39,747 nt of DNA. Origin: Clostridiales bacterium. GTDB taxonomy: Bacteria > Bacillota > Clostridia > Christensenellales > Aristaeellaceae. The notes below the pieces were generated by a model. The model was not told where the DNA came from, ran no database searches, and saw only the letters and a program-made list of their open reading frames with translations. Made by a program: the position numbers and the translations under genes. Positions 1 through 39,747 of the stretch are shown here, one piece after another (the first letter of the stretch is position 1; every line of letters begins with the position of its first letter). The stretch is taken from the NCBI GenBank assembly GCA_015056015.1, contig SVHD01000021.1:1-39747 (forward strand). Direction: 5' to 3'.

Positions 1-836
1 GCAGCCATGTTATCGGGATGCAGGGTACGGCCGGTGCCGCCGCCGGAAGCCACGGAGAAATACTTCTTGCCGGCTTCGGTCATTTCCTTCTTATAGGTGC
101 CGGCCACGGGATGCTGGAAGCGGGTGGGGTTGGTGGAGTTACCGGTGATGGAAACGCCCACGCCTTCGTGCCACATGATGGCAACGCCTTCACGCACGTC
201 GTCAGCGCCGTAGCAGTTGACCTTGGCGCGTTCGCCATCGGAATAAGCGGTCTTCTTCACGATGGTCAGCGCATGGTCTTCCTTCACGTCAGCAGACAGA
301 TAATCATACTTGGTTTCCACATAGGTGAAACCATTGATGCGGCTGATGATCATGGCGGCGTCCTTGCCCAGACCGTTGAGGATAACGCGCAGGGGGTTCT
401 TGCGAACCTTGTTGGCGTTGCGGGCGATACCGATGGCGCCTTCAGCGGCAGCGAAGGATTCGTGGCCGGCCAGGAAAGCGAAGCATTCGGTCTTTTCGTC
501 CAGCAGCATGGCGCCCAGGTTACCATGGCCCAGACCAACCTGACGCTGGTCGGCAACGGAACCGGGGATGCAGAAAGCCTGCAGGCCTTCACCGATGCAG
601 GTGGCGGCTTCCGCGGCAGTCTTTACGCCCTTCTTCAGCGCGATCGCGGCGCCCAGTTCATAGGCCCACTTGGCGTTTTCGAAAGCGATGGGCTGAATGC
701 CTTCCACGATCTTGTAGGCGTCCACACCCTTGGAATTGTTATAAGCCTTCAGCTCTTCAAAATCCTTGAAGCCGTACTTTTCGAGCACGGGCTGGAGCTG
801 GGGCATGCGGCGTTCATAACCTTCAAACAGAGCCAT
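1..836 (-). CDS. GGGtGRT protein (partial, C-terminus off the left edge)
   Basis: Minus-strand frame opening at 834-836 (ATG) behind a GGAGG-type ribosome site and running off the left edge after 278 codons. The translation starts MALFEGYERRMPQLQPVLEK and near the edge carries ASGGGTGRTLHPD, the signature that names the GGGtGRT family. It begins 17 nt after the stop of the NifU-like gene upstream, so the two are almost certainly one operon; this pairing is the usual one in Clostridia. The biochemical role of the family is not established as far as I know; the partner suggests an iron-sulfur or metal connection. The plus-strand frame across the same bases is a shadow: its translation is low-complexity Gly/His/Ala. 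Confidence 0.9.
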   Translation of the reverse strand, partial: MALFEGYERRMPQLQPVLEKYGFKDFEELKAYNNSKGVDAYKIVEGIQPIAFENAKWAYELGAAIALKKGVKTAAEAATCIGEGLQAFCIPGSVADQRQVGLGHGNLGAMLLDEKTECFAFLAGHESFAAAEGAIGIARNANKVRKNPLRVILNGLGKDAAMIISRINGFTYVETKYDYLSADVKEDHALTIVKKTAYSDGERAKVNCYGADDVREGVAIMWHEGVGVSITGNSTNPTRFQHPVAGTYKKEMTEAGKKYFSVASGGGTGRTLHPDNMA

Positions 837-853
837 ATTATGCGCACCTCCTA

Positions 854-1555
854 TTACTGCTTCCGGGGGTCGATCCAGGCGACCGCGCCGTCTTCGGCCT
901 TAAAGCGGCCGTAGGTGCCAATGTTCTTTTCGTAGGCTTCGTTGGGGCTCATGCCCTTCTTGATGGCGTCCATCATCTTGCCCAGGGACAGGAACTGATA
1001 ACCGCAGATCTGGCTATCCTTGTCCAGAGCGATCTTCAGCACGTAGCCTTCAGCCATTTCCAGGTAACGGGGGCCCTTTTCCAGGGTGCCGTACATGGTG
1101 CCAACCTGGGAGCGCAGGCCCTTGCCCAGGTCTTCCAGACCGGCGCCGATGACCAGACCGTCATCAGAGAAAGCGGACTGGGTGCGGCCGTACACGATCT
1201 GCAGGAACAGTTCGCGCATGGCGGTGTTGATGGCGTCGCACACCAGGTCGGTGTTGAGCGCTTCCAGAATGGTCTTGCCGGGCAGGATTTCGCTGGCCAT
1301 AGCGGCAGAATGGGTCATACCGGAGCAGCCGATGGTTTCCACCAGCGCTTCCTGGATAACGCCCTGCTTAACATTCAGGGTGAGCTTGCAGGTGCCCTGC
1401 TGAGGGGCGCACCAGCCGATACCGTGGGTCAGACCGGAAATATCCTTGATTTCCTTCGCCTGGATCCACTTGCCTTCTTCAGGAATGGGAGCGGGGCCAT
1501 GGTTGGGGCCCTTCATCACGCATACCATTTCTTCCACTTCGCGGGAATATTGCAT
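854..1555 (-). CDS. NifU-like iron-sulfur cluster assembly scaffold, GGGtGRT-associated
   Basis: 233 aa. It resembles the scaffold-type proteins encoded beside GGGtGRT genes. Conserved-looking cysteines lie at residues 49, 56, 77 (IGCSGMTHSAA) and 106, which could hold a metal or Fe-S cluster. The start at 1555 follows AAGGAGG with a 10-nt spacer. A -10 box (TATAAT on the minus strand, plus coordinates 1602-1607) lies about 50 bp upstream, but no good -35 is visible. The gene leads a two-gene operon with the GGGtGRT gene. It is longer than stand-alone IscU/SufU proteins and has extra C-terminal sequence, so a role in housekeeping Fe-S assembly should not be assumed. Confidence 0.85.
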   Translation of the reverse strand: MQYSREVEEMVCVMKGPNHGPAPIPEEGKWIQAKEIKDISGLTHGIGWCAPQQGTCKLTLNVKQGVIQEALVETIGCSGMTHSAAMASEILPGKTILEALNTDLVCDAINTAMRELFLQIVYGRTQSAFSDDGLVIGAGLEDLGKGLRSQVGTMYGTLEKGPRYLEMAEGYVLKIALDKDSQICGYQFLSLGKMMDAIKKGMSPNEAYEKNIGTYGRFKAEDGAVAWIDPRKQ

Positions 1556-1621
1556 GGATTCACAGCCTCCTTACAGATAATTGTGGGACATACACCAATT
1601 TATTATATCACAATCAACTCA

Positions 1622-1652
1622 AAGAAAAAAGAGGGGAAGCCCTCTTTTTTTC
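1622..1652 (-). terminator. Bidirectional intrinsic terminator
   Basis: AGAGGG (1630-1635) pairs with CCCTCT (1640-1645) around GAAG, with an A-run before and a T-run after, so it can work on both strands. It lies downstream of the minus-strand gene ending at 1745 and upstream of the NifU-like promoter, insulating the two. Confidence 0.75.
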
Positions 1653-1744
1653 TCTTTTATCGGGACTGATTTCGCCCGCTGGCAAAACATGACCCATCAC
1701 GCTCATCCCCGCATGCATTTTCTCCGATGCGGCAGATTCCGGGC

Positions 1745-2095
1745 TTAATGGTATTTTTCCCCGTCCTTTTCCATGCCCAGCACCACCTGGACGACCGCCA
1801 GGGCCATCAATCCAATCAGCGCGCCCATCAGCATCATCAGAATGCCGCTCCAGGGGCTTGTTTCCAGGGCCAGGATGCCCGCCGTGATCCCAATGGCGCA
1901 GGCACAGAGGAAAAAAAGCCAGCCGATGATCCGCAGGCTGGTTCGCCAGAAATGATTCCTTTTTTTCAGCAGCATTTTCAGCCGTTTCCGGCAGCCGGGG
2001 CAGATATACCGATACGCATCCGTTCCTTTCATCGGAAGCAGCAGATATCCCCGCCGGTCGGTTATTTCGCTTTGGCAGATGCAGCATTCCTTCAT
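1745..2095 (-). CDS. Small zinc-ribbon membrane protein, unknown function
   Basis: 116 aa, not recognised as a named family. The N-terminus carries two CxxC pairs (C4-x-x-C7 and C32-x-x-C35), a probable zinc ribbon. A basic stretch (residues 36-47) follows, then two hydrophobic helices at about 54-75 and 83-107. The predicted topology is a cytoplasmic metal-binding head on a two-helix membrane hairpin. It is divergent from an XRE-type repressor. The promoter (TTGACA, 17 nt, TAATAT) has an operator-like palindrome filling its spacer, so the gene is very likely controlled by that repressor. A terminator follows at 1622-1652. Confidence 0.75.
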   Translation of the reverse strand: MKECCICQSEITDRRGYLLLPMKGTDAYRYICPGCRKRLKMLLKKRNHFWRTSLRIIGWLFFLCACAIGITAGILALETSPWSGILMMLMGALIGLMALAVVQVVLGMEKDGEKYH

Positions 2096-2134
2096 TTCTC
2101 ATCCCTCCGCTATGCAGGGCGTCATCCTATTTCG

Positions 2135-2163
2135 ATATTATGACATATCGTCATATTTGTCAA
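2135..2163 (-). promoter_or_regulatory. Promoter of the zinc-ribbon membrane protein
   Basis: On the minus strand TTGACA (plus 2158-2163), a 17-nt spacer and TAATAT (2135-2140). The spacer contains the palindrome at 2140-2154, so a bound repressor would block RNA polymerase. Confidence 0.7.
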
Positions 2164-2186
2164 GAGAGAATATGACATAATGTCAT
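2140..2186. promoter_or_regulatory. Two matching operators (ATGAC-N5-GTCAT) in the divergent region
   Basis: ATGACATATCGTCAT (2140-2154) and ATGACATAATGTCAT (2172-2186) are the same dyad with centres 32 bp apart, about three helical turns, hence on one face of the DNA. The first sits inside the leftward promoter and the second just upstream of the regulator's likely start. This is the layout expected for an autoregulating repressor. Confidence 0.75.
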
Positions 2187-2197
2187 TGGGTGATGAA

Positions 2198-2410
2198 ATG
2201 CAGAATCGTTTGAAGGAATTGCGGAAAAGCAGAGGATATACCCAGGTCGCGCTGCAGATGCAAACGGGCATCGAGCAGGCGCTGCTTTCCAAATTCGAAA
2301 CCGGCGAAAGAATCCCGCCTACGGAAACTCTCCTGCATCTGGCGGATTTCTACAACGTGAGCATCGATTATATTTTGTGCCGGACGGAAAAACCGGAAAT
2401 CAATCGGTAA
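2198..2410 (+). CDS. XRE-family HTH transcriptional regulator
   Basis: 70 aa from the ATG at 2198; an in-frame ATG at 2180 would add MSLGDE. I prefer 2198 because GGGTGATG lies at a usable distance before it, because XRE proteins of this size begin directly with the first helix (MQNRLKELRKSRGYTQ), and because 2180 lies inside the second operator. The protein is essentially one HTH_3 domain: helix-turn-helix at about 15-50 and a C-terminal helix ending DYILCRTEK. It is the probable repressor of itself and of the divergent zinc-ribbon protein. An R element begins 13 nt after the stop. Confidence 0.85.
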   Translation: MQNRLKELRKSRGYTQVALQMQTGIEQALLSKFETGERIPPTETLLHLADFYNVSIDYILCRTEKPEINR

Positions 2411-2423
2411 AATTATGGTTATT

Positions 2424-2523
2424 GCGGGAGGAGGCTTTTGAGTCAAAAGCCCCCTCCCGCGCCCACCCGAAAACCTGCTCTGGATTTTTATGGACGATTC
2501 TAATCTGCTTGCGTGCCAGTGGA
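2424..2523 (+). repeat. R element copy 1 (gene-end hairpin repeat)
   Basis: The hairpin 2424-2460 has base GCGGGAGG and apical GGCTTTTGA/TCAAAAGCC. Linker ACCCGAAAACCTGC, then CTGGAT and a tail ending GTGCCAGTGG. It starts 13 nt after the XRE stop and runs in the same direction. It belongs to the stem class that also includes copies 7 and 13. Confidence 0.85.
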
Positions 2524-2537
2524 GCATGGGGGACGTT

Positions 2538-2558
2538 ATGGGGCTTATTCAGCCCCAT
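2538..2558 (+). other. Short perfect hairpin between R copies 1 and 2
   Basis: ATGGGGC (2538-2544) pairs with GCCCCAT (2552-2558) around TTATTCA. No T-run follows. No gene is evident between 2411 and 3095; the stretch holds R copies 1 and 2, this hairpin and ST copy 1. Confidence 0.5.
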
Positions 2559-2593
2559 GCCCCGAACCAGGGACATTGACACGAAGAAATTTA

Positions 2594-2787
2594 CGGGAGG
2601 GGTTCTTTGAAAAGGCATCGCATGCCCTGCACTTCGTTTGCGCATGCTCTTTGCGCCTGCGGTATTGACGCATGCCGCGTCACAAACCCACAAGGGGTTT
2701 GTTCCGGAGAATCCCCCTCCCGCACCCACCCCAAGAAAGCCGTACTGGATATTTCTGATGGGTTCTAATCCACTTGGATGCCAGTGA
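2594..2787 (+). repeat. R element copy 2, hairpin split by an insertion
   Basis: Left arm CGGGAGGGGTTCTTTG begins at 2594. The matching right arm AGAATCCCCCTCCCGC appears only about 95 bp later, followed by a normal linker (CCCAAGAAAGCCGTACTGGAT) and a tail ending GATGCCAGTGA at 2787. The intervening bases form short GC-rich palindromes (GCATGC-type). This reads as an R element with an insertion at the hairpin tip, second in tandem behind copy 1. Confidence 0.65.
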
Positions 2788-2807
2788 AACGCGAGGAGAA
2801 CGTCGGT

Positions 2808-3067
2808 AGTCACGGGCCGGGCGGCAGAAAGCCGCCCAGCGGATGCGAAGCATCCGGGAAAACGAAAAAACGCCGGAGGAGAAAGCTCGCTTTCTCTCAC
2901 GGCGTTTTTATGTTTTCCAATGGCCCGTGGATCATTTCAATCGTTTTCTAAAATTCTCGTTTCCCCAAGTTTCGTGCGGAAATAACTGCGATTTTCCACC
3001 CCAGTCACTTCGCAAACCGGAGTCCAGAGGAGGAACTCCTCTGGCGCGGGGGTACGGGGGGCGCGGA
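2808..3067 (+). repeat. ST element copy 1 (multi-helix structured repeat)
   Basis: Closing helix CACGGGCC (2811-2818) with GGCCCGTG (2922-2929). Inside it: GGGCGGC/GCCGCCC (2819-2837), CGGATGC/GCATCCG (2840-2856), and a long hairpin closed by GGAAAAC/GTTTTCC (2857-2918) containing ACGCCG/CGGCGT. Downstream are a further hairpin CCAGAGGAG/CTCCTCTGG (3024-3044) and the G-rich block GGGGGTACGGGGGGCG. The second copy lies at 15637-15896. The element starts about 23 nt after an R tail in both cases. Type unknown: structured RNA or DNA-level repeat. Confidence 0.75.
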
Positions 3068-3095
3068 GGCCCCTGCCTCGTCTTTCTGCTACAGA

Positions 3096-3755
3096 TCAGA
3101 TCTGATCCAGCAGCGTCACATCGGTGACGCCGGGGAGAGTTTTAAGGGCGGTGAGCAGGAATTCCTGGGGCCTTTCATCCAGTTCGATGGCCATAATGGC
3201 CTGGCCGCCGGCTTCCCTGCGGAAAACGCGCATGGTGGCGATATTGATGCGATAATTGGATACCAGATGGGTGACCATGGCGATGGCGCCGGGGGCGTCG
3301 GTATGGCGGATAACCAGGGTGGTTTTTTCCCCGGAAAAGCCCACTTCCAGCCCATCCAGATACTGCACCAATATGCTGCCCCCGCCAATGGACGCGGCCT
3401 GCACCTTTACCTGCCTGCCGCTTTCCCCGGTGATATGCACCACCACGGTATTGGGGTGGGCGTCCTTCAAATGCACGGGATAAAACTGGATATCCAGCCC
3501 CGCATCCTTGGCCAATTGCAGGCTGTCCCGCAATCTTTCATCATCCACCGTCATATCCATCAGCCCGCCGGCCACGGCGCGGTCGGTGCCATGGCCGCGA
3601 TAGGTTTTTTCAAAGGAGCCGTGGAAATATACGTCGGCCTTCACCGGCGTTTCGCCCAGCAATTGCCGGGAAACCCGGCCGATCCGGGCCGCCCCCGCGG
3701 TATGGGAGGAGGAAGGGCCGATCATCACCGGCCCGATAATATCAAATAAATTCAT
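3096..3755 (-). CDS. sdaAB: L-serine ammonia-lyase, iron-sulfur type, beta subunit
   Basis: 219 aa from the ATG at 3755, chosen over an upstream in-frame start because AAAGGCGGATG precedes it and the family begins MxLFDIIGPVMIGPSSSHTAG. The GPSSSHTAG motif is at residues 13-21, and a C-terminal ACT-type domain (about 145-219) includes TDAPGAIAMVTHLV. With the alpha subunit, the [4Fe-4S] enzyme deaminates L-serine to pyruvate and ammonia. The alpha gene normally sits next to it but is not in this window; the gene is followed by the ST repeat instead. Its promoter (TTGTCA, 17 nt, TATAAT, minus strand) shares its -35 with the divergent G1PDH gene. Confidence 0.93.
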   Translation of the reverse strand: MNLFDIIGPVMIGPSSSHTAGAARIGRVSRQLLGETPVKADVYFHGSFEKTYRGHGTDRAVAGGLMDMTVDDERLRDSLQLAKDAGLDIQFYPVHLKDAHPNTVVVHITGESGRQVKVQAASIGGGSILVQYLDGLEVGFSGEKTTLVIRHTDAPGAIAMVTHLVSNYRINIATMRVFRREAGGQAIMAIELDERPQEFLLTALKTLPGVTDVTLLDQI

Positions 3756-3789
3756 GGTGCATCCGCCTTTATTTCTGTATTCCTTCTTT

Positions 3790-3840
3790 ATTATACCGCC
3801 CCGCCTGCGCCTTGACAAGTATTCTTCCCGGCGGTAAAAT
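3790..3840. promoter_or_regulatory. Divergent promoters with a shared -35 (sdaAB / G1PDH)
   Basis: Leftward: -10 at 3790-3795 (ATTATA on plus), 17-nt spacer, -35 TTGTCA read on minus at 3813-3818. Rightward: TTGACA 3812-3817, 17-nt spacer, TAAAAT 3835-3840. The seven bases TTGACAA at 3812-3818 serve both, so two polymerases could not occupy both promoters together. Confidence 0.7.
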
Positions 3841-3857
3841 AATATTTGGGTGATTTT

Positions 3858-3875
3858 TCCGGATATTTATCCGGA
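3858..3875. promoter_or_regulatory. Inverted repeat in the G1PDH leader
   Basis: TCCGGATA-TT-TATCCGGA, a perfect 8-bp dyad 18 bp downstream of the rightward -10 box and 35 bp before the ATG. It could be an operator or a leader hairpin; no regulator can be assigned. Confidence 0.5.
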
Positions 3876-3909
3876 TCCGCCAATAAATCATTTTTAGGAG
3901 GAATAAATC

Positions 3910-5262
3910 ATGGCCTATTTTGATGAAATGAGCCTCCAGGAAATCCTGCGCCCCGAGGGACACGACTGCGCCTGCGGCCGCCGGCATGATACCGGGCTGC
4001 AATTTTTGCGGGTAGGGCAGGGCGTGATCAATTGCGTGCCCGAAGCTATCGCCTTTATGCAGAAGAAACGCCCCTTCCTGGTGGCCGACGCCAATACCTG
4101 GAAGGCCGCCGGCGAAAAGGTGGCCGCTATTCTGGAAAAGGCCGGGATCCCCTATTCTTCCTATGTTTTCCCCGCTTCCCGGGGACATATTGAGCCCGAT
4201 GAACAGGCCGTGGGCAGCATTACCATGGCCCTGGATCCCAGCTGCGATATGCTGCTGGCGGTGGGCTCCGGCGTGATCAATGATTGCTGCCGCGTGGTGG
4301 CCCATGCCACCGGCAAGGGCCATATGGTGGTGGGCACCGCGCCCTCCATGGATGGCTATGCCTCCAATTCCTCCTCCATGATCGTGGATCGCATCAAGGT
4401 TTCCATCTACGCCCGCTGCCCCCAGGCCATTATCGCGGATGTGGATATCATGAAGGAAGCCCCCATGCGCATGCTCTTTGCGGGCGTTGGCGATATGCTG
4501 GCCAAGTATAACGCCATCTGCGAATGGCGCATTTCCCATATCGCTACCGGCGAATTCTATTGCGAAAATGTGGCCCGGCTGGTGCGCGCATCCGTTAAAA
4601 AGATCATGGCCAATGTGGACGGGCTTCTGAAGCGCGCCCCCGAGGCCGTGCATGCCGTGGCCGAAGGCCTGATCCTCTCCGGCGTGGCCATGGATTTTGC
4701 CAAGATCAGCCGCCCTGCCTCCGGTCTGGAGCATTATTTCTCCCATCTGTGGGAAATGGAAGCCCTCCGCAATGGCGAGCATGCCGATCTGCACGGCATC
4801 TGCGTGGGCGTGGGCTTGTGCCTGAGCCTGCCTATGTATGACGCCCTGCGTAAGCATCGCCCCACCAGGGAAGAGGCCGACGCCGCTTACGCCGCCTTCT
4901 CCCAGGAAGAATGGGAAAAGGAAATGCGCGAAATCTTCGCCGGTACCGCCGATGACGTCATCGAGGGCGAAAAAACCTGGGGTAAGAATTCCCCCGAAAA
5001 GCATGGCAGCCGCCTGAATAACCTGATCAGCCATTGGGATGAAATCCTCAAGATTATGGATGAAGAATTGCCCGAAACCGAAGCGCTGATCAAAACCATG
5101 CGCGATATCGGTATCCCCACCACCCCCGCTGACCTGGGCCTGGATGACGCCGCCACCCGCCGCGCCTTTATCGGCTCCCGCGAAATCCGCGATAAATATA
5201 TCCTCTCCTCCATGCTCTGGGATCTGGGCCTGCTCAAGCACCCCGATTTCCTGATCTGGTAA
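3910..5262 (+). CDS. egsA: sn-glycerol-1-phosphate dehydrogenase (EgsA/AraM type)
   Basis: 450 aa, start behind TAGGAGGAATAAATC. Reduces dihydroxyacetone phosphate to sn-glycerol-1-phosphate with NAD(P)H; in Bacillus the product feeds heptaprenylglyceryl phosphate. Family signatures are the nucleotide-binding GSGVINDCCRVVAHATGK and APSMDGYASNSSSM. The metal ligands align as D195 (GVGDMLAKY), H275 (GLEHYFSHLWE) and H295 (ADLHGICVG). It is longer than Bacillus AraM, mostly at the N-terminus, where residues 17-25 hold HDCACGRRH, a His/Cys cluster. It stands alone behind its own promoter and ends in R copy 3 and a terminator. A broader metal-dependent alcohol dehydrogenase role is possible but less likely. 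Confidence 0.9.
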   Translation: MAYFDEMSLQEILRPEGHDCACGRRHDTGLQFLRVGQGVINCVPEAIAFMQKKRPFLVADANTWKAAGEKVAAILEKAGIPYSSYVFPASRGHIEPDEQAVGSITMALDPSCDMLLAVGSGVINDCCRVVAHATGKGHMVVGTAPSMDGYASNSSSMIVDRIKVSIYARCPQAIIADVDIMKEAPMRMLFAGVGDMLAKYNAICEWRISHIATGEFYCENVARLVRASVKKIMANVDGLLKRAPEAVHAVAEGLILSGVAMDFAKISRPASGLEHYFSHLWEMEALRNGEHADLHGICVGVGLCLSLPMYDALRKHRPTREEADAAYAAFSQEEWEKEMREIFAGTADDVIEGEKTWGKNSPEKHGSRLNNLISHWDEILKIMDEELPETEALIKTMRDIGIPTTPADLGLDDAATRRAFIGSREIRDKYILSSMLWDLGLLKHPDFLIW

Positions 5263-5283
5263 GGGGAAAGACGAGGAGTTATT

Positions 5284-5510
5284 GCGGGGGAACCATTCTT
5301 TGAAGCCAAAGAATGGTTCCCCCATCCCGCAACCTCAATCGTCGCGCTGGTTCGCTGCCGCTCCCATCGCTCGTTTCGGTTGATTCGTTCAGCTTCCTAT
5401 GGCCTTTCAGGCCATCCCTCCACTGGAGGATCGGTCGCTTCACTCACCCACCCGAAAACCTGCTCTGGATAAAACATGCAGCCAGCGAATCGGCTTGAAT
5501 GCCAGTGGCA
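5284..5510 (+). repeat. R element copy 3, with an insertion after the hairpin
   Basis: A 17-bp stem, GGGGGAACCATTCTTTG (5286-5302) with its exact complement (5307-5323), loop AAGC. About 125 bp of unrelated sequence precedes the linker (CACCCGAAAACCTGCTCTGGAT, from about 5450) and the tail ending GCCAGTGG near 5508. It starts 21 nt after the G1PDH stop and is co-directional. The stem and linker belong to different subfamilies, so it may be a chimera. Confidence 0.7.
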
Positions 5511-5512
5511 CA

Positions 5513-5553
5513 GTAAAATAATAAAGAGGCCTTGAATGGCCTTTTTATTTTAC
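5513..5553. terminator. Bidirectional intrinsic terminator between convergent genes
   Basis: AGAGGCC and GGCCTTT form the core around TTGAAT, extended by an A/T-rich stem (GTAAAATA with TATTTTAC). Serves the G1PDH gene (plus) and the GH127 gene (minus). Confidence 0.75.
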
Positions 5554-5597
5554 CTAAATATGGTAAATATTGGAAATATTACAATATAAAAAAGCCG

Positions 5598-5699
5598 CAC
5601 TGGGAATCAGGCCGATTCGAATCGTCCATTGAAATCCAGTACGGCTTTCTTGGAGGGGTGCGGGGAGGGGTTCTTTGGCCACAAAGAACCTCTCCCCGC
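5598..5699 (-). repeat. R element copy 4 (minus)
   Basis: 18-bp stem with base GCGGGGAGGGG (5660-5677 with 5682-5699, one G-T wobble), loop GCCA, linker CCAAGAAAGCCGTACTGGAT on the minus strand, tail end CCCAGTG. Second in tandem behind copy 5, same orientation. Confidence 0.8.
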
Positions 5700-5714
5700 C
5701 ATATCTCCCCCCAT

Positions 5715-5817
5715 CCACTGGCACACAATCCGATCAAAACCGACCATAAAAATCCAGTACAGCTTTTCGGAGGGGGCGCGGGGGAACCACTTTTGGCTTC
5801 AAAAGTGGTTCCCCCGC
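5715..5817 (-). repeat. R element copy 5 (minus)
   Basis: Perfect 18-bp stem GCGGGGGAACCACTTTTG (5778-5795 with 5800-5817), loop GCTT; tail end CCACTGG at 5715. The hairpin lies 19 nt beyond the stop of the GH127 gene and points the same way. Its stem class matches copy 12. Confidence 0.85.
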
Positions 5818-5836
5818 AAAAACTCCCCCACTCTCA

Positions 5837-7714
5837 TCACTTCTTCCAGAACCAGGCGCACATGCGGGAATCCTCGGCCCAGGTTTTGCCGGCAGAGGAA
5901 TAATCCACCATGGGGATGGCGGGGCCATCGGCCTGGGGGATGGCAAGATAAATCATGGCAGGGAAGGGCGGATTCTGCAGGATTTCGGCCTCCACCTCGC
6001 CCTTTTCATTGAATTTGGGCAGGATATGGGAATCCACGTCATCATTGAGCCGCGCATCCCGGGAAAGCACCAGGGGCCCGCGGCGCAGGGCCATGTAGGG
6101 CGCCTGGGCAGAGGAAACGCCGTAATCCTCGGGCAGAATGGGCCGGATGGCAAAATCCAGGGTCAGGAGGATTTCGTCCCCATCCTTCCATTCCCGGGCG
6201 ATGGCGGCATACGCCCCCGCCTGACAGGAAACGCATTCGCCGTTGACGGAAAGATGGTTCTCCTTGCTCCAGGCAGGAATGCGCAGGGCCAGGGTGAAGG
6301 CTTCCGCCTTTTCCAGCTTCAGCGCCATTTTCACGGTGTTTTCGGCAGGATATGCGGTTTCGGTGGTCAAAATGATTTCCTGGCCCGCGGGGGTCAGGGT
6401 GCTGACGGCGCCGTTGAGATAGAAATTGGCATATAGCCCATCCTTCGCCGCCATGACGGCAGAAAGCCCGGGCAGGCCCAGCCCAGCCGCACCAATGCAG
6501 GCGCAGCAGCCGTAATACGTGCCATTTTCCATTTCCTTGTATCCGCCCATCTTCCGGCCGCGAATGCCGGGCAGCAGGGGACTGTAGCTGTCAAAGGGCA
6601 GGCCGCCGTTGTGCTTGTTTCCGTTGGTGTTGATGGCGCCCAGCATGGCATTATACAGGGATTTTTCCATTTCATCCGCAAAGAAGGAATCCCCCGTGAT
6701 GCAAAGCAGCTGCCAGCAAAGCTTCATCCAGGTAACGGTGACGCAGGTTTCCTGCATGATGCCCTTTTCCTCGATATCCAATTGCCGCACGCCGGAATGA
6801 TCGAATAATTCATGGGTGCAGCCCGCGCAGCCGATTACCGTGATATCCGTCTTCGCCACCCGATGGGCAAATTTGATCACCGCTTCCTTCCATTTTTCAA
6901 TGCCGGTGACCCGGTAATATTCCAGCAGGCCTTCAAAGCAGCTCATCATTTCATAGGCCTTGGTGACGGGGTATTCATAGGGCGCGATTTCATCCGCCAG
7001 CGCCAGTTCGAAAATATTCCCCGCATCGCAGCCGCCCCGGGAAACGATGTAAGCAGCAAAATCCAGATATTTCTGCTCCTTCGTAAGCGTGTAGAGGCGG
7101 ACAAAGGGCTCCAGCACCGAGCTGGAATTGAGGCCATACCAGAAATTCGTGGCCTTGTTGATTTCCTTCTTGCCTTCCTCTTCCGGGCCGATTTTATCCA
7201 TCAGCGCATCCGCATGCCGGCAAATGGCGGGCAGAATCTGCTTTTTCAAATCTTCATCGGGGCAGATTTCCATGAAATACTGCATGCCCAGCAAAATATA
7301 CTTCCTGCTCCAGATATCCCAGCCATCCAGCTGCTTTTCTACGGAATAAGTGGAAAAACGGCCGTCCGCACCCTGGACGGACAGCATATCCCGGACGGTT
7401 GCCTCCATGGCGGCATAGAGCTTTTCATCCCCGGTGCACTGATAGCAGAAGCATGCGCCGCGCATCATTTTGCCCCAGTATTCGCCGCGCCAGCCCTTGT
7501 CGTGATCATCCACATTACCCTGACGGAACTGACTCACAAAAAGCGCCCATAAATCACTGTCCAGCAGCTGGATTTTTTCCACATACTCAATGGCGTCCAT
7601 CAGATAACCGGTGGAAGAAACACTGCCGGAAGGCAGGGGGAAAAGCCGGTCCGTATTGATCCGGGGCGCCCAGGCGCTGCCCTTGTGACAAATTTTCTGC
7701 AATAAAGTTTCCAT
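5837..7714 (-). CDS. GH127-type glycoside hydrolase (beta-L-arabinofuranosidase-like, DUF1680)
   Basis: 625 aa from the ATG at 7714, 8 nt after GGAGG; an upstream in-frame ATG lacks a site. The all-alpha catalytic domain ends with a beta-rich C-terminal part. The zinc-thiolate site of GH127 is recognisable: QETC gives E322 and C324, and YYGCC gives C403 and C404, corresponding to the Glu/Cys/Cys/Cys set of Bifidobacterium HypBA1. The candidate acid/base is the Glu in GCTHELFD (about residue 302). There is no signal peptide, so it is a cytoplasmic enzyme acting on imported oligosaccharides, perhaps arabinofuranosides. No transporter or sugar regulator lies next to it. Substrate is not provable from sequence. 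Confidence 0.85.
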   Translation of the reverse strand: METLLQKICHKGSAWAPRINTDRLFPLPSGSVSSTGYLMDAIEYVEKIQLLDSDLWALFVSQFRQGNVDDHDKGWRGEYWGKMMRGACFCYQCTGDEKLYAAMEATVRDMLSVQGADGRFSTYSVEKQLDGWDIWSRKYILLGMQYFMEICPDEDLKKQILPAICRHADALMDKIGPEEEGKKEINKATNFWYGLNSSSVLEPFVRLYTLTKEQKYLDFAAYIVSRGGCDAGNIFELALADEIAPYEYPVTKAYEMMSCFEGLLEYYRVTGIEKWKEAVIKFAHRVAKTDITVIGCAGCTHELFDHSGVRQLDIEEKGIMQETCVTVTWMKLCWQLLCITGDSFFADEMEKSLYNAMLGAINTNGNKHNGGLPFDSYSPLLPGIRGRKMGGYKEMENGTYYGCCACIGAAGLGLPGLSAVMAAKDGLYANFYLNGAVSTLTPAGQEIILTTETAYPAENTVKMALKLEKAEAFTLALRIPAWSKENHLSVNGECVSCQAGAYAAIAREWKDGDEILLTLDFAIRPILPEDYGVSSAQAPYMALRRGPLVLSRDARLNDDVDSHILPKFNEKGEVEAEILQNPPFPAMIYLAIPQADGPAIPMVDYSSAGKTWAEDSRMCAWFWKK

Positions 7715-7752
7715 TATATATACCTCCGTATTTCGCATGGGTTCCTGATTGT

Positions 7753-7781
7753 ATTATAGCGGAAATAATGCCCGTTTTCAA
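7753..7781 (-). promoter_or_regulatory. Promoter of the GH127 gene
   Basis: On the minus strand TTGAAA (plus 7776-7781), 17-nt spacer, TATAAT (7753-7758), about 40 bp before the start codon. Confidence 0.75.
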
Positions 7782-7821
7782 TCGATAAATGATTCATCCG
7801 CTGTTTTTATTTTTTCAAAAT

Positions 7822-7845
7822 AAAAAAGCTTCTTTTTCAAGAAGC
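7822..7845 (-). terminator. Intrinsic terminator of the rubrerythrin transcript
   Basis: GCTTCTT (7828-7834) with AAGAAGC (7839-7845), loop TTTC; on the minus strand a run of six T follows. It lies beyond R copy 6, giving the order gene, R, terminator. Confidence 0.8.
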
Positions 7846-7864
7846 CTGTCTTTCATCAACCAAT

Positions 7865-7969
7865 CACTGGCACACATCCAGATTCCATAGCGCCCAGAAA
7901 GATCCAGAGTCAGTTTTCTTTGGGAGAGCGCGAGAGGGTATTTCTTTTTCAAAAGAAATACCCTCTCGC
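7865..7969 (-). repeat. R element copy 6 (minus)
   Basis: Perfect 19-bp stem GCGAGAGGGTATTTCTTTT (7930-7948 with 7951-7969); linker carries AAAGAAAACTG on the minus strand; tail end CACTGG at 7865. Starts 21 nt after the rubrerythrin stop. Same stem class as copies 15 and 19. Confidence 0.85.
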
Positions 7970-7990
7970 AAAATTCCTCGATTCGTACTC

Positions 7991-8524
7991 TTAATAATTT
8001 TCCGCCTTGATCTGGAAATAGGCCTGGGGATGGGCGCAGACGGGGCACATTTCGGGGGCTTTCTTGCCCACAACGATGTGGCCACAATTGCTGCACTGCC
8101 AGATCATATCGCCGTCACGGGAGAAGACCAGGCCTTCTTCGCAATTGGCCAGCAGCTTGCGATAGCGCTCTTCATGCTCTTTTTCAATCTTGGCCACGCT
8201 GGAGAAGAGGAAGGCAATGTGGTCAAAGCCCTCTTCCTTGGCTTCCTTGGCAAAGGTGGCATACATTTCGGTCCATTCGTAGTTTTCACCGGCGGCGGCA
8301 GACTTCAGATTTTCTTCCGTGGTGCCGATGCCATCCAGCAGCTTGAACCAGATTTTCGCATGCTCTTTTTCATTGTTGGCAGTTTCTTCAAAAATATTGG
8401 CGATCTGGACGTAGCCGTCCTTGCGCGCCTTGGAGGCGAAATAGGAATACTTGTTGCGGGCTTCGCTTTCGCCGGAGAAGGCGGTGCGCAGATTTTGTTC
8501 GGTCTTGCTTCCTTTGAGTTCCAT
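7991..8524 (-). CDS. rbr: Rubrerythrin
   Basis: 177 aa from the second ATG of MTMEL; GGAGG is 8 nt from this ATG but only 2 nt from the first. Ferritin-like diiron domain (residues 1-135) with the two helix motifs [10 protein letters not shown] and [10 protein letters not shown], then a rubredoxin-like FeCys4 knuckle (WQCSNCG ... MCPVCAHP). It reduces hydrogen peroxide to water in the cytoplasm of anaerobes using rubredoxin/NADH electrons. It is a single-gene unit with a TTGACG, 18 nt, TATAAT promoter (8601-8630), followed by R copy 6 and a terminator. No PerR-type box was recognised. Confidence 0.95.
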
Positions 8525-8600
8525 GGTCATTTCCTCCCTTTTTTCTGTTCGGATATAGCATACCCGTTTTTTGTCATTTTAAAACCATGCCTGTTTTTTT

Positions 8601-8630
8601 ATTATATAATTATTTATGATGCGCCGTCAA
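8601..8630 (-). promoter_or_regulatory. Promoter of rubrerythrin
   Basis: On the minus strand TTGACG (plus 8625-8630), 18-nt spacer, TATAAT (8601-8606); the predicted leader is about 70 nt. Confidence 0.75.
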
Positions 8631-8659
8631 GAGCTATTTTTGCCGTTTATTACGCGCAA

Positions 8660-8675
8660 TGTTTCACGTGAAACA
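8660..8675. promoter_or_regulatory. parS: parS site (ParB/Spo0J binding), perfect
   Basis: TGTTTCACGTGAAACA matches the 16-bp Bacillus parS consensus at every base. It lies 3.1 kb from the oriC DnaA-trios, where chromosomal parS sites cluster. Confidence 0.92.
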
Positions 8676-8755
8676 AAACGATTTTTTTCTGCCTGCATAT
8701 TTTTCCTCCGCGCCCGCCATACTATCTTTGAACATCTGGAAGGAGGATGAAAATC

Positions 8756-8959
8756 ATGGCGGATAAAATTGCCCTGCTTCTCACAATCATCGGCGCGGTT
8801 AACTGGGGGCTCATCGGGATTTTCCAATTCGATCTGGTGGCTTATATCTTCGGCGGCCAGGGCGCCCTCATCAGCCGCATTATCTATTCCCTGGTGGGCG
8901 CGGCGGGCCTCTGGTGCATTTCGATGCTTTTCCGGGATCATGAAGTGGTCAAGGAATAA
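8756..8959 (+). CDS. DUF378 small membrane protein
   Basis: 67 aa from the ATG at 8756, 9 nt after AAGGAGG; the in-frame ATG at 8747 directly abuts that site and is unlikely. Two hydrophobic helices (about 3-35 and 40-62) and the family signature IGAVNWGLIGIFQFDLVA identify DUF378. The function is unknown; it is an integral membrane protein. Its own terminator follows at 8976-9006. It is the only plus-strand gene between 5.3 and 12 kb. Confidence 0.85.
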   Translation: MADKIALLLTIIGAVNWGLIGIFQFDLVAYIFGGQGALISRIIYSLVGAAGLWCISMLFRDHEVVKE

Positions 8960-8975
8960 AAATGGAATGAAAAAG

Positions 8976-9006
8976 GCGGGAGATAAAATTCCCCCGCTCT
9001 TTTTTA
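8976..9006. terminator. Bidirectional terminator between DUF378 and recF
   Basis: GCGGG (8976-8980) with CCCGC (8993-8997), followed by T6 on plus; on minus the hairpin is followed by CTTTTT. It lies between the end of DUF378 and the tail of R copy 7, so both convergent transcripts can use it. Confidence 0.75.
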
Positions 9007-9014
9007 TTTTCCTT

Positions 9015-9113
9015 CCACTGGCACACAACCCGATTCGACTCGTCAATAAATATCCAGAGCAGGTTTTCGGGAGGGTGCGGGAGGGGGCTTTTGACTCAAA
9101 AGCCTCCTCCCGC
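9015..9113 (-). repeat. R element copy 7 (minus)
   Basis: 17-bp stem GCGGGAGGGGGCTTTTG (9077-9093 with 9097-9113, one wobble), tail end CCACTGG at 9015. It starts 19 nt after the recF stop, co-directional. Confidence 0.85.
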
Positions 9114-9132
9114 AAATTTTCCCCAGCAATTC

Positions 9133-10218
9133 TTATTCGTCGGTAATCTCCCCGTTTTCCACACGGAGCACGCAGGCGGGGCGCGCGCCGATAAAATCGC
9201 TCTGATCGGTGCAGGTGAGCAGCGCCTGGGCCCGGCCGATGCGGGAAATCAGCCTGCGCCGGCGATCGGGGTCCAATTCGCTGAGTACGTCATCCAGCAG
9301 CAAAAGCGGCGGCTCGCCCTGGCTCTCTTCCAATAAATCAAAGGCCGCCAGCTTCATGGAAAGGGCAGCGGTGCGCATCTGGCCCTGGGATCCGAAGGAT
9401 TTGATGGTCTCGCCGCAAAGGGAAAGCTCCAAATCATCCCGGTGCGGGCCATAGCAGGTGGTCATCCGCCGCTGATCCTCCCCGCGGCAGGCCTGCAGCC
9501 CCCGCAGCATATCCTCGCTGATGTTTTCGCTTTCCGCCAAAGCGCCATGATAGCGGAGGGAGAAAATTTCCTCCTCCCGGCCGCCGATGTAAAAATAATG
9601 ATTCCGCGCTTTCGCGTGCAGCGCTTCGCTGGCCGCCCGCCGCAGACGCACCACCGGCGCCGCCGCAATGGCCAATTGCTCATCCCAGGCGGGCAGCTGC
9701 CGGAAATCCCCCTGCTTGAGCAGCGCGTTTCTTTGCTTGAGCGCGCTCATGTAGGTCTGCAGCGCGTAAAAATATGCCCGCTGCTGCTGGGAAAGCAGCA
9801 TATCCAGAAACCGCCGCCGGGCCTGGGGCCCTTCCTTCACCAGGGAAAGATCTTCCGGCGAAAAAATCACGCAGGTGGCGTGGCCCATCAATTCGCCCAC
9901 CCGGGAGGCCGTTTTGCCGTTCACATAAACGACCTTTTTCTTCCGCGCGTTTTCAAACAGCCGCACGCCCACTTCATGACGCCCGTCCCGTTTTTCCACC
10001 GTCAATTGCACCGCCGCGGTCTCTTCCCCGCGCCGGATCATTTCTTTGTCCACGGAGGTGCGATGGCTCTTGCCCAGACAGCATAAATGCACCGCTTCCA
10101 GCAGATTGGTTTTCCCGGCGCCGTTTTCCCCTACCAGCACCGTTACGCCCTCCGGCGGCGCCAGCAGCACTTGCTTATACCCGCGAAAATCATGCAGCCG
10201 TATGCCCGTCATCCGCAT
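9133..10218 (-). CDS. recF: DNA replication and repair protein RecF
   Basis: 361 aa from the ATG at 10218, 7 nt after GGAGG; the longer open frame upstream runs through an R repeat and is not coding. ABC/SMC-type ATPase: Walker A GENGAGKT at residues 30-37, signature region GSQGQMRTAALSMKLA, and Walker B LLLLDDVLSELD. RecF binds single-strand gap ends with RecO/RecR and helps load RecA. It lies downstream of dnaN but is separated by 383 bp containing two R elements and a terminator, so it is probably not co-transcribed in the usual way. A weak promoter candidate (TTGACA read on minus, plus 10266-10271) lies close upstream. Confidence 0.96.
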   Translation of the reverse strand: MRMTGIRLHDFRGYKQVLLAPPEGVTVLVGENGAGKTNLLEAVHLCCLGKSHRTSVDKEMIRRGEETAAVQLTVEKRDGRHEVGVRLFENARKKKVVYVNGKTASRVGELMGHATCVIFSPEDLSLVKEGPQARRRFLDMLLSQQQRAYFYALQTYMSALKQRNALLKQGDFRQLPAWDEQLAIAAAPVVRLRRAASEALHAKARNHYFYIGGREEEIFSLRYHGALAESENISEDMLRGLQACRGEDQRRMTTCYGPHRDDLELSLCGETIKSFGSQGQMRTAALSMKLAAFDLLEESQGEPPLLLLDDVLSELDPDRRRRLISRIGRAQALLTCTDQSDFIGARPACVLRVENGEITDE

Positions 10219-10282
10219 GCCATCCCCTCCTTTCTGCCCCTCAGTTTGCCATATTCCTGAGAAATTGTCAAGGATGGGATTG

Positions 10283-10385
10283 GCGGGGAGCGGTTCTTTG
10301 TGGCCAAAGAACCCCTCCCCGCACCCCTCCAAGAAAGCCATACTGGATTTTACTGAACTTTCTCTTATCTTCTTGTTTCCCAGTG
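10283..10385 (+). repeat. R element copy 8 (plus), the only copy not behind a co-directional gene
   Basis: 18-position stem from GCGGGGAGCGGTTCTTTG (10283-10300 with 10305-10322, one C-C mismatch), loop TGGC, linker CCTCCAAGAAAGCCATACTGGAT, tail end CCCAGTGA near 10385. It lies tail-to-tail with copy 9 between dnaN and recF. Confidence 0.8.
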
Positions 10386-10397
10386 ATACTTTTTTTA

Positions 10398-10427
10398 ATA
10401 AAAAACAGAAATCGCTGCCGATTTCTG
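10398..10427 (-). terminator. Intrinsic terminator after dnaN
   Basis: CAGAAATC (10406-10413) with GATTTCTG (10420-10427), loop GCTGCC; on the minus strand T6 follows directly. It lies beyond R copy 9, repeating the order gene, R, terminator. Confidence 0.8.
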
Positions 10428-10459
10428 CATAGTTCTTTCATTATATTTTATTCTTTGCT

Positions 10460-10566
10460 CCACTGGCACGCAAGTTGATTTTACGCCGTCTTGCAATATC
10501 CAGAGCAGGTTTCTTGGAAGGGGCCTGGGGAAACCGTTCTTTGGCTACAAAGAATGGTTTCCCCAG
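10460..10566 (-). repeat. R element copy 9 (minus)
   Basis: 19-bp stem CTGGGGAAACCGTTCTTTG (10525-10543 with 10548-10566, one wobble), loop GCTA. The usual GCGGGG base is replaced by CTGGGG and the opposite arm by CCCCAG, a compensated change. Tail end CCACTGG at 10460. It starts 35 nt after the dnaN stop. Confidence 0.85.
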
Positions 10567-10585
10567 AAACACCCCCGCCCCCTCA

Positions 10586-10601
10586 TGTTCCACGTGAAAC
10601 A
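10586..10601. promoter_or_regulatory. parS: Second parS site, abutting the dnaN stop codon
   Basis: TGTTCCACGTGAAACA fits the consensus TGTTNCACGTGAAACA. It lies directly against the dnaN stop codon (10602-10604) and 1.2 kb from the DnaA-trios. Confidence 0.85.
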
Positions 10602-11729
10602 TCAGCGGTTGAAGCCGCGGACGGGGAGCACGAGGAAGACGAATTCGTTGCCTTCCACGGGCTTGATCATGCAGGGGGAGACGCTGCTGTTAAAGCACAT
10701 GCAGAGGCGTTCGCCCTCCACGTTATGAATCATATCGGTGAGATACCGGGAATTGAAAGCGATATTCAGCTCATTGCCCTCAAAGCCGATTTCCAATTCT
10801 TCGTGAACATCGCCGCGCTCGGCATTGGCGGTCATTTCCATGCGCCCATCCTGCTGCAGCCGCAGATTGATCAGGTTATTCTTGCCTTCCCGGGCCATCA
10901 GGCTGCAGCGGTCAATGGCGTCGGAAAACGCCGTGCGCATCACCATCACTTCGGTGGTCCAGCTGGCGGGCAGAATCTTCTGATAATCAATGAATTCGCC
11001 GGTGAGCAGCGTGGCATATACCTTCACGCAGCCGAAGGAATACATCACATGGGAAGAATTGAATACGATTTCCGCCATTTCATCGCTGTCGGGCAGCATC
11101 TTGCTCACTTCGCCCAGAATCCGCCCCGGCACCACCGCGTGAATCATGCCCTTGCCCGCATTGGCAGGCAGCGTGTTTTCCGCGTTAATACGCTGCAGCG
11201 CTAAACGGAAGCCATCAATACCCACCAGCAGTGTTTCGGTGGGATAGACCTCCATCAGCACGCCTGTCAGAATTTTCCTGCTCTCATCGGTGGAAACGGC
11301 GAAGAGCACCTTGCCCACCGCATCCCGGAATCGCTTGCAAGGCAGATTCACATGATTTTCGCCCACCACATCCCGGATATCCGGGAAATCCTCGGCAGGC
11401 ATGCAGGCCATGGAGGAATTGCTGCCCCGGCTGCGGATGAGGGCGCGCATATGATCGTCAATGCGCACGTCCACTTCGCCGGCGGGCTGCTTGCGCATCA
11501 TTTCGGCAAAGAGCTTGGCCGGAAGCAGGGCGCAGCCATCCTCTTCCACCACGGCGCTGACCCGGGCCTTGATGGAGATTTCCCCGTCCGTGCAGGTAAG
11601 CATCAGGCCGTCATCCACGGTTTCGATGAGCACGCCGTCATATACCTGCTTGACCGGCCTTGGGGCGATGGCGCGGGTGACCATGCCAAGACCATAATTG
11701 ATTTCGTCGGTCTGAATCCGAAAATGCAT
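10602..11729 (-). CDS. dnaN: DNA polymerase III beta subunit (sliding clamp)
   Basis: 375 aa, start behind AGGGGGACTTGCGTT. Three repeated clamp domains of about 120 residues each; the C-terminus ends in the typical clamp pattern (EFVFLVLPVRGFNR, where most clamps have xYxxxPMR). It forms the ring that tethers the replicative polymerase. It is the first gene left of the origin, transcribed away from it. dnaA, which normally precedes it, is absent; instead the oriC unwinding region lies directly upstream of the start. A parS site touches its stop codon and R copy 9 and a terminator follow. Confidence 0.96.
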   Translation of the reverse strand: MHFRIQTDEINYGLGMVTRAIAPRPVKQVYDGVLIETVDDGLMLTCTDGEISIKARVSAVVEEDGCALLPAKLFAEMMRKQPAGEVDVRIDDHMRALIRSRGSNSSMACMPAEDFPDIRDVVGENHVNLPCKRFRDAVGKVLFAVSTDESRKILTGVLMEVYPTETLLVGIDGFRLALQRINAENTLPANAGKGMIHAVVPGRILGEVSKMLPDSDEMAEIVFNSSHVMYSFGCVKVYATLLTGEFIDYQKILPASWTTEVMVMRTAFSDAIDRCSLMAREGKNNLINLRLQQDGRMEMTANAERGDVHEELEIGFEGNELNIAFNSRYLTDMIHNVEGERLCMCFNSSVSPCMIKPVEGNEFVFLVLPVRGFNR

Positions 11730-11751
11730 AACGCAAGTCCCCCTTAATTTC

Positions 11752-11768
11752 GGGGGGCGTCGCCCCCC
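11752..11768. other. GC hairpin between oriC and dnaN
   Basis: GGGGGGC (11752-11758) pairs with GCCCCCC (11762-11768) around GTC. The adjacent CCCCC at 11739-11743 could compete with it. It lies in the dnaN leader on the far side of the DnaA-trios and may limit unwinding or act in the leader. Confidence 0.5.
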
Positions 11769-11776
11769 AATCCTGG

Positions 11777-11816
11777 TAGTAGTAGTATTCTATATATTTA
11801 GTAGTAGTAGTAGGGG
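11777..11816 (+). other. DnaA-trio repeats and G cluster (origin unwinding element)
   Basis: TAG repeated three times at 11777-11785 and five times at 11799-11813, separated by the AT-rich TATTCTATATATT, then GGG at 11814-11816 and a degenerate DnaA box at 11818-11826. Read 3' to 5' from the G cluster this is a GAT ladder, the DnaA-trio arrangement of the Bacillus subtilis basal unwinding system (DnaA box, GC cluster, trios). Unwinding would proceed toward dnaN. Confidence 0.85.
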
Positions 11817-11817
11817 C

Positions 11818-12193
11818 TGTGGAAAAGTGGAAAACTTCGGCAAAGCCTTGATTTTCCTGCCTTTTTCCGGAAATTGGACTGTGGAAAAAAGGGGAAAACC
11901 CGGGAAAAACGGGGGAAAACCCCTTTTCAGCCCGGATCGAAACGCCGGGGATAGCATCCCTTATTTCTGCGCTTCCTCTTTTGCCTTTCCGTCCATTCTC
12001 TATTTTCTCATATTTTCCATAAAAATGCAAGTTAATCCGTTGATTTGCAACCCGGAAAAATGGGAAAATTCCGTTATCCACATTATCCCCAATCGGGTTA
12101 TCCCGGGGCCGTGGATAAAAAAATCCAGGCCACAGTTGATTTTATGAGGGGTGCAGAAAAGTTATGCCAAAGATATCCACAATTTTATCCACA
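11818..12193. other. oriC: Chromosomal origin oriC: DnaA-box cluster
   Basis: Perfect TTATCCACA at 12074-12082 and 12185-12193. One-mismatch boxes: TTATCCCCA 12083-12091, minus-strand TTATCCACG 12110-12118, ATATCCACA 12173-12181, minus-strand TTTTCCACA 11818-11826 and 11880-11888. Weaker TTATCCCGG at 12098-12106. Together with the trios, adjacent dnaN, two parS sites and strand bias changing here, this identifies the replication origin. No gene is evident from 11730 to 12275. Confidence 0.88.
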
Positions 12194-12218
12194 GCTTTTC
12201 GGGAACGAAAAAACAGAA

Positions 12219-12247
12219 TTGACGAAAGAAATGGGACGCATTATAAT
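12219..12247 (+). promoter_or_regulatory. Strong promoter of the MFS gene, inside the origin region
   Basis: TTGACG (12219-12224), 17-nt spacer, TATAAT (12242-12247). It starts 25 bp after a perfect DnaA box. The predicted transcript start near 12254 fixes the MFS start codon at 12276 or 12279 and excludes the longer open frame that begins at 12045. Confidence 0.85.
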
Positions 12248-12275
12248 GAATGCGATTACAGAAAAGAGGATGCAG

Positions 12276-13565
12276 ATGATGAAGCACGAAATACGGGATG
12301 AATATTATCAGAGCAGGATCTGGAATATTGTGGAAGCGGCGCTGGAATATTTTATTTCCATCATGGTTACCGGCGCTTTTTTGGCCAGGGTCACCGGCTA
12401 TATGGGCTTTTCTGATAGCCTGACCGGCGTTCTTTCCTCCTTCTTTTCCCTGGGCTGCCTGTTCCAGCTGGGGGCCATTGTGGTTTTCAGAAAAATGAAT
12501 CGGGTCAAGCGGCCGGTGCTGATCATGCAGGGCGTCAATCAATTGCTCTTTGCCACGGTGTATGTATGCCCCATTATTCCGCTGAGCCAGACCGGGAAAA
12601 CTATTCTGTTTTTCATCTGCTTCTGCGGCGGCTATATTCTGATGAATCTTTTCCGCTCGCCCAAGGGCGCCTGGATGATTTCCCTGGTTTCCGATAAGGA
12701 GCGGGGGATTTTCTCGGCGAAAAAGGAAATGGTATCCCTGCTGGGCGGCATGCTCTTTACCTACGCCATGGGCGGGCTGATTGACGCCATGGAGGCCGCG
12801 GGCAAAAAAGATCTGGCCTTCCTGGTAGGGGCTGTTACCATTCTGGTGCTGGGCATTGTGCATATGGGCTGCATGCTGCAGATCAAGGAAAAGCCCAGGG
12901 AAATCAAGGAAAAGAAATCGCTGCTTCAGGAAATGAAGGATCTGATGAAAAATAAGCAGCTCATGCAGGTGATGATCATCATCACCCTGTGGAATATTGC
13001 TTATTACAGCTCTTTCCCCTTCTACGGCGCCTATCAGATCAATGAGCTGGGCTTTTCCATGACCTTCGTTTCGGTGCTTTCCATTGCTTACAGTATCGTC
13101 AGAACGCTCTGCTCCCCCACCATGGGAAAGCTGGCGGATCGCAAATCCTTCAGCTATATGAGCTATATCTGCTTTATTTTCTCGTTCTTTTCCGTTCTTA
13201 TCTGCTGCTTTACCGTGCCGGAAAACGGCAAAATCCTCTTTACCATTCATCATTGTCTCCATGCCGTTTCCATGGCGGGGATCAACAGCGCCCAGGCCAA
13301 TATGGTTTACGATCATGTGAAGGGCGATCAGCGGCAGAATGCCCTGGCCATTACCATGGCCTTCAGCGGCATCGTGGGCTTTATCACCACCTGCCTGATG
13401 AGCCCGGTGGTGGATATCATTCAGAAAAACGGCAATCAGGTATTTGGCATGTCCATGTATGCCCAGCAGTTTGTATCCGCTATTTCTTGCGTGCTGATGA
13501 TCGTGCTGCTAATTTATATGAAGAAATGCGTTATCGGAAAGCGGGAACAAGCAAAGGTTATATAA
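12276..13565 (+). CDS. MFS transporter
   Basis: About 430 aa. The start ATG at 12276 (or 12279) follows AGAGGA. Twelve or so hydrophobic segments are split by a charged central loop (KEKPREIKEKKSLLQEMKDL, about residues 205-225), as in the major facilitator superfamily; the substrate is unknown. It occupies the position next to oriC that dnaA usually holds. The DUF362 gene begins 25 nt after its stop behind AAAGGAG with no terminator between, so the two are likely co-transcribed. Confidence 0.85.
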   Translation: MMKHEIRDEYYQSRIWNIVEAALEYFISIMVTGAFLARVTGYMGFSDSLTGVLSSFFSLGCLFQLGAIVVFRKMNRVKRPVLIMQGVNQLLFATVYVCPIIPLSQTGKTILFFICFCGGYILMNLFRSPKGAWMISLVSDKERGIFSAKKEMVSLLGGMLFTYAMGGLIDAMEAAGKKDLAFLVGAVTILVLGIVHMGCMLQIKEKPREIKEKKSLLQEMKDLMKNKQLMQVMIIITLWNIAYYSSFPFYGAYQINELGFSMTFVSVLSIAYSIVRTLCSPTMGKLADRKSFSYMSYICFIFSFFSVLICCFTVPENGKILFTIHHCLHAVSMAGINSAQANMVYDHVKGDQRQNALAITMAFSGIVGFITTCLMSPVVDIIQKNGNQVFGMSMYAQQFVSAISCVLMIVLLIYMKKCVIGKREQAKVI

Positions 13566-13590
13566 ATAAGAAAGAAAAAGGAGAATCACC

Positions 13591-14721
13591 ATGGAAAAAG
13601 CGAAGGTATATTTTACGGATTTCCGCACCAAGGCCTTTGGCGATGGCCTGCCCACCAAATTAAAGAAGCTGATCAAAAAGGCGGGCATTGCCGACTTGGA
13701 AATGGAAGATAAATTCGTGGCCATCAAGATGCACTTTGGAGAGCTTGGGAATATCAGCTTCCTTCGTCCCAATTATGCCCGTGCGGTTGTGGATGTGGTG
13801 AAGGAAATGGGGGGCAAGCCCTTCCTCACCGATTGCAATACCATGTATCCCGGCAGCCGGAAAAATGCGCTGGAGCATTTATGCTGCGCCTGGCAGAATG
13901 GCTTTACGCCGCTGACGGTGGATTGCCCCATTCTGATCGGCGATGGGCTCAAGGGCACCGATGATGTGAATGTGCCCGTTGTGGGTGGCGAATATGTACA
14001 GGAAGCGAAAATCGGCCGGGCCATCATGGATGCGGATATTTTCATCAGTCTTTCCCATTTCAAGGGCCATGAAACCACGGGCTTTGGCGGCGCCATCAAG
14101 AATATCGGCATGGGCTGCGGTTCCCGGGCCGGGAAGAAGGAGCAGCACAGCAACGGCCAGCCCCGGATTGACGCCGATCTTTGCAAGGGCTGCAAAAAAT
14201 GCCAGAAGGAATGCGCCAATGACGGGCTGGTCTTTGATGAAAAAACGGGCAAAATGACGGTGGACAAGGTGCATTGCGTGGGCTGCGGCCGGTGTCTTGG
14301 CGCCTGCAATCTGGACGCCATTTCATTTTCCGATGACGCGGCGGTGTACGAGCTGAATTGCCGCATGGCGGAATATACCAAGGCGGTGCTGGATGGGCGG
14401 CCCCATTTCCATATTTCCCTGGTGGTGGATGTTTCCCCCAATTGCGATTGCCATTGCGAAAATGATGCGCCCATTCTGCCCAATATCGGCATGTTTGCCT
14501 CCTTTGATCCTCTGGCCCTGGATCAGGCCTGCGTGGACGCCTGTCTGGCCTCCGCGCCCCTTCCCGGCAGCCAGCTTTCCGATAACATGAAGAAAAAGGA
14601 TTTTGTGGATCATCACGATCATTTTACCAATTCCACGCCCCAGTCCGAATGGCGTACCTGCCTTGCCCACGCCGAAAAAATCGGCCTGGGCGTAAGGGAG
14701 TATGAGTTGATTAGGATTTGA
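13591..14721 (+). CDS. DUF362 protein with two [4Fe-4S] clusters
   Basis: 376 aa. An N-terminal DUF362 domain (residues 1-190: FVAIKMHFGELGN, SHFKGHETTGFGGAIKNIGMG) is followed by a bacterial-ferredoxin pair of CxxCxxCxxxC motifs (C198/201/204/208 and C229/232/235/239) and a C-terminal part with CDCHCENDAPILPNIG. Probably a cytoplasmic electron carrier or oxidoreductase; the physiological partner is unknown. It is the second gene of a likely operon with the MFS transporter. R copy 10 begins 6 nt after the stop. Confidence 0.88.
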   Translation: MEKAKVYFTDFRTKAFGDGLPTKLKKLIKKAGIADLEMEDKFVAIKMHFGELGNISFLRPNYARAVVDVVKEMGGKPFLTDCNTMYPGSRKNALEHLCCAWQNGFTPLTVDCPILIGDGLKGTDDVNVPVVGGEYVQEAKIGRAIMDADIFISLSHFKGHETTGFGGAIKNIGMGCGSRAGKKEQHSNGQPRIDADLCKGCKKCQKECANDGLVFDEKTGKMTVDKVHCVGCGRCLGACNLDAISFSDDAAVYELNCRMAEYTKAVLDGRPHFHISLVVDVSPNCDCHCENDAPILPNIGMFASFDPLALDQACVDACLASAPLPGSQLSDNMKKKDFVDHHDHFTNSTPQSEWRTCLAHAEKIGLGVREYELIRI

Positions 14722-14727
14722 GGATTT

Positions 14728-14866
14728 GCGGGGGAAACCGTTCTTTGTGACCAAAGAATGGTTTCCCCCGCACCCCCTTCCAAGAAAGTCGTACTGGATG
14801 TTTTTTTATCTTTACTCACCCTCTTGTGTGCCAGTGGAAGGTTTTCCTCTTGTGTGCCAGTGGGAG
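14728..14866 (+). repeat. R element copy 10 with duplicated tail
   Basis: 20-bp stem GCGGGGGAAACCGTTCTTTG (14728-14747 with 14752-14771, one G-T wobble), loop TGAC, linker CCTTCCAAGAAAGTCGTACTGGAT. The tail TCTTGTGTGCCAGTGG occurs twice, ending at 14837 and about 14863. It starts 6 nt after the DUF362 stop; no terminator separates it from yabP. Confidence 0.85.
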
Positions 14867-14914
14867 GGTGTTATTTTTTTGGCTTTCTGCATATCTTTTT
14901 CCGAGGTGATGGAT

Positions 14915-15184
14915 ATGGAAAAAGATGGTCTGGGAAATCATACCTTGTCCATGGAAAACAGGCAGCGGGCGGCGCTCACCGGCATTGCGGAGGTATTGGC
15001 CTTTGATGAAAATCAGGTGATTTTGCGCACCGATACCGGGGAAATTGCCCTGGCCGGGGAAAATCTGCATGTAACGAAGCTGATGCTGGATGAGGGGCAA
15101 TTGGTGGTGGAGGGCAAGATTGACGGCGTTTTCTACACCCAGAAAAAGCCCCGGCGCAGTTTTTTCGGCAGAAAAGGCCCATGA
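14915..15184 (+). CDS. yabP: Sporulation protein YabP
   Basis: 89 aa from the ATG at 14915, 7 nt after GAGGT; the in-frame ATG at 14909 is too close to that site. It matches the YabP/YqfC beta-barrel family (NRQRAALTGIAEVLAFDENQ, LVVEGKIDGVFYTQKK). Needed for sporulation in Bacillus, where the yabP-yabQ unit is under SigE. A weak SigE-like pair, GTGTTATT (14868-14875), 14 nt, CATATCTT (14890-14897), lies upstream but leaves almost no room for a leader, so I do not call it. Its stop overlaps the yabQ start by 4 nt. Confidence 0.9.
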   Translation: MEKDGLGNHTLSMENRQRAALTGIAEVLAFDENQVILRTDTGEIALAGENLHVTKLMLDEGQLVVEGKIDGVFYTQKKPRRSFFGRKGP

Positions 15185-15507
15185 TTTTCTTTGAAACCGC
15201 CCATCAGGCGCGCATATTCCTTCTGCTCTTATCCGCCGGCCTGGCAATCGGCCTTTTCTATGATTTCCTCTCCCTCTTCCGAAGGAAATCTTCCCGCGCT
15301 CTGGCCGCGATTCTGGATATCGTCTTCTTTCTTTGTTCCGGCGCGCTTTGCGCTTGCGCCCTGGCCATGGGCGGCGAAAAATCCCTCCGCTTCTATGCCA
15401 TCCTCGGCGTCCTCTGCGGCGCCGGCATCTATTCCCTGGGCATCCGCCGGGTGGGGATTGCGATTTTTGGGAGTTTGGGGAAAATGGCGGGAGGAGGACG
15501 TAGATGA
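15181..15507 (+). CDS. yabQ: Spore cortex biosynthesis protein YabQ
   Basis: 108 aa. Membrane protein with about three hydrophobic helices and the family motif GLFYDFLSLFRR near residues 24-35. In Bacillus, YabQ localises to the forespore outer membrane and is required for cortex assembly. It is translationally coupled to yabP (ATGA overlap). The usual neighbour divIC does not follow; an R element begins one base after the stop codon, then ST copy 2. Together with yabP it shows that the organism or its recent ancestor forms spores. Confidence 0.9.
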   Translation: MIFFETAHQARIFLLLLSAGLAIGLFYDFLSLFRRKSSRALAAILDIVFFLCSGALCACALAMGGEKSLRFYAILGVLCGAGIYSLGIRRVGIAIFGSLGKMAGGGRR

Positions 15508-15508
15508 T

Positions 15509-15617
15509 GCGGGGGAAACCATTCTTTGTGACCAAAGAACGGTTTCCCCCGCACCCCCTTCCAAGAAAGTCGCTCTGGATTTTTATGGACGATTCTAATC
15601 CACTTGATTGCCAGTGA
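15509..15617 (+). repeat. R element copy 11
   Basis: 20-position stem GCGGGGGAAACCATTCTTTG (15509-15528) with 15533-15552, one A-C mismatch, loop TGAC. Linker CCTTCCAAGAAAGTCGCTCTGGAT, tail ending GCCAGTGA at 15617. The stem starts one base after the yabQ stop. Confidence 0.85.
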
Positions 15618-15636
15618 AGCAATAAAGGATAAAGAT

Positions 15637-15896
15637 AGCCACGGGCCGGGCGGCATTTGCCGCCCAGCGGATGCAAAGCATCCGGGAAAACAAAAAGAAC
15701 GGCAACGGAGAGAACTTGTTCTCTCCCGTGCCGTTTTTTGTTTTCGGTTGGCCCGTGGATTATTTTAATCGTATTCTGAAGTTCTTATTTTCCCAAGTTT
15801 CATGCGGAAATAACCGTATTTTCCCACCCAAGTCATTTCGCAAACCGGAGTCCAGAGGAGTCCCTCCTCTGGCGCGGGGGTACGGGGGGCGCGGAG
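15637..15896 (+). repeat. ST element copy 2 (multi-helix structured repeat)
   Basis: Same architecture as 2808-3067. Closing helix CCACGGGCC (15639-15647) with GGCCCGTGG (15750-15758); GGGCGGC/GCCGCCC with loop ATTT instead of AGAAA; CGGATGC/GCATCCG; then a long hairpin in which ACGGCA/TGCCGT replaces ACGCCG/CGGCGT of copy 1, so pairing is kept. CCAGAGGAG/CTCCTCTGG has loop TCC instead of GAA. It precedes the trkA promoter but ends before the predicted transcript start, so it is not a trkA riboswitch. Confidence 0.75.
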
Positions 15897-15934
15897 CACC
15901 ATGCCTTCGTATTCTTTGTTTACACAGATTTTAC

Positions 15935-15963
15935 TTTTCAAAAAGGGGTATTCTTGATATAAT
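15935..15963 (+). promoter_or_regulatory. Promoter of trkA-trkH
   Basis: TTTTCA (15935-15940), 17-nt spacer, TATAAT (15958-15963); the leader is about 28 nt with AGGAGG before the ATG. Confidence 0.65.
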
Positions 15964-15997
15964 AGCGATGGACCAAGGAAAAATCAGGAGGAATCCC

Positions 15998-17365
15998 ATG
16001 CGTATTTTAATTATTGGCGGCGGCAAGTTAGGGCATTCCCTGGCGGAGAATCTGATTGAAGAGGGCCACGACATCACGGTTGTGGATCGAAATGATCATG
16101 TGCTGCAAAAGGGCATGGACACGCTGGACGCGATGTTTATCAAGGGCAGCGGGGTCAGTGCGGAAACGCTGAAGGAGGCCGATGTTCAGCACGCGGATAT
16201 TGTGATTGCGGCCACGGTAGGGGATGAGATCAATATGCTTTCCTGCCTCACCGCCAAGCGTCTGGGCGCCCAGTATGCCATTGCCCGCATTCGCGATCCG
16301 GAATATTTGACCAGTCTGGAATTTTTACAGAAGGAATTATATATTGATTATGTCATCAATCCCGAGCGCGCCACGGCCCGGGAGATCAGCCGGATGCTGC
16401 GTTTTCCCTTTGCGGGGAATATTGAAACCTTTGCCCGGGGCCGGGTGGAAATGGTGGATTTCCGTGCCGCGGAAGAGGATTTCCTGGTGGGTATCCCGCT
16501 GAAGGAAGTCTACAAAAAGCATAAGCATATTCCCCAGGTATTGTTTGCCGCAGTGGAAAGGGATGGAGAAATCATCATTCCCAAGGGCGATTTCATCATT
16601 CGTGCGGGGGATCGGGTGCATGTGGTATCCGATAGCGCCACCATCACCCATTTCTTCGACGCCCTGGGCAAGGATACCGACGCCATCCGTTCCGTAATGA
16701 TCATGGGCGGCAGCCGCATTGCTTATTATCTGGCTTCCATGCTGCTTTCCATGCGATTCAAGGTATCCATTATTGAGATCAATCCGGAAAAGGCCCGCTG
16801 GCTTTCCGAGGAATTGCCCGGCGCCACCATCATTGAGGGAGACGGCACCGATCAGGAGCTGCTGGAAAGCGAGGGCTTATCCGACGCCCAGGCCTTTGTG
16901 CTGCTTTCCGATCGGGACGAAGAAAACCTGATGGCGGGCTTTTATGCCCTCCGGCGCGGGGTGCAGAAGGTGATCGTCAAATCCAGCCGGGATAAATATT
17001 CTTCCATCATGCATAATATGGGCCTGGACAGCATCATCAGCACCCTGAATGTGGCCTGCAATAATATTTTGCGTACCGTCCGATCCCGTGCCAGCCGTTC
17101 CTATTCCGCGGTGGAAAGAATGTATCGGCTGATGGATGATCAGGCCGAGGCCCTGGAATTCATCGCCATGGCGGGGGATCCCTATATTCATGTGCCGCTG
17201 AAGAATTTGAATGTAATTCCCGGCGCGCTGATTGGCGTGATCGTGCGGGAGGGCCAGGTGCGCATTCCCTTTGGTAATGATACCATTGAGGTCGGGGATC
17301 ATGTGGTGGTCATCAGCAGAAAGCTGGGCCTGAGCAATCTGAGTGAAATTATAAGAAAGGGATAA
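15998..17365 (+). CDS. trkA: Trk potassium uptake regulator TrkA
   Basis: 455 aa from the ATG at 15998 behind AGGAGGAATCCC; the frame is open further upstream only because it runs through the ST repeat. Two RCK modules: first Rossmann fold RILIIGGGKLGHSLAENL at residues 2-19 followed by a TrkA_C domain, second at about 230-380 (IMGGSRIAYYLASM) and a final TrkA_C domain. It is the cytoplasmic NAD(H)/ATP-binding ring that gates TrkH. It precedes trkH by 3 nt, one operon. Confidence 0.95.
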   Translation: MRILIIGGGKLGHSLAENLIEEGHDITVVDRNDHVLQKGMDTLDAMFIKGSGVSAETLKEADVQHADIVIAATVGDEINMLSCLTAKRLGAQYAIARIRDPEYLTSLEFLQKELYIDYVINPERATAREISRMLRFPFAGNIETFARGRVEMVDFRAAEEDFLVGIPLKEVYKKHKHIPQVLFAAVERDGEIIIPKGDFIIRAGDRVHVVSDSATITHFFDALGKDTDAIRSVMIMGGSRIAYYLASMLLSMRFKVSIIEINPEKARWLSEELPGATIIEGDGTDQELLESEGLSDAQAFVLLSDRDEENLMAGFYALRRGVQKVIVKSSRDKYSSIMHNMGLDSIISTLNVACNNILRTVRSRASRSYSAVERMYRLMDDQAEALEFIAMAGDPYIHVPLKNLNVIPGALIGVIVREGQVRIPFGNDTIEVGDHVVVISRKLGLSNLSEIIRKG

Positions 17366-17368
17366 TCC

Positions 17369-18814
17369 GTGAATTATCGTTTGGTATTCCGGCTTCTGGG
17401 CCGGTTATTGATGATTGAGGCGGCGCTGATGCTGCCCTCCCTGGCGGTTTCTCTGATTTACGGCCAGGGCGACGCCATGGCATTTGTATATGCCATCCTG
17501 CTGACCGCCCTGGTAGGGGTATTTCCGGGATTTCTGATCAAGCCCCTGCGCATGGATTTAAATGCCAAGGATGGCATGGTGGTGGCGGGGCTCTGCTGGA
17601 TTCTGCTTTCCTTTTTCGGGGCGCTGCCCGGCGTTTTTTCCGGGGCGATTCCCAGCATCGTGGATTCCTTTTTTGAGGCGGTCAGTGGGTTCACCACCAC
17701 CGGCTCCACCATCCTGACGGAGATTGAATCCCTGCCCCGGGGCATTCTTTTCTGGCGTTCCTTCACCCACTGGGTAGGGGGCATGGGGGTATTGGTGTTT
17801 ACCGTGGCGCTGCTGCCCAAGCTTTCCGGGCGCATGGCGCATCTGGCCCGGGCGGAGAGCCCCGGCCCCACCTTTTCCAAATTGCTGCCCCGGATGAGCG
17901 ATACGGCCAAGCTGCTCTATGCGCTGTATTTTGCCCTGTCCCTGCTTCAGTTCATTTGCCTTTTGCTGGCCGGGATGAATGTCTACGACGCCCTGATTCA
18001 TACCTTCGGCACGGCGGGCACCGGCGGATTTTCCAATTACAATGCCAGCGTGGCGGCCTTCAACAGCCCCTTGATCGAATGGATTATTGCGATTTTCATG
18101 ATGCTTTTCGGCGTGAATTTCGCCATGTATTTCAATCTTTTGCGCCGGGATTATCATTCCATCCTGCACAGCGAGGAATTATGGACGTATCTGGCGCTGA
18201 TCCTGCTGGCCACCATGGGCTTTACTTTTTCCATTCTGCCCCAGTACGGCAATTTCATGACCGCCCTGCGCTACGGCTTTTTCCAGACCGCTTCGCTCAT
18301 GTCCACCACGGGCTTTGCCACAGCAGATTTTAATTTATGGCCGATTTTTGCCCAGGGGATTGTGGTAGTGCTTACGTTCATCGGCGCTTGCGCAGGCTCC
18401 ACTGCCGGCGGCTTCAAAATCAGCCGGATCGTGCTCCTTGCAAAATCCGCCTATCGGGAAGTGCTGCATACCCTGCAGCCCCGCAAGGTTGCGGTGGTGC
18501 GTTTTGAGGGGAAGCCCGTCCAGGAAAACACCCTTCTGCAATTGGGCGTGTATCTCTTCATTTATGTGGTCATACTGCTGGCGGGCTTTTTGCTCCTTTG
18601 TCTGGAAAGCCCGGATGTGCCCACTGCCTTTACCGCCGCCCTCACCTGCATATCCAATGTGGGCCCCGGCCTGAACGCCGTCGGCCCGGTGGAAAATTTC
18701 GCGTTCTATTCCGCGCCCGCCAAGCTGCTTCTTTCTTTCCTCATGCTGGCCGGCCGCCTGGAATTCTATCCCATCCTTATCCTCTTCTTCACCAGCACCT
18801 GGCGGAAGAACTAA
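17369..18814 (+). CDS. trkH: Trk potassium transporter membrane subunit TrkH
   Basis: 481 aa, GTG start at 17369 behind AAAGGG, 3 nt after trkA. Four pore-loop repeats carry the selectivity-filter regions SGFTTTGST, GTAGTGGFSN, MSTTGFATAD and CISNVGPGL, with four M1-P-M2 units and two extra N-terminal helices, typical of TrkH/KtrB K+ channels. It works with the TrkA ring encoded just upstream. R copy 12 begins 20 nt after the stop and an intrinsic terminator lies at 19014-19036. Confidence 0.95.
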   Translation: MNYRLVFRLLGRLLMIEAALMLPSLAVSLIYGQGDAMAFVYAILLTALVGVFPGFLIKPLRMDLNAKDGMVVAGLCWILLSFFGALPGVFSGAIPSIVDSFFEAVSGFTTTGSTILTEIESLPRGILFWRSFTHWVGGMGVLVFTVALLPKLSGRMAHLARAESPGPTFSKLLPRMSDTAKLLYALYFALSLLQFICLLLAGMNVYDALIHTFGTAGTGGFSNYNASVAAFNSPLIEWIIAIFMMLFGVNFAMYFNLLRRDYHSILHSEELWTYLALILLATMGFTFSILPQYGNFMTALRYGFFQTASLMSTTGFATADFNLWPIFAQGIVVVLTFIGACAGSTAGGFKISRIVLLAKSAYREVLHTLQPRKVAVVRFEGKPVQENTLLQLGVYLFIYVVILLAGFLLLCLESPDVPTAFTAALTCISNVGPGLNAVGPVENFAFYSAPAKLLLSFLMLAGRLEFYPILILFFTSTWRKN

Positions 18815-18834
18815 AGGAGTTTTTTGGGGAGTTT

Positions 18835-18937
18835 GCGGGGGAACCACTTTTGATGCCAAAAGTGGTTCCCCCGCACCCCCTCCGAAAAGCCTTTCTGGAT
18901 TTTTATGGACGATTCTAATCCGCTTGTGTGCCAGTGG
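18835..18937 (+). repeat. R element copy 12
   Basis: Perfect 18-bp stem GCGGGGGAACCACTTTTG (18835-18852 with 18857-18874), loop ATGC; linker CCCTCCGAAAAGCCTTTCTGGAT; tail ending GTGCCAGTGG. Starts 20 nt after trkH and is followed by a terminator. Confidence 0.87.
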
Positions 18938-19013
18938 GGCGGGAAAAAAGTTTTACGGGGTTTTAATCCTTACTGCTTCTGGAAAGATGAATGGAATGAT
19001 TTGAATTTGTCTG

Positions 19014-19036
19014 CGTCCCGCCGGGGCGTTTTTTTT
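19014..19036 (+). terminator. Intrinsic terminator of trkA-trkH
   Basis: CGTCCC (19014-19019) with GGGGCG (19023-19028), loop GCC, then T8. It separates the Trk operon from the heat-shock promoter. Confidence 0.8.
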
Positions 19037-19136
19037 ATGGGGTGATTTCAGCCCGCCATCCATTTCAGGGGATCAATCGGAAAAGCGATAGGGATTTTTG
19101 CTTCTTTCTTTTCCTCAAAATAATTTCCTGCGGCTA

Positions 19137-19202
19137 TTGACATTCCAGGGAAAAGGTGCTATCCTATCACCGTGGTTAGCACTCAACGAACGAGAGTGCT
19201 AA
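19137..19202 (+). promoter_or_regulatory. Heat-shock promoter with CIRCE operator
   Basis: TTGACA (19137-19142), 17-nt spacer, TATCCT (19160-19165), then the CIRCE dyad TTAGCACTC (19176-19184), N9, GAGTGCTAA (19194-19202), a perfect match to consensus covering the expected transcript start. HrcA, encoded by the first gene, binds here and represses until heat stress. Confidence 0.95.
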
Positions 19203-19229
19203 CAAAATGCCGGAGGGGAGGCGAGCGCC

Positions 19230-20249
19230 ATGGATGGCAGAGGGATGGATGCACGGAAGGAGCGCATTTTGCGCGCCATCATTGATGATTATATCCTCAC
19301 CGCCATGCCCGTTGGTTCCCGCACCATTTCCCGCAAGTATGAAACCAATCTTTCCAGCGCCACCATCCGCAATGAGATGAGCGATCTGGAGGAGCTGGGT
19401 TATCTGGCCCAGCCCCATGTTTCCGCCGGCCGGGTGCCCAGCCACAAGGCTTATCGCCTGTATGTGGATCAGCTGCTGGGCCGCAGCCATATGGATGAGG
19501 ATCTGGCCGCCCGGCAATACTTTTCCCAGCGGGTGCGGCAGATGGAGGATGTGATCACCTCCGCCGCCCAGGCCATTTCGGAAATCACCCGGTATACCGC
19601 GGTGGTCATGATGCCCAAGCAATTGGAATTGCGCATTTCCTGCCTGCAATTGGTGCCCATGCCCAGGGGCAATGCGCTGCTGGTAATCGTCACCGATACC
19701 GGCGCCATTCAGGATACGGTGATCAAGGTCAGCGAAAAACTGGATGGGGATGCGCTCTATGCCATTTCCCGCTCCCTTACCGAGCGGCTGGCGGGGCGCA
19801 CGCTGCAGGAAGTGCAGGAAATGCTGGGGGCCTATGCCCGGATGATGGGCAGCGACGCCCGGGTGCTGGAGGGCATTGCTTCCCTGGCCGCCCAGATGGA
19901 AAAGCAGAATGCCACCGATACCCTGACCGTGGGCGGATCCCACAATATTCTCAATTATCCGGAATATTCGGATGTGGAAAAGGCCCGATCCTTCCTTTCC
20001 GTATTGGAAGAAAAGAATCGGCTGCTTTCCCTTCTTTCCGGAAGCGAATCGGCCTTTACTGTGCGCATCGGCTCGGAAACGGGCATTGATGAAATGATGG
20101 ATTGCTCTGTGGTCACCGCCTCTTATCAGGTGGGCGCGGGGCACCGGGGCGCCATTGGCGTCATCGGCCCCACCCGGATGGATTACGGCAAAGTGCTCTC
20201 CGCCCTGAGCGCCATCGGAAACGCCCTGACAGAAATGCTGGGGGAATAA
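19230..20249 (+). CDS. hrcA: Heat-inducible transcription repressor HrcA
   Basis: 339 aa, start behind GGAGGGGAGG. N-terminal winged helix (residues 6-80: RKERILRAIIDDYI, VGSRTISRKYETNLSSATIRNEM, LEELGYLAQPHVSAGRVPS), then a GAF-like dimerisation domain to the C-terminus ending in the typical GVIGPTRMDYGKVLSALSAI. It represses this operon through the CIRCE element 27 bp upstream; activity depends on GroE in Bacillus. First gene of hrcA-grpE-dnaK-dnaJ. Confidence 0.96.
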   Translation: MDGRGMDARKERILRAIIDDYILTAMPVGSRTISRKYETNLSSATIRNEMSDLEELGYLAQPHVSAGRVPSHKAYRLYVDQLLGRSHMDEDLAARQYFSQRVRQMEDVITSAAQAISEITRYTAVVMMPKQLELRISCLQLVPMPRGNALLVIVTDTGAIQDTVIKVSEKLDGDALYAISRSLTERLAGRTLQEVQEMLGAYARMMGSDARVLEGIASLAAQMEKQNATDTLTVGGSHNILNYPEYSDVEKARSFLSVLEEKNRLLSLLSGSESAFTVRIGSETGIDEMMDCSVVTASYQVGAGHRGAIGVIGPTRMDYGKVLSALSAIGNALTEMLGE

Positions 20250-20277
20250 AGCAATCATGAGGAACGAGGATAAGGAA

Positions 20278-20841
20278 ATGGCTTTTAACAAGAAGAAAAA
20301 TGCCGAAGCGGAAGCGCCTGAAGTGGCCCAGGAAGAAACCCCTGTGGAAGAAAATCAGGCCGAAGCGGAAACCGAAGCGGAGGCCCGGCCCCAGGAAGAA
20401 AGCGCCCTGGAAAAGGCCCAGGCCCAGGCCGAGGAATATCTCAATCTGGCCCAGCGCGTGCAGGCGGATTTTGAAAATTATCGCCGCCGCACCAAGGCCA
20501 CCCGCGCCGAAGCATTTGAAGACGGCGCCCGGGAAGTAATCAAGCAGCTGCTCCCCGTAGTGGATAATCTGGAGCGCGCCATCGCCCAGGAAACCACCGA
20601 TGAGGCCATGGCCACCGGCGTGAAAATGGTCTATCGCCAGCTGATGGATGCCCTGGAAAAGCGGGGCGTATCCGTCATCGATCGGCCCGGCGAAAAATTC
20701 GATCCCAATCTGGAAAACGCCGTCATGCAGGGAACCATCGATGAGGGCGAACCCGGCACCGTCTGCGCCGTGCTCCAGAAGGGCTACAAGCTGGGCGAAT
20801 TTGTTCTCCGCCACGCCATGGTGAAAGTGGTAGAGGGTTAA
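20278..20841 (+). CDS. grpE: Nucleotide exchange factor GrpE
   Basis: 187 aa from the ATG at 20278 (GAGG 8 nt upstream); an in-frame ATG at 20257 would add MRNEDKE. An acidic low-complexity N-terminus (to about residue 45) precedes a long coiled coil (QADFENYRRRTKATRAEAFE) and the beta-domain (RPGEKFDPNLENAVM ... VLQKGYKLGEFVLRHAMVKV). It releases ADP from DnaK. 28 nt after hrcA. R copy 13 follows 14 nt after the stop. Confidence 0.95.
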   Translation: MAFNKKKNAEAEAPEVAQEETPVEENQAEAETEAEARPQEESALEKAQAQAEEYLNLAQRVQADFENYRRRTKATRAEAFEDGAREVIKQLLPVVDNLERAIAQETTDEAMATGVKMVYRQLMDALEKRGVSVIDRPGEKFDPNLENAVMQGTIDEGEPGTVCAVLQKGYKLGEFVLRHAMVKVVEG

Positions 20842-20855
20842 GGACGGAGGATATT

Positions 20856-20906
20856 GCGGGAGGAGACTTTTGAGTCAAAAGTCCCCTCCCGCACCCACCC
20901 GAAAAC
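20856..20906 (+). repeat. R element copy 13, 3'-truncated
   Basis: Stem GCGGGAGGAGACTTTTG (20856-20872) with 20876-20892, one A-C mismatch; linker CACCCGAAAACC, then the tail is lost and replaced by another hairpin. The apical change GGC to GAC relative to copy 1 is matched by GCC to GTC on the other arm. Confidence 0.8.
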
Positions 20907-20909
20907 CAT

Positions 20910-20953
20910 CTCGGGTAAAAACAATGAGCATCAGTGCTGATTGCTTCCCCGAG
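20910..20953 (+). other. Nested hairpin between grpE and dnaK
   Basis: CTCGGG (20910-20915) with CCCGAG (20948-20953) encloses AGCATCAG (20927-20934) and CTGATTGCT (20937-20945). It is followed by TTT but not a proper U-tract, so it is more likely a stability or attenuation structure than a full terminator. Confidence 0.5.
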
Positions 20954-21034
20954 TTTGGATATAGATAAAGAAGTATAGAAAGAATTTGCAGATCAACAGC
21001 GCGAAACAGCGCGAACAAAAAATGGAGGAAATGA

Positions 21035-22861
<1,827 letters not shown>

Positions 22862-22877
22862 GGAATGAAAAGAATTT

Positions 22878-22951
22878 CTGGGGGAAACCGCTCTTTGTAA
22901 GCCAAAGAGCGGTTTCCCCCAGTCCCCCTTCCGAGAAAGCTGTATTGGATG
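22878..22951 (+). repeat. R element copy 14, tail truncated
   Basis: Perfect 20-bp stem CTGGGGGAAACCGCTCTTTG (22878-22897) with 22903-22922, loop TAAGC. It shares the CTG/CAG base change with copy 9 and has a second compensated change (GCTC with GAGC). Linker CCTTCCGAGAAAGCTGTATTGGAT; the CCAGTGG end is missing. Lies between dnaK and dnaJ. Confidence 0.83.
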
Positions 22952-23027
22952 AATCTATCAAAAATTTTATTTTTTCCGGCGAAACGGAAGGAAATGAATT
23001 ATTCGGAATGATCACAGAGGGGTTTTT

Positions 23028-24161
23028 ATGGCTGAAAAGCGTGATTATTATGAAGTGCTGGGCGTGGATAAAAACGCCACAGATGAAGATATAAAAAAGG
23101 CCTACCGAAAAATGGCCAAGGAATGCCACCCCGATCTGCATCCCAATGATAAGCAGGCGGAAGAGCGTTTCAAGGAATTGAATGAGGCCAATGAGGTGCT
23201 TTCCGATCCCGAAAAGCGCGCCCGGTATGACCGCTTCGGCCATGATGGCCCGAATATGGGCGGCTTTGGCGGCGCCGGCGGATTTGATTTTGGCGGCATG
23301 GGCGGCTTTGGCGGCATGGGCGATATTTTCGATCAGCTCTTTGGCGGCGGCATGGGCGGCGCTTCCCGGCGCAATGCGCCCCAGCAGGGCAACGATCTGA
23401 GATACGATCTGCGCATTTCCTTTGAAGAGGCCGCTTTCGGCTGCGAAAAATCCTTTGAATTTACGCGCAATGAAAATTGCGAAACCTGCCATGGCAGCGG
23501 CGCCAAGCCAGGCACCCAGCCCAAGACCTGCCCCACCTGTAAAGGCACGGGCCAGGTGCGCGTTTCCGGCGGCTTTATGGTCACCGTCCGCACCTGCTCC
23601 ACCTGCGGCGGCACGGGCAAGGTGGTTTCCGATAAGTGCACCGCCTGCGCCGGTTCCGGCCGGGTGCGTAAACGGCGCACCGCCAATGTGAAGGTGCCCG
23701 CCGGCATCGATCATGGCCAGACCATCGTCATGAACGGCCAGGGCGAGCCCGGCATCAACGGCGGCCCCAACGGCGATCTGTATATCCAGATTTCCGTGCG
23801 CCCCCATAAGCTTTTCCAGCGGGATGGCGTCAATCTGCATCTGGATCTGCCCATTTCCTTTACCCAGGCAGCCCTGGGCGCGGATATTGATGTGCCCACC
23901 CTGGGCGGCGGCAAAACCACCTTCCATGTGCCCGAAGGCACCCAGAATGATACGGAATTCCGTATCAAGGGCCAGGGCATCCAGCAGCTGCGCTCCACCT
24001 ACCGGGGCGATCTGATCCTCCATATCCGGGTGGAAGTGCCCCGGAAGCTCAATGAAAAGCAGAAGGATCTCCTCCGCCAGTTTGAGGATATCTCCTCCGG
24101 CAAGGAATACGAGGGCCGCAAATCCTTCCTCGACAAAGTCAAGGATCTGTTTAATAGCTAA
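23028..24161 (+). CDS. dnaJ: Chaperone DnaJ (Hsp40, class I)
   Basis: 377 aa. J domain (residues 3-68) with HPD at the centre of AKECHPDLHP, a Gly/Phe-rich linker (GGFGGAGGFDFGGMGGFGG), the zinc domain with four CxxCxGxG repeats (CETCHGSG, CPTCKGTG, CSTCGGTG, CTACAGSG), and the C-terminal substrate domains. It stimulates DnaK ATPase and delivers substrate. Last gene of the heat-shock operon; R copy 15 starts 12 nt after the stop and a terminator follows at 24302. Confidence 0.97.
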   Translation: MAEKRDYYEVLGVDKNATDEDIKKAYRKMAKECHPDLHPNDKQAEERFKELNEANEVLSDPEKRARYDRFGHDGPNMGGFGGAGGFDFGGMGGFGGMGDIFDQLFGGGMGGASRRNAPQQGNDLRYDLRISFEEAAFGCEKSFEFTRNENCETCHGSGAKPGTQPKTCPTCKGTGQVRVSGGFMVTVRTCSTCGGTGKVVSDKCTACAGSGRVRKRRTANVKVPAGIDHGQTIVMNGQGEPGINGGPNGDLYIQISVRPHKLFQRDGVNLHLDLPISFTQAALGADIDVPTLGGGKTTFHVPEGTQNDTEFRIKGQGIQQLRSTYRGDLILHIRVEVPRKLNEKQKDLLRQFEDISSGKEYEGRKSFLDKVKDLFNS

Positions 24162-24173
24162 CGCTGGGTTTTT

Positions 24174-24278
24174 GCGAGAGGGTATTTCTTTTGAAAAAGA
24201 AATACCCTCTCGCGCTCTCCTAAAGAAAACTGGCTCTGGATTTTATTGGTCGCCATTTCATTGGCGGGCTTCCCAGTG
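24174..24278 (+). repeat. R element copy 15
   Basis: Perfect 19-bp stem GCGAGAGGGTATTTCTTTT (24174-24192) with 24195-24213; linker GCTCTCCTAAAGAAAACTGG; tail ending CCCAGTG. Same stem as copy 6 on the other side of the origin. Confidence 0.85.
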
Positions 24279-24301
24279 CGGCGGATAATTTATTTGGTGT
24301 G

Positions 24302-24323
24302 TGCCCCTGTTGGGGCATTTTTT
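24302..24323 (+). terminator. Intrinsic terminator of the heat-shock operon
   Basis: TGCCCC (24302-24307) with GGGGCA (24312-24317), loop TGTT, then T6. Follows R copy 15. Confidence 0.85.
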
Positions 24324-24346
24324 ATTGGAAAAGTTTTAAAACTATA

Positions 24347-24400
24347 TTGACAATCATCTAATCAGATGTTATATTTAATTTGACGAATATCAAATTAAAT
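24347..24400 (+). promoter_or_regulatory. Promoter with two dyads, probable ArsR-family operator
   Basis: TTGACA (24347-24352), 17-nt spacer, TATATT (24370-24375). A dyad CATCT-AATC-AGATG (24355-24368) fills the spacer. A perfect 11-bp dyad follows: ATTTAATTTGA (24373-24383), 6 nt, TCAAATTAAAT (24390-24400), spanning the -10 and start point. This TTTGA/TCAAA symmetry is typical of ArsR/SmtB operators; the operon's third gene encodes such a regulator. Confidence 0.75.
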
Positions 24401-24414
24401 GCAGGAGGTTTTTT

Positions 24415-24768
24415 ATGAGCGTATTGGACGCCTATCATGCCGCGCTGCAAAAGCGGGCGCAGGAAGAAAAGCAAAAGGCCCAGGCGGCCAAGGAAATGGG
24501 GGATGAGCGGGCCCATTCCATTCATCTGATGCAGGAAAGCATGCTGGGGGAAATGCTCTGGCAGATTGGCCGGGCCCAGCATGAGGGCAAGCGCCCGGGG
24601 ATGATGGAAAATCTGATTCAGCAATTGGAAAAGGAAGCGGAAAAGCAGCGCGCCCTGGGGGATTTTGACGCCGCGGACCGGGCAAAAATCAAGGGGGAAA
24701 CCATTCGATTTGCCCTGAATCTGCTGAAAGAAGAGGAAAAAAGAGAGGGAACGGAGAATGATTCCTGA
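24415..24768 (+). CDS. Coiled-coil protein of unknown function
   Basis: 117 aa, start behind GCAGGAGGTTTTTT. Almost wholly charged helix (Glu/Lys/Gln/Ala rich), with heptad-like stretches at about 5-30 and 55-110; no signal peptide or cysteine. I do not recognise the family. First gene of a three-gene operon ending in an ArsR/DUF2087 regulator; overlaps the next ORF by 11 nt. A soluble cytoplasmic protein is predicted; the function is open. Confidence 0.75.
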   Translation: MSVLDAYHAALQKRAQEEKQKAQAAKEMGDERAHSIHLMQESMLGEMLWQIGRAQHEGKRPGMMENLIQQLEKEAEKQRALGDFDAADRAKIKGETIRFALNLLKEEEKREGTENDS

Positions 24769-24901
24769 GGAAGAAATGAGCATTGCCTGCCGGGTGGAGC
24801 AAAATGAGGTGCAGCTTCAATTGCAGGCAGGGGGCGGGCTATGCCTTTCCCTGCGCATTTCGCTTTCCCGGGTAAAGGAGCTGAATCAAACCCATGAATG
24901 A
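24758..24901 (+). CDS. Small 47-aa protein, unknown function
   Basis: ATG at 24758 just after CGGAGA; starts within the end of the coiled-coil gene and ends TGA at 24899-24901, overlapping the ArsR-type start by 8 nt. Begins MIPEEEMSIACRVEQ and continues as alternating polar/hydrophobic residues that look like two or three beta strands (EVQLQLQ, LCLSLRISLS). Tight overlaps on both sides support translation by coupling. No family recognised; it could instead be only a spacer frame. Confidence 0.5.
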   Translation: MIPEEEMSIACRVEQNEVQLQLQAGGGLCLSLRISLSRVKELNQTHE

Positions 24902-25454
24902 ATCCCTTTCCTTATTCAAATTATTGGCGGATGATACCCGCCTAAAGCTGCTCTGCGCCCTTGCGGAAAAGGAGCAGTATGTGGAATTATTGGCAGAAAA
25001 GCTGCAGCTTTCCGCGCCCACGGTATCCTTTCATATGAAAAAGCTGCTTTCCGCCGGGCTGGTCAGCGCCCGCAGGGAGCAATATTACATCGTCTATTCC
25101 CTGAACCGGGAATTGCTGGACGTCACCCTTTCCTCCCTGATTTTTAAGGATCAGCAGGATGGGGCGGCGAAAATCCGGGAAGAAATGTATCGGGGCAAGG
25201 TGATCAAGGCCTTCATGCCCAATGGCTATTGCGAAGTGATGCCCGCCCAGATCAAAAAACGCCAGATTATTTACGAGGAAATTTTCAAGCGCTTTGAAAA
25301 GGGCCGGCTTTATCAGGAAAAAGAGGTCAATGAAATCATCGCCGCCGTCCATGCTGATTATTGCACCGTCCGCCGTACGCTCATCGGTATGGGCTGGATG
25401 AAGCGGGAGAATAATGTCTATTCCGTGGTCGAGGAAACAGAAGAATCATTTTGA
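24894..25454 (+). CDS. ArsR-family regulator with C-terminal DUF2087
   Basis: 186 aa. N-terminal winged helix (LFKLLADDTRLKLLCALAEK, APTVSFHMKKLLSAGLVSARR; residues 6-70) and a C-terminal DUF2087 module (about 118-178: KKRQIIYEEIFKRFEKGRLY, EVNEIIAAVHADYCTVRRTL). The ELCVCDL-type metal-binding cysteines of arsenic/cadmium sensors are absent, so the signal is unlikely to be a classical thiophilic metal. Probably autoregulates the operon through the dyads at 24355-24400. Terminator follows at 25461. Confidence 0.88.
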   Translation: MNESLSLFKLLADDTRLKLLCALAEKEQYVELLAEKLQLSAPTVSFHMKKLLSAGLVSARREQYYIVYSLNRELLDVTLSSLIFKDQQDGAAKIREEMYRGKVIKAFMPNGYCEVMPAQIKKRQIIYEEIFKRFEKGRLYQEKEVNEIIAAVHADYCTVRRTLIGMGWMKRENNVYSVVEETEESF

Positions 25455-25460
25455 ATACAC

Positions 25461-25495
25461 GTAAAAAAGGAACAGATACATTCTGTTCCTTTTAT
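25461..25495. terminator. Bidirectional intrinsic terminator
   Basis: GGAACAG (25468-25474) with CTGTTCC (25482-25488), flanked by A6 and a T-rich run, between the convergent ArsR and DUF2974 genes. Confidence 0.82.
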
Positions 25496-25499
25496 TTTT

Positions 25500-25643
25500 G
25501 CCGCTGGCATTCAACACGATCAGAACAGCGTTTTTTCTCATCACTGGGACACAAGCGGATGAGAATGCATTTGAAATATCCAGTACGGCTTTCTTGGAGG
25601 GGTGCGGGGAGGGATTCTTTGGCCACAAAGATCCTCTCCCTGC
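25500..25643 (-). repeat. R element copy 16 (minus), with an extra tail fragment
   Basis: Core 25542-25643: stem GCGGGGAGGGATTCTTTG (25604-25621) with 25626-25643, two mismatches and two wobbles, the least well paired full copy. Tail end CACTGGG at 25542. A second tail-like fragment (CGCTGGCATTCAACACGATC) at 25501-25520 suggests a partly deleted tandem copy. The hairpin is 19 nt from the DUF2974 stop. Confidence 0.72.
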
Positions 25644-25662
25644 CATATATCCCTTCGTCCCT

Positions 25663-26880
25663 TCATTCCTCCTCGTCCTCCCAGCCCAGCAGCTTGTCTG
25701 CGCCCTGGCGGATTTTGTCGATCAGCTCGCGCAGCTTCTGCTGTCCCTGGCGGATCAATTCGGCGCCGGGGGCGGAGACGGTTTCGTAGAGGGTCTGATT
25801 GCAGGATTGGATGAGCAAAAGCGCGGCGCGCAGCAGCATGTTTTTTTCCACGCTCTTCAGGCCGGACAGCGCCCGCAGGGCCCTTATCAGCCGGCCCAGG
25901 GCGTCATCGCCCAATTCCTCCAGCCGGGTTGCGCCGGTGGCCTCCAGCAGGGAAAAGAGCATGCGGATATACTGGCGCTTTTCTTCATCATTCAGCTTCT
26001 GCAGCCATTCCTTCAGGGTTTTATCCAATAAAATGCTGGAAGCGCTCAATTCCTTTTCCCGGACGAAGGAAACGCCCAGCACCTCCCAGTAAACGGGCAG
26101 ATGCTGCCAGACGCTGATATGGGCGCTTTTGACAATCTGATGCTTTTCCCGATGCTCCAGCAAAAGCCCCACCACCGAGGATTTGGGGATGATGGTCTGA
26201 ATCCGGGGCAGAAGGCGGATGTAATCCTGGCTCTGGATAAAGGACAGGGGAAAGCCCGGGCCATCGAAATTATAAATTCTTTCGATCCGGGCGGAAATAT
26301 CGCCCCGGCATCGGGCGCCGGAATAGACGGCCAGATTGCCGCCCTTGGAATGCCCGCAGAGGACGATTTTTCTGCCCTCCAGCACGGGCGTATTTTCCAG
26401 ATAACGCACCGCCGCGATCTGGGCGGGCACGGCCTCGGAAAGGCTGAGGAAGCAATCCTCCTTCCAGCCTACAATGCTGGTATCCGTGCCCCGGAAAGAA
26501 ACAACGGCCGTATCATCCAGAAGGAAGGTGAGGGCGGCGAATTGCTTTTCTTCTTCCAGATCCAGCTCATTGGCAAAGGCGCAAAGCTGCAAATCCTGAA
26601 ACCGGGGGCAAAGGGCGGCCTTTTCCAGCAGCGCCGCGCCGGAAATGCCCACATGGATGGAATAGCTTTCATCCTTTTTTAAAAGATCGGGATGCAGGGA
26701 AAAATATTTTTCCGCCGCCTGGCCAAGGGAAATGGACGCCCTTTCCCCGGGCGAAGGCAGAACCTGATTCCATTCCACATAGGAAAGCCAGGCAAGAAGC
26801 AGAAAATCCACCTCATTGGCCGGGGCCTGGGCAAAGGATAAATCCCCCCGCCAGGCGAGATAATCATAAAAATTGGCCAT
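25663..26880 (-). CDS. DUF2974 (Mbeg1-like) alpha/beta-hydrolase
   Basis: 405 aa, start 6 nt after AAGGAGG. Lipase-like core with a nucleophile elbow GHSKG (residues 176-180, Ser178) and an oxyanion-type VSFRGTD motif (residues 127-133), as in class-3-lipase-related Mbeg1-like proteins. The C-terminal 150 residues are helical and acidic (ending GWEDEEE). No signal peptide: a cytoplasmic esterase or lipase-like protein of unknown substrate. Promoter TTGCCA, 17 nt, TATAAT lies at 26919-26947. R copy 16 follows. Confidence 0.82.
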   Translation of the reverse strand: MANFYDYLAWRGDLSFAQAPANEVDFLLLAWLSYVEWNQVLPSPGERASISLGQAAEKYFSLHPDLLKKDESYSIHVGISGAALLEKAALCPRFQDLQLCAFANELDLEEEKQFAALTFLLDDTAVVSFRGTDTSIVGWKEDCFLSLSEAVPAQIAAVRYLENTPVLEGRKIVLCGHSKGGNLAVYSGARCRGDISARIERIYNFDGPGFPLSFIQSQDYIRLLPRIQTIIPKSSVVGLLLEHREKHQIVKSAHISVWQHLPVYWEVLGVSFVREKELSASSILLDKTLKEWLQKLNDEEKRQYIRMLFSLLEATGATRLEELGDDALGRLIRALRALSGLKSVEKNMLLRAALLLIQSCNQTLYETVSAPGAELIRQGQQKLRELIDKIRQGADKLLGWEDEEE

Positions 26881-26918
26881 ATTAGCCTCCTTTTCCGGAA
26901 AAGACTGGGTGTAAATTT

Positions 26919-26947
26919 ATTATATGCTCCTTTATCCGATTTGGCAA
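26919..26947 (-). promoter_or_regulatory. Promoter of the DUF2974 gene
   Basis: On the minus strand TTGCCA (plus 26942-26947), 17-nt spacer, TATAAT (26919-26924). Confidence 0.75.
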
Positions 26948-26995
26948 TTGTCTGGCCGGGACTGATTTTTTGTGGTTTATTTTTGTTTTCGCCGC

Positions 26996-27024
26996 TTGTT
27001 TCCGGGGCGGCGGCATGGTATAAT
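26996..27024 (+). promoter_or_regulatory. Promoter of the DUF1846 gene
   Basis: TTGTTT (26996-27001), 17-nt spacer, TATAAT (27019-27024); about 40 bp before the start codon. Confidence 0.7.
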
Positions 27025-27064
27025 GCGCAGTGGTATGGGATTTTGTACGCAGGGGGGATCGAAA

Positions 27065-28546
27065 ATGCACATTGGCTTTGATCATGATAAATACACCGCC
27101 ATGCAATCGGAGCATATCCGTAAGCGCATTGACGCTTTCGGCGGAAAGCTGTATCTGGAACTGGGCGGAAAATTATTCGACGATAATCATGCCTCCCGGG
27201 TGCTGCCGGGCTTCCGTCCGGACAGCAAGGTGTCCATGCTGCTGACGCTGAAGGATCAGGCGGAATTGGTAATCACCATCAGCGCCGATGATATTGAAAA
27301 AAATAAGGTGCGGGGCGATCTGGGGATTACCTATGACGCCGACGTTTTGCGCCTGATTGACGCCTTCCGGGCCATCGGGCTGTATGTGGGCAGCGTGGTG
27401 ATGACCCGCTGGCGGGATCAGAAAACCGCCGTGGCCTTCAAGCAGCGGCTGGAAAAGCTGGGGGTCAAGGTCTATCGCCATTTCCCCATTGAGGGCTATC
27501 CCTATGATGTAAAGCATATCGTCAGCGACGAGGGCTTTGGCCAGAATGAATATGTGGAAACCACCCGTCCCCTGGTGCTGGTGACCGCCCCCGGCCCCGG
27601 CAGCGGCAAAATGGCCGTTTGCCTGAGCCAATTGTATCAGGATCATAAGCGCGGCATCCAGGCCGGCTATGCCAAATTTGAAACCTTCCCCATCTGGAAT
27701 CTGCCGCTGAAGCATCCGGTGAATGTGGCGTATGAAGCGGCCACGGTGGATCTGGATGATATGAATATGATCGATCCCTATCATCTGGAAGCCTACGGCG
27801 TGACCACGGTGAATTATAACCGGGACGTGGAAATTTTCCCCGTGCTCAGCGCGGTATTTGAGCAGATTTACGGCAAATCCCCCTATGCCTCCCCCACGGA
27901 TATGGGGGTGAATATGGTGGGCAATTGCATTATTGATGACGAGGTCTGCCGGGAGGCGGCGCGCCAGGAAATCATCCGCCGCTATTATGCCGCCCGCTGC
28001 TCCCTTCGCCAGGGCCACGGCACGGAAAACGAAGTGGAAAAGCTGCAGATGCTGTTGCAGAAAATGGGCCTTTCCGATGAAAGCCGCCCGGTGATCGGCG
28101 CCGCCCGGAATCGGGCCGAGGAAACCGGCGCCCCCGCCCTGGCCTTGCAATTGCCCGACGGCAGAATCGTAACCGGCAAAACATCCAATCTGCTGGGGCC
28201 CTCCGCGGCGCTGCTGCTCAATGCCTTAAAGGCCCTGGGCGGCATTGAAAAGGATGTGCAGCTGATTTCCCCCACGGTCATCGAGCCCATCCAATCCTTA
28301 AAATGCGATTATCTGGGCAATCATAATCCCCGGCTGCATACGGATGAAATTCTGCTGGCCCTTTCCATCTGCGCCGCCACCGATGCAACCGCCGCCCGGG
28401 CCATGGAAATGCTGCCCCAGCTGAAATCCTGCGAGGCCCATTCCACGGTGATCCTTTCCCAGGTGGATGATAATGTGTTCCGCCGGCTCAAGGTGAATCT
28501 CACCTGCGATCCCAAATATCAGACCAAGAAACTTTATCATAAATAA
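27065..28546 (+). CDS. DUF1846 family protein
   Basis: 493 aa from the ATG at 27065 behind GGGGGATCG; the upstream open frame precedes the transcript start. It begins MHIGFDHDKYTAMQSEHIRK and contains VLVTAPGPGSGKMAVCLSQL, a P-loop-like GPGSGK around residue 177. DUF1846 proteins are full-length relatives of streptococcal structures with an ATPase-like fold; their reaction is not established to my knowledge. A conserved HNPRLHTDEILLALSICAAT segment lies near the C-terminus. Monocistronic between its promoter and a strong terminator. Confidence 0.88.
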   Translation: MHIGFDHDKYTAMQSEHIRKRIDAFGGKLYLELGGKLFDDNHASRVLPGFRPDSKVSMLLTLKDQAELVITISADDIEKNKVRGDLGITYDADVLRLIDAFRAIGLYVGSVVMTRWRDQKTAVAFKQRLEKLGVKVYRHFPIEGYPYDVKHIVSDEGFGQNEYVETTRPLVLVTAPGPGSGKMAVCLSQLYQDHKRGIQAGYAKFETFPIWNLPLKHPVNVAYEAATVDLDDMNMIDPYHLEAYGVTTVNYNRDVEIFPVLSAVFEQIYGKSPYASPTDMGVNMVGNCIIDDEVCREAARQEIIRRYYAARCSLRQGHGTENEVEKLQMLLQKMGLSDESRPVIGAARNRAEETGAPALALQLPDGRIVTGKTSNLLGPSAALLLNALKALGGIEKDVQLISPTVIEPIQSLKCDYLGNHNPRLHTDEILLALSICAATDATAARAMEMLPQLKSCEAHSTVILSQVDDNVFRRLKVNLTCDPKYQTKKLYHK

Positions 28547-28552
28547 GAAAAT

Positions 28553-28586
28553 CGCCCGTTTCCAGCGCAGGAACGGGCGTTTTTTT
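28553..28586 (+). terminator. Intrinsic terminator of the DUF1846 gene
   Basis: CGCCCGTT (28553-28560) with AACGGGCG (28572-28579), then T7. Confidence 0.9.
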
Positions 28587-28626
28587 GAAAATCCGGCAAA
28601 AACCGGGACGGATATTCCCCGGGGAC

Positions 28627-28655
28627 TGTGCAAGAAACGGATTTTATGCTATAAT
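28627..28655 (+). promoter_or_regulatory. Promoter candidate for the flavoprotein pair
   Basis: TATAAT (28650-28655) is clear; the matching -35 at 17 nt (TGTGCA, 28627-28632) is weak, so an activator may be needed. Confidence 0.5.
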
Positions 28656-28702
28656 AATTTGAATATTCTCGGCCCCCAGGGTCGTAAAGGAGCGAATGAA
28701 GC

Positions 28703-30163
28703 ATGTATGATGTTCTCATCATCGGTGCGGGCGTAATCGGCTGTGCAGTGGCGCGGAAATTATCCCACTATCAGGGAAAAATTGCCGTGCTGGAGCGCGC
28801 TGAGGATGTGGCGGATGGCGCCAGCAAAGCAAACAGCGGCATTGTGCACGCCGGCTTTGACGCCAAGCCCGGTACCCGTAAGGCATATTACAATGTAAAG
28901 GGCGCCAAGATGTATGCTCAGGTGGCCAAGGAACTGGGCGTTCCTTATAATCCCGTCGGCGCGCTGGTGCTGGCCTTCTCCGAAGAGGATCGGGCCACCA
29001 TCGAAAAGCTGTATGAACAGGGCATCAAAAATGGCGTGGACGGCCTGGAAATCATCGAGCGGGATGAAATCCTCAAGCTGGAACCCAACACCAATCCCGA
29101 TGTGGTCTGCGCCCTGAATGTAAAGACCAGCGCCGTGGTCAGCCCCTACGAAATGACCCTGGCCCTTTCCTATCATGCCGCCCAGAACGGCGTGGAATTC
29201 ATTTTCGACGCCCCCGTGGAAAGCGTGCGCTATGAAAATGAGAACTGGCATGTAAAGACCCCCAAGGGCGAATTCGAAGCCCGGGCCATCGTCAACTGCG
29301 CGGGCGTGGGCTCCGGCGAAATTCATAATATGATTTCCGATAAGCCCCTGAATATCATCCCCCGCCGCGGCGAATATTACCTGCTGGATCATACGGTGAA
29401 GTGCCCCTTCAGCCGCACCATGTTCCAGTGCCCCTCCAAGATGGGCAAGGGCGTGCTGGTTTCTCCCACCGCCCATGGCAACGCCCTGCTTGGCCCCTCT
29501 GCGGAAGAAGTGGAAGACGCCTATAATACCGATACCACCCGCTATGGCCTGGATTTCGTATTTGATAAGTGCCGGCTCACCTGGCCCAAGGTCAATACCC
29601 GGCCCGTGATTACCACCTTCGCCGGCGTCCGCGCCCATCCCGATACCGATGATTTCCTTATCGGTGAAGTATCCGGCGCGCCCGAAGGCGCCTTTGAAGC
29701 CGCCGGCATCGAAAGCCCCGGCCTGTCCGCCGCCCCCGCCATCGGCGAGGAGCTGGGCGAAATGGTGGCCGAGCATCTGAAATTGCCCGATACCCGCATG
29801 TTCAAAAAGGCCGTGCCCCTGCTCAAGCCCTTTGCCGGCATGACCTCTGAAGAACGGGCGGAAGCCTGCAAGCAGGATCCCGAATACGGCCGGATCGTGT
29901 GCCGCTGCGAAGTGGTTACCGAAGCGGAAATCCGCGACGCCATCCGCCGTCCCGTGGGCGCCAGATCCATCGACGGCGTCAAGCGGCGCACCCGCGCGGG
30001 CATGGGCCGCTGCCAGGGCGGTTTCTGCTCTCCCCGTGTACTGGAAATCCTGGTGGAAGAATTGAAGTGCGATCCCACCGACGTCACCAAGAGCGGCGGC
30101 GCGAGCAACCTGCTGGTGGGTACCCTCAGCGATATTGCGAAGGAGGCGCGGGGCCATGAATAA
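28703..30163 (+). CDS. FAD-dependent oxidoreductase, GlpA-like, with BFD-type [2Fe-2S] domain
   Basis: 486 aa. DAO-type FAD domain with DVLIIGAGVIGCAVARKL (residues 3-20) and GASKANSGIVHAGFDAKPGT. The C-terminal BFD-like domain has C400, C402 (CRCE) and C437, C442 (GRCQGGFC), as in GlpA of anaerobic glycerol-3-phosphate dehydrogenase. Overlaps the next flavoprotein gene by 8 nt, so the two products probably form one complex that oxidises glycerol-3-phosphate or another hydroxy acid. No glycerol kinase, facilitator or DUF1667 gene is adjacent, so substrate is inferred only. Confidence 0.85.
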   Translation: MYDVLIIGAGVIGCAVARKLSHYQGKIAVLERAEDVADGASKANSGIVHAGFDAKPGTRKAYYNVKGAKMYAQVAKELGVPYNPVGALVLAFSEEDRATIEKLYEQGIKNGVDGLEIIERDEILKLEPNTNPDVVCALNVKTSAVVSPYEMTLALSYHAAQNGVEFIFDAPVESVRYENENWHVKTPKGEFEARAIVNCAGVGSGEIHNMISDKPLNIIPRRGEYYLLDHTVKCPFSRTMFQCPSKMGKGVLVSPTAHGNALLGPSAEEVEDAYNTDTTRYGLDFVFDKCRLTWPKVNTRPVITTFAGVRAHPDTDDFLIGEVSGAPEGAFEAAGIESPGLSAAPAIGEELGEMVAEHLKLPDTRMFKKAVPLLKPFAGMTSEERAEACKQDPEYGRIVCRCEVVTEAEIRDAIRRPVGARSIDGVKRRTRAGMGRCQGGFCSPRVLEILVEELKCDPTDVTKSGGASNLLVGTLSDIAKEARGHE

Positions 30164-31436
30164 TCCGATTCTGGTGGATGTATTGGTCATCGGCGCGGGC
30201 CCTGCGGGCCTGGCGGCTGCCATCGCGGCGAAAAAGGCCGGGGTGGATAATATGATTATCCTGGAACGCGAAGATCAGCCCGGCGGCATTCTCCGCCAGT
30301 GCATTCATAACGGCTTTGGTCTGCATCGCTTCAAGGAAGAATTGACCGGCCCGGAATATGCCCAGCGGGATATCGATACCGCCCGGGAAATGAACCTGGA
30401 TATCCGCACCGGCGTTACCGTGCTGAGCGTATCCGAAGATAAGGTGGTTACCGCCGTCAGCCGGGAAAACGGCCTGCAGCAGTTCAAGGCCAAGGCCATC
30501 GTGCTGGCCATGGGCTGCCGGGAACGTCCCCGCGGCGCGCTGGCCATCCCCGGCGCCCGCTGCGCCGGTATTTACAGCGCCGGCACCGCCCAGAAATTTG
30601 TCAACCTGGAAGGCTATATGCCCGGCCGTAAGGTGGTCATCCTGGGCAGCGGCGATATCGGATTGATCATGGCCCGCCGCATGACCCTGCAGGGCGCCAA
30701 AGTGCTGGCCTGCGTGGAGCTTATGCCCTATTCCAGCGGCCTGAACCGCAATATCGTTCAGTGCCTGCAGGACTATGATATTCCCCTGTATCTGTCCCAC
30801 ACCGTCATCGATATCCATGGCAAGGATCGCCTCACCGGCGTTACCGTTGCCAAGGTGGATGAAAACCGCAAGCCCATCCCCGGCACCGAAATGGAATTCG
30901 ATTGCGATACCCTGCTGCTCTCTGTCGGCCTGATTCCCGAAAACGAATTGTCTGCCGGCGCGGGCGTGGAGCTTTCTCCCATCACCAGCGGCGCGGTTGT
31001 ATCCGATACGCTGGAAACCAGCGTGCCCGGCGTGTTCGCCTGCGGCAATGTCCTGCATGTGCATGACCTGGTGGACCACGTGAGCAACGAAAGCTTCCGT
31101 GCCGGCGAAATGGCCGCCCGCTATGCCAAGGGCGAACGGCGCACCGGCCGGGAAATCGTGGTGAAGGATGGCGCCGGCGTTCGCGGCGTGGTGCCCCAGA
31201 AGCTGCTGATGACCGAAGAAAAGACCACCGTGGATCTCATGTTCCGCCCCGATCGGGTGTACCGGGATCATTATCTCACCGTCTATGCCGATGGCAAGGC
31301 CATCTCTTCCGTCAAGAAGATGATCCTCACCCCCGGCGAAATGGTGGTGCAGCCCCTGAATGAAAAGCTGCTCACCGCCTGCGAAAACGCGAAGGAAATT
31401 TCCGTTTCCATCACCGCGGAAAAGGCGCAGATCTGA
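30156..31436 (+). CDS. NAD(P)/FAD-dependent oxidoreductase, partner of the GlpA-like protein
   Basis: 426 aa from the ATG at 30156, 9 nt after GGAGG. Two dinucleotide folds: DVLVIGAGPAGLAAAIAAKK near the N-terminus and KVVILGSGDIGLIMARRM near residue 165; VPGVFACGNVLHVHDLVDHV is the second FAD contact. Similar to the thioredoxin-reductase-like subunit that accompanies GlpA-like proteins in Clostridia. Translationally coupled to the upstream gene and followed directly by a terminator. In many Clostridia a short DUF1667 gene comes next; here it is missing. Confidence 0.85.
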   Translation: MNNPILVDVLVIGAGPAGLAAAIAAKKAGVDNMIILEREDQPGGILRQCIHNGFGLHRFKEELTGPEYAQRDIDTAREMNLDIRTGVTVLSVSEDKVVTAVSRENGLQQFKAKAIVLAMGCRERPRGALAIPGARCAGIYSAGTAQKFVNLEGYMPGRKVVILGSGDIGLIMARRMTLQGAKVLACVELMPYSSGLNRNIVQCLQDYDIPLYLSHTVIDIHGKDRLTGVTVAKVDENRKPIPGTEMEFDCDTLLLSVGLIPENELSAGAGVELSPITSGAVVSDTLETSVPGVFACGNVLHVHDLVDHVSNESFRAGEMAARYAKGERRTGREIVVKDGAGVRGVVPQKLLMTEEKTTVDLMFRPDRVYRDHYLTVYADGKAISSVKKMILTPGEMVVQPLNEKLLTACENAKEISVSITAEKAQI

Positions 31437-31447
31437 AGATAAGCAAA

Positions 31448-31475
31448 AGAGGCCGAGGAAATCGGCCTCTTTTTT
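31448..31475 (+). terminator. Intrinsic terminator of the flavoprotein operon
   Basis: AGAGGCCGA (31448-31456) with TCGGCCTCT (31462-31470), loop GGAAA, then a T-run to 31475. Confidence 0.9.
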
Positions 31476-31497
31476 GATGCAGAAAGGAAAAGGAAAA

Positions 31498-31523
31498 CCG
31501 GGCTGTATTTCAGCCCGGCTTTT
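31498..31523. terminator. Terminator hairpin containing the MFS stop codon
   Basis: CCGGGCTG (31498-31505) with CAGCCCGG (31511-31518), loop TATTT, T5 on plus and T4 on minus. The stop codon of the minus-strand MFS gene (31510-31512) lies inside it. Confidence 0.75.
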
Positions 31524-32709
31524 TATCGGCTTTTCTGGTTTTATTCAGGATGATCAATCCCGTCACCAGGATGATCGGGAAAATGACGGCAACAAGCAGC
31601 CCGGATTTCAGATTGCCCCCCGCCATTTCGGAAATGCTGCCCACCATGGCGGGGCTTACCGTGGCCCCCAGATCCCCGGCCAGGGCTAAAAAGGCAAACA
31701 TCGCCGTTCCGCCCCGGGGGCAGCTCTGGGAAGAAATGCTGATGGAGCCGGGCCACATAATGCCAACCGATAAGCCGCAAAGGGCGCAGCCGGCCAGGCC
31801 GAGAATGGGCAGGGAAGAAAGGGAGGCCAGCAGATAGCAGCCGGCGCACATCACGCCGCAAAGCAGCATCACCTGGGCAAGATCCAGCCTTTCGCTGAAT
31901 TTGCCGTAAAGCATCCGGGAAATGCCCATAAACATGGCAAACAGGCAGGGGCCTGCCAGATCGCCCACCGTCTTGGATACCCCCAGCGCCGATTCGGTAA
32001 AGGCAGAGGCCCACTGGGCCATGGTTGCCTCGGATGCGCCGGAGCATACCATCAGAATGATCATCAGCCAGAAAATCGGCGTTTTCAGCAGGCCGGGAAT
32101 GCCCATGCTCCGGTCATCTTCGATCAGGCGTTCAATGGGGCAGCGGATGAAATTGAAGGTGTTATACAGCGGCACCAGGGCCCAGATGATGGTCAGAATT
32201 CGCCAGTTTTCCACGCCGAATACGGCGAAAAAGAGGGTGGAGCCCAGGATGACCCCCATTGCCCCCCAGCAGTAGAAGGAATGCAAAAGGCTCATCACGC
32301 CATCCTTGTTTTCAAAGGGGCAGGCCTCCACAATCGGGCTTACCAGCACCTCAATCAGCCCGCTTCCGATGGCATAAAGCACCACCGAAATCAGAATGCC
32401 CGCAAAGGGATTGGTCATCAGATCGGGCGAAAACGCCATGACCACCAGGCCGACGGCCGATAAGACCTGGGAAGCCACCACGCAGGCGCGATAGCCGATT
32501 TTATCGGCAAATTTGGTGGCGGCAAGATCCACGATCAATTGCGTCAAATAAAAAACCATGGGTATCATGGCAATCTTTTCCAGGGTAATGCCATAAGTGC
32601 CCTTGAACGTCAAAAATAAAAGGGGTGCAAAATTGGCTGAGATGGCCTGGGTCACAAAGCCGAGATAACAGGCGATCAGCGTTTTTTTGTAATTCTTTTG
32701 CGTGGTCAT
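31510..32709 (-). CDS. MFS transporter
   Basis: 399 aa from the ATG at 32709 behind AAAGGAGCTATC; the longer frame upstream has no ribosome site and no membrane helices. Twelve predicted helices; begins MTTQKNYKKTLIACYLGFVT and carries GTYGITLEKIAMIPMVFYLT and a late GLSVGIMWPGSISISSQ. Resembles fucose/glucose-mannitol-type sugar permeases but no sugar genes are adjacent, so substrate is unknown. Divergent from the BlaI-like regulator. Confidence 0.87.
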   Translation of the reverse strand: MTTQKNYKKTLIACYLGFVTQAISANFAPLLFLTFKGTYGITLEKIAMIPMVFYLTQLIVDLAATKFADKIGYRACVVASQVLSAVGLVVMAFSPDLMTNPFAGILISVVLYAIGSGLIEVLVSPIVEACPFENKDGVMSLLHSFYCWGAMGVILGSTLFFAVFGVENWRILTIIWALVPLYNTFNFIRCPIERLIEDDRSMGIPGLLKTPIFWLMIILMVCSGASEATMAQWASAFTESALGVSKTVGDLAGPCLFAMFMGISRMLYGKFSERLDLAQVMLLCGVMCAGCYLLASLSSLPILGLAGCALCGLSVGIMWPGSISISSQSCPRGGTAMFAFLALAGDLGATVSPAMVGSISEMAGGNLKSGLLVAVIFPIILVTGLIILNKTRKADKKPG

Positions 32710-32874
32710 GATAGCTCCTTTCCGCTGCAGGCCCCGAAAAAATTGCTTGCCCGGGGCGCACGCTTCCATCCTATCATAGAAAGGGAAAATAAACAAGAAC
32801 GGGCGGGGCGGAAAATCCCCCATCCCGACTGCCCGCTTTTTTTCCTCCCCCATGATTTTGTTACAATTCCCCCC

Positions 32875-32921
32875 TTGACAGAATGTGGTAGACAAGTGTA
32901 TCCTATCAGTAGACAATTGTC
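32875..32921 (+). promoter_or_regulatory. blaI-type promoter with two operators
   Basis: TTGACA (32875-32880), 18-nt spacer, TATCCT (32899-32904). TAGACAAGTGTA (32889-32900) lies in the spacer and TAGACAATTGTC (32910-32921, containing the palindrome GACAATTGTC) at the start point, 21 bp apart or two helical turns. This resembles BlaI/MecI operators (TACA/TGTA dyads). Confidence 0.75.
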
Positions 32922-32943
32922 AACAATGAAGGAGGATCAATTC

Positions 32944-33315
32944 ATGGCTGTGCAATGCACCGAGGCGGAATGGAAAATCATGGAGGTATTGTGGGAAAGC
33001 GCGCCCCGCACCATGCCTGAAATCACGAAAATTCTTTTGTCCTCTACCGGCTGGAGCCGCCATACCGTGATCACCCTTTTGAAGCGCATGCAGGAAAAGG
33101 GCAGCGTTGCGGTGGATGAAACGGGCCCGGTGAAAAAATATGCCCCCCTGATCACCCGGGAGGAGGCGTCCGCCCAGCAGACGAAAAAGCTGCTTTCCCA
33201 TGTATTTTCGGGGAAGGCGTCCCTGCTGGTGCAGAATCTGGTGGATACGGGGGAAATTTCCCTGGATGAAATGGAGGATATCCTTTCCCTTCTGAAGCAG
33301 GAGGGGAAGAAATAA
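32944..33315 (+). CDS. BlaI/MecI/CopY-family repressor
   Basis: 123 aa from the ATG at 32944 behind AAGGAGG. Winged helix at residues 5-70 (TEAEWKIMEVLWESAPRTMP, STGWSRHTVITLLKRMQEKG) and a C-terminal dimerisation helix region (EASAQQTKKLLSHVFSG). In the family the sensor protease triggers cleavage in the C-terminal part. Forms an operon with the M56 peptidase gene 12 nt downstream and probably represses its own promoter through the paired operators. Confidence 0.92.
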   Translation: MAVQCTEAEWKIMEVLWESAPRTMPEITKILLSSTGWSRHTVITLLKRMQEKGSVAVDETGPVKKYAPLITREEASAQQTKKLLSHVFSGKASLLVQNLVDTGEISLDEMEDILSLLKQEGKK

Positions 33316-33327
33316 GGAGGCGATTTG

Positions 33328-34926
33328 ATGCGCAAGGCGGATCTTTTCAATTTTTTGCTGGAGGCCAATCTGATGGCCTGCATGGCCATTGTGCTTTTGA
33401 TCATCGCGCGGAAAATGCTGCGAAAGCCCCTGGGCAGCGGCCCCATCTGCTTTGGCTGGCTGCTGGTGGCGGCGCGGCTGCTCTGCCCCCTGGCGCTGCC
33501 CAATCCTTTGATCGGCAGCATCCGATCGGATTTTATCAATGATCTGGCCATCCGGCCCATTGCCACCCAGTTTAAGCGCCGGGCGGAGGACGCCCTGGCG
33601 GATTTATACAGCTTCACCCGGGTGGATCTGGGAATCCCAGAGGAGCATGCCCTTTCCCGGGGCGTTTTCCGGGCCTATTCCAGCACCTGGGATGGCAGCA
33701 TGGCCAAAATGCTGGTGGTGATCTATCTGGTGGGGTTTGCATTGGTGCTTGGCTGGTTCATTTACAGCAATCTGCGTTTTCATCGGAATATTTCCCGCAA
33801 TCGCATTGAGCCCCTTTCCGGGGAATTGCTGGAAAAATACCGGGCCCTTTGCGAAAAAAGGAAGGTAAGGATGCTTCCGGTATTTCTGGTGGATCCATTG
33901 CCCAGCGCCTGCCTCATCGGCGTTTTCCGGCCCTGGATTGCCCTGCCCGTCACGGCGGATCCCGGGGAAGCGGAAAAAATCCTGGATCATGAAATCTGTC
34001 ATTTCAAGGGCGGGGATCATCTTTTCTCCCTGCTGCGGCTATTTTGCTGCGCGCTGCATTGGTTCAATCCCCTGGTGTGGCTGGGGGCGAATCTTTGCCG
34101 GGCGGATATGGAAATGCGCTGCGATGAGCGGGTGACCCGGGGCATGGATGATGCGCAAAAGCGGGATTACGCCGCCGTGCTGGTCAAGGCCGCGGCCAGG
34201 CGCACCCTGCCCGGGCTGCCGGTGCTGGCAACGGGCATGACCATGAAAGCCAAGCGGCTGAAAAGCCGGGTGAAGGGGATCATTGAAAATCAAAGGCCCA
34301 TCCGGGCGGCTGCCTTTGCCTTTGTGCTGGTGTCGTCCATGCTGCTGGTGGGGGCCTTTGCCACGGCGGAGTATTATCCCATTCCTTCCATTCCCGATTT
34401 TTCGGCGGATATGCTGGTTGAAAACCGGCCCGTGGAAACGGCGGAAGAGGCCCTGGCCCTGGCCAGGGAAATTGCGGCGCTGCCCCTGATTGCCACCGAT
34501 GTGGATGGGGCGGAATGGGAAGTGGATGAATATCCCGACGCCGGTGCGCCTGCCTGGCGGGTGAAGGCGGTGGCTCCCAATATCAATTATTATATCGTGG
34601 TACTTTTGAAGGAGGGCGGCATTTACAGCATTGCCCAATCCCCCAATTGCAATTGGGATGCGGTGAATCAATTCCCCAAGTACAGCCATCGGGATGAGGA
34701 ATTCAAGCCCGTGCTGCTGGAATTTGTGAAGGATTTTTCGGTATACGCCAATCCTGCGCTGGAGGGGAAGCTGGACGGGATGAAATTCACCTATGATTTC
34801 ATGTATCAGAATCGCCGGTACGCCGTTTTTGAAACGCCCATTCCCGGCACCTTTCAGCATATGATGCTCCGTCTGCAAACGTCGCCCGAAATCCGCATTC
34901 TGGAATACGGCCCGGGAAACGGCTGA
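33328..34926 (+). CDS. M56 (BlaR1/MecR1-like) membrane metallopeptidase
   Basis: 532 aa from the ATG at 33328, 7 nt after GGAGG. Three N-terminal helices (about 8-28, 36-55, 125-147), the zinc protease motif HEICH at residues 221-225 with a glutamate-containing ADMEMRCDERV segment downstream, and a fourth helix (AAFAFVLVSSMLLVGAFA, about 330-347). The C-terminal extracellular part (about 350-532) is not a penicillin-binding domain: no SxxK or KTG motif is visible. It senses something other than beta-lactam by direct acylation. Likely cleaves the upstream repressor on signal. Confidence 0.87.
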   Translation: MRKADLFNFLLEANLMACMAIVLLIIARKMLRKPLGSGPICFGWLLVAARLLCPLALPNPLIGSIRSDFINDLAIRPIATQFKRRAEDALADLYSFTRVDLGIPEEHALSRGVFRAYSSTWDGSMAKMLVVIYLVGFALVLGWFIYSNLRFHRNISRNRIEPLSGELLEKYRALCEKRKVRMLPVFLVDPLPSACLIGVFRPWIALPVTADPGEAEKILDHEICHFKGGDHLFSLLRLFCCALHWFNPLVWLGANLCRADMEMRCDERVTRGMDDAQKRDYAAVLVKAAARRTLPGLPVLATGMTMKAKRLKSRVKGIIENQRPIRAAAFAFVLVSSMLLVGAFATAEYYPIPSIPDFSADMLVENRPVETAEEALALAREIAALPLIATDVDGAEWEVDEYPDAGAPAWRVKAVAPNINYYIVVLLKEGGIYSIAQSPNCNWDAVNQFPKYSHRDEEFKPVLLEFVKDFSVYANPALEGKLDGMKFTYDFMYQNRRYAVFETPIPGTFQHMMLRLQTSPEIRILEYGPGNG

Positions 34927-34938
34927 TGGGGATAAGGG

Positions 34939-34975
34939 ACGGGGGAGGATTGCCGGGTCAAAAAATGCCTCCCGT
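34939..34975 (+). other. Hairpin after the M56 gene, possible decayed R stem
   Basis: ACGGGGGAGG (34939-34948) can pair with CCTCCCGT (34968-34975) with two bulged G; GTCAAAA lies in the loop as in the GCGGGAGG class. It starts 12 nt after the stop, where R elements sit, but linker and tail are missing. Confidence 0.4.
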
Positions 34976-35036
34976 GAGGGGGGCTATTTCTTTTCAGGAA
35001 AATATGGTATATAATGGGGAAAAGGAGGGAGAGCAA

Positions 35037-35855
35037 ATGGAAGCGAAATTAAGCGTATGGTCATCCTATTATGTTGAATTGAGCCCGGAGGACGCGGTAC
35101 GGGAATTCAAAAAATACGGGTATTCCTGCTCGGAATTATCCGATGAGCACGGGGAAATGCTGCTGCATCGGGGGGAGCCCAAGGCGGTGGGCGCGGCCTT
35201 CCGGAAATTTTTAGAAGAAGAGCAATTCGAAATGAAGCAGGGCCATCTCTGGCTGAAATGCAAAATCTGCTCCGACGCCGGCATGCCGGAAAATCTCTTC
35301 CCCTGGCTGGATTTATACGAGGCCATCGGCGTGGAAAATGCGGTGCTTCATTGCGATCCCATGATCGGGGAGCCGGATTTAAGCGAGGAAGCCCGCTATG
35401 CCCGGAATCTGGCGGCGCTGAAGAAAATCCAGGATTATCTGGAAGCGCATCAGATGAAGCTGCGGATTTGCCTGGAAAATCTGCGCCTTCGTTTTTACAG
35501 CGTGGAGGAGCTTTTATCCCTGGTGACCAAGCTTTCCCCCGATCATTTCGGCATTTGCCTGGATACGGGGCATTTGAATCTGACGGAAAAAAATCCCCGG
35601 CATTTCATTCTCGCTGCCGGGAAATATCTGCGCGCCCTGCATATTGCGGATAACGAAGGGGAAACCGATCAGCATCTGATGCCCTACGGCCGGGGGAATG
35701 TGGATATTGCGGCGGTGGTGCAGGCCCTCCGGGAAATCGATTACCACGGCTATTTCAATTATGAAATCCCCGGCGAACGCAAGGCCCCCCTGCCCATTCT
35801 GGGCTACAAGCTGGATTACATCCGCAAATGTTATGACTATCTGATGGAGGAATGA
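35037..35855 (+). CDS. Sugar phosphate isomerase/epimerase-type TIM-barrel protein
   Basis: 272 aa from the ATG at 35037 behind AAAGGAGGGAGAGC. AP_endonuc_2-type TIM barrel: candidate metal ligands in AVLHCDPM, LRICLENLRLR, FGICLDTGHLN, LHIADNEGETDQHLMPYGRG and FNYEIPGE. The family includes xylose-isomerase-like epimerases and isomerases of sugars or inositols; substrate unknown. A TATAAT at 35010-35015 marks its promoter, with no convincing -35. Not linked to a catabolic cluster. R copy 17 follows 18 nt after the stop. Confidence 0.85.
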   Translation: MEAKLSVWSSYYVELSPEDAVREFKKYGYSCSELSDEHGEMLLHRGEPKAVGAAFRKFLEEEQFEMKQGHLWLKCKICSDAGMPENLFPWLDLYEAIGVENAVLHCDPMIGEPDLSEEARYARNLAALKKIQDYLEAHQMKLRICLENLRLRFYSVEELLSLVTKLSPDHFGICLDTGHLNLTEKNPRHFILAAGKYLRALHIADNEGETDQHLMPYGRGNVDIAAVVQALREIDYHGYFNYEIPGERKAPLPILGYKLDYIRKCYDYLMEE

Positions 35856-35873
35856 GGGGGACGGAGATATATT

Positions 35874-35977
35874 GCGGGGAGGGGTTCTTTGTAGCCAAAG
35901 AACCCCTCCCCACACCCCTCCAAGAAAGCTATTCTGGATTTTACTGGTTGCCTTCGAATCGGCTTGTGTACCAGCGG
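35874..35977 (+). repeat. R element copy 17
   Basis: Stem GCGGGGAGGGGTTCTTTG (35874-35891) with 35896-35913, 17 of 18 paired, loop TAGC; linker CCTCCAAGAAAGCTATTCTGGAT; tail ending CCAGCGG. Confidence 0.85.
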
Positions 35978-36010
35978 GGCAGTGGGGGAATTCCATTGCC
36001 GGATCAATAA

Positions 36011-36035
36011 AAAAGCCTCCCTGGGGAGGCTTTTT
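36011..36035. terminator. Bidirectional intrinsic terminator
   Basis: GCCTCC (36015-36020) with GGAGGC (36025-36030), loop CTGG, A4 before and T5 after. Shared by the TIM-barrel gene (plus) and the DUF1292 operon (minus), each with R elements between gene and terminator. Confidence 0.87.
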
Positions 36036-36049
36036 CTTTTCTGTATACG

Positions 36050-36137
36050 CCACTGGCACGCAAGCGGATTCAGCGTCGGCCAGTAAGAACCAGAGCAGCT
36101 TTCTTGGAAAGGGGTGCGGGGGAAATCCATTCCCCCT
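36050..36137 (-). repeat. R element copy 18 (minus), hairpin collapsed
   Basis: Tail and linker are normal (CCACTGG at 36050; CCAGAGCAGCTTTCTTGG), but the stem is shortened to GGGGGAA (36118-36124) with TTCCCCC (36130-36136). Second in tandem behind copy 19. Confidence 0.75.
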
Positions 36138-36243
36138 CCACTGGCACGCAAGCGGATTCAGCGACGGCCAGTAAAATCCAGAGCCGGTTTTCTTTGGGAG
36201 AGCGCGAGAGGGGCTTTCTTTTTCAAAAGAAAGCCCCTCTCGC
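36138..36243 (-). repeat. R element copy 19 (minus)
   Basis: Perfect 19-bp stem GCGAGAGGGGCTTTCTTTT (36204-36222) with 36225-36243. Relative to copies 6 and 15, GTA in one arm is GCT here and the other arm changes to match. Tail end CCACTGG at 36138; 14 nt from the DUF1292 stop. Confidence 0.87.
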
Positions 36244-36257
36244 AAAAACCCCACCTC

Positions 36258-36620
36258 TCATTCCCCATGATGATGATGGCAGCCGCAGCCGCAATGGTGG
36301 TGGTGGTGTTCGTGTTCTTCTTCTTCGTCATCCTGATCCACTTCAGGGGTATTTTCCATGGCCTGGGCAATGGCCATGGCCACCTGCTTTTCCAGCACGG
36401 CGGAAATGATATCGTCCTCGCCCACAACCACAAAAACGGGCGCGCCATCCGCGTCCGTTTCAATGTGGGTGACCAGCAATTGCCCGTCGCCGGCGTCGTG
36501 CTCCAGCACGGCATAGGTTTCCCCGGCGTAGGGGGTCAGGGCGCTGACGCGAAAGCGGAATACGCGGCCATCCGGCGCGGTCAATTCCACCTGTGCCCCA
36601 ATCAGCGCTTCATGATTCAT
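36258..36620 (-). CDS. DUF1292 protein with His/Cys-rich metal-binding tail
   Basis: 120 aa. Residues 1-90 look like DUF1292 (VELTAPDGRVFRFRVSALTP, YAVLEHDAGDGQLLVTHIE). The tail from residue 97 is acidic then HEHHHHHCGCGCHHHHGE: ten histidines and three cysteines, a likely nickel, zinc or copper store. Its start overlaps the stop of the upstream DUF1292 gene by one base (TAATG), so translation is coupled. R copies 19 and 18 and a terminator follow. The metal-binding role is inference. Confidence 0.8.
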   Translation of the reverse strand: MNHEALIGAQVELTAPDGRVFRFRVSALTPYAGETYAVLEHDAGDGQLLVTHIETDADGAPVFVVVGEDDIISAVLEKQVAMAIAQAMENTPEVDQDDEEEEHEHHHHHCGCGCHHHHGE

Positions 36621-36934
36621 TATTCGTCCTCTTCTTCATCCATCATGGCCACGAACTGATTGAAGACGGCCTGGGAAACCGCTTCATCTTCGACGGTGAC
36701 ATAGATGTCTTCATCGGTTTCGGGATCCTTTTCGATCTTGAGGATCAGCACTTCGCCTTCTTCGTCGTCGTGCTCTTCGTCTTCCAGCATCATCAGTACC
36801 ACGTAGAGCTCGTTTTCGTATTCGATGGTGGTCAGATATTCAAACTGGCTGGTAACGCCGTCTTCATCGGTGAGTTCCACGATGCCTTCGGGCAGTTCTT
36901 CTTCGGGGATGTTGTTCTTGATATCGTCAGCCAT
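36620..36934 (-). CDS. DUF1292 protein (YrzB-like)
   Basis: 104 aa, very acidic; start behind GGAGGAATTTTCCC. Core VELTDEDGVTSQFEYLTTIE and LYVVLMMLEDEE match DUF1292, the family found after ruvX in Bacillus (yrzB). Function unknown. It shares its domain with the next gene, suggesting a tandem duplication in which only the downstream copy gained the His/Cys tail. It lies 61 nt after ruvX with a terminator hairpin between. Confidence 0.87.
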   Translation of the reverse strand: MADDIKNNIPEEELPEGIVELTDEDGVTSQFEYLTTIEYENELYVVLMMLEDEEHDDEEGEVLILKIEKDPETDEDIYVTVEDEAVSQAVFNQFVAMMDEEEDE

Positions 36935-36970
36935 GGGAAAATTCCTCCGTTTAATGATTGTTATAAATTG

Positions 36971-36996
36971 AAAAATGCTGGGGGAAGCCCGGCATT
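36971..36996 (-). terminator. Terminator after ruvX
   Basis: AATGCTGGG (36974-36982) with CCCGGCATT (36988-36996), loop GGAAG; T5 follows on the minus strand. Only 36 bp remain before the next gene, so read-through or a compact promoter must supply the DUF1292 genes. Confidence 0.7.
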
Positions 36997-37409
36997 TATC
37001 GATTTCTATCCAGATATTGCTGCAAGATCACCGCGGCGGCCACTTTATCCACCGTGCCCTTGCGGTCATCCCTTCGCATGCCGCCCTCGATCAGGGCGTC
37101 ATGGGCGGAAACGGTGGAAAGCCGTTCATCCTGAAATTCCACCTGCAGGCCGCATTCGGTGAGCTTATTGGCAAAGGCCATCACCTTTTCCGCCTGGAAG
37201 CCGATGCTGCCATCCATATTTTTCGGCAGCCCGCAAACCACCAGATCGGCGGAAAGATCCTGGCATAATTTTTGAATGTGGCGGCTGTCCGGGCCATAGC
37301 CCACCCGGTTATACACGCTGTGGGGAGAGGCAATCAACCGGGTAGAATCGGAAACGGCAATGCCGATACGCTTATCGCCCACATCCAGGCAAAGAATCCG
37401 TCCGCTCAT
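36996..37409 (-). CDS. ruvX: Holliday junction resolvase-like RuvX (YqgF)
   Basis: 137 aa. RNase-H-like fold: ILCLDVGDKRIGIAVSD with catalytic D9, LVVCGLPKNMDG, DERLSTVSA and the C-terminal KGTVDKVAAAVILQQYL with its Asp. Acts in processing of pre-16S rRNA 5' ends and/or junction resolution. Starts 4 nt inside the end of ireB (ATGA-type overlap), an operon conserved in Bacillota. Confidence 0.94.
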   Translation of the reverse strand: MSGRILCLDVGDKRIGIAVSDSTRLIASPHSVYNRVGYGPDSRHIQKLCQDLSADLVVCGLPKNMDGSIGFQAEKVMAFANKLTECGLQVEFQDERLSTVSAHDALIEGGMRRDDRKGTVDKVAAAVILQQYLDRNR

Positions 37410-37669
37410 CCGTTCAGCCTGTACTGCACGTAAAAGCGCACCAATTCTTCCAGAATATCATCCCGCTCCAGACGGCAGATCATGCTACGCGCGCCCTCAT
37501 AACTGGTGATATAGGTAGGATCGCCCGTCAAAACAAAGCCTACCAGCTGGGTGATGGGATCATAACCCTTGGCCTGCAGGCAGCTGTATACATGGGCAAG
37601 AATATCCGCGGCGGTTTCCTTCCCTTCCGGGATGGGCCGCAGTTTGGTGGTATGATACGTATCGGACAT
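37406..37669 (-). CDS. ireB: IreB-family regulatory phosphoprotein (UPF0297)
   Basis: 87 aa from the ATG of MSDTYHTTKLR, 9 nt after GGAGG; two upstream in-frame ATGs are too close to that site. The family core is clear: GYDPITQLVGFVLTGDPTYI and RLERDDILEELVRFYV. N-terminal threonines 4, 7 and 8 correspond to the segment phosphorylated by the PASTA kinase IreK in Enterococcus, where IreB controls cell-envelope stress resistance. First gene of ireB-ruvX. Promoter TTGCAG, 17 nt, TATAAT at 37696-37724. Confidence 0.92.
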   Translation of the reverse strand: MSDTYHTTKLRPIPEGKETAADILAHVYSCLQAKGYDPITQLVGFVLTGDPTYITSYEGARSMICRLERDDILEELVRFYVQYRLNG

Positions 37670-37695
37670 ATCGCTCATCCTCCTCTCCATCGTCA

Positions 37696-37724
37696 ATTAT
37701 ACACCATTTCAATCCATCCTGCAA
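37696..37724 (-). promoter_or_regulatory. Promoter of ireB-ruvX
   Basis: On the minus strand TTGCAG (plus 37719-37724), 17-nt spacer, TATAAT (37696-37701). Confidence 0.75.
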
Positions 37725-37773
37725 GGAGGAAAAAAGGCCTGATTATGGCAAAAGGTGTATCTTTCCTGCATTG

Positions 37774-38823
37774 TTACAAATGGGAGGGCGGCGTGCTGCA
37801 GGATAATACACGCATCGCGCCTCGGAAGCAGACAAAGGCCGGCAGGGCGATCACCATGCCCATCAGCCCCCATAAAAGGCCGCCGGCGGAAAGCAGCAGA
37901 ATCACCGATACGGGATGCAGCCCCGTGGCCCCCGCCATCAGCCGGGGCGAGAGAAAATATCCCTCGATCTGCTGTACGAAAATCGCCACCCCCAGCCCCC
38001 AGAGCAAATGCTTCATGCCCATGGGCAGGGCAAAAATGGCAATGGGCACGGCGCCGATGAGGGGCCCTACATAGGGAATCAATTCGCAAACGCCCATCAA
38101 TAGCCCCAGCGCCAGCCAGGCAGGAATGCCGGCCAATAAAAGCCCAAGCGCCGTCAGCGCCGCCACCGACAGGGAAATAAGCAGCTGCCCCCGGATGTAG
38201 CCCCCCGCCTCCCGGCGCATTTCCCGCAGCGCCGTCAATACCCGCTTGCGATGCCGGGCGGGAATCCACAGGGATAATTGATAGGAAAATGTTTCCCGGT
38301 CCCGGAGGAAATAATAGGCCAGCACCGGCGATAAAAACGCCCGGGAAATAAAATCCACCCCCGCGCCGATTTTGCCAAGAAGCAGGGGCAGGCTCTCCGT
38401 CAGATGCCGGGCGGCCTGCTGCAAAAATTTTTCCGGGCTTTCTGCGCTGACGCCCAATTGGCGAAACCATTCCGCCCTGGCCAGCCGCCCCCAGTATTCC
38501 TGCAATAAGGAAAACAGCCGGGGCGCCTGCTGAATCAAAAGGGAAAACTGGGCAATCAGATGGGGCAGAAATAGCCCGATGAAGCCGATCGCCCCCAGAA
38601 TGAATATACCAATGGAAAGGGCGGCAGAAACGGAGCGGGGAAATTTTCTTTCTATTATATGGGAAAGGGGCAGGGCCGCCGCCGCCAGAAAGGCCGCAAA
38701 AAGAATCTGCCAGAATAATCGGGAAAGAGAGGGCCACAGCAAAAGAAGCAGGAGCACGCCGCCGCCAAGAATCGCCCATCGGCCCTGCTTCCATCTCCCC
38801 CCGGTGGTTGATATGCCGGTCAT
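37774..38823 (-). CDS. AI-2E family transporter
   Basis: 349 aa; start 9 nt after CGGAGG. Eight or so helices with the family's broken first pair, a soluble central segment (about 110-200) and the conserved LMGVCELIPYVGPLIGAVPI and LSPRLMAGATGLHPVSVILL. In Bacillus the related yrrI gene lies near alaS-yrzL-yrrK-yrzB, so the linkage to ireB-ruvX-DUF1292 here is old synteny, but alaS is absent. Members export AI-2 or Na+/H+; substrate cannot be told. The opposite-strand frame is a shadow. Confidence 0.87.
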   Translation of the reverse strand: MTGISTTGGRWKQGRWAILGGGVLLLLLLWPSLSRLFWQILFAAFLAAAALPLSHIIERKFPRSVSAALSIGIFILGAIGFIGLFLPHLIAQFSLLIQQAPRLFSLLQEYWGRLARAEWFRQLGVSAESPEKFLQQAARHLTESLPLLLGKIGAGVDFISRAFLSPVLAYYFLRDRETFSYQLSLWIPARHRKRVLTALREMRREAGGYIRGQLLISLSVAALTALGLLLAGIPAWLALGLLMGVCELIPYVGPLIGAVPIAIFALPMGMKHLLWGLGVAIFVQQIEGYFLSPRLMAGATGLHPVSVILLLSAGGLLWGLMGMVIALPAFVCFRGAMRVLSCSTPPSHL

Positions 38824-38887
38824 GGCCCGTCGCCTCCGAAATAATTGATGTCTTTCTACTATATAATAATAGATGAATCGAAGGAAG

Positions 38888-38916
38888 GCGGGGGAATCGT
38901 CCCCCGCGCTTTTTTT
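38888..38916 (+). terminator. Terminator-like hairpin facing the plus strand
   Basis: GCGGGGG (38888-38894) with CCCCCGC (38901-38907), then T7 at 38910-38916. The T-run is on plus although all nearby genes are minus; on minus only CTTCCTT follows. It overlaps the last bases of the small cysteine protein gene. Confidence 0.55.
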
Positions 38917-39037
38917 ATAGCCCCAGCTTCCGCATGGCCCGGTGCTTCATCCGCCTCAGGCAATATCCGCCGCTGCATTCCTTGCATTTCATGCCCAGCA
39001 GAAAGCCGATCATGCCAATGGCAATGCATTTGCTCAT
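38915..39037 (-). CDS. Small cysteine-rich membrane-associated protein (40 aa)
   Basis: Start ATG at 39037 behind GGGAGGGCGCAATC. Sequence begins MSKCIAIGMIGFLLGMKCKE, a short hydrophobic stretch, followed by CxxC...C (KCKECSGGYC) and a basic tail. The start overlaps the PRC-barrel stop by 4 nt, and the ribosome site and coupling support it as real. No family recognised; Bacillus has a small gene (yrzR) at the corresponding place between yrrD and yrrI, but similarity is not shown. Confidence 0.65.
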   Translation of the reverse strand: MSKCIAIGMIGFLLGMKCKECSGGYCLRRMKHRAMRKLGL

Positions 39038-39495
39038 GATTGCGCCCTCCCTTCGATTTGATTGGGAATGGTGACGTGGCCGGTATCCCCCGCGGGGCGA
39101 ACGGAAAAACTGGTGGCAAACCAGCGCCCGTCAAAAAGATCATCCAGGGGCCCGGCGGAAATTTCCAGCGCCGCCACCCGCAGGGTTTCTTCATGCAGCA
39201 GCGCATCCGTCACAATGCCCAGCCTGGCGCCTTCCGGATCCGATACCCGGAAAAGCCGGTAATCGGAATCCCTTGGCAGTCGTCGGGGCTTCCCGCCCGC
39301 AATGACGGAAAATTGCCCCACCAGGGAAATTTGCTCCCTCGGCAGCCACCGGGCGCCCTTCAATCCGCCCCGCATCACGATGCCGCGGAGACTCCGGCCG
39401 TCTGAAGAAAGCACCCCGCGCAATACATTTCCCGAATTTTTCCCGTCAATAATAATGGGAAGCCCGATCATTTTTTTCAGCCCCGTCACCTTCAT
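39034..39495 (-). CDS. PRC-barrel domain protein (YrrD-like)
   Basis: 153 aa from the ATG at 39495, with a weak ribosome site. Two PRC-barrel-like beta modules: residues 1-70 (KMIGLPIIIDGKNSGNVLRG) and about 80-150 (DYRLFRVSDPEGARLGIVTD). PRC-barrels occur in RimM and in photosynthetic reaction centres; here the role is unknown. Same gene order as Bacillus yrrD-small-yrrI. First gene of a minus-strand group going into the AI-2E transporter. Confidence 0.8.
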   Translation of the reverse strand: MKVTGLKKMIGLPIIIDGKNSGNVLRGVLSSDGRSLRGIVMRGGLKGARWLPREQISLVGQFSVIAGGKPRRLPRDSDYRLFRVSDPEGARLGIVTDALLHEETLRVAALEISAGPLDDLFDGRWFATSFSVRPAGDTGHVTIPNQIEGRAQS

Positions 39496-39639
39496 CACCC
39501 GCTTTTATCCTTGCCAATCGCTCCAAATCAATACTGGAAACATTACGAAACCCGAACGATCCCAGGCGGCACCTTCGAATAAGTTCCGGTAATATCAGGA
39601 ACGATAGACGGCTGAGTCGGGTAGATAGTTCGTGAAACG

Positions 39640-39712
39640 AAAAAAGATGAAAAAAAGTGAAAAAAATTCAAAAAAAGGTGTTGACAAACGTTTGGTGATG
39701 TGTTATTATAAT
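39640..39712 (+). promoter_or_regulatory. Strong promoter with phased A-tract upstream element
   Basis: TTGACA (39681-39686), 17-nt spacer, TATTAT (39704-39709), overlapping TATAAT at 39707-39712. Upstream, A-tracts start at 39640, 39650, 39660 and 39670, exactly one helical turn apart, giving a curved UP-type element. Its strength, and its position and direction leading away from oriC, suggest an rRNA or tRNA operon just beyond the window. No gene is evident from 39496 to the end. Confidence 0.65.
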
Positions 39713-39747
39713 CAAGCGCTCGCGAGAGAGGGTCACGAAAGCGGCCT

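Follow-up and report, generated by a model that had tools for sequence, protein, structure and literature searches.

R, a unit of about 105 nt found in the gaps between genes, is on balance probably a dispersed, REP/BIME-like DNA repeat that may mark gene ends. Its conserved core of about 60 nt, made up of a hairpin, a turn and a third strand, reads as a potential intrastrand triplex of the alternate-strand type. A more far-reaching version of this view, in which a natural alternate-strand DNA triplex has been kept by selection, through three-strand compensation across families of one order within the Clostridia, as punctuation at gene 3′ ends, is offered tentatively. We infer both triplex formation and function from the letters of many copies.

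The window, that is, the whole stretch of 39,747 nt that was analysed, contains 19 copies of R, and 15 of them begin no more than 35 nt behind a stop codon on the same strand. A scan for the pattern CTGGAT..CCAGTG finds 14 copies, and a covariance model of the 3′ part of R, built from 17 copies, recovers those 17; the copies at 20855 and 22878, in which hairpin and linker are present and the second stem is changed or decayed, bring the total to 19. These results bear out the preliminary description, which had recognised the unit in 19 copies, 15 of them 1–35 nt behind a same-direction stop (the measured range is 0–35 nt), with three second copies (2, 5 and 18 in the present numbering) and one copy facing the wrong way (10283, +). 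The copies are as follows.

2424..2523, +: copy 1; hairpin 2424–2460, third strand, stem 2; 13 nt behind the stop at 2410 (XRE in the preliminary description)
2593..2788, +: copy 2; hairpin arms at about 2593–2610 and about 2706–2722 (by eye), 3′ part 2726–2788; second copy
5286..5509, +: copy 3, a chimera; hairpin 5286–5323, foreign stretch, 3′ part 5446–5509, which belongs to a different subtype; 23 nt behind the stop at 5262
5714..5817, −: copy 4; 19 nt behind the stop at 5837
5596..5699, −: copy 5; second tandem copy
7863..7969, −: copy 6; 21 nt behind the stop at 7991; a terminator-like hairpin, 7847–7826, comes next
9014..9114, −: copy 7; 18 nt behind recF (stop 9133)
10283..10387, +: copy 8; tail-to-tail partner of copy 9, facing against recF/dnaN
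10459..10566, −: copy 9; 35 nt behind dnaN (stop 10602)
14727..14838, +: copy 10; 5 nt behind the stop at 14721, that of an ORF weakly matching 4Fe-4S ferredoxins
15508..15618, +: copy 11; directly (0 nt) behind the stop of ORF 15181–15507
18834..18938, +: copy 12; 19 nt behind the stop at 18814
20855..20953, +: copy 13; 13 nt behind the ORF preceding dnaK (grpE in the preliminary description); stem 2 CTCGGG/CCCGAG, compensated
22878..22941, +: copy 14; 16 nt behind dnaK; hairpin and third strand, stem 2 decayed
24174..24280, +: copy 15; 12 nt behind dnaJ
25540..25643, −: copy 16; 19 nt behind the stop at 25663
35873..35978, +: copy 17; 17 nt behind the stop at 35855
36049..36135, −: copy 18; second tandem copy, partial hairpin
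36137..36243, −: copy 19; 14 nt behind the stop at 36258

Several copies depart from the plain form. An insert of about 95 nt in the loop of copy 2 splits its hairpin arms. The preliminary description needs correcting for copy 3: 122 nt lie between its hairpin and its 3′ part, and the two do not match each other. Copy 8, formerly the only exception to the orientation rule, does face the wrong way but forms a tail-to-tail pair with copy 9. The stem of copy 11 can be lengthened by 2 nt so that it reaches into the stop codon, and the site of copy 14, behind dnaK, is also occupied in other species of the genus.

In 655,499 bases of this genome the covariance model yields 189 copies at E ≤ 0.01; of 1265 candidates in the own-genome search with the model, only 150 were scored. 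These genome-wide figures refer to 655 kb of 2.9 Mb, mostly stretches picked around hits, and the share of gaps holding R is biased upward. Hairpin and third strand are both present in 158 copies, of which four lie at contig edges, leaving 154 that can be placed. Ninety-seven of the 154 are found −5 to 30 nt behind a same-strand stop, as against 13.6 expected (sd 3.3; maximum 25 in 1000 trials) for uniform positions and random orientations within the same gaps, a genome-wide check of distance and strand that sustains the earlier claim of non-random placement. Copies mostly lie 5–25 nt behind stops, oriented with the gene, or form tail-to-tail pairs, and the median stop-to-hairpin distance is 16–17 nt for same-direction and convergent copies. 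R is extragenic: no copy falls inside a gene (0 of 154 placed, and 0 of 145 in a separate count, both by our own gene caller). Genes were called with an iterated composition model, which misses at least the short ORF 15181–15507; a caller based on ORF length took antisense ORFs for genes and was dropped.

The orientation of R is better stated as two rules: behind a stop the hairpin faces outward, and neighbouring copies stand tail-to-tail or in tandem, never head-to-head. Among 46 neighbour pairs, 37 are tail-to-tail (+−), none is head-to-head (−+) and 9 are tandem (++ in 5, −− in 4). A partner in the same gap is detected for 18 of the 31 reversed copies, and 13 have none. Among gaps of 100 bp or more in the stretches analysed, which were chosen around hits, R occupies 48 of 72 convergent and 1 of 68 divergent ones.

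In the hairpin of R, about 17–22 bp long, a run of purines gives way to a run of pyrimidines. The segment behind it, treated in the preliminary description as a mere linker, is the parallel complement, or mirror image, of the hairpin's own arm and varies with that arm; because it mirrors the hairpin, it is the most informative part of R, and it is the main feature that the first reading missed. Copy 6 provides an example: its arm, GAGAGGG..TTCTTTT, is matched by a third strand CTCTCCC..AAAGAAAA, and its core (7908..7969, −; hairpin, turn, third strand) scores 15, among the three highest in the window. For 139 unique arm/linker pairs, picked blind to this match and comprising 82 distinct arms and 121 distinct linkers, parallel complementarity scores 10.94 for own linkers and 7.92 for swapped ones (sd 0.15; maximum 8.43 in 200 permutations). 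Parallel identity scores 1.5 in the same pairs, and an antiparallel score of 4.1 leads us to reject an alternative hairpin with the linker as competing 3′ arm. Ordinary base pairing cannot account for the mirror relation; a third strand can. Of 287 hairpin records, 181 have a third strand on one flank only, 1 has it on both flanks and 105 have none.

Changes that involve all three strands are seen in an alignment of 34 elements pre-selected for good match: T-A*A and C-G*G replace one another at columns 15/34/60 (16 and 15 of 34) and at columns 17/32/62 (7 and 26 of 34). The rule has exceptions. At column 9/40/55 A-T*C (12) is about as frequent as A-T*T (10), and in the lower block the linker letter is other than T at 43 of 322 A positions (A in 33 of the 43). 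Within the hairpin both sides have changed in 11 of 18 pairs; the second stem (CTGG..CCAG) covaries yet is optional, with 26 perfect 5-mers in 70 elements lacking CTGG against 11.7 when permuted (maximum 19 of 200). Subfamily ancestry inflates every count given here. The third strand would be reached by a short turn, with about 2 nt skipped at the strand switch. By sequence rules, a single strand of R holds three segments that could form a triplex.

The combination of hairpin and third strand is found again, spelled differently, in further genera and families of the order, as well as in a small number of genomes from the rest of the class. Examples from other families are GGAGGAAAACTTTTT/CCTCCTTTCAAAAAC (locus L271), GAGAGGGAACTTTT/CTCTCCCACAAAAC (L275) and GGGGGAGGGGAACCTTTT/CCCCCTCCCTTCTAAAAC (L270). 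A third strand with a score of at least 8 is present at 9 of the 17 loci L242–L258, at 13 of the 18 loci L265–L282 and, the own genome aside, at 14 of 21 class loci. Such match rates for other genera are not unbiased, since the R2 and R3 models were built with linker letters from match-preselected elements. The scanner for R-type elements gives false positives, such as a terminator hairpin in L271. In other members of the genus 40 of 55 elements lie behind a stop, at 4–26 nt, and in genome G448 14 of 16 R3 hits occur in +− pairs. R follows dnaK at 13 of the 20 genus loci examined, own genome included, and both states of one three-way change occur there, in different species. Behind dnaN it is found in the own genome only, of 22 genus loci.

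The structure of R resembles that of the PIT/BoxC repeats of E. coli, and its placement and pairing resemble those of REP/BIME. PIT/BoxC/TMECO elements are intrastrand triplex repeats of E. coli and other bacteria (Holder et al. 2015, PMC4666352, and the work of Hoyne and Maher cited there); like R they are dispersed and intergenic, and a single strand can fold to a hairpin plus third strand. The PIT motifs fall into four classes, each of a single purine or pyrimidine motif, sought with loops of 1–6 nt, show neither strand bias nor fixed distance to genes, number 23 copies in E. coli MG1655, and form inverted pairs in five E. coli cases (PMC4666352). R, with more than 150 copies in its own genome, is in contrast a mixed, strand-switching form that prefers the place behind stops; purine and pyrimidine motifs are fused, the upper hairpin lies in the middle and separates the lower half, and the element fits no single class with loops of 1–6 nt. 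Designed alternate-strand triplexes share with R a third strand that reads the purines of one strand and then switches; as presented in PMC3660596, these are laboratory oligonucleotides, there combined with a peptide. A literature search for a natural genomic family of alternate-strand triplexes found none. Two further candidates were considered: a tRNA-like T-arm was rejected, as GATTCTAATC is not conserved among R copies, and integron attC sites were set aside on the basis of the housekeeping genes and the near-perfect hairpin. To our knowledge, no natural genomic family of alternate-strand triplexes has been described.

The REP elements of enterobacteria stand behind stop codons and in inverted pairs, and carry the foot tetranucleotide GTAG/GGAG. 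R is likewise intergenic, placed behind stops, found in inverted pairs and present in lineage-specific copy numbers. The analogy, already drawn in the preliminary description, holds for placement and pairing; R measures about 105 nt, against 20–40 bp for REP (PMC4666352), has a third strand and a second stem, and shows no common foot tetranucleotide among its 82 distinct arms, read by eye. It is possible, though doubtful, that R is a selfish element that spreads as single-stranded DNA by means of a trans-acting enzyme recognising the folded form, its position at gene ends reflecting harmless sites or the enzyme's choice. Such a history would fit the strong variation in copy number among species of the genus, the identical 42-nt stem-2 stretches at distant sites, the insert and the chimera of copies 2 and 3, the dnaN site, and a third-strand match that tracks the polarity of the element rather than transcription. 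It is opposed by the dnaK site and by the mode at 10–25 nt, which random insertion would not yield. No Y1/RAYT-type transposase (PF01797) was found in the copy-rich genomes G000 (the own genome, which at 84.5% completeness could be missing the gene), G007, G095, G124 and G138, although hits are present in G001 and G132. One copy searched by blastn gave no match in plasmids and phages, nor did one exact pattern in viral contigs.

That R acts in RNA, as the preliminary description proposed in calling it a 3′-UTR module, seems unlikely. A hairpin at the mRNA 3′ end, just beyond the terminating ribosome, would block 3′ exonucleases or tune operon expression, with linker and stem 2 belonging to the RNA fold. 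The tight distance to stops, kept in the genus, is easier to understand at the RNA level and counts against a DNA triplex; the near-absence of R from divergent gaps, its presence behind each of three adjacent genes (the ORF before dnaK, dnaK and dnaJ) and the terminator-like sites 3′ of several copies, by which R would be transcribed, point the same way. However, parallel complementarity is not Watson–Crick pairing, and the third-strand match is as good in 23 reversed copies (10.9) as in 46 same-direction copies (11.0), all chosen blind to the match. In the gene-sense reading, mismatches inside hairpins are A.C (64) rather than G.T (21) when stems come from a neutral rule, a bias that disappears (56:56) with a stem finder that rewards G.T and with the open stem base counted. 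Such mismatches are of the kind that the antisense strand tolerates and favour folding of that strand. Because antisense copies match equally well and the mismatches lean this way, R seems to be an element of the DNA and not a module of the mRNA. Rule-based triplex scoring does not separate the strands (z of 17.9 for template rules, 18.0 for sense, 20.8 for strict complement). In RNA triple helices of the ENE type a U-rich internal loop binds an A-rich 3′ tail; the R stem has no such loop, and its third strand on the mRNA sense is C-rich, then A-rich, so this candidate was discarded. A match to a named RNA family had been raised as a competing account; Rfam gives 0 matches in the window at the gathering threshold, and, when E-values are relaxed, nothing better than sub-threshold hits in the window and eight loci. 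According to PMC4666352, purine-motif triplexes do not form in RNA, which sits poorly with the parallel arm/linker relation in an mRNA module.

It is improbable that the mirror relation is a compositional chance perpetuated by co-inheritance of hairpin and linker types. Arm and linker types are indeed common to many copies, but the effect survives collapse to 54–60 non-redundant elements (10.8 against 7.93; maximum 8.65), shuffled linkers reach the third-strand cut-off in 75 of 3400 cases, other families obey the same rule with different letters, and the dnaK site presents both states of a three-way change. We give hardly any credence to R as an ordinary terminator or attenuator, for which its strong G+C-rich hairpin behind stop codons and its frequency in convergent gaps would speak, since no U-tract is seen directly after R hairpins, as had been noted, copies stand in the spaces that separate dnaK from the ORF before it and from dnaJ, some copies are antisense, and separate terminator-like matches lie downstream of several. 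The latter had been assigned to ten copies; they are found 3′ of at least six (7863−, 9014−, 10459−, 18834+, 24174+ and 35873+), as consensus hits, which turn up only about 1.4 to 1.9 times as often as in shuffles.

In the alternate-strand triplex reading that we prefer, one strand would fold to the hairpin and, after a short turn, run back along its helix; in the lower half it would read the purines of one arm, in the upper half those of the other. The folding strand is presumably DNA and antisense to the gene upstream. It would form G.G-C and A.A-T triplets in the lower half (the purine motif) and T.A-T and C+.G-C triplets in the upper half (the pyrimidine motif), a composition favourable for each motif; with the sense strand folded instead, the same letters would produce runs of C+.G-C and of A.A-T. 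The antisense strand could become exposed through negative supercoiling in the wake of RNA polymerase, or during lagging-strand replication, and the triplex hairpin could then form. This structure would mark gene ends, perhaps as a topological or transcription–replication boundary, and is probably also the form in which R is copied to new sites by some machinery.

Whether selection maintains triplex DNA in living cells is an old question, debated with scant evidence from evolution. Here many natural copies are available in which three strands appear to change together, both within a single genome and, spelled differently, in other families. Should the triplex reading be true, R would provide sequence-level evidence of selection, a rare natural case in which evolution preserves a triple helix, and a natural test bed for the rules of alternate-strand triplexes. 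It would also be a gene-end element of a new kind, present in rumen Clostridia and in bacteria related to them.

The repeat R occurs 19 times in the window as a hairpin, a linker and a second stem (stem 2, CTGG..CCAG); a regular-expression scan of the window finds 14 copies. In the copies at 20855 and 22878 the hairpin and linker are kept and the second stem is changed or decayed. The preliminary description of a 19-copy repeat behind stop codons holds: all 19 copies are confirmed, and 15 of them have a hairpin starting 0–35 nt after a same-strand stop. R1, a 64-position covariance model of the 3′ part of R made from 17 aligned window copies, was run against the organism's own genome (2.9 Mb, 106 contigs, 84.5% complete); 150 of 1265 candidates were scored, all with E below 5e-7. 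We fetched 64 stretches around R1 hits and 16 control stretches from contigs without listed hits. In the window and these 80 loci (655,499 bases), cmsearch returned 189 R1 matches at E ≤ 0.01, of which two, both weak, fall in the controls; copies are thus clustered in the genome. Their density is uneven: the 40 kb of the window have 19, the control stretches (about 228 kb together) two model hits (contigs C25, C34, C101, C5 and C74 were set against the 16 control stretches). Some controls may be foreign or unusual DNA, since the tetranucleotide correlation with hit stretches is 0.87–0.93 for six of them; for ten it is at least 0.95.

On reading the copies, the linker proves to be complementary to the 5′ arm of the hairpin when both are written in the same direction, which makes it a mirror image of the 3′ arm. 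In copy 6 the arm GAGAGGG-TAT-TTCTTTT is followed by the linker CTCTCCC-AAAGAAAA, and in copy 14 the arm GGGGGAAACCGCTCTTTG by CCCCCTTCCGAGAAAG. Because R1, which selected the copies, lacks the hairpin, the agreement of arm with linker can be tested independently of how copies were chosen. Over 139 unique pairs the match is 10.94, against 7.92 with linkers exchanged between elements (sd 0.15; the highest of 200 exchanges reached 8.43); the same pairs score 4.1 when paired antiparallel and 1.5 for parallel identity. Keeping a single element for each arm and each linker (54–60 elements) leaves 10.8 against 7.93 (highest of 800, 8.65). Both flanks were viewed for 287 hairpin records (12 bp or longer): 181 have a matching flank on one side only, one has it on both sides and 105 have none. 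With shuffled linkers the cut-off was reached 75 times in 3400 trials. Scores of 532 hairpin readings form a two-humped distribution, with 170 at 8 or above. By eye, most copies seem to have a turn of 3 nt from the 3′ arm into the linker; when skips of 1–3 nt are allowed, 156 of 198 best alignments leave out 2 nt of the arm.

Watson–Crick rules do not allow an arm to pair with its parallel complement, and we know of no polymerase that copies in parallel. As a third strand lying along the hairpin helix, the linker would fit textbook triplex rules, its lower half lying over the purine run of one arm and its upper half over that of the other. The general idea of such an alternate-strand triplex appears in PMC3660596. 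The hairpin itself covaries, in 11 of 18 pairs. In a 34-element alignment whose members were picked for a score of at least 9, upper columns change in threes: 15/34/60 reads T-A*A in 16, C-G*G in 15, G-C*C in two and C-A*G in one, and 17/32/62 reads C-G*G in 26, T-A*A in seven and C-A*G in one. The pattern is less clear in the lower columns (9/40/55: G-C*C 12, A-T*T 10, A-T*C 12; 8/41/54: A-T*C in three of four A-T cases). Stem 2 covaries as well: a perfect 5-bp match is found in 26 of 70 elements without CTGG, against 11.7 permuted (maximum 19 of 200), with compensated forms such as TCGGG/CCCGA, AGGGA/TCCCT and TGGAG/CTCCA.

For the placement counts, genes were predicted by a caller trained on this same DNA. 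The 145 of 189 copies with a clean hairpin lie in convergent (73), tandem same-direction (46), tandem reversed (23) and divergent (1) gaps, or at contig edges (2). A structure scanner at a score of at least 9 gave 158 elements, none within genes: 72 convergent, 50 tandem-same, 31 tandem-opposite, one divergent and four at edges. A same-strand stop lies −5 to 30 nt upstream in 97 of 154 copies, against 13.6 expected (sd 3.3, maximum 25 in 1000) when position within the gap and orientation are both randomised; over 655 kb of the own genome, the bias to stops seen in the window is thus non-random. Neighbouring copies form 37 tail-to-tail pairs (33 spaced about 20–90 nt), nine tandem pairs and no head-to-head pair. 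Copy 8, described as the sole exception, is indeed reversed, but it shares its gap with an opposite-facing copy, as do 18 of the 31 reversed copies; for 13 no partner was detected.

The copies are tied to stops, as expected of the 3′-UTR module first proposed, but their internal mismatches are more often A.C than G.U and antisense copies match equally well. Read in the gene sense, 158 unique scanner hairpins (a few non-elements included) have 79 A.C/C.A against 33 G.T/T.G mismatches, and 107 unique stems of R1-selected copies under a neutral stem rule (stem in 149 of 189) have 64 against 21 internally, the opposite of the pattern expected if the mRNA folded. A finder rewarding G.T, with the open stem base counted, gives 56 of each because of T.G at that base; internal pairs of its stems give 48 against 18. 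Third-strand scores of antisense and same-direction copies are alike, 10.9 (n = 23) and 11.0 (n = 46) in the R1-selected set and 11.6 and 11.4 in the score-selected set, so the arm–linker match tracks the element and not transcription. In an antisense-strand reading the triplets would be G.G-C/A.A-T in the lower half and, in the upper half, T.A-T with a scattering of C+.G-C, a composition favourable to each motif. RNA is unable to form purine-motif triplexes, according to PMC4666352. Against this reading, scoring by strand-specific triplex rules does not tell the strands apart (z 17.9 and 18.0; strict complement 20.8). On balance, antisense-strand DNA is put forward as the likelier folding form, not as an established one.

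Sites differ in how broadly they are shared: the core lies behind dnaK in 13 of 20 genus loci, own genome included and in both GCTC/CGAG and ATTC/CAAG states, and behind dnaN in one of 22, the own genome (20 of 30 dnaK and 22 of 25 dnaN loci were used, partial loci and paralogues being dropped). Identical 42-nt stem-2 stretches recur at distant sites, window 2480 with G000:C101:34129 and window 2745 with G000:C33:22487 (G000 is the own genome). In the first pair the hairpins that carry the stretch differ in type, suggesting that copies exchange sequence or are copied as mosaics. A search for Y1-transposase domains gave none for copy-rich G000 (84.5% complete), G007, G095, G124 and G138; some are present in G001 and G132. 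One R copy had no blastn match in plasmids and phages, and one exact R pattern none in viral contigs.

Other sequences adjoin the repeat. The loop of copy 2 holds an insert of about 95 nt (window 2611–2705, ending GCGTCACAAACCC..GGGTTTGTTCCGGAG), a type also seen inside hairpins of several other copies (L100, L093, L062, L099, L059 and L049, for example); it could be either a second small element targeting the R loop or a long-loop variant. In copy 3 the hairpin base is directly followed by a stretch (window 5324–5445) that starts at about CCGCAACCTCAATCGTCGC, and similar ones (CCGCAGCCTCAAT..) follow hairpins behind dnaK (L150, L161) or dnaN (L196) in other species; apparently another repeat joins there. 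Several genus members have short hairpins behind genes (dnaN in L184, L190 and L195; dnaK in L160), built as CTGGGG-loop-CCCCAG-ACCCC or CCAGGG-loop-CCCTGG-ACCC, perhaps a minimal single-motif version of hairpin and third strand. A 173-nt direct repeat (window 2906–3078 and 15734–15906, 12.8 kb apart, 85% identical) shows no evident relation to R.

Scanning named genomes for the pattern gave seven matching stretches, all in uncultured Clostridiales or Clostridia assemblies; one is titled as from roe deer rumen, and we take the RUG names among the assemblies to denote rumen genomes also. R1, with stem 2, matches in 15 of 60 genomes, all 15 within the genus (own genome included). Models including the third strand, their linker letters drawn from elements pre-selected for match, reach further: R2 matches in 24 of 100 family genomes (15 of 50 genera) and 24 of 200 at order level (18 of 102 genera), and R3 in seven of 291 class genomes, own included, with 13 and 16 hits in two genomes of one family. 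The same architecture is read in other letters, as GGGGGAGGGATTTCTTTT/CCCCCTCCAAAGAAAA (L247), GGAGGAAAACTTTTT/CCTCCTTTCAAAAA (L271), GAGAGGGAACTTTT/CTCTCCCACAAAA (L275) and AAAACCTTTCCTT/CTTTCCCAAGGAA (L265), in only part of the model hits: nine of 17 loci L242–L258, 13 of 18 loci L265–L282 and, leaving the own genome aside, 14 of 21 loci at class level, many of these last belonging to one G448 subtype. In G448, 14 of 16 hits form tail-to-tail pairs, starts 156–169 nt apart. By open reading frames, a stop lies 4–26 nt upstream of 40 of 55 elements in other genus members (facing-stop control 10 of 55; seven named MAG contigs are included on presumed membership), behind nine of 17 in other genera of the family (control five) and, at looser distances, 18 of 45 in other families (control seven). 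In L303, L284 and L300 (G565, another family) a long AT-rich inverted repeat (for example, TTTTTTCTTTTCGGTGGC..GCCACCAAAAAGAAAAAA) has hairpin-plus-linker units on both sides, the whole making a nested palindrome.

Rfam gave no match at the gathering threshold, and sub-threshold ones only at relaxed settings. REP/BIME elements have placement and pairing in common with R. The closest described kind is the PIT/BoxC/TMECO intrastrand triplex repeats, which PMC4666352 presents as built on a single motif, unbiased as to strand and of no known function. Among the papers listed in searches of the open-licence literature, no bacterial repeat with an alternate-strand triplex turned up. The preliminary description was right about the repeat itself and in part about its meaning. 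The description that fits R best is a REP/BIME-like DNA repeat with a putative alternate-strand triplex core, a variant within the intrastrand-triplex repeat kind.
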